Source of the DNA: Lichenicola cladoniae
GTDB lineage: Bacteria > Pseudomonadota > Alphaproteobacteria > Acetobacterales > Acetobacteraceae
Direction of reading: 5' to 3'
Length of the DNA: 64,000 nt
NCBI RefSeq assembly: GCF_013201075.1
Contig: NZ_CP053712.1
Span: 1-64,000, forward strand
In this document: one piece after another, positions 1 through 64,000 of the stretch
Layout: each line of letters begins with the position of its first letter
How positions within the stretch are numbered: position 1 is the first letter of the stretch
Translations under genes and position numbers: made by a program
Notes under the pieces: generated by a model
Told to the model about the DNA's origin: nothing
Databases searched by the model: none
Seen by the model: the letters and a program-made list of their open reading frames with translations, nothing else

Positions 1-1
1 C

Positions 2-991
2 TACGGCAGCCAACCGATCTCGATCCATGACGGCCAAGGCAAGACCGGAATGGTTTATGGTCTCTACGTGCAGGACGAATGGAAAATCCTGCCGCGCGTG
101 ACCGTCAACTACGGCGTGCGTTTTGATGGTGTCAGCGAGTTCGTGAGCGAAACCCAGCTCAGCCCCAGGATCAACGTCGTCTGGCGGCCCACCGACACCA
201 CCACCCTGCATGTCGGCTATTCGCGCTACTTCACGCCGCCGCCGTTCGAGGAGCTGTCGGGCGGCTATATCGGCGCCTTTAACGGTACCAGTGCGGCCGC
301 CGCAACGACACTGAACGACAAGGTGCAGCCGGAGCGGGACAACTATTACGACGCTGGCATCGATCAGATCGTGCTACCGGGCCTGCATGTCGGCTTTGAT
401 GGCTACTATAAACAGGCCAACGAACTCATCGACGAAGGCCAATTTGGCGCGCCGATCATCCTGTCTGCATTCAACTATGCGCAGGGACAGGTGCACGGCT
501 TCGAGGGCACTTTCTCGTACGATCGCGGTCCGCTGTCACTTTATGGCAACGTCGCCTGGTCACGTGCGATCGGCAAGAACATAACCTCCGCCCAATTCAA
601 TTTCGGTCCGGATGATCTTGCCTACATTTCGAACCGCTGGATCCATCTCGATCACGACCAGACCTGGACCGGGTCCGGAGGTGCTGCGTACTCGTTCTTT
701 CACACGACGTCGCACCCGTTCCGCGCTTCGGCCGATCTGGTGGTGGGCTCCGGTCTCCGAGCCGACGGTGAGACGCCCAACGGCCGCGCCTTGTCGAGCT
801 ACTACGTAGTGAATCTGAGCTTCGTGCAGACCTTCAAGAGCCCGGCCCTACGCGGTACCACCCTCCGCCTCGACGTGCTGAACCTGCTCGACCATACCTA
901 TGAGATCCGCGACGGGACCGGGGTTGGGGTGGGAGCGCCACAGTTCGGGTTGCGCCGAACGATCCTGACCGGCATCACGCAACGTTTCTGA
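2..991 (+). CDS. TonB-dependent outer-membrane receptor, C-terminal part
   Basis: The reading frame is open from the first bases of the window, so the N-terminal signal, TonB box and plug lie outside. What remains is the distal beta-barrel: alternating aromatic strands, a conserved LYVQDEWK strand near the start, VGYSRYFTPPPFEE in the middle and a typical last strand ending in Phe (GITQRF). The family imports metal chelates or other scarce nutrients across the outer membrane using TonB energy. It is convergent with a Zur repressor gene 28 bp away, and a DUF1826 gene follows, so a zinc-scavenging receptor is the best inference. The substrate cannot be read from this fragment. Confidence 0.88.
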   Translation, partial: YGSQPISIHDGQGKTGMVYGLYVQDEWKILPRVTVNYGVRFDGVSEFVSETQLSPRINVVWRPTDTTTLHVGYSRYFTPPPFEELSGGYIGAFNGTSAAAATTLNDKVQPERDNYYDAGIDQIVLPGLHVGFDGYYKQANELIDEGQFGAPIILSAFNYAQGQVHGFEGTFSYDRGPLSLYGNVAWSRAIGKNITSAQFNFGPDDLAYISNRWIHLDHDQTWTGSGGAAYSFFHTTSHPFRASADLVVGSGLRADGETPNGRALSSYYVVNLSFVQTFKSPALRGTTLRLDVLNLLDHTYEIRDGTGVGVGAPQFGLRRTILTGITQRF

Positions 992-1019
992 GCTGAACGG
1001 TCAGAGCCATCAGCAAGAA

Positions 1020-1517
1020 TCACACCATCTGGCACGCCGCGTCTCCTGATGCGGCCTCTGTGCAGATCGCGCAAATCCCTTCAACCTCGATCGTGGCGCG
1101 GCTGGGCACAAAGCCGCTTGGAGTAACTGCATGTCGAAGCGCTTCCTCGAAGCTGCGGTCCTCGAACTCCATGACCCCTCCGCATTGCGTGCAGATCAGG
1201 AAGCGACCGACATGGTCGTGATGCTCGTCCTCTGACGGATGGATGCAGCCGATAAACGCGGCGAGCCGCTCTACCTTGTGGATGAGGCCGTGTTCGCAAA
1301 GAAAGTCGAGCGCGCGATAAACGGTAGGCGGTGCTGCACTCTTGTGGCTTGTCTTCAGCCGGTCCAGCAAGTCATACGCCCGCGCCGGATTGCCGCTTTC
1401 AAGAACGAGGCCCAGCACCTCTCGTCGAAGCGGCGTCAGGCGCGTGCCACGTCGCTCACATATTCGAGCCGCTTGATCCAGTAGCATCTTTGTCTCGACT
1501 GACAGCACTTGTTCCAT
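1020..1517 (-). CDS. zur: Fur-family zinc uptake regulator (Zur)
   Basis: A 165-residue Fur-superfamily repressor. The N-terminal winged helix (about 15-85) contains LTPLRREVL and the recognition segment PPTVYRALDFL. The C-terminal metal-binding part has C91, the His cluster HHDH at 99-102, and two structural CxxC pairs (C109/C112 and C149/C152). The LTPLRR and AYDLLDRL wording is more typical of Zur than of Fur, so zinc is the likely corepressor. It is transcribed divergently from the DUF1826 gene and convergently with the TonB receptor. Palindromes in the 430-bp upstream gap suggest autoregulation and control of the DUF1826 gene. Confidence 0.85.
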   Translation of the reverse strand: MEQVLSVETKMLLDQAARICERRGTRLTPLRREVLGLVLESGNPARAYDLLDRLKTSHKSAAPPTVYRALDFLCEHGLIHKVERLAAFIGCIHPSEDEHHDHVGRFLICTQCGGVMEFEDRSFEEALRHAVTPSGFVPSRATIEVEGICAICTEAASGDAACQMV

Positions 1518-1533
1518 GTGATCGCACCGCTTG

Positions 1534-1552
1534 TGATAAAATGATCATATCG
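1534..1552. promoter_or_regulatory. candidate Zur operator upstream of zur
   Basis: An AT-rich imperfect palindrome around TGATCA lies 17 bp upstream of the zur start. Read on the minus strand it contains CGATATGAT, which matches the half-site of the box in front of the DUF1826 gene. Position and similarity fit autoregulation; no binding is shown. Confidence 0.35.
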
Positions 1553-1908
1553 CTTCGACTGAAGTCTGAAACAGAGTTGTAGTCAAACGAGGGGCAAATG
1601 ACTTGTATCGGCGATCGTAGATTGTGACTGGCTGCATATATGAGTGCTAATGGAAATGGCAAGATTAGACTGGCCGGAATCAATAATTAGCGAAACCGCT
1701 TTCTGGAATAAGCCGCCTTGTGAGATGGCCGCTCTGATCGCGGTGCTGTCTCGCCGTTTCGCTTTCGAACGTCACAATCAATACAATCTAACGTCGGCCG
1801 CGTGGCAGACTGGTTTGTCACCGGGTCTTTCACAACCCGCACTACTTGTTGGCAACCGATAGATAAATTCTAACGTAGAGCCTCGGTCTTGCAAACCTCT
1901 GCAACTCT

Positions 1909-1933
1909 GGTAATGATATATAATATCGTAAAG
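1909..1933. promoter_or_regulatory. candidate Zur box upstream of the DUF1826 gene
   Basis: The core GATAT-ATA-ATATC (1915-1927) is a perfect inverted repeat with partly matching outer bases, ending about 14 bp before the DUF1826 start codon. Zur boxes in proteobacteria are AT-rich palindromes of this size. The rest of the 1518-1946 gap holds no convincing gene. Confidence 0.45.
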
Positions 1934-1946
1934 AAGATCAATCGCC

Positions 1947-2561
1947 ATGAGCTCTGGCAATCCGTCGAATCGTTTAGTGGTCATAGAGCGGGCGCCTTCT
2001 AATGTCGTGGCAGGCCCGAACGCGGGTGTCCTTTGTGCTATCAAAAATGACCGAGTCGGTTTGGCGCTCTGGTGGCGGAAGCTGTGCCCTGGTCTGGCCA
2101 AAGCCGCATCTGATATGCTCGCTGGCTCAACATTCAGCTGCTCTGCTGTAGGAGAACCGCGACTGGCTGTGCAGGAACTATTGCGCGCTGTTCCCTTACA
2201 GGCAGCTGTTCTCGGGTCCGACATCGAGCGGCTCGCAAATTTATTCTCTGAGCTCGGCGGGTCTTCGGTTATACGCCTGCGTCTTGAACATGGTCGCCTG
2301 CAAACCTTGCGGGAACTGCAGCTGGATGCGACACGGCTCCGCATGTTGTGCACATACGCAGGCCCAGGGATCGAATGGCAGGACGGGCAAGGTACAGTCC
2401 GCCGTATGCCCGAAGGGCATGTGGCTTTTCTCAAAGGCACGCGCTGGCTCGCCGATGACAAAGACGCATTGGTGCTTCACCGTTCACCGACGCCCGCCAA
2501 TTCCCGGTATACGAAAGATGGCTGGTTGCTGCTGTGCATCGACCAGCCCAATCTGAACTGA
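1947..2561 (+). CDS. DUF1826 domain protein
   Basis: A 204-residue soluble protein without a signal peptide or membrane segment. The C-terminal half carries the family features I recognise: LRMLCTYAGPGIEW, VRRMPEGHVAFLKGTRW and a HRSPTP stretch with Cys and His that could bind metal. The biochemical role of DUF1826 is not established, but these genes are repeatedly found near Zur and zinc importers, as here. A palindromic operator candidate sits just upstream. The 170 bp that follow contain no gene I can support. Confidence 0.75.
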   Translation: MSSGNPSNRLVVIERAPSNVVAGPNAGVLCAIKNDRVGLALWWRKLCPGLAKAASDMLAGSTFSCSAVGEPRLAVQELLRAVPLQAAVLGSDIERLANLFSELGGSSVIRLRLEHGRLQTLRELQLDATRLRMLCTYAGPGIEWQDGQGTVRRMPEGHVAFLKGTRWLADDKDALVLHRSPTPANSRYTKDGWLLLCIDQPNLN

Positions 2562-2730
2562 TGCGCAGCTCTAAGATTGGTTTGGCCATAGCGGATCGGA
2601 ATGTCGTCGGCAGAAGGAAAGAACTTTTTACGGACAGTCAGCGGCCGGTCATCTCGGCGACCGTCATAGGTTCGACTTCCGTGCAATCCCGCGCAATTCT
2701 CTGCTCGGATGCGCCTTGACCCGGATAAGT

Positions 2731-4389
2731 CTATCCGCCTGGCTCACGATGATCTACGTGGCCTTCGCCGCCTGAGCAGGAGCGGCGGGCATTGTAACTA
2801 GCCGGTACATCAGCGTCACCTTGCAGGGCGGCGAAGCCGCACTTTTGGCCGAATCCAGTCTGCACCAATCAAGCACGAAGCGCCGCCGGGGCAGCAAATG
2901 GCGTGGCCGCTATCCGATGCATCTGCCATCCGTTCAGCGCAAGAAAATCACTGCCGCATTCGATGGTGGACGCATGACCTCCGATGGCGGGGTGATGTTG
3001 CTTGCCGCCATAGAGGCCTCTCTCGGAATCGCGGCCAGGCTGGCACCGCTGATCACCGATCCACGAAATCCGGCGCTCGTGACACATAGCGTTGCCGACA
3101 TCCTGCGCGCCCGCATGCTCGCCATCGCCTGCGGCTATGAGGATGGCGACGATCTCGATCATCTGCGCACCGATCCCGGCTTCAAACTCGCTTGCGGCCG
3201 CTTGCCCGACAGCGGGCGCGATCTCTGCTCGCAGCCGACCGTGTCACGCTTGAAAAGTGCACCAGGCCTTCGCGAAGTCATAGGCCTTACCTACGCTATG
3301 GTTGACCTCTACTGCGCGAGCTACGACCGTCCGCCCCGCGCCGTCACGCTGGATATCGATGACACCGTCGATGTCGTGCATGGTCATCAGCAACTCTCGC
3401 TGTTTAACGGCCACTATGACGAGCGCTGCTTTCTTCCGATCCATGTTTATGACACCGTGACATTGCGTCCCGTGGCAATGCTGTTACAGCCCGGAACGAC
3501 GCCGTCTGGCATTGAAGTCCGCAACCATCTTCGCCGTCTCGTGCGCCGTATCCGACAACATTGGCCGCATACGCGACTGACCATTCGGGATGACGGTCAC
3601 TACGGCCGCCCCGAGGTCATGGCGTGGTACGAGGCCAACGCTGTCGATTACATCCTTGGCTTGCCTGGCAATAAGGTCCTTACCCGCCTGGTGGAACCGG
3701 CTGCCGACGATGTGCGGGTTCGCCGCGCCGAGGCGCAGGCACCGGTTGTCCGCCGCTATACCGAGGCCCGCTACGGTGCCAAGTCCTGGCAATGCGAGCG
3801 GCGTGTTGCCGCACGCATCGAGGCGACCACCAAAGGCCTCGATATCCGCGTCGTCGTGACCAACATCGTCGGCGGCGGCGCCGAGTGGCTGTATGACATT
3901 CTCTATTATGCCCGTGGCCAGGCCGGAAATCTGATCAAGCTGCACAAGACCCAGCTCGCCTCCGACCGAACCAGTTGCCGCTCGCCGCTCGCCAACCAAG
4001 TGCGGCTTGTGCTGCATACGGGGGCCTTCTGGCTGATGCTCAGGCTGCACGACGCCATTCCCAAGCCGCTGGCGCTGGCCTGCGCCGAGTTCACTACCTT
4101 GCGGATGCGCTTGATCAAGATCGGAGCACGTATCGCCGAGACTGCCAGCCGCGTGCGCATCGCGTTCGCGGCAGCCCATCCCGAGGGGGCACTGTTTGCC
4201 AGCCTTGCCCGCTGTCTCCACCCGGCCGGACCATGATCAACGGGGCCAAGCGCCCCGAATTCACCCACTCTCGCCAACCCCAAACGCCTGTCAGATACCG
4301 GCCGTGCAGCGATGAAAAAGACGCAACGAGAACCTGTGGCCTATGATCAAGCTGCCATCTGCCCTTCACCGCCCTGGATAAGACGGGCT
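2731..4389 (+). mobile_element. IS1380-family insertion sequence, left end degraded
   Basis: The right end is clear: read inward it gives CCCGTCTTATCCAGG, matching both ends of the second IS1380 copy at 6.7-8.3 kb. The left end is only weakly recognisable near 2731 (GTCTATCC), and the first bases of the gene differ from the other copy, so the left end is probably eroded or replaced. The right end interrupts an IS6-family transposase gene at 4390. Confidence 0.6.
2917..4236 (+). CDS. IS1380-family transposase
   Basis: DDE transposase of about 439 residues if the ATG at 2917 is used. A longer frame from a TTG at 2821 adds 32 residues with no counterpart in the other copy. Family features visible: VQRKKITAAFDGG near the start, TLDIDDTVDVVHG (catalytic Asp region), GHYDERCFLPIHVYD, LTIRDDGHYGRPEVM and a C-terminal LVLHTGAFWLML. 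There is no frameshift or stop, so it could be active, but the damaged left end may prevent movement. It is clearly homologous to the broken gene at 6858-8195. Confidence 0.85.
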   Translation: MHLPSVQRKKITAAFDGGRMTSDGGVMLLAAIEASLGIAARLAPLITDPRNPALVTHSVADILRARMLAIACGYEDGDDLDHLRTDPGFKLACGRLPDSGRDLCSQPTVSRLKSAPGLREVIGLTYAMVDLYCASYDRPPRAVTLDIDDTVDVVHGHQQLSLFNGHYDERCFLPIHVYDTVTLRPVAMLLQPGTTPSGIEVRNHLRRLVRRIRQHWPHTRLTIRDDGHYGRPEVMAWYEANAVDYILGLPGNKVLTRLVEPAADDVRVRRAEAQAPVVRRYTEARYGAKSWQCERRVAARIEATTKGLDIRVVVTNIVGGGAEWLYDILYYARGQAGNLIKLHKTQLASDRTSCRSPLANQVRLVLHTGAFWLMLRLHDAIPKPLALACAEFTTLRMRLIKIGARIAETASRVRIAFAAAHPEGALFASLARCLHPAGP

Positions 4390-5031
4390 AGGGGGCGAGA
4401 TCATGAGCTTGAGTTTTCGAGACCTGGAGCTTCTACTGGACGAGCGTGGCATCGTCGTCTCCTATGAAAGTTTCCGGCGATGGTGCCTGAAGTTTGGCTG
4501 TCACTTTGCAGGCCGTACTCGTCAATGGCGGCCTGGCTCGGGTGACAAACGATGTCTCGATGAGGTCTTCATCCGCATCCAAGGAAAGTTGCGCTATCCT
4601 CGGCGCGCTGTTGTCCAGAACGGCATCGTGCTGCACATCCTGGTGCAGAGCCGCCGTGACGGCAGCGCCGCGAAGCGCTTCTTCGAGCGCCTGCTTAAAG
4701 ACCGGCTGTATACCCCCCGCGTCGTGGTGACGGACAAGCTGAAGAGCCACGGGGTAGCAAAGCGTGAATGCTACCTGACGTCGAGCATCAAGGAAGCTGT
4801 TATCTGAATAACTGACCCGAGAACTCGTAACGGCCAACCCGGAGGCGAGAGCGGCAAATGCAACGCTTGAGATCAATGCGGCAGGCACAGCATTTCCTAT
4901 CCGCCCACGCATTTATCTCCAGGCAACTCCGCCCACAATCCCACTTGATGACCGTAAACCGCTATAGTGCCGTGCGTGCCAAAGCCTTTAGGATATGGTC
5001 ACAGGAGACGTGTGCCCGAAGCAACGGGTAA
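4390..5031 (+). pseudogene. IS6-family transposase relic, truncated and frameshifted
   Basis: Begins inside the protein (SLSFRDLELLLDERGIVVSYE) exactly where the IS1380 element ends, so the N-terminus was lost by that insertion. The central part keeps CLDEVFIRIQGKLRY and VVVTDKLKSHG. After KRE, near 4768, the frame shifts; MLPDVEH and the C-terminal LNN...RRRERQMQR segment continue in another frame with two internal stops. It belongs to a different IS6 branch from the 798-bp copies found later in the window. The following 314 bp (5032-5345) hold nothing I recognise. Confidence 0.8.
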
Positions 5032-5345
5032 TCGCTCTAATTCTAATGATCCCTTCCTCCTTCCGAGCTCATCAGTTAATGTGGCAATGTTGTTCATTGC
5101 AATTGAAACGTCCTTTCCATTTGGTTGCTGCCAGACCCCTGTATTCCGGATCCAGATAACTGTTTTTCTTTACTTTTCTCCTGGCATAAACGCAGCAGCT
5201 TCGGGAAAAGAGCTTCAGCTTCACGCATGTTGAGGCAGAACCACCAATTTGAAGGACGACTACCCGACCGGCTACATAAAGACCCAATTCGACCCATTAC
5301 TCCAACTAGCAAACAGCATCCGTCGTCCTCGGAGACTTTGAATTC

Positions 5346-6575
5346 GTGTTTATATCCTTCTTCCCGCGCCCGCGGCTGTTCTTCCTGTCCTCCGTTCTCT
5401 GGGTTGCCCTGTGCGTGGCTCTCTGGTCCCTGGGCGGCCGAGAGTGGGGCGCACTGATTGGGCTGGCGCCGTTGGCGCACGGACAGGCACGGATCATCGG
5501 AGTCGCCGTCTTCTGGTCGCAGTCGTTTCTTTGGTTCTACCTTTACTATTGGGCGGTCGTCGGGATTTTTGCTGGCGCCTGGCGCCTGGTCGCGCCGCAC
5601 CCGTGGGCCCGTTGGTCAATCTGGGGATCGGCGCTAATCGCGTTCATAACCTATCTCCAAGTGCAGGTGAGCGTGGCGATAAATGGCTGGTATGGTCCCT
5701 TTTACGATCTGGTGCAGGCGGCGCTTGGCCACGTGGGCCATGTGACGCTCGCCCAGTTCTACCTTCAGTTGCTAACCTTCTCCGAAATCGCCCTGGTGGC
5801 GGTCAGCGCCGGCGTGCTGACTCTGTTCTTCGCCAGTCACTACGTATTCCGCTGGCGCACGGCGATGAACGACTACTACATGGGCCATTGGTCGATCTTA
5901 CGATTGGTCGAGGGAGCCTCCCAGCGCGTGCAGGAGGACACCATGCGGTTTTCCACCACGGTGGAGGACCTGGGCGTGAGCCTGATTAATTCGGTGATGA
6001 CCCTGATCGCCTTCCTGCCGGTCCTGCTGACGCTATCAGCCAAGGTCACGACTTTGCCCCTGGTTGGCCTCGTGCCTCACGCGCTGGTGGTGGTGGCGCT
6101 GTTCTGGTCGGTATGTGGTACCGCCTTCCTGGCGCTGATTGGGGTTAGGCTGCCGGGCTTACAGTTTCGCAACCAGAGGGTCGAGGCGGCCTATCGCAAG
6201 GAGTTGGTGTATGGCGAGGACGATCCTGACCGTGCCCAGCCGCCGGCGGTCCGTGAGCTGTTCGCCAATGTCCGGAAAAACTATTTCCGCGTTTATTTCA
6301 ACTACACTTACTTCAACGTTGGCCGCATCCTGTATCTCCAAGTCGACAACATCTTTCCTTATATCGTCCTGGCACCGACGATTGTGGCAGGCGTGATCAC
6401 CTTAGGAGTGTTGCAGCAGATATTGAACGCCTTTGACCAAGTCCGCTCGTCATTTCAATACTTGGTCAACTCCTGGATAACGATCGTGGAGTTGTTGTCG
6501 ATCTACAAGCGCCTGCGCACATTCGAATCCGAGATCAGCGGCGACGCACTTCCTGCGATCGAGGCCAACGCCTGA
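5346..6575 (+). CDS. sbmA: SbmA/BacA-family peptide transporter
   Basis: A 409-residue inner-membrane protein, the usual length of SbmA/BacA. It has several hydrophobic segments and the family hallmarks [50 protein letters not shown] and [26 protein letters not shown]. The family imports antimicrobial peptides, microcins and some antibiotics, and BacA in rhizobia is needed for chronic host infection. It stands alone between two IS1380 elements, with no partner gene. Family identity is firm; the physiological substrate is unknown. No promoter or terminator stood out. Confidence 0.88.
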
Positions 6576-6703
6576 TCACGCCGCGGGTCAAAGTTCAACG
6601 ACTGGCCCAACGAGATGCTAGGATGCTCCTGTCGCGTGTCCGATATCAGAAGAATTCTGGTGGTCCAGCCCGTTCTAGGCCCGGCGATGCGCCTCGAATC
6701 GCG

Positions 6704-8274
6704 CTAGCCCTTCTTATTCAGCGCGGTGAAGCGGCGGCGGCATCTTGAGCGTCGGGCGTGATTTTCCAATTCGTCTTTTTCATCGCTGAGCGGCGCGTAT
6801 CTGGCAGGCGCTGGAGGTTGTCAGGATCGGGCGAATTCGGGGCGCGTGGCCCCTGCATCACGGCCCGGCAGGGTTGAGGCATCGGGCAAGGCTTACAAAC
6901 AGCGCGGCCTCCGGATGGGCGGCGGCGAAAGCGATCCGCACCCGGCTGGCGGTCTCGGCGATGCGGGCGCCGATTTTGATCAGGCGCATGCGCAAGGTGG
7001 TGAACTCGGCCCGGGCCAACGGCTGCGGCTCGGGAATAGCGTCACGCAGCCCGAGCATCAGCCAAAAGGCACCGGTATGCAGCACGAGCCGCACCTGGTT
7101 CGCGAGCGGCGAGCGGCCACTGGTGCGGTCGGAGGCGAGTTGGCTCTTGTGCAGCTTGATCAGATTTTCTGCCTGGCCGCGGGCGCAATAGAGCGTGTCA
7201 TACAGCCATTCGGCGTTGCTTCAGATGATGTTGGTGACGACGAAGCGTATGTCGAGGCCTTTGGTAGTGGCCTCGATCCGTGCTGCGACGCGGCGCTCGC
7301 AGCGCCAGGACTTGGCGCGGCAAACCCGCACATCGTCGGCGTATGGCTCCACGAGGAGATCGAGAACTTTGTTGCCCGGAAAACCAAGGATGTAATCGAC
7401 GCCATTGGCCTCGCACCATGCCATCACCTCCGGACGGCCGTAATGACCATCGCCGCGAATGGTCAGCCGGGTGTTAGGCTAATGCTGTCGGATACGGCGG
7501 ACCAGGCGACGCAGATGATTGCGAACTTCCACCCCGGACGGCGTTGTGCCGGTCCGCAGCAGCACCGCCACGGGACGCGATGTCACGGTGTCGTAGACGT
7601 GGATCGGCAGAAAGCAACGCTCGTCGTAGTAGGCGTTGAACAGCGAGAGCTGTTGATGGCCATGCACGATGTCGACGGTATCGTCGATATCCAGCGTCAC
7701 AGCGCGGGGCGGACGCAAATAGCTGGCGCAGTAGACATCGACCATGGCGTAGGTCAGGCGCATGACCTCGCGCAGTGTCGGTGCGTTTTCCCAACGCGAC
7801 ACTGTTGGCTGCGAGCAGAGATCGCGGCCGCTGTCGGGCAGACGCCCGCAGGCAAGCTTGAAACCGGGATCGGTACGCAGATGATCGAGGTCATCACCGT
7901 CCTCGTAGCCGCAGGCAATGGCAAGCATGCGCGCGCGCAAGATGTCGGCAACGCTGTGCGTCACAAACGCAGGGTTGCGATGGTCAGCGATCAGCGCGGC
8001 CAGTTTGGCCGCAAGACCGAGGCGGGTCTCGACAGCGGCAATTAGCATCACGCCGCCGTCGGAGGTCAGGCGTCCACCGTCGAACGCGGCGGTGACTTTC
8101 TTGCGCTGGACCGATGACAGCGAGAACGGCAGCAGGGTATCTTCGAGCATGGCGGGTGTGGCACCGTCCGATTTGGCAGAGTTTGGCATCGACACCCAAA
8201 TTTCTGTTTTAGATCAGATGCTTACACTACATCCGCCAGCGAATCCCTGGCATGCGCTGAATAAGACGGGTTAA
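6704..8274 (-). mobile_element. IS1380-family insertion sequence, decayed copy
   Basis: Both ends can be paired. The low-coordinate end reads TAGCCCTTCTTATTCAGCGC and the high-coordinate end, reverse-complemented, reads TAACCCGTCTTATTCAGCGC. The enclosed transposase is frameshifted. Flanking tetranucleotides (CTAG and TTAA) do not match, so no target duplication is preserved. About 130 bp to its left (6576-6703) and 260 bp to its right (8275-8533) contain no supportable gene. Confidence 0.75.
6858..8195 (-). pseudogene. IS1380-family transposase, frameshifted
   Basis: The N-terminal 238 residues (8195 to about 7479) are intact up to RRIRQH. The remaining parts appear in other minus-strand frames: MMAWCEANGVDYILGFPGNKV at 7221-7427, and MRLVLHTGAFWLMLGL onward at 6858-7094. 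At least two indels are therefore needed, and the gene cannot give a full transposase. Homology with the gene at 2917-4236 runs through the whole length. Confidence 0.85.
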
Positions 8275-8533
8275 CTGGAATGACCTTGGCTCGTGGCTGA
8301 TGTCAAGTCTGGCGCGACTGCAATTGATTTTGTTCTACGCCTCGGCTTCTCTTCGGCATCCCTCCTATGAGCGACCCAGATGGCGACGGAACTTACGTTG
8401 ATTTGCTTCTTTACGCTGCGTCCGTCCTTCCCCGACGGCGTGCCATGTTCTTCTTCCATTTGTCCGGTTGATATCTGCATCGGGCATGCACGAGTTATCA
8501 CGCACTGCAGGAAGCGATGCCGTATCGATCACA

Positions 8534-10165
8534 TCAAGGCTTGCCTGATATCCCAACCAAAGCCGCTATACCGCTCTGCGCAGACCGTTTTTCCTCGTCT
8601 GTGATCTGGTCACGCAGGGATGCATCCTGTTTCAGTGCAAATCGACGCATATCGTCCGCCCGACGCTTAAGGATCCCGGCTTGGCGGCGAAGGAGATCCG
8701 GCAGCACAGAATCCCCGTGCAACCTCATGGCTAAGACTTGAAGATGGGGTAGACAGACAGTCGGCTCAGGATGCGGCGCGATACTTCCAGCCTGAAGAAT
8801 AGCCTCGAATTTATCTAACGATGCGTCCGCGACTCCACACGCAAGTCTGCAGAACGGGCAGCCGGATGCCGAGTGCCAAAGCGCTGCGGGCGTGGAAGAA
8901 GCGTCCTCCTTGGCGTCGGCCATTTCCTCCAGTAATGCAGCCTGTGCGTCCAGCACAGGAGCGAAGCCGATGCAGACCTCGCGTGGCGCGGCATGAGCGA
9001 TGAACTGCCGGCTGTGAGGTCCGCACAGGCCACCCTGTCTTGCCAGATCTTGCCTTGCCTCGAGATCGCGCCGAAGGCTGCCCTGCAGCTGTGTCAGCGC
9101 GTCGAACACCGCACGCTCAATCCGGCTGCAGATCTGGCAATCCAGCAGGTTGGCCGCGATCGGGGCATTCACCAGCGAGGATGAGCCGACTGGGTCGGAA
9201 GGCGGCAGCGCCGCCTGGTCAATCTCATGGCGCAGCGCGACCAGTCGCTCCCGAACGGCGCCAAGACCGGGCGCCGCCGCAAGCACGGCATCCAGTCGTG
9301 CATACATCCCGTGCAGAAAGGCGTGTCGCTTGCCATTGGTCATGTAGGCAAGAACATCGTGTTCCAGCTCCAGCAAGCCGCTCTCTTCGAGCCTAGAGGC
9401 CGGCATGCGTCCGAGCCGGACGCTAAGGGCCGTAGCGGCTGAGACGGGATAAAACTTCTGGGCCTCTGGAAGGCCAAGCGTTTGCAGACGGGCTCGTAAA
9501 TCGGCGACTGCGGCGTCGCGTGCCGTCCCATCGACCATGTCTGCCTTGTTCAAGACGATGAACACCTGTCGGCCGGCTTTAGAGGCGGTGTAGAGAATGT
9601 CCGCTTCATCCTCCGTGAGAGAGCCGTTGAACCCTGTCACGAGTAGGAACGCATCGGCTTCCGGTAGAAAGGCGCGGGTGGTTACTGTGTTGCCAGCTAC
9701 CGCAGACCCGAGACCTGGCGTATCAATGAAGCGAAACCCCGAACGGAGCAGATCTGCCGGAAGCTGGATTTCGGCTTCCCGGATGCGGCGACGATTGCTG
9801 GGGTTGCCACGCTCGGTGACATAGTCTTCCAATTGGTCGAGCCGGATGTCGAGAAACAGTGTCGTGTCCAGAAAGTGCAGCACGACCTTCTCGTGGCTGC
9901 CATAGGTGATGCTGGTGATCACAGAGGTGAGCGGCTCGATTCCGGTAGGCAGGCGGTCGAGCCCCAGCATCGCGTTCATCAAGGTAGATTTGCCGCGGCT
10001 GAAGCGCCCGACGACTGCGAGATTGAACCGGTCCTCGGCGAGACGGGCAAACAGGTCGCGGTTGCGCTCGAACTGGTCCGCCCGCCACGGAACCGCCCGT
10101 AGGAGGTCAGCAAGCTCGCTCTTCAGCAGTTCGTAGCGATGTAGGTCCAGTGTCGGCATCCCCAT
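8534..10165 (-). CDS. dynamin-like GTPase with paired Cys/His C-terminal motifs
   Basis: A 543-residue protein with a dynamin-type GTPase domain: P-loop GRFSRGKST (53-61), switch threonine region around LTSVIT (79-84), DTPG (148-151) and NKAD (206-209). Helical stalk-like sequence follows to about 330. The C-terminal third has two similar units, C343xxC346 with C381xxH384 and C436xxC439 with C471xxH474, which look like two metal-binding fingers. Bacterial dynamin-like proteins remodel or protect membranes. The gene is divergent from a fluoride-riboswitch-controlled crcB-usp gene, 206 bp away, and so may serve the same stress response. The substrate membrane and the role of the fingers are unknown. 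Confidence 0.8.
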   Translation of the reverse strand: MGMPTLDLHRYELLKSELADLLRAVPWRADQFERNRDLFARLAEDRFNLAVVGRFSRGKSTLMNAMLGLDRLPTGIEPLTSVITSITYGSHEKVVLHFLDTTLFLDIRLDQLEDYVTERGNPSNRRRIREAEIQLPADLLRSGFRFIDTPGLGSAVAGNTVTTRAFLPEADAFLLVTGFNGSLTEDEADILYTASKAGRQVFIVLNKADMVDGTARDAAVADLRARLQTLGLPEAQKFYPVSAATALSVRLGRMPASRLEESGLLELEHDVLAYMTNGKRHAFLHGMYARLDAVLAAAPGLGAVRERLVALRHEIDQAALPPSDPVGSSSLVNAPIAANLLDCQICSRIERAVFDALTQLQGSLRRDLEARQDLARQGGLCGPHSRQFIAHAAPREVCIGFAPVLDAQAALLEEMADAKEDASSTPAALWHSASGCPFCRLACGVADASLDKFEAILQAGSIAPHPEPTVCLPHLQVLAMRLHGDSVLPDLLRRQAGILKRRADDMRRFALKQDASLRDQITDEEKRSAQSGIAALVGISGKP

Positions 10166-10220
10166 GCAGAAGTGAGCGAGAGTGTTGAGAGGTCGACCTC
10201 ACCATGCAATACTCTTTTTA

Positions 10221-10272
10221 TAGGGGATGGGGTTCCCCCTTTAACTGCCCGTCGTGGGCTGATGACTCCTGC
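10221..10272 (+). promoter_or_regulatory. fluoride riboswitch (crcB motif)
   Basis: The sequence fits the crcB RNA fold. P1 pairs GGGG with CCCC around the loop ATGGGGTT. TTTAACT leads to P2, in which GCCC pairs with GGGC around GTCGT. The conserved CTGATGACTCCTG follows. GACTCC can pair with GGGGTT of the first loop (four Watson-Crick and two wobble pairs), giving the expected pseudoknot. It lies about 100 bp upstream of a gene whose first domain is the CrcB fluoride channel, which is the classic target. No run of U follows, so control may be at translation. Confidence 0.92.
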
Positions 10273-10370
10273 CGATCCGGACCGAGCGTCCACGGGAGGA
10301 GTACGTCCATGGCCCTGGAACCTTTTCTGCAGCACCGCACCAAACACGATGACGTCCCGATGACCGTCGC

Positions 10371-11600
10371 ATGCTGAACTATGCCCTGATTGGCCTGGGA
10401 GGCGCGATCGGCAGTATCCTGCGTGCGTGGCTCGGGACCGTCATGGTCACCCTGACAGGCCCCACCTTCCCGTGGGGAACAATTCTCATCAATATCGTGG
10501 GCTCGTTCGTGATTGGCTTCTTCGGAACGCTGACCGCGACCGACGGCCGTTTCGCCGTGCCATTCGATATGCGTACGTTCGTCATGGTGGGTATCTGCGG
10601 CGGGTTCACCACCTTCTCTTCCTTCAGCCTGCAAACGCTCGAATTGGCACGCGATGGCCGTGCCGGGCAGGCGCTGGGTAATGTTGCGCTCTCGATGGTG
10701 CTTTGCCTGGCAAGTGTTGCCGCCGGCTACTCGCTGGCGCTGGCGATCCGCACCTCGCATCTGGCAGCAATCAGCGACGCGGCGCCGGGCACGATGAGCA
10801 GCAGCACACTTGTTGCGCTGCATCGGCCGGAATCGGTGCCGGGCATGCTCGCCGTTGCTGGGCAACTCATGGCAGCAGAGGGCGGTCGAACCACGGCACT
10901 CGTCATCGACGGACCCGTTCTAGCCGATCTGCAGCCAACCGAGGAGGTGCTGACTCGGGAACGCCAGCAGGCGATCTCAGATCAACGCCGCAACTGGGCG
11001 GTTGCAATGCGTGGAACCCTTGATCGCTGGGTGTTAAAAGAGCGCGCTGAAGGGCATGAAGCGCGCTGGATCGAAGTGCGTGGTGACGGTGCGCTGGCGG
11101 TTGCCGAGCATGGCCGCGGCGCTCACCTGCTGCTGTTGGAACAAAAGCGCGGCGATAAGACCGCGCGCGCCCGGATCCACGCGGCACTGGTCCGGTCCGG
11201 ACGTCCGGTGCTGCTGGTTCCAGCCGGAACGGCACCTCCTTTAGGCCACATCGTGGCCGTTGCCTGGCATGACGCTCGTGCCCGTGGGGCAATCCGGACC
11301 GCCCAGCCACTTTTGTCAAAGGCGGAGCGGGTGGTGGTGCTCCGTATCGGCGATGCGGCAGAGGATGCAGGTCTGGCGGAGGCGTTCGAAGGCCGGCCGT
11401 TCGAGGTCGTGACGGCACCAATCCCGCATGACGACGTCGGTGCGCAACTGGTATCGATGGCGCACGAAGCTGGTGCTGATCTGCTCGTCATGGGGAGTTA
11501 CAGCCACGGCAGCCTGCACGAAAAGCTTTTCGACGGCGCCACAGAAGGTGTGCTGCGAAGCGCTGATCTTCCCGTTCTCATGCAGCATCAGGACGCATGA
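10371..11600 (+). CDS. crcB: CrcB/Fluc fluoride channel fused to universal-stress domains
   Basis: Residues 1-127 are a complete Fluc/CrcB channel: four hydrophobic segments, LINIVGSFVIGF with the conserved Asn41, and GGFTTFSSFS with the pore phenylalanines. From about 145 to 409 the protein continues in frame as cytoplasmic UspA-like sequence, ending with VMGSYSHGSLHEKLFDG and ADLPVLMQ, which match the Usp nucleotide-binding end. Fluc channels act as dimers that export fluoride, so this fusion would place stress domains on the channel. The ATG at 10371 overlaps a 5-codon reading frame starting at 10360. It is preceded by the fluoride riboswitch and followed after 1 bp by another Usp gene. 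Confidence 0.88.
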   Translation: MLNYALIGLGGAIGSILRAWLGTVMVTLTGPTFPWGTILINIVGSFVIGFFGTLTATDGRFAVPFDMRTFVMVGICGGFTTFSSFSLQTLELARDGRAGQALGNVALSMVLCLASVAAGYSLALAIRTSHLAAISDAAPGTMSSSTLVALHRPESVPGMLAVAGQLMAAEGGRTTALVIDGPVLADLQPTEEVLTRERQQAISDQRRNWAVAMRGTLDRWVLKERAEGHEARWIEVRGDGALAVAEHGRGAHLLLLEQKRGDKTARARIHAALVRSGRPVLLVPAGTAPPLGHIVAVAWHDARARGAIRTAQPLLSKAERVVVLRIGDAAEDAGLAEAFEGRPFEVVTAPIPHDDVGAQLVSMAHEAGADLLVMGSYSHGSLHEKLFDGATEGVLRSADLPVLMQHQDA

Positions 11601-11601
11601 C

Positions 11602-12417
11602 ATGGACTACATCACGTGTATTCTGAACGATCCAGTAACCGCTCGATCGGTCTTGCGAACCGGTCGGCTCCTTTCTCAAAGGCTGCAGGACAGCCAGTTG
11701 CGCGTCCTGTGTCCGAGACCTGCTCGCGATCCGAACTTCATGCCAACCGAGGAAGTCATGACCGACGAGCGGCGCGAACGCTTCATCGGTCGCGAAGAAA
11801 CTCGCTTGAGAAAAATCAATAGGCTCTTTGAAGCGTGGAAGATCAATGATGCGAGAGCCGCCGTCTTTGAGGAAGTCGAGGGCGATGTAGCCGAGATCGT
11901 GGCTGCGGCGGCTCGTCAGGCGACCTTGGTTGTGGCCGGCGCCGCGTATGGAACAGAGCAGACAGACGCGGCGGCAACCATCGAGACAGTGCTGGCAGAA
12001 CGCGCCAGCGCAATTGTTGTGGTTCCCAAGGAACCACCCGTTTTGGTTGGGACGTGTCCGGGCATCGCCTGGAAGCGCAATGTTCAACTCAATGCGGCGA
12101 TCAGTAGCGCCTTGAAGCTTTTGCTCACTGCCGACCAGGTTCACCTGCTAATTGAGGCGGAAAAGGCCGAGGAGGATGCAAAGCTGCAGGATCTGGTCAT
12201 GACGCTGCAGCGGCACGCTGTTCCGGTGGAGATCCATCATGTTGAGCTTGGTGGTCGTCATGCTGGACAATACCTCATCCAAGAGGCGCACAGGGCCGGA
12301 TCGGATTTGCTGGTTATGGGAGCCCACACGCAGTCGTGGTTCAGGGACTTGCTGCTCGGAGGACGATCAAAGGATGTTCTGGCTCACCTGGACCTTCCGG
12401 TCCTGTTACATGGATGA
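11602..12417 (+). CDS. universal stress protein, tandem Usp domains
   Basis: A 271-residue cytoplasmic protein starting with MDYITCILND, 1 bp after the crcB-usp stop, so the two are translated from one message under the fluoride riboswitch. The C-terminal Usp fold ends with the ATP-site signature VMGAHTQSWFRDLLLGGRS and HLDLPVLLHG. The first half is a more diverged Usp unit (VVAGAAYG, AIVVVPKEPP). It has the same PTEEVMTDERRERFI-type linker as the preceding fusion (PTEEVLTRERQQAI), suggesting that the two genes arose by duplication. The fluoride-linked role is inferred from context. Confidence 0.85.
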   Translation: MDYITCILNDPVTARSVLRTGRLLSQRLQDSQLRVLCPRPARDPNFMPTEEVMTDERRERFIGREETRLRKINRLFEAWKINDARAAVFEEVEGDVAEIVAAAARQATLVVAGAAYGTEQTDAAATIETVLAERASAIVVVPKEPPVLVGTCPGIAWKRNVQLNAAISSALKLLLTADQVHLLIEAEKAEEDAKLQDLVMTLQRHAVPVEIHHVELGGRHAGQYLIQEAHRAGSDLLVMGAHTQSWFRDLLLGGRSKDVLAHLDLPVLLHG

Positions 12418-12526
12418 ACATACCGGTCCGTACGTTTCTCTTAATCCGCACGCACGTGGTCGAGACGAGCGGGATCGTGCTGGCTCTAGTTTAGCTGTAG
12501 AATCCTAGCAGGAGGTGAATCGAGCA

Positions 12527-12802
12527 ATGTTGAATTGGTTGGAACGATATCGGCAAGAACTTCGAACGAAGTCATACTGCGCATTATCTATTCAGGAAGC
12601 TGCAGAGATAAAAGCATTCTATCATTCGTCCGAATTTTCGGAATTACTAGGCGAGCAACCGTCTGCAGAGATTTATGCTCTACTAGATATGCTATTGTCG
12701 GAGAGGGTGCCGCCAGACACAATGAATGAGTATATTCTTAGGTATGTCCGTAAAGAAGCCGTCCTAAGGAACACTTTACCGTTTGGTCGAAAATTACAAT
12801 AA
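12527..12802 (+). CDS. small hypothetical protein
   Basis: A 91-residue soluble protein. The start is set by AGGAGG at 12510-12515, about 11 bp before the ATG; an in-frame GTG at 12515 overlaps that site and is not preferred. The sequence is helical and charged (LNWLERYRQELRTKSY, SIQEAAEIKAFYHS). I do not recognise a family. Base composition is visibly more AT-rich than that of the flanking genes, which suggests separate acquisition together with the next gene. Confidence 0.55.
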   Translation: MLNWLERYRQELRTKSYCALSIQEAAEIKAFYHSSEFSELLGEQPSAEIYALLDMLLSERVPPDTMNEYILRYVRKEAVLRNTLPFGRKLQ

Positions 12803-12937
12803 AACAAACATTTCGTAATTTACGGGTAAGGAATTAAATTCAACTTGCAGCTTGTGGTCTTCTTACAGAGGGTGCAAACATGGCATCACACCTAACCAAG
12901 CTTGTTTCTTCCAACAAGTTGAGGACGGAAAATAGCT

Positions 12938-13144
12938 ATGTCAAATTCTACATCGACGCTCGTTGAGCGGGTTCAGCACCGCGCCTATGAATTATGGGAA
13001 AAGGACGGGCAACCTGAAGACAAGTCAGAATATTTTTGGCTACAGGCTCAATTAGAGATTGGAATTGAAGATGCTGAAGCAGTTTCTATACAGCCTGTGA
13101 TGAAGCAATCAGAAAAGCTAGGGTCATCAAAACGGGCTTCCTGA
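12938..13144 (+). CDS. DUF2934 domain protein
   Basis: A 68-residue protein with the DUF2934 pattern RVQHRAYELWEKDGQPEDKSEYFW followed in the family by an acidic helix. These short proteins are common in rhizobia and other soil or plant-associated proteobacteria, often beside stress genes, and have no assigned activity. A 6-bp hairpin (CTTGTT, loop, AACAAG, 12901-12918) lies in the leader before the GAGGACGG ribosome site. Confidence 0.7.
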   Translation: MSNSTSTLVERVQHRAYELWEKDGQPEDKSEYFWLQAQLEIGIEDAEAVSIQPVMKQSEKLGSSKRAS

Positions 13145-13233
13145 AATCTGCTCAGCAGGCCGGACCTTTTCGTAAAATGTTGGGAACTTAGCCGCCATTA
13201 TTTACTATGGTGGTCAGCGGGCTAAGGCTCTGC

Positions 13234-13896
13234 TCAACAATTACCGCATCGGCCTGATGGCCTTGGTCTGATGGTGTAGTTCCACTCAGGATGCCAGGTG
13301 TCGGTGGCGATGTTGAGTGTCGCCATCTCCTCGTCGGAAACGCGGATCGCCTTGGGGTAGATGTTCTCATCCAGCTCGCAGCGGACCGTTAGCCCGGTCT
13401 TGGTTGTTGTGGCAGCAATGAGATCGACGACGGCGAGGCGACTGACAGCGGCTTGCCGCGCCAGGTCTGGGTGATGTGGCAAAACATGCGGTGCTCGATC
13501 TTGTTCCACTTCGATGTCCCGGGCGGATAATGGCACACCTGCAAGCTCAGCCCGGTCTGGTCGGCCAGCTTTTGCAACTCGAGCTTCCACAACCGTACTC
13601 GCGATCCATTCGAACCGCCGCCGTCGGCGGTGATCAGCAGTTGCCGCGCATTCTGATAGCGGTCGCGGCCGACAACATCATACCAGCGACGGATCGTGTT
13701 GACGGCGAACGCCGCCGTGTCGTGGTCGATCCCGACGCTGACCCAGCCGGCGTTGGCTGCGACATCGTAGATCCCGTATGGCGCGACCTTGCCGAGATCT
13801 TTGTCGACCAAATCATTCACGTTGACGGTATCTAGACATCCCTTGGCACGGTAGTCGCTGCCGGCGTTCTTGTATTCGCCGATCAGCTCTTTTTTC
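13234..13896 (-). pseudogene. ISAzo13-family transposase fragment
   Basis: The frame opens at the IS6 border (ELIGEYKNAGSDYRAKGC) and continues through GIYDVAANAGWVSVGIDHDT, LLITADGGGSNGSRV and CHYPPGTSKWNKIEHRMF, which are diagnostic of ISAzo13 transposases. Around 13440 the frame shifts; the tail (VVDLIAATTTKTGLTVRCELD, HPEWNYTIRP) lies in a second minus-strand frame. The N-terminal part has been lost at the junction with the IS6 element. It cannot encode a functional enzyme. Confidence 0.85.
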
Positions 13897-14694
13897 GGTT
13901 CTGTTGCAAAGTTTCGTCGTGTCTGAGTATGGGCTGGGACTTTGGTTTTTCTATCCTGCGAGGGAGTAGAACTGCTGCGCTGGACGCAGCTTCGCTGTCG
14001 AACGTAACTGACCCTTGCGGATCATGTGCATGATCTCGAGGCCGGCAATGGTGGTCGCCGCTGACCAGAAATTCTTGAAGCCGAGCATTGGCCGGGTGAT
14101 CCGTTTGATCGCCCGGTGGTCCTGCTCGACGAGGTTGTTGAGATACTTGACTTGGCGCATTTTGATCCCGGCGTCATGCTCGGTGTTGTAGCTGTCAACC
14201 GCCGCGGTGTTGGCGCCGCTCTTGTCGATGGTGATCGTGCGGGGAGCCCTATGTCGGGTGATAGCCTTGCAGAGGAAACGCAGCGCCGCCTTGCGATCGC
14301 GCTTGGCGGTCAACAGGAAGTCCACTGTGGCACCCGCCTTGTCGACTGCACGATACAGATACTTCCACACGCCCTTGATCCGTATGTAGGTCTCATCCAT
14401 CCGCCAACTGCCGCCGATCGGACGTTTGCGGGCCACGAAGGCCTTCTCCAGCAACGGCACATACCTGAGCACCCAGCGATGCAGCGTCGTGTGGTCGACC
14501 TCCACGCCACGCTCCCCCATCATCTCTTCAACCTGGCGGTAGCTCAACGGATACGCCACGTACCAGCGAACACCCCACAAGATGATGTCGCGCTCGAAGT
14601 GGCTGCCTTTGAACGCAATCGACATCGTCTCCAGATCCATAACCGTTGCCGTTAGCCATCACGCACCGGTCGATCGAAACTTTGCAACAGAACC
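13897..14694 (-). mobile_element. IS6-family element, copy A (798 bp)
   Basis: Bounded by GGTTCTGTTGCAAAGTTTCG at the low end and its inverted counterpart ending CAGAACC at 14694. The flanking 8 bp differ (CTTTTTTC and TCAACGAG), so this copy is not in its original pair of flanks. The right flank, reverse-complemented (CTCGTTGA), equals the downstream flank of copy C at 44212-44219. Confidence 0.93.
13951..14640 (-). CDS. IS6-family transposase, copy A
   Basis: A 229-residue DDE transposase without the long N-terminal zinc domain. The catalytic regions are visible: MDETYIRIKGVWKYLYRAVD (first Asp), ITIDKSGANTAA (second Asp) and NLVEQDHRAIKR (Glu). The C-terminus is RPAQQFYSLAG. It differs from the copy B protein by only isolated residues and shares AGLEIMHM with copy C, where copy B has AGIEIMHM. 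IS6 elements move by cointegrate formation and drive deletions and inversions. Confidence 0.93.
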   Translation of the reverse strand: MDLETMSIAFKGSHFERDIILWGVRWYVAYPLSYRQVEEMMGERGVEVDHTTLHRWVLRYVPLLEKAFVARKRPIGGSWRMDETYIRIKGVWKYLYRAVDKAGATVDFLLTAKRDRKAALRFLCKAITRHRAPRTITIDKSGANTAAVDSYNTEHDAGIKMRQVKYLNNLVEQDHRAIKRITRPMLGFKNFWSAATTIAGLEIMHMIRKGQLRSTAKLRPAQQFYSLAG

Positions 14695-14895
14695 TCAACG
14701 AGCGCAGCAGCGGCGTGCTGAACCGGACCTGCCTGCCCAGCGACATCATCGCCTTCGTGGTGTTCTGCCGGTTGCGCTACCGGCTGACGCTGCGTGGGAT
14801 CGAGGTCAGCTACGAGGCCGTTCGTGACTGGGAGGCCAAGCTGCTGCCGGTCATGGGCGACGAGCTGCGCAAACGCCGCCGCGGCACCGGACGTC
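14695..14895 (+). pseudogene. zinc-ribbon IS6-type transposase, 3' half separated by inversion
   Basis: Starts at NERSSGVLNRTCLPSDIIAF directly at the IS6 border and runs through RLRYRLTLRGIEVSYEAVRDW and DELRKRRRGTG before similarity is lost. Its missing N-terminal 36 codons are found on the minus strand at 44212-44319, next to IS6 copy C, and join in frame at the shared 8-bp target site. The next 270 bp (14896-15162) hold nothing else I can identify. Confidence 0.8.
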
Positions 14896-15162
14896 AGTGG
14901 GTCGTCGATCGTCTCGGGCTGACGGAGTGGGACGACAAATGCTATCGCTCATGTCGGCGTATCGCTCCCTCGGTAGGTTTAGGCAGGCTTTTACCCGCCT
15001 CGATACGCCGCCTTGCTCAGTCCGCCATCACCTAGTTTCGCCCATAGCTCCAGCCTAGAAACCCTGGTGCCGATCAGCGATGATCCCTACCATCAGGCTA
15101 CCCGCCCTGGCAGTCTGACGAGCAGCCCAGCCCGCTCAACTGAAGCCTCTAAGGAGTATTTT

Positions 15163-15540
15163 ATGAACGGCGTCGATACGGATACGGGTAAGACCGCAAG
15201 GCCACACGCGCACTTCGATGCTCCGCATGAGGTGGTCGTCGATCCTGAGCTTTCGAAGGAGCAGAAGATAGAAGCTCTTGATAGTTTGGAGCAGGATGCC
15301 CGCCAACTCGCTATTGCTTCGTCAGAAGGTATGTCAGGTGGTGAGGCGACCGGACTACAGGAAGTGCGCCATGCAAGAGATGTATTGGAGATGCCGCCAC
15401 TCTCTATAGCCTATGAAGTGGTATTGCAGGACTTGCATCTTAGACTGACGGACATTGGGCAGGACGAAATGAAGACAGTGCTCCGACAAACCATCGCTGC
15501 CCTAAAGGCCATAAGCACGACCGGCCAATCGAGCACCTGA
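15163..15540 (+). CDS. conserved hypothetical protein
   Basis: A 125-residue soluble protein; the ATG at 15163 follows an AAGGAG site by 7 bp, so the longer upstream frame is rejected. The motif VVVDPELSKEQKIEALDSLEQDARQLAIAS...EGMSGGE resembles a family of short proteins common in rhizobia and related alphaproteobacteria with no known activity. It sits between transposase relics and has no clear operon partner. The 250 bp after it (15541-15792) hold no gene I can support. Confidence 0.6.
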   Translation: MNGVDTDTGKTARPHAHFDAPHEVVVDPELSKEQKIEALDSLEQDARQLAIASSEGMSGGEATGLQEVRHARDVLEMPPLSIAYEVVLQDLHLRLTDIGQDEMKTVLRQTIAALKAISTTGQSST

Positions 15541-15792
15541 TCGATGTTGAGTGAGATCGTGCCGCGGCAAGCTTGGGGAGTGCAAGCAAGCATCCTACCT
15601 CTACGCTCTCGCATCTGTAGCTGCCCGGCGCCGCATCCCCGTGACGCCTGATCAAACTCGATCCAGGTGGCTGGCGGGAGATCTCAGGAGGCAGCCTGCA
15701 GCCTATTGCTCCGCGCCTTCGATAAGCTCGTGACCATTGCCGGATCGGCCACCAGCCCGATCGCCGTCCGTGCTCGCCACTTGGCGATAAAG

Positions 15793-16590
15793 GGTTCTGT
15801 CGCAATTTTGCGTCTTGGCCGCCTCGTGTACATGGGAGGGCGCGGTTTGGGACGAGACGATGGCGATTGACTTCAAGGGTAGTCACTTCGAGCGGGATAT
15901 CGTCCTATGGGGTGTGCGGTGGTATGTGGCGTATCCGATCAGCTACCGCCAGCTCGAGGAGATGATGGGTGAGCGGGGCGTTAAGGTCGATCATTCCACG
16001 CTGAACCGCTGAATCGTGCGCTACGTGCCGTTGCTGGAGAAGGTGTTTGTGTCGCGCAAGCGTCCGGTTGGCGGCAGCTGGAGGCTCGACGAAACCTACG
16101 TGCGGGTCAAGGGCGCGTGGAAGTATCTCTATCGGGCGGTCGACAAAGCCGGTGCCACCGTGGACTTCCTGCTGACGGCCAAGCGGGATCGTAAGGCGGC
16201 GCTGCGCTTCCTGCGTAAGGCGGCCGGGCATCACGGCATTCCTGAGAAGATCACCATCGACAAGAGCGGCGCCAACACAGCTGCGATCGCGAGCTACAAT
16301 GTCGAGCATGACGCGGAGATCGAGACCCGACAGGTCAAGTATCTCAACAACATCGTCGAACAGGATCACCGGGCAGTCAAACGATTGACCCGACCGATGC
16401 TGGGGTTCAAGTCGTTCTGGTCCGCGGCGGTAACTGTCGCCGGCATCGAGATCATGCACATGATCCGCAAAGGATCAGTTGCGCTCAACAGGAAAGTTGC
16501 GTCCAGCACAGCAGTTTTACTCCCTGGCCAGCTAGGCCAAACCACTCTCTCAAGGAAAACTCAACCACTCCGGGAATTTGCGACAGAATC
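15793..16590 (+). mobile_element. IS6-family element, copy D (798 bp, inactive)
   Basis: Starts GGTTCTGTCGCAATTTTGCG and ends TTTGCGACAGAATC, giving the same 798-bp length as copies A-C but with a distinct terminal sequence (TGTCGCA instead of TGTTGCA). The flanking octamers (CGATAAAG, TCAACGCT) do not match, so there is no target duplication. Confidence 0.85.
15860..16520 (+). pseudogene. IS6-family transposase with a stop and a frameshift
   Basis: The N-terminal part (MAIDFKGSHFERDIVLWGVR) ends at TGA 16010-16012 after TLNR; the sister copy at 40050 has TGG (Trp) there. The frame then stays open through the DDE motifs (LDETYVRVKG, ITIDKSGANTAA, NIVEQDHRAVKR). A one-base insertion near 16470 (RKGS instead of RKGQL) throws the C-terminus out of frame. 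Both lesions disable the enzyme. Confidence 0.88.
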
Positions 16591-16740
16591 TCAACGCTAC
16601 CCTGTGGCATTCCAGACTCACCCAGCTAAGATGAGAGCGTTGAACAGCCCTGGAAGAGCAGCAGAGGCAGCAGCTACAGCGCTTGCTAGCTTGGTCTTCT
16701 ACATGTCATGCGTCGAGAGCAATCTTAGAGTGCTCTCGGC

Positions 16741-17994
16741 ATGACACCACTTGGCTTGTTCGGCGCCCTGCTGACGCTCTCCTCCGTCTTCGGAGTGATT
16801 AACAACCGCACGCTACGGCTGCCACCGTCCATCGGGGTACTGGCTATCGCACTGCTGGTCTCGCTAGTGATCCTGGCGGTCAACCCGTTCATCCCTGGAA
16901 TAGACCTACAGGCGGTGTTGCAAGAGTTGCTTGGCAAGATCAACTTCTCGCAGGCTCTGCTCAACGGTGCCCTCTCCTTCCTCCTCTTTGCTGGGGCGCT
17001 TCAGGTCAACCTGGGGCAACTTTGGGCTCGCAAGATCACTGTCCTTGCACTGGCACTGGTTGGCACAGTATTGGCCGTGGCAGTGTTCGGTGGCGCCATG
17101 TGGTTTGTATTCCCCCTAAGCGGGGTGTCGGTGCCCTTGATCTGGTGCGTTGTGCTCGGCTCCATCCTTGCGCCAACTGATCCCGTTTCGGTGGTGGCGA
17201 TGTTACGTAGGATTGGGCTGCCAGAAGCGATTCAGGCGGTATTCGCGGGCGAGAGCCTCTTCAACGACGGGATTGCCGTCGTGATCTCAAGCGTGGCACT
17301 AGAGATCGCTACTCATGGATCGGCTATCAGCGGAATAGGAATTATCACCACCTTTCTCCAGCAGGCATTGGGTGGAGGTGCTGTGGGGCTCGGCTGTGGT
17401 TGGCTAGCGGTACAGCTCATGCGATCGGTGGATGACAGCCATCTAGAACTCATCATCTCCTTGGCTTTGGCAGCAGGAACTTTCAGCTTAACCAACAGCT
17501 TCGGCATGTCCGGACCCATAGCGGTAGTCGTAGCAGGGCTGAGCCTCGGTAGCAGGAGGAGCCGTAAGGCGCTCACCCACGACGGTCGGCGGGAACTGAT
17601 GATCTTCTGGTCGCTCATGGATGAGGTATTGAATACGCTGCTTTTCCTACTGATTGGGTTCGAGGTAGTGGCGATCGCCTTCCAGCAGTTCCACTTGATC
17701 GCCGTTCTGATCGCCATTCCATTATCTGTCGCGGCGCGAGGAATTAGCGTGTTCCTGGCGACGATGCTGGCTCGCTTGCGGGGACACAGCCGAGGCGACG
17801 TTCTGGCCGTGCTGACTTGGGGAGGCCTGCGCGGTGGCATCTCAGTATCGCTAGCGCTTAGCCTACCGGACAACGAGATCCGTCCCGCCCTCTTGGCTGT
17901 CTGTTATAGCGTGGTTGTCTACACCATCATCGTCCAAGGCCTGACAATGGAGCGTGTCGCCCGTTACTTCTATCCTGATGCTACTGCAAGATAG
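16741..17994 (+). CDS. CPA1-type Na+(K+)/H+ antiporter
   Basis: A 417-residue inner-membrane protein with about 12 hydrophobic segments. CPA1 (NhaP-like) signatures are clear: ILAPTDPVSVVAMLRRIGLP, FAGESLFNDGIAVVI with the ion-binding ND pair, and TWGGLRGGISVSLALSLP near the end. It exchanges cytoplasmic monovalent cations for protons, serving pH and salt homeostasis. It has no large C-terminal cytosolic regulatory domain. It starts 150 bp after an IS6 relic and is monocistronic; the first codons (MTPLGLFGALL) go straight into the first membrane segment. Which ion it carries is not readable from sequence. Confidence 0.88.
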   Translation: MTPLGLFGALLTLSSVFGVINNRTLRLPPSIGVLAIALLVSLVILAVNPFIPGIDLQAVLQELLGKINFSQALLNGALSFLLFAGALQVNLGQLWARKITVLALALVGTVLAVAVFGGAMWFVFPLSGVSVPLIWCVVLGSILAPTDPVSVVAMLRRIGLPEAIQAVFAGESLFNDGIAVVISSVALEIATHGSAISGIGIITTFLQQALGGGAVGLGCGWLAVQLMRSVDDSHLELIISLALAAGTFSLTNSFGMSGPIAVVVAGLSLGSRRSRKALTHDGRRELMIFWSLMDEVLNTLLFLLIGFEVVAIAFQQFHLIAVLIAIPLSVAARGISVFLATMLARLRGHSRGDVLAVLTWGGLRGGISVSLALSLPDNEIRPALLAVCYSVVVYTIIVQGLTMERVARYFYPDATAR

Positions 17995-18046
17995 TAAAAC
18001 GTGGTCACCATCCGGAACACGCTTCAGATGGTGTGGAGGTAGTAGG

Positions 18047-18093
18047 TATCTCTCCGCCGAGAGCCGCCTGGGCGGTAACCTATCGCCACTTTA
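18047..18093 (+). repeat. left-end-like remnant of an IS66 element
   Basis: This stretch (GTATCTCTCCGCCGAGAGCC..., then CGCCTGGGCGG) resembles the left end of the intact IS66 element at 19688 (GTATCCCTCCGCTGAAGGCC...) over about 47 bp. It stops at the IS630 border. It is best read as the end of a second, lost IS66 copy. Confidence 0.55.
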
Positions 18094-19194
18094 CTCAGCA
18101 GTCGGTGATATAAGCTACACTTGCCACTCTGAAGAATGAGCGCACCAGCTTGGGCATACGTTTGAGTTTGGCAAGCTGACCCTCGATCTTCTCGCCCAAG
18201 CTATCGCCCTTCCGCAATGGTGTTCTGGCTACACCGGTACGCTTGATGTGGCTCCACACGAGCTCGTCCGGGTTAAGATCGGGAGCGTAGCCGGGAAGAA
18301 AGTGAAGCGTCAGCATCCCGTTGGTTGATTGGATGTAGGCGTTCACGAGCTTTGTCTTGTGGGCTGGAAGACCATCGACTACGAGATGAACGGGCTTGCG
18401 GCGGTTACGCATCATCATCTTCAGTAGGACGATAAACAGCTCCGCGTTGAGGCCGCCCTGGTAGGTGCAATACCAGAACGCACCGCGAGCGTTGACGGCT
18501 GATGCCGCGCTGATCGACTGCCGTTGACCCGGGCGCTCGACAACCGGTGTTTGTCCCTTCTTGCCCCAGGTCTTCCCATGCACCGTATCGGCACGGAACC
18601 CCGATTCGTCCCAGAAGTAGATCTCGCCGCCCTCGCTTTTTGCTCTACTGGCAATAGAAGGAAACGTATCACGCTGCCACGTCTGGATGGCTTCAGGGTC
18701 GCGTTGATAAGCCCTCTGCAACGGCTTCTGCGGCGTGAGCTCCAGCCTCGCCAGTAGGGTGCCGACTGCCGTCAAGCCAATTTTGATGCCGAACTTCTCC
18801 TCGATCAAAGCGGAGATCATGGAGCGCGTCCAAAGACCGAAATCCAGACCATACTGACGAGGATCTTTCCCATTGACCCAAAGGAACACCTGCTGCTCCT
18901 GACTTGGCGTCAGACTGCGCGGCGGGCCCAGAGACTTTGTCGAATGCAGCGCCTCATCTCCCAGTTCAGGCGTTGACGCTGCTCTGAGCCATTTGTAGAT
19001 CGTGGTCCGGCAGAAGCCATACGACGCTACGACAGAGGACGGCCGTTCACCGTCGCGAACGCGTTCAACTGCCATCAGCCGTATGGCTTCCAGCGTCCCA
19101 TGATCAAAAGTTCGGCCATCTCTCTTCATGCCTGACCGTATCAAATGGCAGATACTAGTACAAGGGATTGTAGCCTATGTCACCGACTTGTGAG
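18094..19194 (-). mobile_element. IS630-family element with TA target duplication
   Basis: Terminal repeats read CTCAGCAGTCGGTGATATAA on the left and, reverse-complemented, CTCACAAGTCGGTGACATAG on the right, each flanked by TA (18092-18093 and 19195-19196), as expected for IS630/Tc1-type insertion. On the right it interrupts an IS3-family element. Confidence 0.85.
18095..19144 (-). CDS. IS630-family transposase
   Basis: A complete 349-residue frame. The N-terminal helix-turn-helix part contains RPSSVVASYGFCRTTIYKWL. The DDE catalytic part shows IYFWDESGFRADTVHG (Asp-Glu region), HLVVDGLPAHKTKLV and LHFLPGYAPDLNPDELVWSHIKR (third acidic residue). The stop lies inside the terminal repeat. With paired ends and TA flanks the element looks potentially active. 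Confidence 0.9.
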   Translation of the reverse strand: MIRSGMKRDGRTFDHGTLEAIRLMAVERVRDGERPSSVVASYGFCRTTIYKWLRAASTPELGDEALHSTKSLGPPRSLTPSQEQQVFLWVNGKDPRQYGLDFGLWTRSMISALIEEKFGIKIGLTAVGTLLARLELTPQKPLQRAYQRDPEAIQTWQRDTFPSIASRAKSEGGEIYFWDESGFRADTVHGKTWGKKGQTPVVERPGQRQSISAASAVNARGAFWYCTYQGGLNAELFIVLLKMMMRNRRKPVHLVVDGLPAHKTKLVNAYIQSTNGMLTLHFLPGYAPDLNPDELVWSHIKRTGVARTPLRKGDSLGEKIEGQLAKLKRMPKLVRSFFRVASVAYITDC

Positions 19195-19650
19195 TAAGCA
19201 TTTTGCGCTGCGTCGAGCGGTGCTGATCCAGCACCCGGCAGGCAAAGCGCTCCGAGACGTCCAGCGTCGCCGTCACGTGCTGCACGCACGCCCGACGACG
19301 AGCAGCGCCTAGTAGTTTCCCAACGCGGCTTGCTTCAACACCAGCTTCTCGAGCGTCAGGTCCGCTACCGCCCTACGCAGGCGGCCATTCTCCTGCTCCA
19401 GCAGCTTCAGCCGCTTCACCTGGTCCAACTTCAGGCCGCCATACTCGGCGCGCCACCGATAGTAGGTCGCCTCCGTCACCCCAATCGCCCGAACCGCTTC
19501 AGTCACCGGCTTGCCCTGTGCCGTCAGCACCTCGACCTGCCGCAGCTTGCCGACGATCTCCTCCGGCTTGTGATGCTTGCGCCCCATCTGATCCCCTCCA
19601 TATGCCCCGGAACTCTCATATCCGGCGGCCCACTTCTACGGGGGCAGGTC
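19195..19650 (-). mobile_element. IS3-family element, truncated by IS630
   Basis: Nearly identical to the first third of the complete IS3 element at 55429-56687: the left terminal repeat (GACCTGCCCCCGTAGAAGTG on the minus strand), orfA, and the beginning of orfB up to the TA where IS630 entered. The rest of orfB is absent. Confidence 0.85.
19309..19587 (-). CDS. IS3-family transposase OrfA
   Basis: A 92-residue helix-turn-helix protein (MGRKHHKPEEIVGKLRQVEV, TEATYYRWRAEYGG) with a leucine-rich coiled segment (LLEQENGRLRRAVADLTLEK). It differs from the intact copy at 55492 by three extra residues (KRLKLLEQ against KQLEQ). OrfA binds the IS ends but cannot transpose without OrfB, which is truncated here. 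Confidence 0.85.
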   Translation of the reverse strand: MGRKHHKPEEIVGKLRQVEVLTAQGKPVTEAVRAIGVTEATYYRWRAEYGGLKLDQVKRLKLLEQENGRLRRAVADLTLEKLVLKQAALGNY

Positions 19651-19769
19651 ACGCGCTCACCTTTACCAGATGCAGGTTCATCATTTCGTATCCCTCCGCT
19701 GAAGGCCGCCTGGGCGTGAATCTGTCGCCACCTTAAGTTGCTACTTTAGGTGGCGCTTGAGGTGTTTCG

Positions 19770-20180
19770 ATGGATGGCGTGATGGAGATCATCACCGGGC
19801 GTGAGGGTCGGCGGCGTTGGAGCACGGCAGATAAGCTGCGCATTGTTGCTGAGACGCAGGAGCCTGGTGTTGCGATCCGCGCTGTCGCGGCTCGCCATGA
19901 TATTTGCGAAAGCCTTCTGTTCACCTGGCGACGACAGGTGCGTGAGGGTGTGCTGAGGGCGGCGTCGGATATGGCGATGTTCATGCCGGTGCAGATGATC
20001 GGGGTGGCTCCCACGGAATCCATGCCATCCAATTCGGCACCGCACTCGGTAGCGCCGATGCGATCCGTGCCGACGTCCGGGCTCATCGAAATCGAGCTGG
20101 GCAATGGCCGACACGTCCGCGTTGGCAGCGACGTCAATCTCGGCGCGTTGCGGCGCGTGCTGGCGGCGCTGCGCGAGTGA
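19770..20180 (+). CDS. tnpA: IS66 accessory protein TnpA
   Basis: A 136-residue protein with an N-terminal helix-turn-helix (RRRWSTADKLRIVAETQEPG, ICESLLFTWRRQ) of the IS66 OrfA type. It ends 4 bp inside tnpB (overlapping GTGA), which couples translation. It is needed with TnpB and TnpC for IS66 movement. Confidence 0.88.
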   Translation: MDGVMEIITGREGRRRWSTADKLRIVAETQEPGVAIRAVAARHDICESLLFTWRRQVREGVLRAASDMAMFMPVQMIGVAPTESMPSNSAPHSVAPMRSVPTSGLIEIELGNGRHVRVGSDVNLGALRRVLAALRE

Positions 20181-20524
20181 TCCCGGTTTCGGCGAGCGTA
20201 CGGATCTGGATCGCGACGGGCCATACCGACATGCGCCGGGGCATGCGCGGTCTTGCTCTGCAGGTGCAGGAAGGGCTTGGCCGAGATCCATTTGCTGGGG
20301 ATGTTTTTGTTTTTAGGGGCCGCAGTGGTTCGCTGATCAAGGCGATCTGGCATGATGGCATCGGTTTGTCGCTCTATGCCAAGCGCCTGGATCGCGGGCG
20401 CTTCATTTGGCCGCAGACGGTGGATGGCGCAGTGCCGCTGACAGCGGCGCAGATGGGTTATTTGCTGGAGGCGATCGACTGGCGCAATCCGCGGCAGACA
20501 TGGCGTCCACAATCTGCAGGATAA
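20177..20524 (+). CDS. tnpB: IS66 accessory protein TnpB
   Basis: A 115-residue protein starting at GTG. It has the family wording WIATGHTDMRRGMRGLALQV, GDVFVFRGRSGSLIKAIWHDG and a C-terminal MGYLLEAIDWRNP. The exact activity of TnpB is unknown, but it is required for IS66 transposition. It overlaps the end of tnpA. Confidence 0.9.
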   Translation: MIPVSASVRIWIATGHTDMRRGMRGLALQVQEGLGRDPFAGDVFVFRGRSGSLIKAIWHDGIGLSLYAKRLDRGRFIWPQTVDGAVPLTAAQMGYLLEAIDWRNPRQTWRPQSAG

Positions 20525-20584
20525 TGGATCGGTAGCTGCCGAAAATAGTACCACGGCGGCTTGGTTCATGATTCAATCTTCGGC

Positions 20585-22228
20585 ATGGACGCCGAGTTTG
20601 CCGCACCGCCGGATGAGGTCGAGCTGCTCAAGGCAGCGCTCCTGGCAGCACGTGCCGACGTCGCCCGGGTCATAGCCGAGGCCCAAGCCCAGCAATCCAG
20701 CGACCAGGCGTTGATCGCCCACCTCAAGCTGCAGATTGAGAAACTGAACCGTGACCGCTTCGGACCACGCTCGGAGCGCACCGCCCGCCTGCTGGAGCAG
20801 ATGGAACTGCAGCTGGAAGAGCTGGAAGCATCGGCCACCGAGGACGAGCTGGCTGCCGAGGCCGCCGCGGCCAAGACTACAGCCGTCACCGGCTTTACCC
20901 GCAAGCGCCCGGCCCGGCGCCCGTTTCCCGAACACCTCCCTCGCGAGCGCGTCGTCATCGCAGGTCCGTCGGCCTGCGCCTGCTGCGGCGGCACACGCCT
21001 GTCCAGGCTGGGGGAGGACGTCACGGAGACCCTGGAGGTCGTCCCGCGCAGCTGGAAAGTCATCCAGCATGTGCGTGAGAAATTCTCCTGCCGCGATTGC
21101 GAGCGCATCAGTCAGCCCCCGGCGCCATTCCACGTGACGCCCCGCGGCTGGGCCGGACCGAACCTGCTGGCCATGATTCTGTTCGAGAAGTTCGGCCAGC
21201 ATCAGCCGCTCAACCGTCAGGCAGAACGCTATGCCCGCGAGGGTGTGGAGGTCAGCCTGTCGACGCTGGCCGACCAGGTCGGTGCCTGCACAACCGTGCT
21301 GATGCCGCTGTTTGGGCGCTTGGCTGCTCATGTCATGGCGGCAGAACGGCTGCATGGCGATGACACCACGGTGCCGGTGCTGGCCCGCGGCAAGACCGAC
21401 ATCGCCCGTCTGTGGGTCTACGTGCGCGACGATCGGCCGTTCGGTGGTCTCGCTCCGCCGGGTGCTGTGTTCCACTACTCGCGCGATCGCGGCGGCGAAC
21501 ACCCGCAAGGCCATCTGGCAGCCTACACCGGCATCCTGCAGGCAGATGCTTATGGCGGCTATGGCAAGCTCTATGAACCGGGACGCAAACCCGGGCCGAT
21601 CGTGGAAGCTGCCTGCTGGGCGCATGCGCGCCGGAAGTTTTTCGTGCTGGCCGACCTTGCGGGCAGCGCGCGCCGTGCGGCGCACGGCAAGGCCCCAGCG
21701 GTTCTGTCGCCAATCTGCCTGGAAGCCGTGCAACGCATCGACGCCCTGTTCGACATCGAACGCGACATCAACGGCCACAGTGCCGAGGAGCGCCGGGCGA
21801 TCCGGCAGGCCTCGTCACTTCCCCTGGTGATGGACCTGCAGGACTGGTTGGGTCAGCAGCGGGCTAAGCTCGCGCGTGGCAACGACATCGCCAAAGCCAT
21901 CGACTACATGCTGAAACGCTGGACGGCGTTTACCCGGTTTGCGGATGATGGACGGATCTGCCTCAGCAACAACGCGGCCGAACGCGCCCTGAGAGGCATC
22001 GCACTTGGGCGAAAATCCTGGCTGTTCTGTGGTTCGGATCGCGGCGGGCAGCGTGCCGCAATCATGTACAGCTTGATCGTCACGGCCAAGATGAACGACG
22101 TTGACCCGCAGGCTTGGCTGGCTGACGTGCTGGCCCGCATCGCGGAACATCCGGTGCAACGCCTCGATGATCTGCTGCCATGGCACTGGCTTAAATCAAA
22201 TACCGCCGCGATCGGCCACGCTGCCTGA
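20585..22228 (+). CDS. tnpC: IS66 transposase TnpC
   Basis: About 547 residues from the ATG at 20585 (MDAEFAAPPDEVELLKAALL); an upstream ATG at 20561 is possible. A coiled-coil N-terminus (LQIEKLNRDRFGPRSERTAR) is followed by a zinc-finger segment with CACCGG and CRDCE, then the DDE core: LHGDDTTVPVL, LQADAYGGY, ACWAHARRKF and the final Glu region CLSNNAAERALRGIALGRKSW. It is uninterrupted, which supports a functional element. Confidence 0.92.
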   Translation: MDAEFAAPPDEVELLKAALLAARADVARVIAEAQAQQSSDQALIAHLKLQIEKLNRDRFGPRSERTARLLEQMELQLEELEASATEDELAAEAAAAKTTAVTGFTRKRPARRPFPEHLPRERVVIAGPSACACCGGTRLSRLGEDVTETLEVVPRSWKVIQHVREKFSCRDCERISQPPAPFHVTPRGWAGPNLLAMILFEKFGQHQPLNRQAERYAREGVEVSLSTLADQVGACTTVLMPLFGRLAAHVMAAERLHGDDTTVPVLARGKTDIARLWVYVRDDRPFGGLAPPGAVFHYSRDRGGEHPQGHLAAYTGILQADAYGGYGKLYEPGRKPGPIVEAACWAHARRKFFVLADLAGSARRAAHGKAPAVLSPICLEAVQRIDALFDIERDINGHSAEERRAIRQASSLPLVMDLQDWLGQQRAKLARGNDIAKAIDYMLKRWTAFTRFADDGRICLSNNAAERALRGIALGRKSWLFCGSDRGGQRAAIMYSLIVTAKMNDVDPQAWLADVLARIAEHPVQRLDDLLPWHWLKSNTAAIGHAA

Positions 22229-22264
22229 TCAGACATGATGCCGCGGTGCTCAGCGGATGGTTAC

Positions 22265-23013
22265 ATCATTTCGGTATTGGCGGTCGGGGTAATCATCGCG
22301 GCACCAACGCCGCGCGCCGGGCAGATGGCCCCGAACAGATAAGCATTGTCGTGCCGGTTACCGCGCACCATCAATGGCCGTGATCCGATCGGCGCCCAGA
22401 TATACGCGTGGGTGCCTTTCTGGCCGACCCTGGCTTCGTCCTGAAACCAGATCTCTATCGGCGTATTTGCCGTGGTGCCGGTGAGCTTGGCATGCACCAG
22501 ACTGGCAAAGTTTTTTAAAAGTCGCTTCCGCTTCAGGGTTTTTCTTCGGATGCACCGGCCGCGGCTGGAGCCGGGTCAGGCCGAGTTCGCCGAGCCAGGC
22601 GCCGATCGTATTCTCATGCACCTCGATCGACCACAGGCGCGCTATTTCCGCCCGCAGGTCCACGCACCGCCACCGCACCACCTTGTAAATGGCGGGGTCG
22701 GGTCCCCGGATCACCAGCGCGCGCAGCTCTGCCTTCTGCGCCTCGCTCAGCCGCTGCTTCCGGCCAGGGCTCTTGCGCGACTTCAGGCCCTCGATGCCCG
22801 CCGAGTTGTAGCGATGCACCGATGCACCCAATCGCTCAGCGTCTGATGATCCATACCGTTGAGTGACGCTGCCTCACAACGGGACCAAGCTTCCAGCACC
22901 AAGGCTAGCGCAAGGATGCGGCGAACCTGTGCGCCGTCGGCGCTGTTAGCCGATGCTGCACGAAGCTCCGACGCTTTGAACTCATCCCGCGTGATCTTGA
23001 CCGGCGCGCCCAT
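22265..23013 (-). pseudogene. IS630-family transposase relic, frameshifted and split by IS66
   Basis: Three minus-strand pieces in different frames make one protein: MGAPVKITRDEFKASELRA (22783-23013), GIEGLKSRKSPGRKQRLSEA onward (22358-22831), and MHAKLTGTTANTPIEIWFQD to TPTANTEMM (22265-22497). The continuation MMNLHLVKVS lies beyond the IS66 element at about 19651-19687. At least two frameshifts plus the insertion make it inactive. It belongs to another IS630 branch than the element at 18094. The 112 bp after it are empty. Confidence 0.85.
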
Positions 23014-23125
23014 GCCCTGCTCCTGCCTGCGAATCGTGATACCGCGCGATCGAGTCAGAAATCAGGGCCGATGGGAATCCCTCCACCCAGAGAGTCAGTG
23101 TCATCCGGAATTGGTATAAGCCGCC

Positions 23126-24526
23126 TCAATCGGCCGAGGCGAGCATATGCCGCAGGAAGCTCAGGAACCGTGGCTGGCTGGCGTGAGCAACATTGATACG
23201 GATGGCGGCGGGGCGGCGAAGGGCGCGTTCGGGACTAAAGACGCCGCCCGGGGCGAGAAAAATGCCGTCCGCTGCCGCATGGCGGCAAAGGAGCAGCTCA
23301 TCCAGGGCGAGTGGTAGCTCAGCCCAGAGATAGAAGCCGCCGTCACGCGGGTGAGCGAGCTTCAAGCCCACGCGCTCCAGGTCCACAATCGCCTTGGTCG
23401 TCACCTCCTGCACGCGGGCGCGTAGGCGCCTGAGGTGGCGCTGATAGTGGCCGTCGGCAATCAGGTCGAAGACGAAGTGTTCCACATGGTCCGAGGTGGC
23501 GACGACGGTGAGCAGCTTGAGGTCGGCGAGGCCCTGGGCAAGAGCCGGGCTCGAGGCAACGAAGCCAACACGCAGCGACGCGGACAAGGTTTTCGCGAAG
23601 GTGCCGACGTAGAGTACGCGCTTCAGGCCGTCTAGGGCGGCGAGGCGGGGGCGGGCGGGCGAGACAATGTCGGCGAAGGCGTCGTCCTCGACGATGGCGA
23701 AGCCGTGCCGCTCGGCGGCCTGCAGCACGCCGTAGGCGACCGGCAGCGACAGGGTGCCGCCGGTCGGATTGTGGGCAAGCGATTGGGTAAAAAAGAGCTT
23801 GGGGCGGACCTTCGCAAGGTTGTCTGCGAGGTCGGCAAGGTCCGGTCCGTCGGGGCGTCGGCGGATGCCGACCATGCGAACCTTGGCGAGGCGCAGTTTG
23901 CCAAACAGCGGATAGTAGCCGGGATCGTCGACGAACACTACGTCGCCGGGCTCGAGCAGGTGGCGGATGATGAGGTCGAGTGCATGGTTCGCGCCCTGGG
24001 TGAGCAGTACCTGCTCGGGCGCGCAGACGACCGAGCGTTCGGCGAGCGACAGGCAGATGCGCTCGCGCAACGGCAAGTAGCCCCAGGAGCTGCCATAGCC
24101 GAACTCGATGCCGGCATGCGAGTGAGCGCGGCGGAACTGCAAGCCTAGTTTGGAGCCGGCCATCCAGGAGGCGGGCGGACGGCCGTCGCCGGGTCGGACA
24201 TCGTAGTGATGGTCGAGTTGCTCGCGCAGGAGCGAGACGAGATCGAGCGCCTCGGCGACGTGCGGCGAGGGTCTGGATTGGGCGAGCCTGGCGCCGGCGG
24301 CGACGAAATAGCCGGAGCCGGGCCGCGCCTCCAGATGGCCGAGGCCGACCAGGCGGTCATAGGCCTCGGCCACTGTGTTCTTGGACACGGCATGGTCGAC
24401 CGCGGCCTGGCGGACGGAGGCGATACGCTCGCCGGGCTTGAGCAGGCCCGCCTCGATCATCCGGCGGAAGCGCTCGACGATCCCGTCGATGCGCGTAGTC
24501 GGCCGATCTCCGCTTGTCTGCTCCAT
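23126..24526 (-). CDS. MocR-type GntR regulator with aminotransferase domain
   Basis: A 466-residue two-domain regulator. Residues 1-75 form a GntR winged helix (IVERFRRMIEAGLLKPGERI, VSKNTVAEAYDRLVGLGHLE). The rest is a fold-type I aminotransferase domain with the PLP-lysine segment YVGTFAKTLSASLRVGFV and the VDDPGYYPL and QSLAHNPTGG motifs. MocR proteins use PLP and a small effector to control a neighbouring operon. It is divergent from the HMG-CoA reductase gene (153-bp gap), so it is the likely regulator of the mevalonate cluster. The gap contains ACCGG repeats that could be operator sites, but I cannot define them. Confidence 0.88.
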   Translation of the reverse strand: MEQTSGDRPTTRIDGIVERFRRMIEAGLLKPGERIASVRQAAVDHAVSKNTVAEAYDRLVGLGHLEARPGSGYFVAAGARLAQSRPSPHVAEALDLVSLLREQLDHHYDVRPGDGRPPASWMAGSKLGLQFRRAHSHAGIEFGYGSSWGYLPLRERICLSLAERSVVCAPEQVLLTQGANHALDLIIRHLLEPGDVVFVDDPGYYPLFGKLRLAKVRMVGIRRRPDGPDLADLADNLAKVRPKLFFTQSLAHNPTGGTLSLPVAYGVLQAAERHGFAIVEDDAFADIVSPARPRLAALDGLKRVLYVGTFAKTLSASLRVGFVASSPALAQGLADLKLLTVVATSDHVEHFVFDLIADGHYQRHLRRLRARVQEVTTKAIVDLERVGLKLAHPRDGGFYLWAELPLALDELLLCRHAAADGIFLAPGGVFSPERALRRPAAIRINVAHASQPRFLSFLRHMLASAD

Positions 24527-24679
24527 CGGTGTCCCGCTCGTTTGGCCGGTACGCGGCCGGCGAAAAATGCGTTATCCGTCCCTTGCCGCCGGGGTCGGGA
24601 CCGGACCAGTTTCGTTTGCTGTACCGGTAGACACAAGCCAGCGGAATAGCCTGGCATGCCGGGACGGGCGGAGGACACA

Positions 24680-25957
24680 ATGGCTCAGGATGCCAGCTCC
24701 CGCATCAGCGGGTTCCACAAAATGTCGCCGGACGAGCGGCGCGACACCGTCCAACGCGTCGCTGGACTCGATGCGGCGGCGGTCGGGCAGCTCGGCAAGC
24801 CGGGAAACCTGGAAGGCCATGTCGCCGACCACATGATCGAAAACATGGTGGCGACGTTCGCGATCCCCGTCGGCATCGCGACCAACATGCGCGTCGATGG
24901 ACGCGATGTGCTGGTGCCGATGGCGACCGAGGAATCCTCCGTCGTCGCCGCGGTCTGTAACTCGGCGCGGCAGTGCTACGAAGCGGGCGGGTTCACGACC
25001 TCGGTTTCGGGCGGCGAGATGATCGCGCAGGTACAGCTCGTCGATGTCTCTGATCCGCAGGCAGCGCGTATCCGCATTCTCGAGCGCAAGGCGGAGGTGG
25101 CGGCGCTGTGCGATGCATGCGACCCGATGCTGGTGCGGCTTGGCGGCGGCTTTCGCGACCTCGAGGTGCGGATCGTGGCCGCCGAGAGCGGGGCGATGGT
25201 GGTGACCCACCTGATCGTCGACACCCGCGACGCGATGGGGGCGAACACCGTGAACACCATGGCCGAGCGGCTGGCGCCGTTCATCGAGGAGTGGGGGGGC
25301 GGCAAGGTCTCCCTGCGCATCCTGTCCAACCTCGCCGACCGCCGGCTGGCCCGCGCCCGGGCTACTTGGCCGCTGGCGGCGATCGGCGGGGCTGGGGTGC
25401 GGGACAGCATGATCGCGGCCTACCGGTTCGCTGCCGCCGACCCGTATCGGGCGGCGACGCACAACAAGGGGGTGATGAACGGCGTCTCCGCCGTGGTGCT
25501 CGCGACCGGTAACGACACCCGCGCGGTTGAGGCCGGCGCCCATGCCTATGCGGCGCGCGACGGCCGCTACACCAGCCTCACAACCTGGGAGGCGGCCGCC
25601 GACGGGTCGCTCGTCGGCGCGATCGAGCTGCCCATGGCGGTGGGCTTGGTCGGCGGGGCGACCAAGATCCATCCGACGGCGCAGGCGTGCCTGGCGATCC
25701 TCGGCGTCGACACGGCGGCGGGGCTGGCACGGGTCATCGCCGCGGTAGGGCTGGCGCAGAACTTCGGCGCGATGAAGGCGCTGGTGACGGTCGGCATCCA
25801 GCAGGGCCACATGGGGCTGCACGCCAACAACGTGGCGATCGCGGTCGGTGCGGTCGGCGACGAGGTCGGGGCGCTGGCGGCAATCCTGGTCGAGCGGCGA
25901 CAGGTGCGCCAGGACGTGGCGGCGGCGGAGCTGGACAGGTTGCGCACCCGTGGCTGA
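24680..25957 (+). CDS. mvaA: degradative (class II) hydroxymethylglutaryl-CoA reductase
   Basis: A 425-residue enzyme from the ATG at 24680, which follows a GGAGGA site. Class II motifs are visible: ENMVATFAIPVGIATNMRVD near residue 55, ESSVVAA, the nucleotide-binding DTRDAMGANTVNTMAE, and the C-terminal catalytic-His segment GIQQGHMGLHANN. In this class the enzyme usually works in the oxidative direction, mevalonate plus CoA to HMG-CoA. An HMG-CoA lyase gene downstream supports the catabolic reading. It overlaps the next gene by 8 bp, so the operon begins here. The length fits Pseudomonas mevalonii-type MvaA. Confidence 0.93.
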   Translation: MAQDASSRISGFHKMSPDERRDTVQRVAGLDAAAVGQLGKPGNLEGHVADHMIENMVATFAIPVGIATNMRVDGRDVLVPMATEESSVVAAVCNSARQCYEAGGFTTSVSGGEMIAQVQLVDVSDPQAARIRILERKAEVAALCDACDPMLVRLGGGFRDLEVRIVAAESGAMVVTHLIVDTRDAMGANTVNTMAERLAPFIEEWGGGKVSLRILSNLADRRLARARATWPLAAIGGAGVRDSMIAAYRFAAADPYRAATHNKGVMNGVSAVVLATGNDTRAVEAGAHAYAARDGRYTSLTTWEAAADGSLVGAIELPMAVGLVGGATKIHPTAQACLAILGVDTAAGLARVIAAVGLAQNFGAMKALVTVGIQQGHMGLHANNVAIAVGAVGDEVGALAAILVERRQVRQDVAAAELDRLRTRG

Positions 25958-26435
25958 CGCGGTGACCAGGCTCGACACCGTCCCGGACATGCAACGGCAC
26001 GGGCCGCTCGCTGAGTTGTGGGGCGACACCCTCGACCTCAACCATCTCGGCAAGTCGGTGGTGATCGGCGGCACGGTGAGCCTCGCCTGCTTCCTGCTCG
26101 CCGATCGGCTGCTGCTCGGCATCGCCCCTACGCCTCAGCTTGCACGTACCTACGCCATGCTGGCGGGACTGGTCGGCTGCCTGATCGGCGGGGCGATCTG
26201 CGCCAGATTGTTCGCGCCGAAGCGCACGCTCATCGAGCAGTCGGCGAACCTGGCTTGGCGCGAGGAGGCGATGGCCGAGCTCGTGCTCGAGACCGGCTGG
26301 ACGGGGTCAGCGTTGGACCTTTCGGCACCAGTCGCGCGCGAACTGCGTGAGCTCGGGCTTTATGAGCTGTTTGCGCAAGGGCTTTCAGGCGATGCGGCGG
26401 GTGACCCGAAGCCGATCCCGCGGCCGGGCGCATGA
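25950..26435 (+). CDS. small two-segment membrane protein of the mevalonate transporter
   Basis: A 161-residue protein starting at a GTG that overlaps the mvaA stop (GTGGCTGA). It has two hydrophobic segments, VVIGGTVSLACFLLADRLLL and AMLAGLVGCLIGGAICARLF, and charged soluble ends. It overlaps the following TctA-like permease by 4 bp. TctB subunits of tripartite tricarboxylate transporters normally have four membrane helices, so this is not a standard TctB. The position suggests an accessory subunit of the permease. I do not recognise a named family. Confidence 0.7.
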   Translation: MADAVTRLDTVPDMQRHGPLAELWGDTLDLNHLGKSVVIGGTVSLACFLLADRLLLGIAPTPQLARTYAMLAGLVGCLIGGAICARLFAPKRTLIEQSANLAWREEAMAELVLETGWTGSALDLSAPVARELRELGLYELFAQGLSGDAAGDPKPIPRPGA

Positions 26436-27823
26436 CCGTCGGATTGTTGCAACAGGTCCTGGTCGCGATCGGGATGGGGCTGCTCGGCGCGGTGCTATTT
26501 AGCGCGATCGGCTTGGTTTCTGGCACCGACGAGACGACCACCATCGCGCCGGTGACGCTGCTCGTGGTGCTGCTCGGGGTACCGCCGGCGGGAGTGTTCA
26601 CTTTCTGGCTTGCGAGCGCGGTTGCCAAGCACATGACCCACGCGATCCCGACAGCGCTGCTCGGCATTCCGGGCGACACCATGGCGGTGCCGCTGATGCA
26701 GCAGGCGACGGCGCTGCGCAATCTCGGCGTGCCGCACGTCGCGCTTCGCAAGATGATCTCCGGCGGCATCATCGCCGCGTTCATCGCGGTGCCGCTGGCG
26801 GTGCTGTTCGCGGTGTTACTGGCGCCGTTCGGGTCGCTAATCACGCGGGCGGCGCCATCGTTGTTCCTGTTTGCGGCGGTTGCGGTCGCCTGGCTCTCGG
26901 CCGGGCGATGGGCATCGGTCGTGGCCTTGGTGCCGTTCGTGCTGGTGATCGTGGCGTTGCAGACGTTTACCGTCAGCCACGGCATCAAGCTTAGCGTCAG
27001 CTACTTCCTCGGCATTGCAATCGGGCCGCTGATCACGGACTTGGTGCTGGTGCTCGCACCGGCGGAGCGGGCGCGTATGCGGCGCGACCGACCGCGCAGC
27101 TTCGCGCTCGCGCCAGATGTGAAGGCGTGGGGCGGTTATTTTCCTAACCCGTTCCGGGTGCTTGACAAAGTACAGGTCGGCTGGACGATGCTGACCGCGG
27201 CGGTTTGCTCGGCCACCTTTGTGTTCAGTCCAGTCGCGATGACCGTCATCATGGGCGAAATCGTTGGTTCCAGGATCAAGCATCCCTACCATCGGTTGAC
27301 CACTGTGGTGGCGGTTCGAAATGGAGTGACCGAGGCGACCTATATCGCGGAGGCGCTGATCCCGCTTATAGCATTTGGACTGCCACTAAGTCCGGTTGCG
27401 GCAGGGCCGGCGGCGCCGCTGTTCAATGCGCCGCCGCGCTTCACGGTCAACGCCGGCTCGGGGCAGGCGAATAACTTGCACACCCTACTCTCTGCCTGGG
27501 ACTTCCTGGGCTACGGATTGCTCGCCGTCGCGCTGGCCTCGCTTGTCGCCTACCCGTTTGTGATGAACTACGCCCGCAGTTCCGCCGCCTTTGTCGCTCG
27601 GCGGCTGAGCCACGAAGCGATCATCGCCACCTTCGTCGGCTTGGTGCTGGTGATTGGCGTGTGGGAGGGCGGGATTCTGGCGCTCTTGGTCATCCTCGCG
27701 GTCGGGCTGATCGGTGGGCTGCTGTATCGCACCCTCGGGCTCAACACCGGCGTGCAGTTCATGGGCTACTATGTCGCGGTCCTGAGCGTGCCGGCGCTGG
27801 TGAAGCTGCTCTCAGGGCATTAA
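26432..27823 (+). CDS. TctA-family large permease subunit
   Basis: A 463-residue membrane protein with about 10-12 hydrophobic segments. TctA signatures are present: SGTDETTTIAPVTLLVVLLG, GVFTFWLASAVAKHMTHAIP, LLGIPGDTMAVPLMQQATAL and HVALRKMISGG. Tripartite tricarboxylate transporters import carboxylates with a separate periplasmic binding protein (TctC), which is not encoded here. Sitting between HMG-CoA reductase and lyase genes, it most likely imports mevalonate or a related hydroxy acid. This is inference from context. Confidence 0.85.
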   Translation: MTVGLLQQVLVAIGMGLLGAVLFSAIGLVSGTDETTTIAPVTLLVVLLGVPPAGVFTFWLASAVAKHMTHAIPTALLGIPGDTMAVPLMQQATALRNLGVPHVALRKMISGGIIAAFIAVPLAVLFAVLLAPFGSLITRAAPSLFLFAAVAVAWLSAGRWASVVALVPFVLVIVALQTFTVSHGIKLSVSYFLGIAIGPLITDLVLVLAPAERARMRRDRPRSFALAPDVKAWGGYFPNPFRVLDKVQVGWTMLTAAVCSATFVFSPVAMTVIMGEIVGSRIKHPYHRLTTVVAVRNGVTEATYIAEALIPLIAFGLPLSPVAAGPAAPLFNAPPRFTVNAGSGQANNLHTLLSAWDFLGYGLLAVALASLVAYPFVMNYARSSAAFVARRLSHEAIIATFVGLVLVIGVWEGGILALLVILAVGLIGGLLYRTLGLNTGVQFMGYYVAVLSVPALVKLLSGH

Positions 27824-27860
27824 GGCCACACTTGGCTAACGCCTCCCAAGCAGAGGAACA

Positions 27861-28793
27861 ATGCTGATGTCCTACCAATTCGCCGAGCGGGTGCGCATCG
27901 TCGAGGTCGGACCGCGAGACGGCTTACAGAACGAGGCGCATACGGTCTCGGTCAAAGATCGGGTAGCGCTGATCGAGCGGCTGGCGATGGCGGGGCTATC
28001 CTCGATTGAGGCCGGCAGCTTCGTCTCGCCGCGGTGGGTGCCGCAAATGGCAGGAACTGCAGAGGTGTTCGCCCGGCTGCAACGCCGGTCGGGCACCAGC
28101 TACACCGTGCTGGTGCCGAACCGACAGGGTTTTGAGGCGGCGGTCGCGGCGGGCGTGCGAGAGGTCGCGGTGTTCACCTCCGCGTCGGAGAGCTTCGCGC
28201 AGCGCAACACCAATTGCTCGATTACCAAGAGCCTGGCGCGGTTCGAGCCGGTCTGCGACGCAGCGTCTGCGGCTGGGATGCGCGTGCGCGGCTATGTCTC
28301 CTGCGTGCTGGGCTGTCCTTACGAGGGTGCGGTCGCAGTCGCGGCGGTGGTGGAGGTCGCGACGCGGTTGGCGGCGCTTGGCTGCTATGAGGTCTCGCTC
28401 GGCGATACAATCGGCATCGGCACGCCTGGTAAGGCGCAAGCGATGCTCACGGCCGTCGCGGGCAGCATGCCAATGGAGCAGCTAGCCGTGCATTTCCATG
28501 ACACCTGTGGTCAGGCGCTCGCCAACGTTTTGGCTTGCCTGGAAGCGGGAGTGTCGGTGGTGGACAGCGCGGTGTCCGGCTTAGGCGGATGCCCGTATGC
28601 GGTTGGCGCAAGTGGTAATCTGGCGACCGAGGACCTTGTCTACATGCTGAACGGGCTTGGCATCGAGAGCGGGGTCGACATCGACGGCGTAGTTGAGGCG
28701 GGAACTTTTATTTCAGGTGTTCTGGGACGACTACCAGGATCGAAGCTAGCCTTGGCGCGTAGGGTTGATGCACGGATCGGATTGGTGCGTTGA
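27861..28793 (+). CDS. mvaB: hydroxymethylglutaryl-CoA lyase
   Basis: A 310-residue TIM-barrel enzyme of the HMGL/DRE-TIM family: VRIVEVGPRDGLQNEAHTV at the start (Asp and Arg of the DRE motif), SFVSPRWVPQMAG, VLGCPYEGAV, HFHDTCGQALAN (metal-binding His pair) and the lyase signature GLGGCPYAVGASGNLATED with the catalytic Cys. It cleaves HMG-CoA to acetoacetate and acetyl-CoA, completing mevalonate breakdown with mvaA. It starts at 27861 (a second ATG is at 27867), 37 bp after the permease gene. No thiolase or CoA transferase follows, so acetoacetate must be handled by genes elsewhere. Confidence 0.93.
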   Translation: MLMSYQFAERVRIVEVGPRDGLQNEAHTVSVKDRVALIERLAMAGLSSIEAGSFVSPRWVPQMAGTAEVFARLQRRSGTSYTVLVPNRQGFEAAVAAGVREVAVFTSASESFAQRNTNCSITKSLARFEPVCDAASAAGMRVRGYVSCVLGCPYEGAVAVAAVVEVATRLAALGCYEVSLGDTIGIGTPGKAQAMLTAVAGSMPMEQLAVHFHDTCGQALANVLACLEAGVSVVDSAVSGLGGCPYAVGASGNLATEDLVYMLNGLGIESGVDIDGVVEAGTFISGVLGRLPGSKLALARRVDARIGLVR

Positions 28794-28853
28794 GTAGCCC
28801 GACCTGGAGATCACGTCAGACGATGGGAACGGAGACCGGCTTGGCGATTTGGA

Positions 28854-29807
28854 TCATTCGGTTGAGGCGCGGACGGCGATGGCGACCTCGCCTTTCTGAC
28901 CGGCAGTCGACCGTGCCCTGAGCTTCGAGCCGATGGTGTGTTCGTAGCGACCGATCGTTGTCTCCACGAGGCTGCGTCGGCCGTAACCGTTGGCCTTCTG
29001 CCAAGCTAGGCGTCCCTTCTCGTTAATGTATCGGACATGACGATCGCGAATGCTCCGAATGTCGGCGTCAGCGTTGACGATCGAAGAGGCTCTCGGCGGG
29101 ATGACGATATGAGGTGGCGGGCTGTGCTGGCGTGCGGCGGCAGCGTCGTAGACGGACGCCCCGTCATAGGCGCCGTCGGCGATCACGCTGGCGATCGGCC
29201 CCTCCACCGTTGCCAGCAGACCTGCAACCTCTGGGATATCGCCGGTATCCTTGTCGGTCAGGCTGTGCGCCACGATCTCACCGGTCTCTGCATCGACGCC
29301 GAGATGCAGCTTGCGCCACTGCCTGGGTGTGCGGCCGTGCTTCTCGGCATCCCACTAGCCCTCCCCGAACACCTGCAGGCCCGTGCCGTCCAGCACGACA
29401 TGAACGGGTTCCTCATGCCGTCCTGCACGCGGTTGACGTCCCGCAAAGGCACGCCCCCGTCGGCTCAGGGTCGAATGGTCAGGCACGCGGAGATCCAGCC
29501 CGAGCAGGCGCAGGACCGAGCGCGCAAAACCTTCGACCTGACGTAGAGCCAGATGGAAGACGAGCCGCAGCGTCAGCACCAACTCGATCGCCACCTCGGC
29601 GTAGACCGGCTGACCCCCTCGTGTCGTCCGACGCGGGGCGTGCCATCCGGCCAGGGCCGCCTTGTCCAGCCATAAAGTCAGATCGCCACGCCGCCGCAGG
29701 CCAGCCTCATAGGCCGGCCAGTTCGTCACCCGACGACGCATCTTCGGGATGTGGTGGCGGCGGGAGACTGTGTTGCACAGATCAGAAATCGGTTGGAGTT
29801 TGGCCAA
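28854..29807 (-). pseudogene. IS5-family transposase with internal amber stop
   Basis: The N-terminal part (29807 to about 29358) reads MAKLQPISDLCNTVSRRHH, LTLRLVFHLALRQVEGFARS and VPDHSTLSRRGRAFAG, ending VFGEG at TAG (29355-29357). The frame then continues WDAEKHGRTPRQWRKLHLGV, IADGAYDGASVY and SLVETTIGRYEHTIG to 28854. Only the single stop separates the halves; otherwise the DDE domain looks whole. Terminal repeats were not identified. Confidence 0.85.
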
Positions 29808-29819
29808 CTCGTCTCGTTG

Positions 29820-30785
29820 TCACGGGAGGCGGACATACTCTGGACGTCCGAGTTCGAGCATTTGGTTCAGTGCATTGACGGCAATCGCGACCTCGGTCGC
29901 CCGACGCTGATCGGTGCGCGATCGTAGACCATCACCTACGACCCGTTTGAAACGGCTGATGTCGGCCTCCACCAGCGCTCGCCAGTTGTAGCCAGCAGCC
30001 TTCTGCCAAGCCATTCGGCCGCGCTCGGCGATGGTCTGCAGGTGACGGTCTCGCATCGTGGGTGCGGTCTGCGCTGTTTCGCTCGGCACAGCGCTCGAGC
30101 GTGGTGGGACGATGACGGACGCCTCGGGATGTCGCGACACGACTTCGCCGTAGACGCCGTCTTGATCGTAAGCACCGTCGGCGGTGAACGACGCGACTGG
30201 GCCATCTACTTGATCGAGCAAGGGGCCGACCTGCGAGGCATCGTCGACGTCATTGGTCGTGACCGTAGCGGCCGCGATCCGTCCGGTATCGGCGTCCACG
30301 GCGATGTGCAGCTTGCGCCACGAGCGCCTAGTCTTCGTGCCGTGTTTCTCGAGCAGCCATTCGCCGGAGCCGCAAAGCTTCAGCCCCGTGCTGTCCACCA
30401 GCAGGTGCACAGGACCGGAGCCCGGCCGAGGGCGAACCACGTCCAGGCTCTCGGCCCGACGGCTCAAGGTGGTATGGTCCGGCACGGCGAGATCGAGGCC
30501 AAGCAGAGTGATGATGGAACCGATCAGCCCTTCGGTCTGCCGCAGCGCCAAACGGAACACCGACCTCAGCGTCAGCGCCGTTGCGATGGCCAGGGCCGTA
30601 TAGCGCGACTGACCGCCTCGCGTGGTTCGCGGCTCAGCTTTCCAAGCCGCGATCGCCGCGTCGGTGAACTAGACCGTCAGACTGCCGCGTTGACGCAGGC
30701 CTGCATCATAGGCAGCCGAGTTCGTGGCACGATGCCGCTGCTTGGGAATGTGATGGCGACGCTCGGCATTGGCTTTGAACGGCAC
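29820..30785 (-). pseudogene. second IS5-family transposase with internal amber stop
   Basis: Lies just upstream of the previous one in the same orientation, with related but clearly diverged sequence. The N-terminal segment (AERRHHIPKQRHRATNSAAY, RQRGSLTV) stops at TAG (30669-30671), where the sister gene has a Trp (LTLW). The frame resumes FTDAAIAAWKAEPRTTRGG and runs through LLVDSTGLKLCGSGEW, FTADGAYDQDGVYGEV and RALVEADISRFKRVVGDGLR to RLP at 29820. It replaces the 5' part of the following CDF gene. Confidence 0.82.
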
Positions 30786-30857
30786 GACAACCACCCCGGA
30801 CAACGATGGGGAACGGCCCCGCCATCATCTTACCCCAGCCAACGCCAAAGTGATCTA

Positions 30858-31295
30858 TGCACCACACTCGCACATCATGACAACAACCTTCGTGCCGCGA
30901 TCGTTCATGTGCTGGCCGACGCCGCAGTTTCCGTATTGGTCATCGTTGGCCTGCTGCTCGCCCGTGCTTTCGGTTGGTTATGGATGGACCCGCTGGCAGG
31001 TTTGATCGGCGCCGGGGTGATCGCCGTCTGGTCGTATGGGCTCGTCCGCAATACCGGGGCCATCCTGCTCGACATGATCCCCGACCAACGCATCGACCGC
31101 GCCGTACGCCAAGCCATTGAAGCGGAAGGAGATCAACTTGCAGATTTCCATCTCTGGCGCCTCGGGCCAGGGCATCTCGGCGCAATCCTCTCGATCGTGA
31201 CAGACCGTCCGTCCCAGCAACCCGAGCATTATCATCGGCTCCTCACCCAGTTTCCCGCTCTTTCTCATGTCACAGTTGAGGTCCAGCGAGCCTAG
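30858..31295 (+). pseudogene. cation diffusion facilitator (CDF) efflux protein, C-terminal fragment
   Basis: In-frame sequence with HHDNNLRAAIVHVLADAAVS, the metal-site helix WLWMDPLAGLIGAGVIAVWS, ILLDMIPDQ and the cytoplasmic ferredoxin-like end (DFHLWRLGPGHLGAILSI). It resembles DmeF/CzcD-type exporters of cobalt, zinc or nickel. The first four membrane helices are missing and an IS5 relic abuts the break, so it is a remnant. It converges on, and overlaps by 4 bp, the next minus-strand gene. Confidence 0.8.
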
Positions 31296-32743
31296 ATGCC
31301 GGCGCCGAGGTCGATGAAGGTTGCGGCCAACGACGCGCGGTCGGCGTCTAACGCCGTGCTGGTAAGCGCCGAAACGAAATGGTCGATCTGGGCCGCGATC
31401 TCCGGAACCGCAGTGATCTCCCACCAGGCGGGGCGGGTCAGTGGGCCGACGGCGAAGAGCCAGGACGACGGATGACCATCGCGCCCACATGCGGCGCACC
31501 CGTCGGTTTCAATGCCAAGTGCCAGTTCGTCCGGCTGCACTAAGCCGCGCCGGCGCAAATCGGCGAACAATGGCATGCCGATTGAGGCATAATCGGTCCG
31601 AGGCCCGGTGCAGTTGATCATCCGGCTGGCTTCAAGCGTGCTGGGGGTCGAGCTCCCGTGCGGCCTCACGTCAACGTCCAAGCCGCCGTCCCGCGGACGA
31701 CAGTCGACGATGCCGCCGGACCAGATCGTCAGGCTGCCGCTCGAGAGCGCCTCATGCAGCCGGCGGGCAACGCGCGGCGCCAGCCTGTGCCGATGGGCGT
31801 CCCAATACGGGCGGAGGTGCCGAAGGAACCGCCGCCGCTCGTTCTTGCTCCACTCGGTCCAGATCCTGCTCGTCATCGGCCGGACCGCGTCGATCACGCG
31901 CTGCCAGGGAACGTCCTGCGCTGCAGCCATCGTCGCAGCCGACCGGATCTGCCTCATGATAGCAAGCGGGCTGCGAGCCACCGAAAGGTCGACGAAAGGC
32001 GGCCAGGCTCCGCCGGAACGATGGTCAAGGGGCGTCAGCCCTCGCCGGGATACCGCATGAATTTGTCCGCGATGCCCCTCGCCCCTCAGTCTCATGACGG
32101 TGTCGACCATGGTGAGCCCGGTGCCTACCAACACGACGAGACGGTCCGGGTCGATGCCGTCCAGTGCTCGCGGGGCCCAGGGATCGGGCACGTAAGCACG
32201 GTCGTCCCTGACGGGCGATTGTGGTGGCAGCGGCGCCCGAGGTGGCAGGTTGCCAGTCGCCAGCACGATCACGTCGACCGGGATCTCACGTCCGTCCCGC
32301 AGCAGGACGCCCCGTCTGGGAAGCTCGAGAAGCGACACCACCTCGCTGCGAATCACAGTCAGCCGGGCGGGTGCCGCGGCCAGCGCCTCTTGCAGGCGCT
32401 CCTCCATGTAGTCGCCGAACAACGCGCGCGGCAGGAAGGCGTCTGCAAGGCTTCCGAAGTTTTCTTCAAGAACGTCGCAACGGCCGGAAAGCCACTGGCC
32501 GAAACCAGGCGTCAACCCGACCTCGAGACGGTTCACCGGCACGTTCAGAAGATGCTGCGGCGCGCAGGCGCCATAGGCGAGGCCGCGACCAACGTGCTCA
32601 GAACTGTCTACGAGGTGGATGTGCAAGGTGGGGTCGCTGGTCAGAAGCTTGAGTGCTGCAAGGGTCCCGCTGAAGCCGGCGCCAACGATGACGACGTGCC
32701 TGACGGGGACTGACTCTTGCCGCGAGCTCAAAGCATACCTCAA
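31292..32743 (-). CDS. FAD/NAD(P)-binding oxidoreductase (HI0933/lysine-oxygenase-like fold)
   Basis: A 483-residue flavoprotein. The FAD Rossmann motif VVIVGAGFSGTLAALKLL is at 17-34, HVGRGLAYG follows, and a second dinucleotide motif VVLVGTGLTMVDTVMRL lies near the middle. The NCTGP segment and a C-terminal ALGIETDG...LFAVGPL complete the pattern of the FAD-NAD(P)-binding family seen in hydroxylase-like proteins of unknown substrate. It is followed in the same direction upstream by an Lrp regulator (16-bp gap), so the two probably form one unit. The reaction is not determinable from sequence. Confidence 0.78.
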   Translation of the reverse strand: MRYALSSRQESVPVRHVVIVGAGFSGTLAALKLLTSDPTLHIHLVDSSEHVGRGLAYGACAPQHLLNVPVNRLEVGLTPGFGQWLSGRCDVLEENFGSLADAFLPRALFGDYMEERLQEALAAAPARLTVIRSEVVSLLELPRRGVLLRDGREIPVDVIVLATGNLPPRAPLPPQSPVRDDRAYVPDPWAPRALDGIDPDRLVVLVGTGLTMVDTVMRLRGEGHRGQIHAVSRRGLTPLDHRSGGAWPPFVDLSVARSPLAIMRQIRSAATMAAAQDVPWQRVIDAVRPMTSRIWTEWSKNERRRFLRHLRPYWDAHRHRLAPRVARRLHEALSSGSLTIWSGGIVDCRPRDGGLDVDVRPHGSSTPSTLEASRMINCTGPRTDYASIGMPLFADLRRRGLVQPDELALGIETDGCAACGRDGHPSSWLFAVGPLTRPAWWEITAVPEIAAQIDHFVSALTSTALDADRASLAATFIDLGAGI

Positions 32744-32759
32744 GCTCCGGCTGCCGGGC

Positions 32760-33239
32760 TCAAGAGCGCGACTCGATCTGGCTCAGGGGGAGGACAGTCG
32801 TGCATTTCAGTTGCTCCATGGCGAAGTTGGAGTTCACGTCGTACAGACTCATCAGCCGGATTAGCTTCCTGTAGACACGGTCGTAGTGGGGGATGTCAGA
32901 AACCACGATTTTGAGCAGGTAGTCGACCTTGCCGCTCATCCGGTAAAATTCCACGACTTCCGGGATAGCGATTACCGTTTCCGAAAAACTTTTCAGCCAA
33001 ACCTCGTTGTGCTGGTTTGTCCGAATACTGACGAAGACGGTTGTTCCTAGATTCAGCTTGGCAGCGTCAAGCAGGGCGACGCGCTGCCGGATCACCCCGG
33101 CTGCTTCCAGATTTTTCACCCTTCGCCAGCAGGCGTTGCTGGATAAACCGGTCAGATTGGCTAACTCAGCGACGGTGTCGGTCGCGTTGAACTGGAGGCG
33201 GTTCAGGATCCGCGCGTCGAATTGATCGAAATCCACCAT
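32760..33239 (-). CDS. Lrp/AsnC-family transcription regulator
   Basis: A 159-residue regulator from the ATG at 33239 (MVDFDQFDARILNRLQFNA), chosen because AGGAAG precedes it and family members begin this way; an in-frame ATG at 33269 adds ten residues. The N-terminal helix-turn-helix (ELANLTGLSSNACWRRVKNLE, GVIRQRVALLD) is followed by the RAM effector-binding domain. Lrp proteins sense amino acids or other small molecules and usually control adjacent genes, here probably the FAD oxidoreductase. AT-rich sequence with TGGTGGAAGATATC lies just upstream. Confidence 0.88.
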   Translation of the reverse strand: MVDFDQFDARILNRLQFNATDTVAELANLTGLSSNACWRRVKNLEAAGVIRQRVALLDAAKLNLGTTVFVSIRTNQHNEVWLKSFSETVIAIPEVVEFYRMSGKVDYLLKIVVSDIPHYDRVYRKLIRLMSLYDVNSNFAMEQLKCTTVLPLSQIESRS

Positions 33240-33339
33240 ATACCATCTTCCTGCGAAATCTTCCCACATGATCGCAAGTTAGTGGGATATCTTCCACCAA
33301 TATGACATGGTTCGCCGAACCAGTGCGACACGCAGGCGG

Positions 33340-33567
33340 TCAAATGATTGTCGACCGAGCGACGCGAGACGTTACCATGCGCTCGTGCAGCCTCCGCACG
33401 GCACTGCTCCCAGTTCTGGTAAAGAATATGGGGATGATCCCGTGCAACAGGCAGGCGAAGCCAGCCACGATCATGGTAAAACCAAACGATGAAGCCACCT
33501 GCAAGTGCTCCATATAGCTTTCATCGACCGTTCTTGGATGATCCAGGAAGATCTTTCTGAGCATCAT
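33340..33567 (-). CDS. DUF6356 small membrane protein
   Basis: A 75-residue protein with family wording FLDHPRTVDESYMEHLQVAS, one or two hydrophobic segments (FGFTMIVAGFACLLHGIIPI) and RTGSSAVRRLHERM at the end. I recognise it as DUF6356, whose function is unknown. It lies upstream of the Lrp gene in the same direction. The 220 bp beyond it contain no gene. Confidence 0.65.
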   Translation of the reverse strand: MMLRKIFLDHPRTVDESYMEHLQVASSFGFTMIVAGFACLLHGIIPIFFTRTGSSAVRRLHERMVTSRVARSTII

Positions 33568-33789
33568 AAAACCTTTCTTGCGGGCGACCGAGCATCGAAA
33601 GCCTATTGCGGCAGTCGGCTATAAATATCCCAAATTTCCATTCTTTTTGGTCATCTTTTGGGAAAATATTTGATCAAGGGCCCTGATTCTAAGGTCGTCC
33701 TGACTTCATTGTTTGTGGTGCAGAAGCCTTGAACGGCAGCAAGGATTTCGTCGGCGCATTTAGCCCAGCGGAATGGCTTTGAGTCAGCG

Positions 33790-34400
33790 TTGTGGGACGT
33801 CGACGAAGTGCGCGAAACAGGTCGCGACTTGGAGGAGGCGACCGGCAGCGGTCGCTGCTGCCCCTAGCACGAACAGTGGCAGCACGATCAGACCGGCATA
33901 GAAAAGGGCTAATACACCGCCGACTGGATCCGTGTGGACCAGAGAGTGGCGGAAAGCGGGACGACACTGCCGGTCCATTCGGCAGCGGTAAACTGTCAGC
34001 CAAGGAGCAGGTGAGGAGTTATACGCAGTTCGATAACGAAGTTGGTCGATGAGAACAGGGAGGCCAACGAGGGCGTCAGCGCCGCACCTTGCTTGGAAGA
34101 GGGTGCGGCTGACCATGGTAGGCGTGTAGGAGTAGTTTGAGCTCGCAGCATCGAAGCGGCCGCCAAGGCGACCTCGCGGATCCCGTTGAAGCCGAAGACG
34201 CTGCTCGTCGGCTCCTGCGACACCACTTCTGGATGACGCCGGGCAGGACGAAGCCGAGAACCAAGCTCCACCCGACGTCCCACATCATCTCGACCAACAT
34301 CATCAGCGCAGCGCACAGCTTCGATGGAGAACATAGTTCGTGATCGGGTAGCTCTTGCCGATCAGTGTTGCGAGGTCGATGCACGATTGCTCGAGTCCGT
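33790..34400 (-). pseudogene. permease (DUF318/ArsP-like) remnant
   Basis: Fragments in three minus-strand frames follow the order of a DUF318-type permease: MMLVEMMWDVGWSLVLGFVL and GVIQKW near the 5' end, then ALAAASMLRAQT, then SLFSSTNFVIELRI matching the FASTNLVIELG segment, and finally VLALFYAGLIVLPLFVLG. Several indels destroy the frame. These permeases are linked to metal or metalloid efflux. No supported gene lies between it and the IS6 element at 34531. Confidence 0.6.
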
Positions 34401-34530
34401 TTCCGGGGTAGGAGGCATGATCATGCCGTCCATGTTCATGCTGCCTCCATATATGTGGTGGCCGCCTGCTGCATTCGCGGCGGCCACCAGGCCGGAGTAA
34501 TCCTTGGCCGAGAGGCTAGGCAGTTTTTCC

Positions 34531-35330
34531 GGTTCTGTCGCAAATTTTCGGACTGTTTGAGCTGGTCTTGGGACTATTGAAATGTATTATTCTGCAAGGG
34601 AGTAGAACTGCTGCGCTGGACGCAGCTTTCCTGTCGAGTGCAGTTGTCCCTTACGGATCATGTGCATGATCTCGATGCCGGCCAGGGTGATCCGTGCTGA
34701 CCAGAAACTCTTGAAACCCAGCATCGGCCTGGTCATTCGTTTGATCGCCCGGTGGTCTTGCTCGACGATGTTGTTGAGAAACTTGATCCGGCGGATCTCG
34801 ATGGTAGCATCATATTCGATGTTGTAGCTCTCGATTGCTGCGGTGTTGGCACCGCTCTTGTCGATGGTGACCTTCTGGGGAACACCATGGCGGCCAGCAC
34901 CCTTGCGCAGGAAGCGCAGCGCCGCCTTGCGGTCGCGTCGTGCTGTCAGAAAGAAGTCTACCGTGGCACCGGCTTTATCAACGGCGCGATACAGATACTT
35001 CCACACGCCCTTGATGCGCACGTAGGTCTCGTCCATCCGCCAGCTGCCACCGACCGGGCGCTTGCGTGTCAGGAACGCCTTCTCCAACTTCGGGACATAC
35101 TTGAGCACCCAGCGATGCAGCGTCGAGTGGTCGACCTCGACGCCCCGCTCCTGCATCATCTCCTCGATTTGGCGGTAGCTCAGCGGATACACCACATACC
35201 AGCGCACGCCCCACAGGATCACATCACGCTCGAAGTGGCTGCCCTTGAACTCAATTGCCATCATCCACCAAACCCAAACCAGGCTTGGATCCTATACGAG
35301 ATCGTAGCTACCCGAAATTGCGACAGAACC
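34531..35330 (-). mobile_element. IS6-family element, copy E (800 bp)
   Basis: Begins GGTTCTGTCGCAAATTTTCG and ends AATTGCGACAGAACC at 35330. It belongs to the TGTCGCA-ended group, like copies D and F. The flanking octamers GTTTTTCC and CTGGTTCA differ. The right flank is the tail of an IS3 transposase. Confidence 0.9.
34587..35264 (-). CDS. IS6-family transposase, copy E
   Basis: An intact 225-residue DDE transposase (MMAIEFKGSHFERDVILWGV at the start; MDETYVRIKGVWKYLYRAVD, VTIDKSGANTAA and NIVEQDHRAIKR catalytic regions). Compared with copies A-C it has many substitutions (RRDRKAALRFLRKGAGRHG, IEIRRIKFLNN), so it represents a second IS6 lineage. It is the only undamaged member of that lineage in the window. 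Confidence 0.92.
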   Translation of the reverse strand: MMAIEFKGSHFERDVILWGVRWYVVYPLSYRQIEEMMQERGVEVDHSTLHRWVLKYVPKLEKAFLTRKRPVGGSWRMDETYVRIKGVWKYLYRAVDKAGATVDFFLTARRDRKAALRFLRKGAGRHGVPQKVTIDKSGANTAAIESYNIEYDATIEIRRIKFLNNIVEQDHRAIKRMTRPMLGFKSFWSARITLAGIEIMHMIRKGQLHSTGKLRPAQQFYSLAE

Positions 35331-35331
35331 C

Positions 35332-35436
35332 TGGTTCAACACCCGTTGCCTCCTCGAGCCCATCGGCAACATCCCGCCCGCCGAGGCTGAAGCCGCCTAC
35401 TACGCAGCCCTTGAGCCCATGCCAATCGCCGCGTAG
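35332..35436 (+). pseudogene. IS3-family OrfB, C-terminal tail
   Basis: Reads WFNTRCLLEPIGNIPPAEAE to the stop at 35434-35436, the recognisable end of an IS3-group OrfB. Everything upstream has been removed at the IS6 copy E border. Confidence 0.75.
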
Positions 35437-35582
35437 AGACTCAACCCAATCGGTCTCCGGGAAACCCGGGGTGGTTCAGTATCTACATCGTCCTCAGCAT
35501 CTTTCTGCGGCAGGACCACTCCTCGGAGTCAAAGCCGGTGGGCGCGAGCGATAGGCAGACGAGAGGGGCGAACGAGTAGGGG

Positions 35583-35600
35583 GTCCGGTAGCAACCGGAC
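35583..35600. repeat. perfect hairpin upstream of kup
   Basis: GTCCGG and CCGGAC are paired around TAGCAA, followed by TAAAAG. It could be a weak terminator of the preceding IS remnant or part of the kup leader. Nothing more can be said. Confidence 0.35.
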
Positions 35601-35664
35601 TAAAAGTTTGATTCAGCGCTGGAGGTGGCGGGAGTTGGCGGCCGAAGACGGAAAGGCGGGACGC

Positions 35665-36312
35665 GTGTCGGACAGCAAGAAGGCCAACGGACTGATCGTC
35701 CCCGGGCTGGGCGCATTGGGTATCGTCTATGGCGATCTCGGCACGAGCCCGCTTTATACCTTCCAGACCGTGGTCGGCGACGCTGGCGGCAAGATCAGCC
35801 CGGAGATCGCGTTCGGCAGCCTCTCGCTAATCATCTGGGCGCTGATCACCACCATCTCCATTAAGTACTGCCTGATCGTCATGCGCGCCGACAACCAGGG
35901 TGAAGGCGGCATCCTGGCGCTGATGTCGCTGCTCAAACCCAACGACAAGAGTGGGCTGCTGCATCGCGGCAGTCTGCTGATCGCCGCCGGCCTGTTTGGC
36001 GCCGCCTTGATCTACGGCGACGGCATTATCACCCCGGCAATCTCCGTGCTGAGCGCGCTCGAAGGTCTCAACGTCGCTACCGACACCTTCAAGCCATACG
36101 TAGTGCCGCTGGCCGTTGCGATCCTGGTCGGTCTGTTCGTCGCCCAATCGCTCGGCACCGCGAAACTCAGCAAATTGTTCGGCCCGATCATGCTCGTCTG
36201 GTTCACGGTGATCGCCGTGATCGGCGTCATCGCCATTGCCCGCTTCCCCGGTGTACTGGCTGCCATCGACCCGCTCTACGGCGCGCATTTCCTGATCCAT
36301 CACGGCTGGGGC
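35665..36312 (+). pseudogene. kup: Kup potassium uptake protein, truncated
   Basis: The N-terminal third of a Kup/Trk-type K+/H+ symporter: GLGALGIVYGDLGTSPLYTF, MRADNQGEGGILALMSLL and AALIYGDGIITPAISVLSAL, all family signatures. The GTG at 35665 follows GGAAAGG; a TTG at 35608 in the same frame is possible. The gene runs straight into IS6 copy B at 36313, which adds eleven foreign residues and a stop. About two thirds of the protein are missing, so it cannot transport. The intact kdp system further right may compensate. Confidence 0.9.
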
Positions 36313-37110
36313 GGTTCTGTTGCAAAGTTTCGATCGACCGGTGCGTGATGGCTAACGGCAACGGTTATGGATCTGGAGACGATGTCGATTGCGTTCAAAG
36401 GCAGCCACTTCGAGCGCGACATCATCTTGTGGGGTGTTCGCTGGTACGTGGCGTATCCGTTGAGCTACCGCCAGGTTGAAGAGATGATGGGGGAGCGTGG
36501 CGTGGAGGTCGACCACACGACGCTGCATCGCTGGGTGCTCAGGTATGTGCCGTTGCTGGAGAAGGCCTTCGTGGCCCGCAAACGTCCGATCGGCGGCAGT
36601 TGGCGGATGGATGAGACCTACATACGGATCAAGGGCGTGTGGAAGTATCTGTATCGTGCAGTCGACAAGGCGGGTGCCACAGTGGACTTCCTGTTGACCG
36701 CCAAGCGCGATCGCAAGGCGGCGCTGCGTTTCCTGTGCAAGGCTATCACCCGACATAGGGCTCCCCGCACGATCACCATCGACAAGAGCGGCGCCAACAC
36801 CGCGGCGGTTGACAGCTACAACACCGAGCATGACGCCGGGATCAAAATGCGCCAAGTCAAGTATCTCAACAACCTCGTCGAGCAGGACCACCGGGCGATC
36901 AAACGGATCACCCGGCCAATGCTCGGCTTCAAGAATTTCTGGTCAGCGGCGACCACCATTGCCGGCATCGAGATCATGCACATGATCCGCAAGGGTCAGT
37001 TACGTTCGACAGCAAAGCTGCGTCCAGCGCAGCAGTTCTACTCCCTCGCAGGGTAGAAAAACCAAAGTCCCAGCACATACTCAGACACGACGAAACTTTG
37101 CAACAGAACC
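36313..37110 (+). mobile_element. IS6-family element, copy B (798 bp)
   Basis: GGTTCTGTTGCAAAGTTTCG at the left and TTTGCAACAGAACC at 37110. It truncates kup on the left and meets an IS3 relic on the right. Flanks GCTGGGGC and AACACCGG do not match each other or those of copies A and C, indicating loss of DNA by IS-mediated deletion or recombination with an outside copy. Confidence 0.93.
36367..37056 (+). CDS. IS6-family transposase, copy B
   Basis: An intact 229-residue DDE transposase nearly identical to copies A and C; the visible difference is AGIEIMHM in place of AGLEIMHM. Catalytic regions are as in copy A. It is likely functional. Confidence 0.93.
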   Translation: MDLETMSIAFKGSHFERDIILWGVRWYVAYPLSYRQVEEMMGERGVEVDHTTLHRWVLRYVPLLEKAFVARKRPIGGSWRMDETYIRIKGVWKYLYRAVDKAGATVDFLLTAKRDRKAALRFLCKAITRHRAPRTITIDKSGANTAAVDSYNTEHDAGIKMRQVKYLNNLVEQDHRAIKRITRPMLGFKNFWSAATTIAGIEIMHMIRKGQLRSTAKLRPAQQFYSLAG

Positions 37111-37189
37111 AACACCGGCGGCGGTCCGACAAACCCCGCTTCACCCGCGGCACTCGCCGCGTAGGCTCCTTCATGGTGTCTCATCAACC

Positions 37190-37504
37190 GGGGCCGGTAC
37201 ATCGCTTTGCGCTCGGTAACAGACCGGCCTTTCCGAGCGCACCGGCCAAAAAATCATTCGCCAGCGTCAGCCCGCCAATCTTGGCGTGCAGCACCGTCAT
37301 GTCGACCGGCTCCGCGGGTAACGGGTCGGTCCCGAACACGTCCGCCGCGGCCTCCAGCAGCCGTGACCGCTATTGGTTGATGAGGTTCGGATGCACGTCA
37401 TACTGCTGCGCCAGCTCGCCCAGCGTCTTCTCGCCCTTGATAGCGGCCAAGGCCACCTTGGCCTTGAACGCCGGGCTGTGGTTCCGGCGCGGTCGCTTGC
37501 TCAT
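37190..37504 (-). pseudogene. IS3-family OrfA with internal amber stop
   Basis: Starts MSKRPRRNHSPAFKAKVALA, continues GEKTLGELAQQYDVHPNLINQ, then TAG (37370-37372) where relatives have Trp (the related OrfA at 41088 reads QITAWKAQL), and resumes RSRLLEAAADVFG, VLHAKIGGLTLANDFLAGAL. No OrfB follows on the IS6 side. Sequence at 37111-37189 and 37505-37646 holds nothing identifiable. Confidence 0.8.
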
Positions 37505-37646
37505 CTGCCTCGTGCTCGCGGCCAGCATGGCCGCCGTCAAATCGGCAATCCACTTATCCCGCTGTGCAAATTACCCGAGTAACCTCTGACTACCACGGCG
37601 AATCGAAGTGTACCATCGAGCCGCGAAGTCACAAGTGCTGAAGCAA

Positions 37647-39599
37647 TTATGTCTTCTCAAAACCTAAGTGCCGATGGCGATCGTATTCTTTCGCTAAACG
37701 AACTTCTGGCATACCGCTGCCGGCATTTAGCAGCATCCGATGCCCATAGTGCCGCCATCTTGCAAGAAAACCAGGAACTTCGCCCCCCGGCATTGGCCGA
37801 CTGAACAGGTAGCCCTGACCGCAATCGCAGTTTCCCGCAACGAGGACCTTTAATTGCTCAAGTGTCTCAACACCTTCGGCGACGACCCGCATACCGAGGT
37901 TCGCACCAAGGTCGATAATAGCTTGGGTGATCACGCGATTACTTTGCTGTTCTTCAAGGCCGGAAATAAATGATCTGTCGATCTTGATCCGTCCGACGTC
38001 AAACGTCTTTAGGTGGGTAAGCGACGCGTAGCCGGTACCAAAATCGTCTAGTGCCGAAATAACTCCGAATTGCCGCAGTTGCCTCAGCACATCGGCTACG
38101 GCGTCGGCACGGTCACCAAGGAACGCGCTTTCTAAAATCTCTAACTTGAGCCTGTCCGGACTTAAGTCATACTTCTTGAGCAAGGCGACGACTTGGCGGG
38201 ATAGTTCGTCGCCGCTCTGAAGCTGACTGCGAGAAATGTTCACGTTGACGCACAATACCGGAATGGACTGGTTGGTCCATTGGCGCAATTGTCCAAGGCT
38301 GCGATCGAGGACGAAGGCGCCGATCTTGGCCGAAAGGGCATGGTCCTCTAGCGCTGCAGAGAACGCTGCGGGCGTCAGTAGGCCGCGGGTCGGATGTTGC
38401 CATCGCACCAGGGCTTCAAAACCCCGGACCTCAGACGTGCGAAGATCAATGATCGGTTGATAGTATACGTCGAATTCATCGCGACGGAGCCCAAGACGGA
38501 CTTCCTCGAGCAAATTGACGCGCCGCTCCGTTTCCACCCCCAAGCTTCGTTTAAATACGCAGGCCTGACCTCGTCCTCGAGCCTTCGCCTCGTAGAGGGC
38601 AATATCGGCACGGCGGAACATCGTATCTGGGCTTATGCACTCTCCGCGAGAAACGACTGCTCCAACGCTAACGCTGATTGTCAGGCTGATAACTTGATCC
38701 GCTGCCAAAACCCGGATCTCGTCATCAAAAATTCGGAGTATCCCGTCGAGGCGACCCTTTGCGTCCGCCGCGCCATCGAGAACAAGGACAAACTCATCGC
38801 CGCCGAGACGGCCGACCAAGTCGTCTGGGCGGACGAAGACCTGGAGCCGACGGGCTACTTCTACCAACAGCGTATCGCCAGCGGTATGGCCATACAGGTC
38901 GTTGATGGGCTTGAAGTAGTCGATGTCTAGCATGACCACGATCATACTATTAGAACGTTTGCCGGAATCTACCCGATTCTGTAACGTTTCGGTCAGGAGA
39001 CGGCGATTGGCGAGGCCAGTCAACGGGTCGTGCGTTGCAAGATGCAGAAGGTGGGCCTCGGCCTGCTTTTCCGCGGTAACGTCAATCAACACGCCGACGA
39101 GATACCGCGTTCCGCCGCCACTTGGCTCAATCTCGCCAATCCATCGCTGCCATCGATTCGTTCCACTGGGCAGTCTGAAAGTCAAGGTAAGATCAAATGG
39201 TTGGCCGGACGAGATCGCTTCGACAATTGCCTTTTTGAGTTGGGCCTGAAGAAGTCCGGAATAGCACGCGATTACCCGCTCAAAGGTTATCGGCTCTACC
39301 AATGCCACGTTGAAGATACGGTAAACCCCATCCGACCAAGTTAGCGCCATCGTGTCGATATCCAGCGACCAACGTCCGATCAAGCCAAGCCGTTCCGTTT
39401 GATCGGTCATCATTTTGGAACGCGCTAACTCCCGTTGGAGATCAGGCAAGGGGCATAGGTCGCCCGAAACGGACCGTGCAATGGGGTTCGGCCTACCCAA
39501 GAGCCCAGCCCTTTCTCCGCCGGCGCAAGCTAAAAAACACGATGCCGACGACGGGATGGAGCACGGAACATGCCTATCTGGGATTACCATTCTGCCCAA
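37647..39599 (-). CDS. PAS-GGDEF-EAL cyclic-di-GMP enzyme
   Basis: Up to 650 residues; the frame allows starts at 39599 or further in, for example the ATG at 39413. A PAS/PAC sensor (about 70-180, LGLIGRWSLDIDTMALTWSD, LVGVLIDVTAEKQAEAHLL) is followed by a GGDEF domain with an intact active site (RLGGDEFVLVL) and HDPLTGLANRR, then an EAL domain with EALVRWQHP, NVNISRSQL, LDDFGTGYASL and VAEGVET. Both diguanylate cyclase and phosphodiesterase residues are present, so it may be bifunctional. No membrane segment is evident. It stands alone, and the 380 bp on its upstream side (39600-39977) are empty. Confidence 0.92.
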   Translation of the reverse strand: MGRMVIPDRHVPCSIPSSASCFLACAGGERAGLLGRPNPIARSVSGDLCPLPDLQRELARSKMMTDQTERLGLIGRWSLDIDTMALTWSDGVYRIFNVALVEPITFERVIACYSGLLQAQLKKAIVEAISSGQPFDLTLTFRLPSGTNRWQRWIGEIEPSGGGTRYLVGVLIDVTAEKQAEAHLLHLATHDPLTGLANRRLLTETLQNRVDSGKRSNSMIVVMLDIDYFKPINDLYGHTAGDTLLVEVARRLQVFVRPDDLVGRLGGDEFVLVLDGAADAKGRLDGILRIFDDEIRVLAADQVISLTISVSVGAVVSRGECISPDTMFRRADIALYEAKARGRGQACVFKRSLGVETERRVNLLEEVRLGLRRDEFDVYYQPIIDLRTSEVRGFEALVRWQHPTRGLLTPAAFSAALEDHALSAKIGAFVLDRSLGQLRQWTNQSIPVLCVNVNISRSQLQSGDELSRQVVALLKKYDLSPDRLKLEILESAFLGDRADAVADVLRQLRQFGVISALDDFGTGYASLTHLKTFDVGRIKIDRSFISGLEEQQSNRVITQAIIDLGANLGMRVVAEGVETLEQLKVLVAGNCDCGQGYLFSRPMPGGEVPGFLARWRHYGHRMLLNAGSGMPEVRLAKEYDRHRHLGFEKT

Positions 39600-39977
39600 C
39601 TTGAATCATTTGTTAACAGCATACGTTTATCTATTGTTAGACGATATAGGGGATACGCAGCTTTGCCGCTTGGTGGCAGTGAGTTTAAGTAAGCAGTGTA
39701 GTTGTTGAGCTAGCTCGGAACCGCAGTCAACTTTTGGACAGCCCTTGTATTTGGTTTTTGAGACGTATCTCACCTGAACTAAAATGCCTTGGTTTTCGGG
39801 AACCGATTTGGTTGAGTCTCTACGCGCGACTGGCATGGGCTAAACGGCGAGGTAGTAGGCGACGGAGTGTTGAACCAGTCGACCCAATGCAGGACGTTGG
39901 ATTCGACCGTGTCGATGCTGGGCCAGGCTTGGCAGTTGGCGGTGGATCACCTCGATCTCGAACCGGCCATTAATAAG

Positions 39978-40727
39978 ATTCTGTCGCACGTTTGTGTGTC
40001 TTGGCCGCCTGCTAGATGATGGGAGCGGGCGCGGTTTTGGGACGAGACGATGGCGATTGACTTCAAGGGCAGTCACTTCGAGCGGGATATCGTCCTATGG
40101 GGTGTGCGGTGGTATGTGGCGTATCCGATCAGCTACCGCCAGCTCGAGGAGATGATGGGTGAGCGGGGCGTTAAGGTCGATCATTCCACGCTGAACCGCT
40201 GGATCGTGCGCTACGTGCCGTTGCTGGAGAAGGTGTTCGTGTCGCGCAAGCGTCCGGTGGGCGGCAGCTAGAGGCTCGACGAAACCTACGTGCGGGTCAA
40301 GGGCGCGTGGAAGTATCTCTATCGGGCGGTCGACAAAGCCGGTGCCACCGTGGACTTCCTACTGACGGCCAAGCGGGATCGTAAGGCGGCGCTGCGCTTC
40401 CTGCGTAAGGCAGCCGGGCATCACGGCATTCCTGAGAAGACCACCATCGACAAGAGCGGCGCCAACACAGCTGCGATCGCGAGCTACAATGTCGAGCATG
40501 ATGCGGAGATCGAGACCCGACAGATCAAGTATCTCAACAACATCGTCGAACAGAATCACCGGGCGGTCAAACGATTGACCCGACCGATGCTGGGGTTCAA
40601 GTCGTTCTGGTCCGCGGCGGTCACTGTCGCCGGCATCGAGATCATGCACATGATCCGCAAAGGACAGTTGCTCTCAACAGGAAAGTTGCGTCCAGCACAG
40701 CAGTTTTACTCCCTGGCCGGCTATAGC
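39978..40727 (+). mobile_element. IS6-family element, copy F, right end lost
   Basis: The left end reads GATTCTGTCGCACGTTTG. The right end is missing: after TTTACTCCCTGGCCGGC the sequence turns into an IS630 end (TATAGCATTTTCCGATC). Nearly identical to copy D over the coding part. Confidence 0.82.
40050..40727 (+). pseudogene. IS6-family transposase with amber stop
   Basis: MAIDFKGSHFERDIVLWGVR is followed by an open frame to GGS, then TAG at 40269-40271; copy D has TGG (GGSWRLDE) at the same place. The rest (VRVKGAWKYLYRAVDKAG, TIDKSGANTAA, NIVEQNHRAVKR) is open. A further change of D to N in the EQDHR motif is also seen. Copy D carries a different nonsense mutation, at a Trp codon that is intact here. 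Confidence 0.88.
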
Positions 40728-41009
40728 ATTTTCCGATCAGATAGCGTCATATCCGGCGGCAGCAAAATAGTTGAAGCACTCAACTGGATCGAAGCGTTCG
40801 AGTGCTCCTGCAATCGTCTGCCAGAGGTCATCGACCGTGCGTGATGCAGCCGCTCGAAGCAGAGCCTTGAGCTTGGAGAATGCCATCTCGATCGAGTTGA
40901 AGTTGGGCGAGTAGGGCGGCAGAAACCGGAGCTCTGCGCCTGCGGCCTCGATTGCCTCACGAATGCCGGTCACCTTGTGCGACGGCAGGTTGTCCATGAT
41001 GACAGAGGT
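40728..41009 (-). pseudogene. IS630-family transposase, C-terminal fragment
   Basis: Reads [40 protein letters not shown] and ends at 40737 (AAAGYDAI), the C-terminal third of an IS630 DDE transposase including the last acidic residue. The 5' part has been lost at the IS3 border. Confidence 0.82.
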
Positions 41010-41087
41010 GGCTGGCCAAATTCGGACAGTCCTATAAGTGGAAAGTCTGCCTGGAAGCGGCGATCATGCCGCGTATCAGGAGAGACC

Positions 41088-41399
41088 ATGACGAAACGGA
41101 CACGCCGGGCTCATGCTCCGGCTTTCAAAGCGAAAGTGGCGCTGGCTGCCGTCAAGGGCGAGAAGACGCTGGCGGAGTTGGCACAGCAGTATGACGTGCA
41201 TCCGAACCAGATTACGGCCTGGAAGGCACAACTGATCGAGGGTGTTGCCAGTGTTTTTGTCGCCGGGTCCAGCGGCGCGGAAGTAGCACCTGCCGTAGAT
41301 TTGAAGGTGCTGCATGCCAAGATTGGCGAGCTGGCGCTGGAGAATGATTTTTTGTCCGGTGCGCTCAGCAAAGCCGGCCTGCTGAGCGCAAAACGATGA
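41088..41399 (+). CDS. IS3-family transposase OrfA
   Basis: A 103-residue protein: MTKRTRRAHAPAFKAKVALA, KTLAELAQQYDVHPNQITAW and a C-terminal coiled segment VLHAKIGELALENDFLSGAL. The start follows AGGAGAG. It overlaps orfB by 4 bp (ATGA), which allows coupled or frameshifted expression. It is intact, but its partner is broken. Confidence 0.88.
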   Translation: MTKRTRRAHAPAFKAKVALAAVKGEKTLAELAQQYDVHPNQITAWKAQLIEGVASVFVAGSSGAEVAPAVDLKVLHAKIGELALENDFLSGALSKAGLLSAKR

Positions 41400-42070
41400 T
41401 CGACCGCGGCCATGATCTGCCGCTGCTGCGGCAGGCTGAGCTGCTCGGGTTCAGCCGTAGCAGCTTCTACTATGAGCCTCGGCCGGTGGCGCAGAAGGAG
41501 CTCGCGATCATGCTGCGGATCGACGCGCTGCATCTCGACTATCCGTTCGCGGGCAGCCGGATGCTGCGGGATCTGCTGCGCGGTGAGGGCGTCGTGATCG
41601 GGCGCGAACTGGTAGCCACGATGATGCGGCGCATGGGCATCGAGGCGCTGTATCGCCGCCCGAACACCTCCAAGCCGGCACCGGGGCATAAGATCTATCC
41701 ATATCTCCTGCGCGGCGTGGCGGTCGGGCGGCCGAACCAGGCGTGGGCGATGGACATCACATACATTCCAATGGCGCGCGGATTTGTCTACCTGGCGGCT
41801 GTTGTGGACTGGTTCACCCGACGGGTCCTGTCATGGCAATTATCGATAACGTTGGAGGTGGATTTTTGCATAGAGGCAGTGGAGGAAGCGCTCGCCAGGC
41901 ACGGCAAGCCCGAGATTTTCAACACTGATCAGGGCAGTCAATTTACCAGCGCGGCCTTCACCGGCCTGTTGACCGACAACACCATTTCCATCAGCATGGA
42001 TGGCCGCGGTGCGTGGCGCGACAACGTGTTTGTCGAACGGCTTTGGCGATCGGTCAAATACGAGGAAGTC
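41396..42070 (+). pseudogene. IS3-family OrfB integrase, interrupted
   Basis: MIDRGHDLPLLRQAELLGFS, then the rve domain: [11 protein letters not shown] (first Asp), IFNTDQGSQFTS (second Asp) and GRGAWRDNVFVERLWRSVKY with the Glu. Immediately after EEV the sequence no longer matches IS3 and turns into intron RNA sequence. The last 50 or so residues are absent. Confidence 0.85.
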
Positions 42071-43413
42071 GTATGCTGTGAACGTGTCTACCCACCTTGG
42101 GACGGCGCGGAACTTTACCGGAGATGGGGGCCGGCCCCCCGAAGTCGGTCTGCAGGGGCAGGCTTCAAACCGCCACAAGCTGCGAGGGTAAAGAGCCCTG
42201 GTGGTGAGCGTTGCTGGAAAAGGCGGAAAGCTATTCCGTCAGGTGGGTCTTGAGGAGACGAACGCGAGTGAACCGCTGATGACGTGTCGTAACGTATTAA
42301 ACCGACGTCGAAACCGGGACCTGGACTTCTGTCCCGCGAGCAAGGGTTGGGCGATGCCTGCTGACGGCCCAACCGGCGTCCGGCATGAAGGCGGCGTGAC
42401 CTCAAGACAGGCTTCGGTAAGGAACACAGGAACCTGTCGTCCCGATGCCAAGGGAGAAATCCAAACGGTCAGTCACCGTAAGGATCTGAGTACCGATGCG
42501 GGGCACAGGGGCGGAGATGTCCGTAGTAGGGATGATGGTTCCGTAATGGGACCGGACCGAAGGGGCATCGTCATTCGGCTATATCCCAGAGGCAACCCGA
42601 AAGGGGATGACCTCCATGGGTAGAGCAAAGTCGTATTGTATTGCGAAGCGTGAAGTGTGGGAAGCGTATAAGCGAGTAAAAGCCAATCGAGGGGCGGCTG
42701 GGGTGGATGGTCAGTCTATCGAAGACTTCGACAGAGATTTAAGTAAGAACCTCTATCGGATCTGGAATAGAATGTCTTCCGGAAGCTACTTTCCGCCACC
42801 CGTGCGTCGCGTTGACATACCGAAAGGCGATACTGGAGGAACTCGGCCGCTCGGAATTCCGACGGTCTCCGACAGGATTGCTCAGATGGTGGTCAGGCGA
42901 CACCTGGAGCCGATCCTAGAGCCGGTGTTTCACCGAGATTCTTATGGATATCGCCCCGGGAAATCGGCGCATAATGCGCTGGTTATGGCTCGGCAGCGTT
43001 GCTGGGCTCATGATTGGGTGCTCGACCTCGACATCAAGAGTTTCTTCGACGAGATCGATTGGGACCTCCTGATGCGAGCCGTGCGTCGACACACTGACTG
43101 TCCATGGGTGCTGCTCTACCTTGAACGGTGGCTGAGGGCGCCCGTGAGCATGCCGGATGGGACCTTGGTTGGGCGAGAGAGGGGGACCCCGCAGGGGGCT
43201 GTCGTCAGTCCTGTGCTGGCAAATCTCTTTCTTCACTATGCGTTCGATCTCTGGATGCAAAGAGAGTATCCAAGCATCCCGTTTGAACGCTACGCTGACG
43301 ACGCGATCTGCCATTGCGCGAACGAAGAGCAGGCGCTTGAGTTACATCAAGCGCTGGGGCAGAGGTTCGAGGCGTGTCGGCTTCGGCTACACCCGGAAAA
43401 GACCAAAACCGTC
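42071..43413 (+). mobile_element. group II intron, 3'-truncated by IS6 copy C
   Basis: About 530 nt of non-coding sequence with many short paired segments (for example GGGGGCCGGCCCCC at 42126-42139) precede a reverse-transcriptase frame, the arrangement of domains I-IV of a bacterial group II intron. The exact 5' splice site is uncertain by about 10 nt (GTATGC at 42071 or GTGAACGTG at 42078). Domains V and VI and the 3' exon are gone, because IS6 copy C starts at 43414. It cannot splice. Confidence 0.8.
42607..43413 (+). pseudogene. ltrA: group II intron reverse transcriptase, truncated
   Basis: A typical start (REVWEAYKRVKANRGAAGVD, then FDRDLSKNLYRIWNRM), RPLGIPTVSDRIAQMVV, SYGYRPGKSAHNAL, LDLDIKSFFDEIDW, GTPQGAVVSPVLANLFLHY and the catalytic FERYADD box. 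The frame is lost at LHPEKTKTV, where IS6 copy C begins; the IS adds eleven residues and a stop. The maturase (X) and endonuclease regions are missing. Confidence 0.9.
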
Positions 43414-44211
43414 GGTTCTGTTGCAAAGTTTCGATCGACCGGTGCGTGATGGCTAACGGCAACGGTTATGGATCTGGAGACGATGTCGATTGCGTTCAAA
43501 GGCAGCCACTTCGAGCGCGACATCATCTTGTGGGGTGTTCGCTGGTACGTGGCGTATCCGTTGAGCTACCGCCAGGTTGAAGAGATGATGGGGGAGCGTG
43601 GCGTGGAGGTCGACCACACGACGCTGCATCGCTGGGTGCTCAGGTATGTGCCGTTGCTGGAGAAGGCCTTCGTGGCCCGCAAACGTCCGATCGGCGGCAG
43701 CTGGCGGATGGATGAGACCTACATACGGATCAAGGGCGTGTGGAAGTATCTGTATCGTGCAGTCGACAAGGCGGGTGCCACAGTGGACTTCCTGTTGACC
43801 GCCAAGCGCGATCGCAAGGCGGCGCTGCGTTTCCTCTGCAAGGCTATCACCCGACATAGGGCTCCCCGCACGATCACCATCGACAAGAGCGGCGCCAACA
43901 CCGCGGCGGTTGACAGCTACAACACCGAGCATGACGCCGGGATCAAAATGCGCCAAGTCAAGTATCTCAACAACCTCGTCGAGCAGGACCACCGGGCGAT
44001 CAAACGGATCACCCGGCCAATGCTCGGCTTCAAGAATTTCTGGTCAGCGGCGACCACCATTGCCGGCCTCGAGATCATGCACATGATCCGCAAGGGTCAG
44101 TTACGTTCGACAGCGAAGCTGCGTCCAGCGCAGCAGTTCTACTCCCTCGCAGGATAGAAAAACCAAAGTCCCAGCCCATACTCAGACACGACGAAACTTT
44201 GCAACAGAACC
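43414..44211 (+). mobile_element. IS6-family element, copy C (798 bp)
   Basis: GGTTCTGTTGCAAAGTTTCG to TTTGCAACAGAACC. The left flank AAACCGTC (in the intron) and right flank CTCGTTGA differ. The right flank matches the flank of copy A once that copy is turned into the same orientation, and both copies carry the same Leu variant in the transposase. Confidence 0.93.
43468..44157 (+). CDS. IS6-family transposase, copy C
   Basis: An intact 229-residue DDE transposase, essentially the same protein as copy A (AGLEIMHM variant), with catalytic regions MDETYIRIKG, TIDKSGANTAA and NLVEQDHRAIKR. Confidence 0.93.
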   Translation: MDLETMSIAFKGSHFERDIILWGVRWYVAYPLSYRQVEEMMGERGVEVDHTTLHRWVLRYVPLLEKAFVARKRPIGGSWRMDETYIRIKGVWKYLYRAVDKAGATVDFLLTAKRDRKAALRFLCKAITRHRAPRTITIDKSGANTAAVDSYNTEHDAGIKMRQVKYLNNLVEQDHRAIKRITRPMLGFKNFWSAATTIAGLEIMHMIRKGQLRSTAKLRPAQQFYSLAG

Positions 44212-44319
44212 CTCGTTGAACTGCCGCTTGCAAGCCCGGCAGCGGAAGCGACGGTAGCCGCGTGTCGTCACCTCCGGCCGCTCCGTCACGGACGCAGACC
44301 CACAGCACATGCAGTTCAT
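44212..44319 (-). pseudogene. zinc-ribbon IS6-type transposase, N-terminal part
   Basis: From the ATG at 44319 it reads MNCMCCGSASVTERPEVTTR, then RFRCRACKRQFNE, a four-Cys zinc ribbon, and stops at the IS6 border. The next codons (RSSGVLNRTCLPSD...) are at 14701 onward next to copy A. Joining the two across the shared octamer gives one continuous frame. Confidence 0.85.
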
Positions 44320-44399
44320 CCCGATATCCCGCCCGCTGCCATGACCGGCAACGCTACGTCAGCCACCCAGCGGTCACCAGATCCGTCATTGGCACGAGG

Positions 44400-44645
44400 C
44401 CTGACAGAACCCTTGAGCTTGGGCCACGCAAGATCAGGGTGGTCGGGATTGCCCCTGGCCTCGTCGCCACGGAGGGCACAAGCGGCATGGGCGAGGAAGG
44501 GGCCGTCCCGTTCGTCGCCCGTACACCGCTCGGCCGCATCGGCCAGCCCGCCGATATCGCCGCCACGGTTTCCTTCATCGTGTCCGAAGATGCCGACTGG
44601 GTAACCGGCGAGACGTTGCAGGTCGGCGGCGGCCTGCGGCTCTAG
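44400..44645 (+). pseudogene. short-chain dehydrogenase, C-terminal fragment
   Basis: LELGPRKIRVVGIAPGLVAT, ARTPLGRIGQPADIAATVSF and DWVTGETLQVGGGLRL form the usual last third of an SDR oxidoreductase. The Rossmann N-terminus and the Tyr-Lys active site are missing, so it is a remnant. The stop is followed by a strong hairpin. Confidence 0.78.
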
Positions 44646-44651
44646 CACGCC

Positions 44652-44678
44652 GATGGGCTCCGGCACCCGGAGCCCATC
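44652..44678. terminator. strong hairpin between convergent genes
   Basis: A perfect 12-bp stem (GATGGGCTCCGG with CCGGAGCCCATC) and a 3-nt loop (CAC) directly after the SDR stop. The gene on the other side points towards it, so it may terminate transcription from both directions. No long U-tract follows. Confidence 0.7.
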
Positions 44679-44750
44679 GCTCTACGGCTTTATCGGACTA
44701 AGAGGCTCGCCGGCATCATCCGGCCGGCCCCAACCCGATCGCTTTGCCAG

Positions 44751-45218
44751 TCAGGCCCGGGCGACGACTTCGCCGCGCGAGGCATGGATCCGCGTCTCGC
44801 CGCCATCGAATTCCAGGAACGGCGGGTCAAACCCGGCCTGAACCAGGGCGGCAACGGTCAGGTCGATGAAATGACGCTCTCCGGCCGGGCTGGCGATCAC
44901 GATCCTGCCGTGGTGGTCGAGCGAGCGGATCGCCTGGTTGATCACCCGGTTTATGGTCACCAGCGTCACGTGCGGCACCAGCACCAGGTCGGCGGACCGT
45001 GTCTCGGCATGCGCATCGGGTGTCCGGGCCTCGGCCTTGCGGCATTCGGTGTGCATCAGGGCACAGAGCGTGTCGGCAGCGGATGTTCCGAGAACCAGGA
45101 CGCGCAACCCCTCCAGGTCGGAGGTCTCGCCCACCAGGGCGATCGAGCATTGCCGGGATTGCAGGATCGTCCTTGCATAACGCAAACGGCGATCGCGAAG
45201 TGTACCACTCATTGCCAT
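44751..45218 (-). CDS. hypothetical protein with methyltransferase-like Rossmann fold
   Basis: A 155-residue soluble protein. GLRVLVLGTSAADTLCALMH resembles a glycine-rich strand-turn-helix, and VTINRVINQAIRSLDHHGRI followed by VIASPAGERHFIDLTVAALV resembles the later half of a class I methyltransferase fold. It is too short for a complete enzyme and no SAM-binding motif is certain, so I give no function. It is divergent from the porin and shares its 220-bp upstream region. Confidence 0.55.
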   Translation of the reverse strand: MAMSGTLRDRRLRYARTILQSRQCSIALVGETSDLEGLRVLVLGTSAADTLCALMHTECRKAEARTPDAHAETRSADLVLVPHVTLVTINRVINQAIRSLDHHGRIVIASPAGERHFIDLTVAALVQAGFDPPFLEFDGGETRIHASRGEVVARA

Positions 45219-45345
45219 CGGTCTCCACCAGGGACATGGACTGTCACCGGATGCCGAACAGTGAGCCGAACCCGCATAAAGGATCGATGCGTTTCAGGAG
45301 GCCGCAGGATAAAATCTACCTAAACGCGGGTTCGCTGCACCGGTC

Positions 45346-45395
45346 TTTATGCGGTTTTTATGCGTGCAGCTGATTTCGCCATCGAGACTTTATGC
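45346..45395 (+). promoter_or_regulatory. candidate KdpE-controlled promoter of the porin gene
   Basis: TTTATGC occurs at 45346-45352 and 45357-45363 (11-bp period, one helical turn) and again at 45389-45395. The same three elements with the same spacings stand before the kdp operon. OmpR-type regulators such as KdpE bind such direct repeats; the third element may instead be the -10 region. An inverted copy (GCATAAA) is at 45274. Confidence 0.6.
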
Positions 45396-45439
45396 CGGTC
45401 GTCTCCAAGGTGCCGCCGATACAGCTTGGATACCGTTCA

Positions 45440-46759
45440 GTGATCAGGACACGACTTTCGATTCTCCTCGCAGGCGCCTCTTTGCTTGCGACGGGCGCGT
45501 CGGCGCGCGCCCAGACTGCCGCACCGTCACTCTCGACCGGCACGCCCCCCGCCTCGGCGAGCGTGAACGGGACGGCCGCAACCGCCACTCCCGCCGCACC
45601 CGCACCCGCCGCTGCCGCGCCGCCGAAGACCTGGGCCGAGGGCATCACCTATGGTGCGCAGGTCGAGGGTGGCGTCACCGGCAACTTCGACCGTCCCGCG
45701 GACGGGCTGAATTATGGCCGCCTGTTCGACGACAAGGCCAATACCGCGCTGCTGAACTCGGTGCAGCTCACCGCCACGCGCGCCATCGATCCCACGCTGT
45801 CGACCTTCGATTTCGGCTTCATGCTGCAGGGCACCTACGGTTCCGACGCCCGCTACACCCACTATCTCGGCGAGTTCGGCCACGTCACCAACGATCGCAA
45901 CCAGTTCAGCATCCTGCAGGCCAACGTCACCATGCATGCGCCGGTACTGTTCAAGGGCGGCATCGACTTCAAGCTCGGCCAGTTCGCCACCCTGATCGGC
46001 TACGAGACCATCGATCCCAGCACCAACCCGTTCTACTCGCACTCGTACAACTTCAACTTCGGACCGTTCGAGCATACCGGCCTGATCGCCGAGGCGCATA
46101 TCAGCCCGACCGTGGACCTGTATGGCGAGATCGATACCGGCGAGAGCACCACCTTCGGCCGTGGCGACAACAACGCCGAGCCGGCCGGGCTGGTGGGGGT
46201 GGGGCTGAACAGCCTGGCCGGCGGCAAGCTGACCGTGCTGGCGTTCCTGCATCTCGGTCCGGAGGACGCCACCAACGCGATCGGTGGCGAGGCCAACAGC
46301 TCGATGCGCTACGAGGGCGACGTGGTCGCCACCTACAAGGCGACCGACAAGCTGACCCTGGTGGCCGAAGCCCAGTGGCAGCACGACGATTTCTACGGCG
46401 CGGACTCCTATGGCCTCGCCGGCTACGCGTCCTATGCGCTGACCCCGACCCTGACCGCCAACTTCCGCGGCGAGGTGTATCGCGACAATGCCGGCTTCTT
46501 CGTGGCGGCCTTCCCGGGCAACACCGATGCGTATCGCGGCCTGAACGGGCTGAGCACCACCGCGTTCGGCGCCGGGCGGCAGACCTACAGCGAGTGGACC
46601 TGGGGGGTCAGCTACAAGCCGGTGATCCCGCACGTCGCGCTGCTGGCGTTCCGGCCCGAGATCCGCTGGGACAAGTCGTTCAGCGGCGGCCACCCGTATA
46701 ACGCCCTCACCAACACCGGAAACTTCACCCTAGCAGCCGACGTGATCCTCGGGTTCTAG
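45440..46759 (+). CDS. outer-membrane beta-barrel porin (OmpL/BBP2-like)
   Basis: A 439-residue secreted protein from the GTG at 45440, which starts directly with a signal peptide (RTRLSILLAGASLLATGASA, cleavage after ARA). The ATG at 45392 lies inside the third TTTATGC box and is less likely. An Ala/Pro-rich linker precedes the barrel: WAEGITYGAQVEGGVTGNFD, FKLGQFATLIGYETIDPSTN, YSHSYNFNFGPFEHTG, and a final strand ending LAADVILGF. The GYE..DP.TN pattern is typical of BBP2-type porins. The shared promoter motif with kdp suggests a role in potassium or osmotic adaptation. Confidence 0.85.
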   Translation: MIRTRLSILLAGASLLATGASARAQTAAPSLSTGTPPASASVNGTAATATPAAPAPAAAAPPKTWAEGITYGAQVEGGVTGNFDRPADGLNYGRLFDDKANTALLNSVQLTATRAIDPTLSTFDFGFMLQGTYGSDARYTHYLGEFGHVTNDRNQFSILQANVTMHAPVLFKGGIDFKLGQFATLIGYETIDPSTNPFYSHSYNFNFGPFEHTGLIAEAHISPTVDLYGEIDTGESTTFGRGDNNAEPAGLVGVGLNSLAGGKLTVLAFLHLGPEDATNAIGGEANSSMRYEGDVVATYKATDKLTLVAEAQWQHDDFYGADSYGLAGYASYALTPTLTANFRGEVYRDNAGFFVAAFPGNTDAYRGLNGLSTTAFGAGRQTYSEWTWGVSYKPVIPHVALLAFRPEIRWDKSFSGGHPYNALTNTGNFTLAADVILGF

Positions 46760-47115
46760 GGCATAAGGTCTGCAGCTACTTTTTGCGGGCTGGTTGGTGA
46801 GGTTCCGGGTCGGGGTAGGCGGTGCCAAGGCGCCGCTACCACCGATCTTCCAGCAATGCATCGGACGACCTGCTTGGATCGTGTAGATCCGCGAATCACG
46901 CACCGATATGGTCGTGTTCGCTGAGTTATAGATCATGTCGAAAACGTTCTGCGTGAGCGCCGGGTTCTCGACGCCGGTCGTCGTCCACTGCCTCCGGTCA
47001 GCCTTGGTGACGGTGATCGGCGCCTGCGACTGACAGCAGAACAACGCGATCCATTATCGGCAGGCGGCCCAAGTTCGGGCGCGCGACTGGTCGCCATACG
47101 CCCCCACGGCGTTTT
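46760..47115. other. gap between porin and kdp operon, no firm gene
   Basis: A 356-bp stretch. On the minus strand, 46784-47040, a frame reads ITVTKADRRQWTTTGVENPA and NVFDMIYNSANTTISVRDSR, which has natural-looking composition but no start site or family I recognise. It could be a relic or chance. Confidence 0.3.
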
Positions 47116-47165
47116 TTTATGGCTTCTTTATGCCGGAGCACGAACCACGAATGTCTTCTTTATGC
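47116..47165 (+). promoter_or_regulatory. candidate KdpE-controlled kdp promoter
   Basis: TTTATGG at 47116-47122 and TTTATGC at 47127-47133 (11-bp period), and TTTATGC at 47159-47165, 32 bp after the second. The first gene (47207) starts 74 bp after the second box. Spacings match those upstream of the porin (11, 32 and 77 bp). E. coli KdpE also binds TTTAT-containing repeats. Confidence 0.65.
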
Positions 47166-47206
47166 GCACTCGCAGTAGATCGGCGCATCATGCAACGAGG
47201 CGTATC

Positions 47207-47290
47207 ATGCTTGACATTCTCCTGCTTTTCGCAGGCGTCGCGACCATCCTGATGATGGATGGCTACGCCGCGCTGTGCGCACGGATCTAG
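47207..47290 (+). CDS. 27-residue membrane peptide at the head of the kdp operon
   Basis: A short frame, MLDILLLFAGVATILMMDGY then AALCARI, made of one hydrophobic helix and a short basic end. It begins 48 bp after the third promoter box and ends 3 bp before kdpF. Similar tiny frames occur ahead of kdpF in other proteobacterial kdp operons as far as I recall, but no function is known. It might be a KdpF-like stabiliser or a leader peptide. Confidence 0.6.
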   Translation: MLDILLLFAGVATILMMDGYAALCARI

Positions 47291-47293
47291 ACA

Positions 47294-47383
47294 ATGACGC
47301 TCGATCTGATCCTCGCCGGGGCCGTTTCGGTCGGCCTCCTGATCTATCTCGGATGGGCGCTGATTCGCCCTGAAGATTTCTGA
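47294..47383 (+). CDS. kdpF: potassium-transporting ATPase subunit KdpF
   Basis: A 29-residue single-helix peptide (MTLDLILAGAVSVGLLIYLG then WALIRPEDF). The C-terminal RPEDF/RPERF-type end is characteristic of KdpF, which lies against KdpA and stabilises the complex. It ends 13 bp before kdpA, and its stop codon overlaps the GAGGAGG ribosome site of kdpA. Confidence 0.9.
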   Translation: MTLDLILAGAVSVGLLIYLGWALIRPEDF

Positions 47384-47396
47384 GGAGGTATCCGCC

Positions 47397-49106
47397 ATGA
47401 CCTCATGCGGCATCCTGGAAATCGTGCTCATCCTGGCTGCGACGTGCATCTTCGCCGTTCCGGTCGGGAATTATCTCGCCGCCGTGATGGAGGGCCGATC
47501 CACGCTCCTGGCACCCGTGCTTGCTCCGGTCGAGCGCGGCTTCTATCGCCTGTCCGGCATCGATCCGTTCCACGGCATGAGCTGGCGCAGTTATGCGACT
47601 GCATTGCTGCTGCTGAACGCGCTGCATTTCGCGATGCTGTACGCGATCCTGCGGCTGCAATTCTATCTGCCGTTCAATCCGCAGGCGGTCGTCGGCATGC
47701 CGCCGTCGATCGCCTTCAATACCGCGATCTCGTTCGTGACCAACACCAACTGGCAGGCGTACGTGCCGGAAAGCGGGATCTCGAACGGCGCGCAGATGTT
47801 CGGCCTGACCGTGCATAACTTCCTGTCCGCGGCGACCGGTATTGCCGTGGCGGTTGCCGTGATGCGGGCGCTGGCCGCCGGCGGTCTCAAGACGCTGGGC
47901 AATTTCTGGTCGGACCTGACGCGGGCGACGCTCTATGTGTTGCTGCCGCTCACCTGCGTGTTCACCATCCTGCTAATGGCGAGCGGTGTTCCGGACACGC
48001 TCCACGCCTTCGCTCAGGTGACCACTCTGGAGGGCATCAAACAGACCATTGCGCTTGGCCCGGTCGCCTTCCAGGAAGCGATCAAGGAACTCGGCACCAA
48101 CGGCGGCGGCTTCTTCAACACCAACAGTTCCCACCCGTTCGAAAATCCAACCGCGCTCACCTGCGGGCTCGAGACGTTCATGCTTCTGCTGATCCCGTTC
48201 GCGCTGCCGATCGCCTTCGGCCGGATCGTCAAGGAGCCTGCTCAGGGCCGCGTGCTCCTGGCGACGATGGTCGGCATCCTGGTGATCGGCGTGTTCTGTG
48301 CGTATGGCGCGGAATCTGGCGGAAACCCGATCCTGCATGCGCTGGGCGTCAACCAGGCCCAGGGAAACCTGGAGGGCAAGGAAGTCCGGTTCGGTACCGC
48401 GCTGACCGCGCTGCTCAATGTCGGTGCCACGGGAACCTCGACCGGCGCCATCGCCGGTGCCACCGACAGCTTCATGCCGCTCGGCGGGCTGGTGCCGCTG
48501 TTTCTCATGCAGCTCGGAGAAGTCACTCCCGGCGGCATCGGCTCCGGGTTCTACTTCATCATCGTGTTCGCCCTGCTCTCGGTGTTCGTGGCCGGGCTGA
48601 TGGTCGGCCGTACGCCGGAATATCTCGGCAAGAAGGTCCAGGCCCGGGAAATCAAGCTCGCGATGCTGGCGTTGCTGATCCTGACTCTGTGGATCCTGTG
48701 TGGCGCCGGGCTGGCACTCGTCCTCCCCGCCGGTCTGGCGGCTCTCGCCAATGCCGGTCCGCACGGTCTGACCGAGATGCTCTACGCCTGGACCTCGGCG
48801 ACGCAGAATAACGGCAGCGCCATGGCCGGCATCACCGCCACCGGGCCGCTGATGGCCTACGGGCAGGGCTTTGCGATGCTGTTCGGTCGCTTCGCCGTGC
48901 TTATCCCGGTTCTCGCGATAGCCGGATCCCTGGCCGCCAAGCCGAAGCTCAAGATGAGTGCTGGCACCTTCCCGACCACCGGCCTGCTGTTCTGTGGCCT
49001 GCTGGCGGGGGTGATCGTCATCCTGGGCGGGCTGCAATTCCTGCCGGCCGATGCGCTCGGACCGATCGCTGAACATTTCGTGCTCCTTAGCGGCACGACA
49101 TACTGA
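47397..49106 (+). CDS. kdpA: KdpA, potassium-binding channel-like subunit
   Basis: A 569-residue membrane protein of normal KdpA length, related to KtrB/TrkH channels. Selectivity-filter segments are visible: [18 protein letters not shown] (first), [20 protein letters not shown] (second), [13 protein letters not shown] (third) and [12 protein letters not shown] (fourth). It takes K+ from the periplasm with micromolar affinity. The gene is preceded by a strong GAGGAGG site and followed after 8 bp by kdpB. Confidence 0.96.
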
Positions 49107-49114
49107 GGACCCTG

Positions 49115-51181
49115 ATGATGTCCGCAACAACCAACAACTCGGGTGAGGGCGCTTCGGCGCTTTCACTCTTCGACTCCCGGATTGCATCGCGCGCCGCCCG
49201 GGACGCCTTCGCCAAGCTCGATCCGCGTCGGCTGATGCGCAATCCGGTCATCTTCGTAACCGAGATCGTTGCGATCCTGACCACCATCATCGGCGTTCAA
49301 GACCTGTTCACCCATGCTGCCCACCCTGCCTTCGCACTCGCGATCGCGGTGTGGCTCTGGATGACCGTGCTGTTCGCGACCTTTGCCGAAGCCATGGCGG
49401 AAGGCCGCGGCCGTGCCCGCGCCGAGAGCCTGCGCCGCGCCCGCAACGACATGATGGCCAAGCGCGTGCCGAACCCGGATGACCCGGCACTTTACGGCAC
49501 CGTGTCCTCGACCGACCTGCGTCTCGGCGACGTGGTGCTGGTCGAGACCGGCGACCTGATCCCGCTCGACGGCGAGATCATCAAGGGTATCGCTTCGATC
49601 AACGAGAGCGCCATCACCGGCGAGTCCGCGCCGGTGATCCGCGAGGCCGGCGGCGATCGCTCGGCCGTCACCGGCGGCACCATGGTGGTGTCCGACAGCC
49701 TGCTGGTCCGCATCACCGCCGAGCCCGGCCATACCTTCATCGACCGGATGATCGCGCTGGTCGAAGGTGCCTCACGCTCGAAAACCCCGAACGAGATCGC
49801 GCTCGACATCCTGCTCGCCGGCCTGACCATCATCTTCCTGGTCGCGGTCGTCACGCTGGTCGGCTTTGCGCACTACTCCGGCACGACGCTGCCGGTGCCG
49901 GTGCTGGCAGCCCTGCTGGTCACATTGATCCCGACCACGATCGGCGGCCTGCTGTCGGCGATCGGCATCGCCGGCATGGACCGGCTGGTGCGCTTCAACG
50001 TCGTCGCCACCTCCGGCCGTGCGGTCGAGGCCGCCGGCGACGTCGATACGCTGCTGCTCGACAAGACCGGCACCATCACCTTCGGCAACCGCATGGCCGC
50101 CGCCTTCTACCCGGTGCCGGGCATCGACGAAGCCCGGCTGGCGGAGGCCGCCGCGATGGCTTCGCTCGGCGACGAGACGCCCGAGGGACGCTCGGTGCAT
50201 GTGCTGGCCCGCGAGAAGTTCGGCGTGGCGCCGGTGGCTCCCGCAGGCTCGACGCCGGTGCCGTTCTCGGCCAATACCCGCCTGTCGGGCCTCGATGCCG
50301 GCGAGCGTTCATGGCGCAAGGGAGCGGTGGACTCGCTGCTCGCCGCCGTCGGTGAAGCCAGGCCGCCACTCGCCTTCACCGCCGCGGTGGAACGTATCGC
50401 CCGCTCCGGCGGCACGCCGCTGGCGGTGGCCGAGGATGGCCGCCTGCTGGGGGTGATCGAGCTCAAGGACGTGGTCAAGCCGGGCATTCGCGATCGGTTC
50501 GCCGCACTCCGCCGCATGGGCATCCGCACCGTCATGGTGACCGGCGACAACCGGATCACCGCGGCGGCGATCGCCAGCGAGGCCGGCGTCGATGATTTCG
50601 TCGCCGAGGCCACGCCGCAGGACAAGCTCGACTATATCCGTGCCGCCCAGGCCGAGGGGCGGCTGGTGGCGATGTGCGGCGACGGCACCAACGATGCGCC
50701 GGCGCTGGCGCAGGCCGATGTCGGCGTGGCGATGCAGACCGGCACTCAGGCGGCACGCGAAGCCGCCAACATGGTCGACCTGGACAGCGATCCGACCAAG
50801 CTGATCGAGATCGTCGAGATCGGAAAGCAGCTGCTGATCACCCGTGGTGCTCTCACCACCTTCTCGATCGCTAACGACATCGCCAAGTATTTCGCGATCC
50901 TGCCGGCGATCTTCGTGGTGGCCTATCCCGGCCTGTCGGCACTGAACGTCATGCATCTGTCGACGCCGCAGAGCGCCATCCTGTCCGCGGTGATCTTCAA
51001 CGCCGTTGTGATCATCGCGCTGGTGCCGCTGGCACTGAAGGGCGTGAGCTTCAAGGCGATCAGCGCGGCCTCCATGCTGCGCCGGAACCTGCTGATCTAC
51101 GGCCTCGGCGGCATCCTGGTGCCGTTCGCCGGCATCAAGATCATCGACATGCTGCTCACCGCCTTCCACATCTTCGCGTAG
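49115..51181 (+). CDS. kdpB: KdpB, P-type ATPase subunit
   Basis: A 688-residue P-type ATPase. Visible are the actuator loop SAITGES (166-171; the last Ser corresponds to the inhibitory phosphorylation site of E. coli KdpB), the helix break [14 protein letters not shown], the phosphorylated Asp316 in [16 protein letters not shown] in the nucleotide domain and the hinge [20 protein letters not shown]. It hydrolyses ATP to drive K+ through KdpA. It starts at 49115 or the adjacent ATG 49118, and ends 12 bp before kdpC. Confidence 0.96.
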
Positions 51182-51193
51182 AGGAACCGCGTC

Positions 51194-51847
51194 ATGCTCA
51201 CCCATCTGCGTCCCGCGTTTTCACTCGTCGTCCTGTTCACGCTGCTGCTCGGGCTGGTGTTCCCGCTCGGCTTCGTGGGTGTCGGCGCGGTCGTGTTCCC
51301 GTTCCAGGCGAACGGCAGCCTGATCGTGCGTGACGGCAAGCAGGTCGGCTCCGCGCTGATCGGCGAGAACTTCACCAGCGACCGCTTTTTCCACGGCCGG
51401 GAGTCGGCGATTTCCGGCACCGATCCGAAAGATGCATCCAAGACCGTGCCCACCCCCTACGATGCCAGCACGTCGACGGCCTCCAACCTGGCGCCGACCT
51501 CGAAGGCGCTGCATGATCGCGTTGCCGGCGATGTCGCGACGCTGGTGAAACAGGGTGCAACCGCAGGTGCCATTCCCATGGATTCCGTCACCAGTTCCGG
51601 TTCGGGCCTCGACCCCGATATCTCGCCGGACTATGCCGCCCTGCAGGCGCCGGTGGTCGCGGCCGCGCGCCATGTGCCGGTCGAGATGGTGCGCCAGCTG
51701 CTCGCAGCCCATACGCAGGGCCGCATGCTCGGCGTGTTCGGCGAGCCGAGGGTCAACGTGCTGCGGCTGAACCTGGCACTGGAATCACTGTCGCGCTCAG
51801 GCGCTGCGCCGGGCGGTGCCAACAAGGTGCAGACGAGCAGCAACTGA
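51194..51847 (+). CDS. kdpC: KdpC subunit
   Basis: A 217-residue protein with one N-terminal membrane helix (FSLVVLFTLLLGLVFPLGFV) and a periplasmic domain with the family motifs GSALIGENFTSDRFFHGRES, SGSGLDPDISPDYAALQAPV and RMLGVFGEPRVNVLRLN. It stabilises the KdpAB complex. Its stop overlaps the kdpD start (TGATG), indicating translational coupling. Confidence 0.95.
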   Translation: MLTHLRPAFSLVVLFTLLLGLVFPLGFVGVGAVVFPFQANGSLIVRDGKQVGSALIGENFTSDRFFHGRESAISGTDPKDASKTVPTPYDASTSTASNLAPTSKALHDRVAGDVATLVKQGATAGAIPMDSVTSSGSGLDPDISPDYAALQAPVVAAARHVPVEMVRQLLAAHTQGRMLGVFGEPRVNVLRLNLALESLSRSGAAPGGANKVQTSSN

Positions 51848-54588
51848 TGCGAAACGAGCCGGATCGTCGGCCTGATCCGGACGCACTTCTGGCGGCGCAG
51901 GCGAAAGCCTCGCGCGCGCCGCTGAAGATCTTCCTCGGCGCGGCGCCCGGTGTCGGCAAGACCTTCGAGATGCTCACCCAGGCGCGCCGCCTGCTGGCCG
52001 AAAACAAGACCGGCATCCTGGCCGGGCTGATCGAGACGCACGGGCGGGCCGAGACCGAGGCTCAGCTCGGCGACCTGCCGGTGCTGCCGCGCCTGCAGAT
52101 CCCGTATCGCGGGCAGATGCTGGAGGAGTTCGACCTCGAGGAGGCGCTGGCGCTGCGCCCGTCGCTGCTGCTGGTGGACGAACTGGCGCACAGCAACGCG
52201 CCCGGCAGCCGTCACGCCCGACGCTGGGAGGATGTGGCGGAGCTGCTGGTCGCCGGCATCCCGGTCTGGACCACGCTCAACGTCCAGCATCTGGAGAGCC
52301 TGAACGACACCGTGCTGCGCATCACCGGCATCCGGGTCAGCGAGACGCTGCCGGACCATGTGCTGGAGCTGGCCGATGAGATCGAGCTGATCGACCTGTC
52401 GCCGAACGACCTGCGCGCCCGCCTGGTGCAGGGGCGGATCTACCGTCCCGACGTGGCGACCCGGGCGCTGGGCGGGTTCTTCCGCGAAGGCAACCTGCAG
52501 GCGTTGCGCGAGATCGCGCTGCGTCGTGCCGCCCAGCACGTCGATGCCGGCCTGCTCGACTACATGCGGCTGAACGCGATCGACGGACCCTGGCCGGCCG
52601 GCGACCGCGTGCTGGCCCTGGTTGGGCCGGAGGCCGGAGAACCGGTGCTCCGCGAGGCCAAGCGTCTTGCCGACGCGCTGCATGCGCCGTGGCTGGCGCT
52701 GCATGTGGAGCCGGCCGGCGAGGTACCGCAATCGACGCAGGCGGTGTCGCGCATCATGGCGCTGGCAGCCGAGCTTGGCGCGGAGACCGAAATCCGCGCG
52801 GTCCGGAGCGCGCGGGAAGGGATCGTCGGCATCGCCCTGGACGTGGCGCACGACCGCAACGTGACGCAGATCGTGGTCGGCCGCATGCAGCAGCGCACCC
52901 TGCTGCGCCGGATGGTGGCTGGACGCTGCCTGCGTGGAAACCTCGCGGCCACGCTGCTGTCCCGGGCTCCCGAGCACGCGGTGCATGTGGTGCCGACCGG
53001 CGCACCCGCCCTGCGCCGTTTCGGCCTCCGGGCAAGCCTGCCGGACGGATGGCAGCCATGGGTGGTGTCCTCCCTGCTGGTGGCGTGCACCCTGGTTCTG
53101 GCCGAGATGCTGCGTGGCCTGATCGAGCCGGACGCGCTCGGGATGCTTTTCCTGGCCTCGGTGGTCGGCGCGGCGGCGCTCTATGGGCTGGCGGTGGCGC
53201 TCTGCACCGCGCTGGTGTCGTTCCTGGCGTGGAACTTCTTTTTCATCCGGCCCCTGTACCAGTTCACCATCGACGAGCCGCGCGACCTGATGGCGATCGT
53301 CGTGTTCGGTACGGTCGCCGGCGCCACCGGCCTGGTCGCCAGCCGCCTTGGCGCCTCGGCCCGCGCGGCGCAGGGCCGGATCGAGGGATTGCGGCGGATC
53401 GGGGCGTTCTCGCGTGCTCTCGGCGGTCCGGTCACCGAGAACGAGCTGCAGGACGAGATTGCGCGTCAGGCAGCCTCGATCGCGGCCCGCGCCATGGTCC
53501 TGGCCGGACGGGACATCGATGGCGAGCTGGATATCCGGGCCGCGGTACCGCCGGCGGACACCATGGACGAGGGGTCCTGGGCCGCGGCGCTCTGGGCCTG
53601 GCGCCACGGCGAACCGGCTGGCCGCGGCACCGCGACGCTACCCTCGGCTCCCTGGCGTTTCCTGCCGATCGGGATCGCCGGTGCCGGCCCTGAAGCGGGC
53701 ACCAGCGGATTGCGTGGATTGCTGGCTGTGCAGCCGGCCACCGCGCTCGATGCGCCGGCCCTCCAGGCGCTGCAGGCCCTGGCCGACCAGGCGGCGGTGG
53801 CGCTGGAGCGGGTGCGGCTGGTGCGTGGAGCCGCGGACGCGACGGCGCGCAACGAGACCCAGAAGCTACGGACCGCGCTGCTGAACTCGCTGTCGCACGA
53901 CCTGCGCACCCCGCTGACCGGCATACGGGGCTCGGCCGAGACACTTCGCACCGCGTGGAGCCGTCTGACCCCCGACACGCGCGACGACCTGCTGCTGGCA
54001 ATCGAGGAGGATACGCTGCGGATGACCCGCTTCCTGGCCAATATCACCGACATGACCCGGCTCGAAAGCGGGGCCGTGGTGCCGAAGCTGGTTCGCGTGG
54101 ACCCACAGGGCGTGGTGCAGGATGCGATCGCGCGCTTCGAAGGTCCGGGCCTGGTTGCGATCAGCAAGCTCGGCATGGTGCCAGCGGTGCTGGCCGATCC
54201 GCTGCTGCTGGAACAGGTCGTGTTCAACGTGCTGGACAACGCGCTGAAATATTCCCCTACGCCGGCGCCGGGGCCCGCACCAAACACCGCCTCGGTCCAG
54301 GTCGTCCTGGCACTGGAGACGGGCAACGTCGTCATCCGGATTGCCGATGCCGGTTCGGGCATTCCGGAAGCCGACCTGCCAAATGTATTCGACAGCTTCT
54401 ACCGGTCCCAGCACGGCGACCGGGTGGTGCCGGGCACCGGGCTCGGGCTTGCGATCGCGCGCGGCCTGATCGAGGTGATGGGCGGGAGCATCTCGGCAAG
54501 CAGCCCGGTGCCGGCCGGCGTGCCGGGCATCGTGTCCGGCATCGGGCGCGGCACGCTGGTCTCCATCGTCATGCCGGCGATACGATGA
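51847..54588 (+). CDS. kdpD: KdpD sensor histidine kinase
   Basis: A 913-residue sensor. The N-terminal KdpD domain has a Walker A GAAPGVGKTF (31-40) and ELAHSNAPGSRHARRWEDV. A Usp-like domain is at about 255-370, four closely spaced membrane helices at about 400-500, then GAF, HisKA with H684 in SLSHDLRTPLTGIRGSAETL, and the ATPase domain (NVLDNALKYSP, DAGSGIPEADL, GTGLGLAIARGL). It senses low K+ or osmotic stress and phosphorylates KdpE. It overlaps kdpE by ATGA. Confidence 0.96.
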   Translation: MRNEPDRRPDPDALLAAQAKASRAPLKIFLGAAPGVGKTFEMLTQARRLLAENKTGILAGLIETHGRAETEAQLGDLPVLPRLQIPYRGQMLEEFDLEEALALRPSLLLVDELAHSNAPGSRHARRWEDVAELLVAGIPVWTTLNVQHLESLNDTVLRITGIRVSETLPDHVLELADEIELIDLSPNDLRARLVQGRIYRPDVATRALGGFFREGNLQALREIALRRAAQHVDAGLLDYMRLNAIDGPWPAGDRVLALVGPEAGEPVLREAKRLADALHAPWLALHVEPAGEVPQSTQAVSRIMALAAELGAETEIRAVRSAREGIVGIALDVAHDRNVTQIVVGRMQQRTLLRRMVAGRCLRGNLAATLLSRAPEHAVHVVPTGAPALRRFGLRASLPDGWQPWVVSSLLVACTLVLAEMLRGLIEPDALGMLFLASVVGAAALYGLAVALCTALVSFLAWNFFFIRPLYQFTIDEPRDLMAIVVFGTVAGATGLVASRLGASARAAQGRIEGLRRIGAFSRALGGPVTENELQDEIARQAASIAARAMVLAGRDIDGELDIRAAVPPADTMDEGSWAAALWAWRHGEPAGRGTATLPSAPWRFLPIGIAGAGPEAGTSGLRGLLAVQPATALDAPALQALQALADQAAVALERVRLVRGAADATARNETQKLRTALLNSLSHDLRTPLTGIRGSAETLRTAWSRLTPDTRDDLLLAIEEDTLRMTRFLANITDMTRLESGAVVPKLVRVDPQGVVQDAIARFEGPGLVAISKLGMVPAVLADPLLLEQVVFNVLDNALKYSPTPAPGPAPNTASVQVVLALETGNVVIRIADAGSGIPEADLPNVFDSFYRSQHGDRVVPGTGLGLAIARGLIEVMGGSISASSPVPAGVPGIVSGIGRGTLVSIVMPAIR

Positions 54589-55463
54589 ACGCCAACGACA
54601 CCGCGCTGGTGCTGATCGTCGATGACGAGAAGCAGATCCACCGCTTCCTGCGGCCTGCCCTCGAGGCGGTCGGTTATCGCACCCTGTCGGCATTCGACGG
54701 AGCGGAAGGGCTCCGGCTGGCCGCGTCGCAGACACCCGATATCGTCCTGCTCGATCTCGGGCTGCCGGACATGGATGGCAGGATCTTGCTCGTCCGGCTG
54801 CGCGCCTTCTCGCAGGTGCCGATCATCGTCCTGTCGGCGCGCGATCGCGAGGCGGAGAAGGTGGCGTCGCTTGATGCGGGTGCCGACGACTATGTCGAAA
54901 AGCCGTTCGGTCTCGGAGAACTGCTGGCGCGGCTGCGTGTAGTGCTGCGGCGGCATGAACAGCCGCCGGATACCAGGCAGGACGAAACGCTCGCCTGCGG
55001 GCCCATCACGCTCGACCCGGGCCGTCACGAAGTGCGGGTGGATGGCGAGAAGGTCACGCTCAGTCCCCGCGAATACCAGCTGCTGGCGATGATGATGCGC
55101 CATGCCGACAAGGTGCTGACCCACCGGCAATTGCTGACCGCGTTATGGGGACCGGCGCACGGCGCCAACGTGCAGTATCTTCGGGTCTATATCGGCCAGC
55201 TCAGGCACAAGCTCGGATCGGCGGTCGCCAAGATGATCGCGACGGAACCCAATGTCGGCTACCGGCTGATCTTGCGCGCCGGCCTGAACCAGGCGACGGG
55301 CACGACGGAGACTGTGCGGAGCCTATCGAGCGGTCTGTCCTCCGGCGCCGTCGATGCTGAACCGCGGGCGTCCTTTGTCGATCGACAGGCCCAGCCCGCG
55401 GTATTTGACCAAGTAGCGGATGCAGACAGACCTGCCCCCGTAGAAGTGGGCCGCCGGATATGA
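54585..55463 (+). CDS. kdpE: KdpE response regulator with IS-derived C-terminal tail
   Basis: An OmpR-family regulator: receiver with acidic pocket DDE near residue 12, phosphoacceptor D57 (VLLDLGLPDMDG) and the Lys of EKPFGLGELL, then a winged-helix domain (LSPREYQLLAMMMRHADKVL, ATEPNVGYRLILRA). Typical KdpE ends just after GYRL (about residue 228). Here the frame continues about 65 more residues, through unrelated sequence and into the IS3 end at 55429, to stop at 55463. The natural 3' end may therefore have been altered, though both functional domains are complete. Confidence 0.92.
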   Translation: MNANDTALVLIVDDEKQIHRFLRPALEAVGYRTLSAFDGAEGLRLAASQTPDIVLLDLGLPDMDGRILLVRLRAFSQVPIIVLSARDREAEKVASLDAGADDYVEKPFGLGELLARLRVVLRRHEQPPDTRQDETLACGPITLDPGRHEVRVDGEKVTLSPREYQLLAMMMRHADKVLTHRQLLTALWGPAHGANVQYLRVYIGQLRHKLGSAVAKMIATEPNVGYRLILRAGLNQATGTTETVRSLSSGLSSGAVDAEPRASFVDRQAQPAVFDQVADADRPAPVEVGRRI

Positions 55464-55491
55464 GAGTTCCGGGGCATATGGAGGGGATCAG

Positions 55492-55761
55492 ATGGGGCGC
55501 AAGCATCACAAGCCGGAGGAGATCGTCGGCAAGCTGCGGCAGGTCGAGGTGCTGACGGCACAGGGCAAGCCGGTGACTGAAGCGGTTCGGGCGATTGGGG
55601 TGACGGAGGCGACCTACTATCGGTGGCGCGCCGAGTATGGCGGCCTGAAGTTGGACCAGGTGAAGCAGCTGGAGCAGGAGAATGGCCGCCTGCGCCGGGC
55701 GGTAGCGGACCTGACGCTCGAGAAGCTGGTGTTGAAGGAAGCCGCGTTGGGAAACTACTAG
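55492..55761 (+). CDS. IS3-family transposase OrfA
   Basis: An 89-residue helix-turn-helix protein (MGRKHHKPEEIVGKLRQVEV, ATYYRWRAEYGGLKLDQVKQ) with a coiled LEQENGRLRRAV segment. orfB lies in the -1 frame relative to it, the usual arrangement for programmed frameshifting in IS3 elements. Confidence 0.9.
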   Translation: MGRKHHKPEEIVGKLRQVEVLTAQGKPVTEAVRAIGVTEATYYRWRAEYGGLKLDQVKQLEQENGRLRRAVADLTLEKLVLKEAALGNY

Positions 55762-55784
55762 GCGCTGCTCGTCGTCGGGCGTGC

Positions 55785-56654
55785 GTGCAGCACGTGACGG
55801 CGACGCCAGATGTCTCGGAGCGCTTTGCCTGCCGGGTGCTGGATCAGCACCGCTCGACGCAGCGCAAAATGCTTAAGACGGCTGACGACGAAGCAGCGCT
55901 GACAGCAACGATCATCGACCTGGCCCGGCAGTTCGGACGCTACGGATACAGGCGGATCACCGCGCTGCTGCGGGCGGAAGGCTGGTACACCAACTACAAG
56001 CGCGTGGAGCGGATCTGGCGTGCCGAGGGACTGAAGGTGCCGCAGCGGCATCCAAAGCGCGGGCGCCTGTGGCTGAACGACGGCTCCTGCGTACGGCTGC
56101 GGCCGGATCGAGCGAATCATGTGTGGGCTTATGACTTCGTGGAGGATCGAACCCGAGATGGTCGGAAGTTTCGTACGCTGAACGTGGTCGACGAGTTCAC
56201 CCGCGAAGCTTTAGCGATCCGTGCGGGGCGTCAGCTCAAGGCGACGGACGTGATCGACGTGCTGGCGGACCTGTTCATCACGCGCGGCACACCGGTGCAC
56301 ATCCGGTCGGACAACGGGCCGGAGTTTGCAGCGATCGCGGTGAAAGGCTGGATCACGGGTGTCGGTGCGAAGACCGCCTATATCGAGCCCGGCAGTCCGT
56401 GGGAGAACGGCTACGTGGAGAGCTTCAACGGCAAGTTCCGCGACGAGCTGCTGTCGTGCGAGATCTTCAACACGCTGGCGGAAGCCAAGGTGCTGATCGA
56501 GCAATGGCGTGTGCACTACAATACCGTTCGCCCGCATTCCTCCCTCGGCTACCGTCCACCAGCACCAGAAGTAGTGGTGCGAACGCTTCCCCCGCCAGTC
56601 AGCGATCCAGGCCCAACCGGCTCAGCTCAACACCAAACCCCTGCGTTCCACTAA
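55785..56654 (+). CDS. IS3-family transposase OrfB
   Basis: An integrase-type protein. The frame is open from 55623, so the functional product is probably an OrfA-OrfB frameshift fusion; a GTG at 55785 is the first plausible separate start. It contains YGYRRITALLRAEGWYTNYK, the rve domain with VWAYDFVEDRT (first Asp), HIRSDNGPEF (second Asp) and SPWENGYVESFNGKFRDELL (Glu), and the tail RPHSSLGYRPPAPE. All catalytic residues are present. Confidence 0.92.
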   Translation: MQHVTATPDVSERFACRVLDQHRSTQRKMLKTADDEAALTATIIDLARQFGRYGYRRITALLRAEGWYTNYKRVERIWRAEGLKVPQRHPKRGRLWLNDGSCVRLRPDRANHVWAYDFVEDRTRDGRKFRTLNVVDEFTREALAIRAGRQLKATDVIDVLADLFITRGTPVHIRSDNGPEFAAIAVKGWITGVGAKTAYIEPGSPWENGYVESFNGKFRDELLSCEIFNTLAEAKVLIEQWRVHYNTVRPHSSLGYRPPAPEVVVRTLPPPVSDPGPTGSAQHQTPAFH

Positions 56655-56687
56655 CATTCACCTCGGATCACTCGATGGGGGCTGGTC

Positions 56688-57392
56688 AGAGTGGCGGGTC
56701 CGCAATCCCGAGGTGGCGGCTGCCTACCGCGCTTCTTCCCAACCTCGATGGCCGGGACCATCCGAACCGGCGGGACGGCTGCTGGTTTACGCAGAGCAAG
56801 GTCTCGGCGACAGCATCCAGTTCTGCCGATATGTACCAATAGCGGCAGCGTTGGGACTTAACGTGACCCTACAGGTGCAGTCGCCGCTTGTGCGGCTGTG
56901 TCGCAGCCTTGGACCCAACATCACCGTCTTGGCTCAGGGACAGACTCCGCCTCGCGTCGATTTCCAGATTCCCATGCTGAGCCTACCGGCCGCCTTCGCC
57001 ACGTCGGTGCAAACCATCCCCACTGCAGTTCCTTACCTCCAGCCGGAAGCGGTAGACATCGAGCAATGGGCGGCACATCCCGCCGTGAAGCAGGGGAAAG
57101 GTCTGCGGGTAGGTCTGGTCTGGTCGGGCAATCCGCAACATGGGCTGGCGCAGCTCAGGACCGTCGATCGGCAACGATCGCTTGATCCCTCCCTCTTCCA
57201 GCCTCTTTTGAACATACCTAATGTCACGTTGTTCAGTCTGCAGAAGGGCGGTCGCCTTCCCAAGACCCTGCCGCTCATCGATCTCATGCCGGGCGTTGCC
57301 GATATGGCGGACACCGCTGCGCTGATCGCCAATCTGGATCTGGTAATCTCGGTGGATACGTCCGTTGCCCACCTTGCGGCTGCCCTAGCTAA
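56688..57392 (+). pseudogene. TPR-type glycosyltransferase fragment
   Basis: Open on both sides: it begins at the IS3 border (SEWRVRNPEVAAAYRASSQP) and ends about 57390 after SVDTSVAHLAAALANV, where the relaxase region begins. LLVYAEQGLGDSIQFCRYVP, RVGLVWSGNPQHGLAQ, LFSLQKGGRLPKTLPLIDLM and IANLDLVISVDTSVAHLAAA are typical of the heptosyltransferase-like (GT9) domain that follows tetratricopeptide repeats in bacterial proteins. Both the repeats and the end of the GT domain are missing, so it is not functional. Confidence 0.78.
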
Positions 57393-57404
57393 TGTACGAT
57401 TACC

Positions 57405-60400
57405 TCACATTCGTAGGCGCGGCCCTCTCGACTGCGTCTGTCGCGAAGCCGCTTGGTTCTCCCGGCTTCGTCGATCAGCGTCAGCCTGCCAGCCTGCCGC
57501 AACACGATGCAGTTCCGCGCCTGACATGACAGCGACCTCCTGCCGCATCCGTTTCTCGGCCACCGCCTCGGGCTCGCTCGCAGCCAACCCGCGCGCCTGA
57601 GCCTGCTGCCATCCGGCCTTCCGTGCTCGCAATAGCTCTGTGCGGATCGCCGCGAGCTCGCGCTCCTGCCGCACCTGCTCCTGCCTCTGGCGGATGCGCG
57701 TAGCCATCTCCCGGAACAGCGGCCCGGCCGCGCCAAGCGCCTGCTCCACCTTCTCCCGAAGCCGAGGCACGGCCGCCTGCAGCTGGGCAACCACCCCGCC
57801 CTGCTGCCGAACCGCGTCCCGCAGCCCCTGCGCCATCCCCGCAACCTGCTCGGCGACGGTTTTCCGCCGCAGGCTGTGACGCAGCGTGGTCTTCTCCAGT
57901 CCCTCGGCCTGCCGCTGTTCCGCAGGCTGCAGTCCCGCCTGCAGCGCCCGCACAGCCCCGTGCCGCACGTCCCGTGCCCGCTCCAGGAACGCCAGCGCGT
58001 TCTCCTTCTCCGGCGCCCGCGCCAAGTTCCGCCCCATGTTTGCCCAGACGTCCGCTTCGCGGATGATCCGCATGTCGCCGAGCGGCCGGCGGCCCATGAT
58101 CTCCTGCCGCTCCGCCCCATCCGAGGTTACCAGATACGTCGCCTGCCGGTGCCGGCTGGCCTGGGTGTAGGCCTTGTAGGCATTCACGTGCCGGGTGCCG
58201 GCCGGCATCGCCTCGATGTGCTCGCTGCTGGTCAGGCCCTGGGTCGCGTCGATCGACAACACGTCGCCGTAGCTCAGCCGAATACGCCGGCTCTCGACAT
58301 CGCGCAGCGTGTCCCACTTCACCACGCCTTCACGACCCTGGGCGTTGCGCAGCGTGACGCCAGCCGCCGCGATCGCGCACACCTCCAGCACCGAACCATT
58401 GTTGCCGATGATGCCGCGGCTGCGGTCTGGATAGGCCGCGTTCGTGCGCGCAAACAGCCGCACGCGATCGCCGACAGCAAGCGGCAGGTCAAAGGCGACG
58501 TCATTCTGATCGGCCGCCTGCAGCACCACCTGGTCGGGCCTGAGTTCGCCCGCTGCCCGACGATGAACCCGGATCGCTGCCGCGATCTCCCGCGCATCGG
58601 CATTGGTCGGCGCGCTGACGCTCAGCGTGTACGCCGGATCATGCGCATTGGCCTGCCGCCGCGCCTGCCATAGCGCAGCGACGTACTCGACCGCTTCCCG
58701 ATATCCGCCCGGCACGATCTGCGCAGTGCCGTCTTCGCGCTTCCGTGCCAGCGCCTCTGCCGCCTGACCTTCACGGAACAGCAGGCTGGTCTTACGCTCC
58801 TGCTCGGTCTGCTGCCGAACGGTGGAAAGCAGCTCCGGAACTGCCTCCGGCCCGAGCGCCTGGCGCAGCAGGTCGATGACCGCGCCGGCCTCGATCGACC
58901 GGCACTGCTTCGGATCTCCGACCGCCACCAGCTGGAAGCCGTGCTCCTTCTGCAGCCGCAGCAGGTCGAGCAGCTGGCGGGTGCCGAGCAGCCCGAGCTC
59001 ATCGACCACCACCACGCTCTGCCGGTCGAGGCTGATCTGCTGGCGTGTCGCCCGGTCGAGGAACACCGACATCGCCGCCTGCCTTTCGGGCGCGATGCCG
59101 GCCTTCTGCAGGTCTTCCGACTGCCGCCACGCCAGTGCTGCGCCATAAACGGTGCGACCCTCTGCCGCCCAGGCGTCGACCAACGGAGACAGCAGCGTCG
59201 ACTTGCCGGCGCCGGCGACGCCGATCGCGACCTCAAGCCGGCCACCCTGCCCCAGCCGGTCCATCACCGCGCGCTGCTTCTGGCCGTGCTCGCTGGTGAA
59301 GTCGTAGTCGCTGCGGTCGACCGCGGCATCGATCGCGCCGGCCGCCAGTGCACCGCTTCGGTCGGCCGCCGCTGATTGCGCCAGCGCTACCAGCTCCTCT
59401 TCGCGGGCCGCGTGCAGCGTCGTCGTGAGCTTGACCGCTTCCTGGCCGCGCGCATCCGTCACGACGCCCCAGATGAGCCCGGCCTCCTGCCCGTCATGCC
59501 GCACGCCGCGCTGCGCGAAGGCGCGCGTCACCGCGCTGATATCCTGCGGTCCCTCGATGCCGCTCGCTACCAGCGCCCGCGCCGCCGCCACACGCGCATC
59601 CGCGCCATCCAGAACAGAGTGTCGTTGCCACTGCCGGTCGAGCAGATCGCGCCCGACCTCGAAGGCGTGCTCGAGCCGCTCGGCGCGGTCCGGCATCGCC
59701 TGCGCTGCCTCGGGTCGCAGCACGCTGTCATGTTGCCATGCGAGTTCGCGGGCTTGGCGCTGCCATGATGGCCAGTCGCTCTGGTCGTCCTGCTTCACCT
59801 GCTTCGCGTCGCCCTGAATGCCCTGCTTGGCCAAGCCGACCTTCCGATCGGCATCCAGGCTGTCCCAGTCCAGCCCGAGCCCGCGCGCATAGATCCGTGC
59901 CGCCTCGGTGCCGTTGCGCGTGCGCTTGGAAAAGGCATCCCGCGCCTGACTCGGAATGGCCGTCACCCGGGCCGCACCCGTTTCCGGATCCAGCGCCATC
60001 TCGATCCCATGCCGGCGCAGGTTGGTAGCGAGATAGGCATGGTAGGTGGCGCCGAACTCCTTGATGCATCCCTCGAGCCGCTGCAGGTCGAGACCCCCGA
60101 TCCGACCTTCCTCGGTCAGCACGACGTTCGGGATGGCAACATGGGTGTGCAGCTGCGGATCGCCGGCCACCTTCATGGTCACCAGCTGCGTGTAGGACTC
60201 GCCAGTGGTGCGATCGATGCGTGGCACCTCGACCGTCGGCCGGCTGGTGTAGTGGTCGAACCGCACCCACGCGATCCGCCCCGGGTCGTGGCCGTCCCGA
60301 CCCGCTTTGCCTTTGCGAGCGCGGCCGATTTCCGTCTCAACGTACTCGAGTGCTGAACCGACGGCATCGCGGTGCGCCTGCATGACGATGTTCCGCTCGG

Positions 60401-61055
60401 CCTCGGTCGGCGCGAACGCCCAGGCCAGCGAAACCGACTTGTCGGCCGACCAGCACAGGTCGATGTAGCCGATGCGGGCTCGGGTGGCTGACAGCGCCTG
60501 CGCCAGCGGCGCCAGCCGCAGTTCGGCTCCGTCCGCCCGGCGGCCGGCCTGGATGTGAGCAAGCTCCTCTGCGGAGGCGTCGCGCTTGGTCGGGACGCCA
60601 TACAAGGCGAGCAGCCGCTTGGCGGTGCTGCCCGGCATGGCTTCACTCAGCGCTTCCCCGTTCGCCCGTCGCCCGGCCGCGACATGCTCGATCTCCCCGG
60701 CCGACGGCACACGAGCCGCATCCAAGCCCAGAAGTTCAGCCAGGCTCTCAGTCGCCTTCTGGACCTGCTTGCCAGCGATCGGCGCGCCGTCCGTGCGGTT
60801 ACCGCTGAGCAGCTGGGCGATCTCGTCCCGCGTCGGCGCCCGGTTCGGATCCAGGTTGAGCAGTTCGACCAGGCGCGGATCCAGATCGCGCCGCGGCTCC
60901 GCCACCGTCACATCCGGTGTCTGTGCCTGCAGACCTTCCTGGTAGTACTGCGCGAGATCAGCCTGGGCCGGCGACAGCGTCTGCTCGAGCAGATGATCGG
61001 CCATGCCTGCTGCCGAGGATGGCGCGCCGGCGGCTCCGGTTCGGTAGGTAAGCAT
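57405..61055 (-). CDS. traA: MobF-type conjugative relaxase/helicase
   Basis: A 1216-residue TrwC/TraI-like protein. The tyrosine pair YY37-38 is the likely nicking site, and the metal-binding region FDHYTSR (266-272) with GDPQLHTHVAIPN (His303, His305) is intact. A helicase domain follows with Walker A GVAGAGKST (612-620), VVVDELGLLG and GDPKQCRSIEAGA. The C-terminal 250 residues are helical and charged. Residues 64-179 contain three related segments ending in GxRxxG, which are unusual. It nicks oriT and unwinds plasmid DNA for transfer. It starts 1 bp after the upstream small gene. The last residues abut a foreign fragment, so the extreme C-terminus may be altered. Confidence 0.9.
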   Translation of the reverse strand: MLTYRTGAAGAPSSAAGMADHLLEQTLSPAQADLAQYYQEGLQAQTPDVTVAEPRRDLDPRLVELLNLDPNRAPTRDEIAQLLSGNRTDGAPIAGKQVQKATESLAELLGLDAARVPSAGEIEHVAAGRRANGEALSEAMPGSTAKRLLALYGVPTKRDASAEELAHIQAGRRADGAELRLAPLAQALSATRARIGYIDLCWSADKSVSLAWAFAPTEAERNIVMQAHRDAVGSALEYVETEIGRARKGKAGRDGHDPGRIAWVRFDHYTSRPTVEVPRIDRTTGESYTQLVTMKVAGDPQLHTHVAIPNVVLTEEGRIGGLDLQRLEGCIKEFGATYHAYLATNLRRHGIEMALDPETGAARVTAIPSQARDAFSKRTRNGTEAARIYARGLGLDWDSLDADRKVGLAKQGIQGDAKQVKQDDQSDWPSWQRQARELAWQHDSVLRPEAAQAMPDRAERLEHAFEVGRDLLDRQWQRHSVLDGADARVAAARALVASGIEGPQDISAVTRAFAQRGVRHDGQEAGLIWGVVTDARGQEAVKLTTTLHAAREEELVALAQSAAADRSGALAAGAIDAAVDRSDYDFTSEHGQKQRAVMDRLGQGGRLEVAIGVAGAGKSTLLSPLVDAWAAEGRTVYGAALAWRQSEDLQKAGIAPERQAAMSVFLDRATRQQISLDRQSVVVVDELGLLGTRQLLDLLRLQKEHGFQLVAVGDPKQCRSIEAGAVIDLLRQALGPEAVPELLSTVRQQTEQERKTSLLFREGQAAEALARKREDGTAQIVPGGYREAVEYVAALWQARRQANAHDPAYTLSVSAPTNADAREIAAAIRVHRRAAGELRPDQVVLQAADQNDVAFDLPLAVGDRVRLFARTNAAYPDRSRGIIGNNGSVLEVCAIAAAGVTLRNAQGREGVVKWDTLRDVESRRIRLSYGDVLSIDATQGLTSSEHIEAMPAGTRHVNAYKAYTQASRHRQATYLVTSDGAERQEIMGRRPLGDMRIIREADVWANMGRNLARAPEKENALAFLERARDVRHGAVRALQAGLQPAEQRQAEGLEKTTLRHSLRRKTVAEQVAGMAQGLRDAVRQQGGVVAQLQAAVPRLREKVEQALGAAGPLFREMATRIRQRQEQVRQERELAAIRTELLRARKAGWQQAQARGLAASEPEAVAEKRMRQEVAVMSGAELHRVAAGWQADADRRSRENQAASRQTQSRGPRLRM

Positions 61056-61056
61056 T

Positions 61057-61362
61057 CTACAGCCCGGCTAGCGCCGCCTGCAGGCTTTGCGTGACAGCGG
61101 CGCCGACCTCTGTCGGCAATTGTGCCAGCGTGCGCTGCACACTGTTCAGCGAGGTCATCTGCTCCCGCAAACCAGACGCCACCTCGGCCAGCGCATCGCT
61201 CAGGATACTGGTCTTTGGTTCCGGTGCTGCCGCAGCTACGAGAAGCTCCTGGAGCATTTTGCTGTGCGTCTGCTGTGTCTCCACCACCATCTGCAGGCCT
61301 TGGGTCAGGCGCTCGATCGCAAGCCGAAGCCGCGCCAAATCGTCTTGCCGGTCGTCCGCCAT
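61057..61362 (-). CDS. small coiled-coil plasmid protein upstream of the relaxase
   Basis: 101 residues from the ATG at 61362 (MADDRQDDLARLRLAIERLT). It is nearly all helical with a heptad character (GLQMVVETQQTHSKMLQELL, LREQMTSLNSVQRTLAQLPT), so it probably forms a coiled coil. Its stop is one base from the relaxase start, implying translational coupling. The place fits a relaxosome accessory protein, but I recognise no family. A longer frame from 61497 crosses the intergenic region and is not preferred. Confidence 0.6.
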   Translation of the reverse strand: MADDRQDDLARLRLAIERLTQGLQMVVETQQTHSKMLQELLVAAAAPEPKTSILSDALAEVASGLREQMTSLNSVQRTLAQLPTEVGAAVTQSLQAALAGL

Positions 61363-61538
61363 CTGCTTGCATCCCGTCTCGTCGATGGGCACAATCATGG
61401 CACATGATCCGCCACGAGAAAGCACCAAAGGTGCCTTGGTCTGTAGAAGACTGCTGACCTTCCAATTGTCCCGTGTCTGGGTAAGGTTCATGCTCAAGAA
61501 GGTCGATCACGGTCCTGGATGGAGACCACAGGAAGCGG
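61363..61538. other. divergent plasmid intergenic region, candidate oriT
   Basis: A 176-bp gap between the relaxase unit and the rightward operon. It has a short perfect inverted repeat GCACC-AAA-GGTGC at 61422-61434. MobF origins of transfer normally lie beside the relaxase gene and contain such repeats near the nick site. No nick consensus can be named from sequence alone. Confidence 0.35.
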
Positions 61539-62117
61539 ATGGCACGCAAGAAAACGGCCCTGAAGGGCTTCATGCAGGACATTGAGGCAGCCCGTGCTGA
61601 AAGCGGGCGCAACACCCTCGCAGCCTGGTTTCGGGCCCATCATGACGAGCTCCTGGCCGAGCTTGGCGGCCGACCAATTGAGTGGGACCTCTACCTGGCC
61701 GTGTTCACCAAGCGCGGTCTCAAGGACGCCAACGGCAACACCCCGACCAGGAACACAGCGAGCAAAACCTGGCACCGGGTTCAGAGCGCCATCGCCGCGG
61801 ACCAGGCACGCAAGCAAGCCCGAGCGTCCGCTGTGCCCGCACTTGCCGCGAACGAAATCGCGCCAGGCGTCCGACATCTGGAACCAGTCACGTCAGGCCA
61901 GAGCGATGTCACGCCAGAGCCGGCGCGACCCAGGCTGAAGCTCGACATCAGGCCATCTCGACCGCTGATGGACGCGCCACCCCAGGATCAAGCCGCCTCC
62001 AAACCACTCGCGCCCCAAGCAGAGGCTGCGAGGCTGGTAGACGCCCAGGAGCAGATCCGGCGCACGCTCGACGCCCTCGACAGCAAGCGGACCCCAATGC
62101 CTCGGATCGTTCGATGA
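61539..62117 (+). CDS. hypothetical plasmid protein
   Basis: 192 residues. The N-terminal 90 residues are basic and helical (MARKKTALKGFMQDIEAARA, LAELGGRPIEWDLYLAVFTK, NTASKTWHRVQSAI), compatible with DNA binding. The remainder is a Pro/Ala-rich flexible tail. It starts the rightward operon facing away from the relaxase, so a role in mobilisation or plasmid maintenance is likely but unproved. I recognise no named family. Confidence 0.65.
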   Translation: MARKKTALKGFMQDIEAARAESGRNTLAAWFRAHHDELLAELGGRPIEWDLYLAVFTKRGLKDANGNTPTRNTASKTWHRVQSAIAADQARKQARASAVPALAANEIAPGVRHLEPVTSGQSDVTPEPARPRLKLDIRPSRPLMDAPPQDQAASKPLAPQAEAARLVDAQEQIRRTLDALDSKRTPMPRIVR

Positions 62118-62223
62118 TGAAGGCTGACGCACAAACCAGACGCTTTGAACTGGTTCACGAAGCCCATCCCCGTTCGCGCCGAGTATCGCCACGATGACCC
62201 TGGACGACAGAAAGGAGGCCAGC

Positions 62224-62985
62224 ATGGCCAAGCCAGCACCCACCGTTTCGACGCAAATTCCAAGTTTCATTGTGCCACTCGGTCGCGGCGGCCGTGGCAA
62301 GACCTGGTGGATCCGCTGGGTCGTGGAGCGCGCGCAAAGTCAGGGCAGAGAGATCGTGGTCGCCGACGCGGACCGCACCAATGCGACCCTCTCGGCCTAT
62401 TTCGAGGGTGTCGTGTCACCGCCCTCCGCTGACGATCGCGACGTGCGTGAATGGCTGGCCGCCTTTGTCGAACAGCAGATCGAGAGCCGGTTCACCTCCG
62501 TCCTGGACTTCGGCGGCGGGGATCTTATCCTCAAGCGGGTTGCCCGAGAAATCGGTCTGGTCGACTTCCTGCTCGAGCACGGTATCCGGCCGATTGCGGT
62601 GCATCTCATCGGTCCCGATCGCGACGACCTTGCCTACCTCCAGGAGGTCGAGCGGGACGGTGTGTTCGCCCCCGAAGCAACCATTCTGGTGCTCAACGAG
62701 GCGCTGGTGTCGCCGCACAAAACGGCTGCCACGGCATTTGCGGAAACAGTGCGGTCGCATCCGATCCTCGAGCAGACGGTCGCTCGCGGTGCCCGCCTGG
62801 TCACCATGCCGCGCCTTGAGCCGGCGAGCGAAATCGACATGCGCCGGTTGACGTTCGCCGCCGCCGAAGCTGGCCGGGTCAAACCGGGACAGGATCCGAT
62901 CGGTCCGTGGAAGCGCCAGCAGATCGCCCTGTGGCGGCGCAGCATGGAAGAGGCCTTTGCTCCCGTGGCGGACTGGCTGCCGTGA
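62224..62985 (+). CDS. P-loop ATPase of plasmid transfer (TraL/ParA-like)
   Basis: 253 residues from the ATG at 62224, set by an AAGGAGG site 7 bp upstream. The P-loop is GRGGRGKTWW, a ParA/MinD-like motif without the usual signature Lys, followed by VVADADRTNATLS (deviant second motif) and LDFGGGDLILK (Walker B position). The pattern resembles plasmid TraL-type ATPases. It sits in an operon with a membrane protein whose start overlaps its stop. The function (cargo positioning or transfer) is inferred from plasmid context. Confidence 0.72.
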   Translation: MAKPAPTVSTQIPSFIVPLGRGGRGKTWWIRWVVERAQSQGREIVVADADRTNATLSAYFEGVVSPPSADDRDVREWLAAFVEQQIESRFTSVLDFGGGDLILKRVAREIGLVDFLLEHGIRPIAVHLIGPDRDDLAYLQEVERDGVFAPEATILVLNEALVSPHKTAATAFAETVRSHPILEQTVARGARLVTMPRLEPASEIDMRRLTFAAAEAGRVKPGQDPIGPWKRQQIALWRRSMEEAFAPVADWLP

Positions 62986-63761
62986 TCACCGCCGCAGACT
63001 ATTGGCAGCGGGTTCGCAAGGGCGTGAGTCCGCCAGTTCCCGCAGCCAGTCCACCTTCTGCACCCGCCGCCGTACCGGCCATCGTGCCGACACCGCCGCA
63101 GCCGGACCCGAGCGGCGAAGAGGTCGAGAAGCTTCTGGCCGAGATGCGTGAGGGCGCTCGACGCGCCGGCATGCAACGTGATGACCCGTTGATGCCGTTG
63201 CTGACGTCCCTGGCGCACTCCATCCGCTTCCTGGGCGATCGCACCTCTCGCAGCGACAAGGTGGCCCAGGATGCCAGCACACAGATCATCCAGGCCCTTC
63301 TGCAGAGCCGACAGAACGCGGATGCCGAGATCGCTCGCTTCCAGGCCGGGGTTGCTAGCAGCGAGGCAGACACCATTCAGCGTGTCGGCAGCGCGATTGC
63401 CCAAAGCGCTGATGCGGCTCTTACGCGGCGGGTGAAGGTCTTCGACCGCAACACGGCCCTGTCGGCTGCGGCGACTCTGTTTGGCGTGGCGATTGCATGT
63501 CTCGGCGGTGGCTACTGGTGGGGCCATCGCTCGGCAGCTGCGGAGATCCACGAGACCGAGCTAGGGTTGCAGGCAGCCTTCAAGGACGACCCCGCGACCG
63601 CCAAGATGTGGCTGGGCCTGATGCAGTGGAACAGCCTGTCCGATGCACTCACCCACTGCCGTGATCCCAGATTTGCCAATGTCCAAGATGGACGTCGTGG
63701 ATGCGCAGTTCCGTTCTGGATCCAGGCGCCGGTTGGCACGACCCCTGATCTTCATTCGTGA
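62982..63761 (+). CDS. plasmid membrane protein (DUF6118-like)
   Basis: 259 residues from a GTG overlapping the preceding stop (GTGA). A Pro-rich N-terminus (PPVPAASPPSAPAAVPAIVP) leads to a helical region, one membrane segment (LSAAATLFGVAIACLGGGYW) and a C-terminal domain with two Cys (ALTHCRDPRF, RRGCAVPFW) probably in the periplasm. The layout recalls DUF6118 proteins found on conjugative plasmids. Its tight coupling with the P-loop ATPase suggests that the two act together at the membrane. Confidence 0.65.
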   Translation: MITAADYWQRVRKGVSPPVPAASPPSAPAAVPAIVPTPPQPDPSGEEVEKLLAEMREGARRAGMQRDDPLMPLLTSLAHSIRFLGDRTSRSDKVAQDASTQIIQALLQSRQNADAEIARFQAGVASSEADTIQRVGSAIAQSADAALTRRVKVFDRNTALSAAATLFGVAIACLGGGYWWGHRSAAAEIHETELGLQAAFKDDPATAKMWLGLMQWNSLSDALTHCRDPRFANVQDGRRGCAVPFWIQAPVGTTPDLHS

Positions 63762-64000
63762 ATGAGAGGGTTTCATGTCGATCGGTTCGCCCAAGTGCAA
63801 CGTCATCGCGGGTCCTCAACCTACATCGGCCACCTGCTAGATCAGAAAGATGTAGCCACTGTTGCGAGGATCGCAAAAGTTGAAGGATGGTCTGTACGGT
63901 TTGATGTCTTCAATTTCCTGGGCTCGTCATGTGGCTAGCTTCAGGGCAGCTTGGAGGGCCGGTAGATGCCGTAGTGGGCTGGGCGTGAACCCAGCCAGGC
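63762..64000. other. window end, no gene seen
   Basis: 239 bp after the last plasmid gene. Short frames exist but none has a ribosome site or recognisable product. The end may belong to a gene continuing beyond the window. Confidence 0.4.

Follow-up and report, generated by a model that had tools for sequence, protein, structure and literature searches.

A 28.7-kb plasmid segment apparently inverted through IS6-family transposition

Positions 14695–43413 of the window (the whole stretch of 64,000 nucleotides that was analysed) lie between two IS6-family copies in opposite orientation, and a split gene together with a duplicated target gives good support to the view that IS6 activity has reversed this segment with respect to an earlier state. 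The inversion was probably made by one intramolecular replicative transposition in trans, the mismatch between the outer flanks coming from an older cis deletion. The features on which this rests are as follows.

14695–43413, 28,719 bp: segment whose inferred ancestral order was putatively the reverse, bracketed by inverted copies A and C, with split gene and target duplication
13897–14694, minus strand: IS6-family copy A, 798 bp, perfect terminal repeats, matching NF033587 and PF13610
13951–14640: transposase of copy A, 229 aa, NF033587 IS6 transposase at 254.4 bits
43414–44211, plus strand: IS6-family copy C, 1 of 798 bases unlike copy A, NF033587 at 254.4 bits
43468–44157: transposase of copy C, 229 aa
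36313–37110, plus strand: IS6 copy B, a close relative with no part in the inversion event, cutting a kup-like gene
131956–132753 of the same contig: copy D
14695–14702, plus strand: target duplication copy, TCAACGAG, inside the inverted segment, exact reverse complement of 44212–44219
44212–44219, minus strand: other target duplication copy, CTCGTTGA on the plus strand, outside the inverted segment
14695–14896, plus strand: downstream piece of a zinc-ribbon IS6-family transposase gene, 73–96% identity to host-genome paralogues
44212–44411, minus strand: upstream piece of the zinc-ribbon IS, 75–86% identity to paralogues

The contig measures 149,789 bp and carries four IS copies, three of them near-identical and the other at 97%. 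With the NF033587 cut-off at 125 bits, copies A, B and C score 254.4, 255.7 and 254.4 as IS6/IS240-type DDE transposases; each is 798 bp long with ends GGTTCTGTTGCAAAGTTT/AAACTTTGCAACAGAACC, and the outer 18 bp are perfectly inverted in all three, in line with the length and terminal repeats of IS6 elements. An earlier sequence-only reading had given the coordinates, opposite orientations, lengths and near identity of A and C correctly. Pairwise base differences are 1 for A and C, 5 for A and B and 6 for B and C; the proteins of A and C are identical, with the Leu that this reading had already seen in both, at residue 201, where B has Ile. Inversion in trans calls for two inverted IS copies around the segment that start out identical, and here the two differ at 1/798; at three sites A and C are alike and differ from B, D and a copy on contig C2, while one site is at odds with this. 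There, A carries the base of B and C carries that of D and the contig C2 copy, so that a back-mutation or gene conversion is required; gene conversion, if it occurred, would be evidence of recombination between copies. Judged by their sequences, A and C are sister copies.

The clearest trace of an earlier order is the zinc-ribbon gene. The sequence-only reading had it broken at the two IS borders, and indeed the minus-strand RACKRQFNE at 44212 is continued by NERSSGVLNRT, read on the plus strand from 14697. Both pieces match the same places in the host genome, at least 12 of them (a lower bound, since 40 candidates out of 45 were scored for one piece and 40 out of 81 for the other), hence the adjoining pieces derive from one zinc-ribbon transposase gene. 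Their matches overlap by exactly 8 bp in 9 of the 12 places and by 6–7 bp in the other 3, where local alignments start or end 1–2 bases short; an 8-bp overlap is what IS6 target duplication predicts, which supports the trans event. In the upstream piece, the terminal repeat ends at 44411 and the start codon is at 44319. The downstream piece lacks 27 bp internally when set against its paralogues, its similarity to them stops at 14896 and the catalytic part is missing; from this sequence it would be an older remnant of a gene already decayed before the IS6 event. An intact relative (L043:1938–2762, 275 aa) has an IS6-type DDE domain (NF033587 at 189.7 bits, PF13610) and, seen by eye, N-terminal Cys pairs.

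The multi-copy nature of the zinc-ribbon IS, with both pieces present in at least 12 places, also allows a reading with no inversion, in which two independent IS6 insertions hit the same position in different zinc-ribbon IS copies. The closest paralogue does differ between the pieces (C1:784043 at 84% for one; C3:306579 and others at 83% for the other), and the 8 bases sit in a conserved stretch of the gene: six of the nine paralogues aligned, out of the twelve places, have the identical 8 bp, so equal flanks would follow from an equal position. For the same reason, the 8/8 flank match described below and the split gene are not independent lines of evidence. Nevertheless, two insertions would have to strike the same point of a gene several hundred bases long, in orientations giving complementary pieces, with the other piece lost both times; moreover, the pieces abut in all 12 places found, so none of these is interrupted at that point. 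We regard such a coincidence as very improbable.

The right flanks of A (TCAACGAG) and C (CTCGTTGA) are reverse complements at 8/8 positions, and the left flanks (CTTTTTTC and AAACCGTC) agree at 2/8; the sequence-only reading had noted the match of the first pair and the mismatch of the second. Among the 28 flank pairs of copies A–D, all of which were compared, this is the only 8/8 match (runner-up 4/8), and none of A, B, C or D has a matching flank pair of its own; inspection by eye likewise gave no 8-bp flank pair for the contig C2 copy. When flanks were drawn at random contig positions, sets of four (A/C-type) contained a match in 84 of 400,000 draws, and sets of ten contained any match in 72 of 20,000. 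A and C thus have in common one inverted pair of the 8-bp length typical of IS6 target duplications, and each copy joins one target flank (8/8) to one original flank (2/8), the arrangement expected of inversion in trans. Two ordinary insertions followed by recombination predict two matching flank pairs and one is seen; this favours a one-step trans event, and the mechanism given by the sequence-only reading should change accordingly. That reading is partly supported: its inversion of 14695–43413 is borne out by the split gene and the duplication; its route, recombination between the two resident copies followed by a deletion, fits poorly with a single flank pair and is less economical than a single step.

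That route can be put in a stronger form, in which C inserted into the zinc-ribbon gene and left a direct 8-bp duplication (e.g. by cointegrate formation and resolution) and homologous recombination with a resident inverted A, whose flanks were unmatched, flipped the segment; the two orientations might then still interchange. Inverted copies of 798 bp are a good substrate for recombination, the unflipped target site would read CTCGTTGA-IS-CTCGTTGA, and the base in which A differs from C, being common to A and B, could reflect exchange among copies. Against the one-step model, the same present sequence is expected from an insertion with a direct duplication plus A/C recombination, if the other IS had lost its duplication. 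Homologous inversion should leave both flank pairs reverse-complementary, and the second pair is unmatched, although this could be explained if one duplication had been lost earlier. The price is at least two events plus that older loss at A, where one event suffices, and A and C are sisters, not an old copy and an unrelated incoming one. On balance, we consider this course unlikely.

The proposed single transposition would have started from one IS6-family element on the plasmid, with flanks CTTTTTTC and GACGGTTT, the latter within a group II intron. Its transposase would have joined both IS ends, in the trans direction, to a target 28.7 kb off on the same molecule, namely the already decayed zinc-ribbon gene. 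Replication through the IS would then give two inverted copies, A and C, and turn the intervening DNA round, while the 8-bp target TCAACGAG would be duplicated in inverted orientation, one copy adjoining each IS. The mismatched outer flanks would go back to an older cis deletion next to the place where the IS first sat, and where two genes are interrupted.

13264–13896, minus strand: ISAz013-type transposase interrupted by copy A, limited to profile positions 98–308 (PF07592)
42607–43413, plus strand: reverse transcriptase of a group II intron, interrupted by copy C, TIGR04416 at 342.8 bits, profile 2–250 of 353

The reverse transcriptase lacks its maturase end, and a domain search of the whole genome gave no match to the GIIM domain (PF08388). 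Similarly, the two PF07592 matches in the whole genome both lie in the window, and no ISAz013 part outside profile positions 98–308 was found. As both genes cut there seem, from these domain searches, to be without their other halves in the genome, it is likely that DNA was deleted earlier where the IS originally sat. When 41900–43413 was compared with the rest of the genome, its first 171 bases matched contig C8 at 99%, at an IS3-type ORF, and bases 9–149 matched contig C4 weakly (71%). The sequence-only reading had called for a further deletion to account for the mismatched flanks. We rejected this as a requirement of the inversion, since the one-step model leaves these flanks unmatched anyway; an older loss is nonetheless probable on the grounds just given.

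Searches of plasmids, genus, family and named genomes found no genome or plasmid in the uninverted order. Megablast against plasmids, from which records of the own or a very near genome were possibly left out, took positions 1–25000 and 39001–64000 as queries and matched 137 and 317 records respectively. None reached 80% query coverage; for either query the 25 best records matched IS66, IS1380, ltrA, IS6 or kdp genes over at most 13% of its length. The IS6 element had no match in any of the four other genomes of the genus. Within the family it was matched in 58 of 397 genomes, own included, with 2 candidates scored in each; outside the own genome the best match reached 81% over bases 55–735. 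Among the best 80 of 566 loci in named genomes, the top-ranked transposase relative was 74% identical and the highest identity among the matches listed was 78%, over residues 3–186. These family and named-genome relatives are too distant for their order to be compared, and the uninterrupted target is known from paralogues only, with no orthologous relative among the searched genomes and plasmids. As the searches gave no relative in that order, both the direction and the mechanism are inferences: a single replicative step, a change towards the present order and an older cis deletion.

The present orientation could in principle be an assembly choice, as inverted repeats of 798 bp might let an assembler or a mixed population show either one, and short reads cannot orient inverted repeats exceeding read size. 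Yet a contig of 149,789 bp with four similar IS copies suggests long reads, and the inverted duplication and split gene would persist in either case, leaving only the present orientation in doubt; an artefact of this kind has little to recommend it.

Beside the inverted segment lie further features.

44412–55427, plus strand: kdp segment, 11,016 bp, 97.5% identity to C1:1741373–1752371, outside the inversion
35608–36312: kup-like K+ transporter gene cut by copy B
57405–61055: MobF/TrwC relaxase

The kdp segment begins exactly at the end of the zinc-ribbon IS, and C1 is a chromosome-sized contig. The kup-like piece has two distant matches on C1 (67% and 66%) and a 71-bp match on contig C5 upstream of the gene. 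No RPA replication protein was found in the genome. Tentatively, and with rather less confidence than we attach to the inversion itself, two layers of IS6-family activity may be envisaged, in which a zinc-ribbon IS6 lineage of about 974 bp moved the chromosomal kdp operon to a conjugative-type plasmid and a second IS6 later inverted the neighbouring segment; kdp would have been cut exactly at the zinc-ribbon IS end, and the later inversion would have passed through that IS remnant.

The inversion is a new instance of a process already well known from relatives such as IS26 and alters no general idea; its value lies in how cleanly the scar of IS6 replicative inversion can be read here, in a bacterium that is apparently non-clinical, and in a flank pattern that distinguishes one-step transposition from recombination of resident copies. 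As set out in the legend to Fig. 6 of PMC7986276, intramolecular trans transposition of IS6 elements leaves one inverted target duplication and two original IS flanks that do not match. As in the IS6/IS26-family inversion described there, the segment lies between IS copies that face opposite ways, the two copies of the target are inverted with respect to each other, and either IS has original sequence on one side and target sequence on the other; unlike that case, we are dealing with a plasmid-like contig, probably of an acetobacterial host, and not with a clinical plasmid, and the parent state is reconstructed. An IS26 inversion of 63.5 kb has been proposed in the Klebsiella pneumoniae plasmid pMR284.7-NDM (PMC9676029), with the same trans-oriented attack, duplicated IS and target duplication as here, but there the parental plasmid was sequenced, whereas here the parent is deduced. 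Finally, the target gene recalls the IS6-family transposases of clade h, described in PMC7986276 as having an N-terminal zinc finger and 340–350 aa and as occurring mainly in Clostridia. Judged by its intact relative, it resembles them in its IS6-type DDE domain and N-terminal Cys pairs and departs from them in its 275 aa, short of the length given for the clade, and in its non-clostridial host; if the two-layer reading were true, these mainly clostridial zinc-finger transposases would have a non-clostridial counterpart in the zinc-ribbon lineage.

The coordinates that the sequence-only reading gave for three IS6-family copies in the window were correct; each is 798 bp long with perfect ends and encodes a 229 aa transposase that passes the IS6 model. 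The genome search listed 22 IS copies with 40 of 73 candidates scored, so that further distant copies are possible. The following are used here:

13897-14694, minus strand: IS6 copy A
36313-37110, plus strand: IS6 copy B
43414-44211, plus strand: IS6 copy C
131956-132753 of the same contig (C5): fourth IS6 copy D, 97% identity
Contig C2: fifth IS6 copy, 98% identity

C is inverted relative to A and departs from it at a single base out of 798, while B differs from A at 5 and from C at 6. At three sites A and C share a base that sets them apart from B, D and the C2 copy. At the sole A/C difference, A has the base of B and C that of D and the C2 copy, which needs a back-mutation or gene conversion. 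Acidisphaera is among the named genomes with transposase relatives of the IS (among the matches listed). B interrupts a kup-like K+ transporter gene (35608-37110 region) after about 235 codons, and the piece present has only distant matches elsewhere in the genome (67% and 66%).

The right flank of A (14695-14702) is the exact reverse complement of the right flank of C (44212-44219), whereas the left flanks match at 2/8 positions. Among the 28 flank pairs compared for A to D, the next-best match reached at most 4/8; when four flanks of the A/C type were drawn at random from the contig, a full 8-base match arose in 84 of 400,000 draws. Beyond these right flanks lie the two pieces of an IS6-family transposase gene with a zinc ribbon, given here with an intact relative from elsewhere in the genome:

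44212-44411, minus strand: first piece
14695-14896, plus strand: second piece
C3:147437-148264 (1938-2765 of locus L043): intact relative, a 275 aa IS6-family transposase with N-terminal Cys pairs

The proposal that one gene underlies both pieces was borne out, as they stand side by side in at least 12 places of the host genome, and translation of both confirmed that the frame runs on across their joint. At 9 of the twelve places found the pieces overlap by exactly 8 bp; at the other 3 the overlap is 6-7 bp because the local alignment stops 1-2 bases early. The joined flanks aligned without a break at the joint with nine of the twelve places, the 8-bp target being identical in six of these paralogues and one base off in three. 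The first piece has at least 16 host-genome matches (40 of 45 candidates scored), those outside the twelve being itself, C1:1741373 (covering only DNA adjoining the IS), C4:186339 and C1:786956; the second has at least 15 (40 of 81 scored), with itself, C1:153642 and C4:62920 falling outside, the last being an additional fragment at a place already counted. Complete and partial copies of the element, which is about 974 bp long, number at least 12 in the genome (L043 and 11 further places). Of four checked by terminal repeats, two measure 974 bp and a third 976 bp, and no right end was found in the fourth; in the C3:306 copy the frame ends after 21 residues. The window copy is without 27 bp inside and blastn similarity is gone at 14896; it was already a remnant before it was interrupted. 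Zinc-finger IS6 members are reported mainly from Clostridia in a review of the family (PMC7986276).

The genome comprises 6.06 Mb in 8 contigs, and C5 (149,789 bp, with the window as bases 1-64000) is marked as plasmid-like by a relaxase; a genome-wide search for an RPA replication protein gave no match. By megablast against plasmids, the best matches of positions 39001-64000 include Acidiphilium, Roseomonas and Acidisoma plasmids, and Rhizobium leads by record number (123 of 317 matching records). The first three, together with Acidisphaera, suggest a host within or close to the Acetobacteraceae. The neighbours of the first piece are:

44412-55427: kdp segment, 11,016 bp, second copy of C1:1741373-1752371 at 97.5% identity
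55623-56654: integrase-core ORF of an apparently IS3-type region
57405-61055: MobF/TrwC-type relaxase

The left border of the kdp segment is the first base past the zinc-ribbon IS end; the right border is not such an end and adjoins the apparently IS3-type region. The segment holds kdpA, kdpB, kdpC and a kdpD-like gene that scores below its model's cut-off. Between kdpABCD of C5 and that of C1, a 4.8-Mb contig, 129 codons differ synonymously and 24 nonsynonymously with no stops, so both copies look conserved. Across four further genomes of the genus, matches of at least 3 kb are 69-83% identical. Capture of a near relative's chromosomal segment by an IS6-type event is a plausible origin, but the right border does not fit a zinc-ribbon IS end. 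Compared with its chromosomal counterpart, the ORF upstream of kdp (45349-46770, as read from 45349) has a 15-bp indel, and its codon changes are synonymous in 4 cases and nonsynonymous in 25; this frame may be incorrect, being overlapped by a longer ORF (45392-46759); approximately 45520-46770 also matches C1:1406416-1407651 at 94%. An inverted repeat pair, 19195-19650 inside the inverted segment and 55429-55875 outside it, is 96.7% identical and probably represents IS3-type fragments. C5:79221-82870 carries two sets of related repeats at offsets of about 60 bp.

The sequence-only observation is confirmed: inversion of the 28,719 bp between A and C (14695-43413) is well supported, and so is its link to IS6. 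The proposed route, insertion with direct duplication followed by recombination between A and C, fared less well, because two ordinary insertions that recombined would leave both flank pairs matching and only one does. That route yields the identical sequence provided that A had lost its own duplication earlier, at the cost of more steps than a one-step transposition. No orthologous relative with the uninverted order was found among plasmid records, the four other genomes of the genus, family genomes and named genomes. The present orientation could reflect an assembly choice or a mixed population, though this is an unlikely reading. We consider one-step replicative transposition the probable mechanism. 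It would have started from a single older IS flanked by CTTTTTTC on one side and GACGGTTT on the other, which sit in unrelated genes:

13264-13896: ISAz013-type transposase, truncated at the IS
42607-43413: group II intron reverse transcriptase, truncated at the IS

Neither missing remainder turned up when the genome was searched by domain. As two unrelated genes are truncated at the IS and their remainders are absent from these searches, an older cis deletion next to the IS likely removed the rest of both. A deletion, as previously suggested, is therefore likely, though one that predates the inversion instead of belonging to it. According to PMC7986276, a cis deletion by an IS6 element results in a single IS that has an original flank on one side and a target flank on the other.

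In the intramolecular trans product of IS6 transposition, as PMC7986276 describes it, the segment is inverted between the original and the new IS copy, themselves in inverted orientation, while the target is duplicated in inverted orientation and each copy carries one original and one target flank. The window displays the same arrangement, and we regard the inversion as a new instance of this known process.
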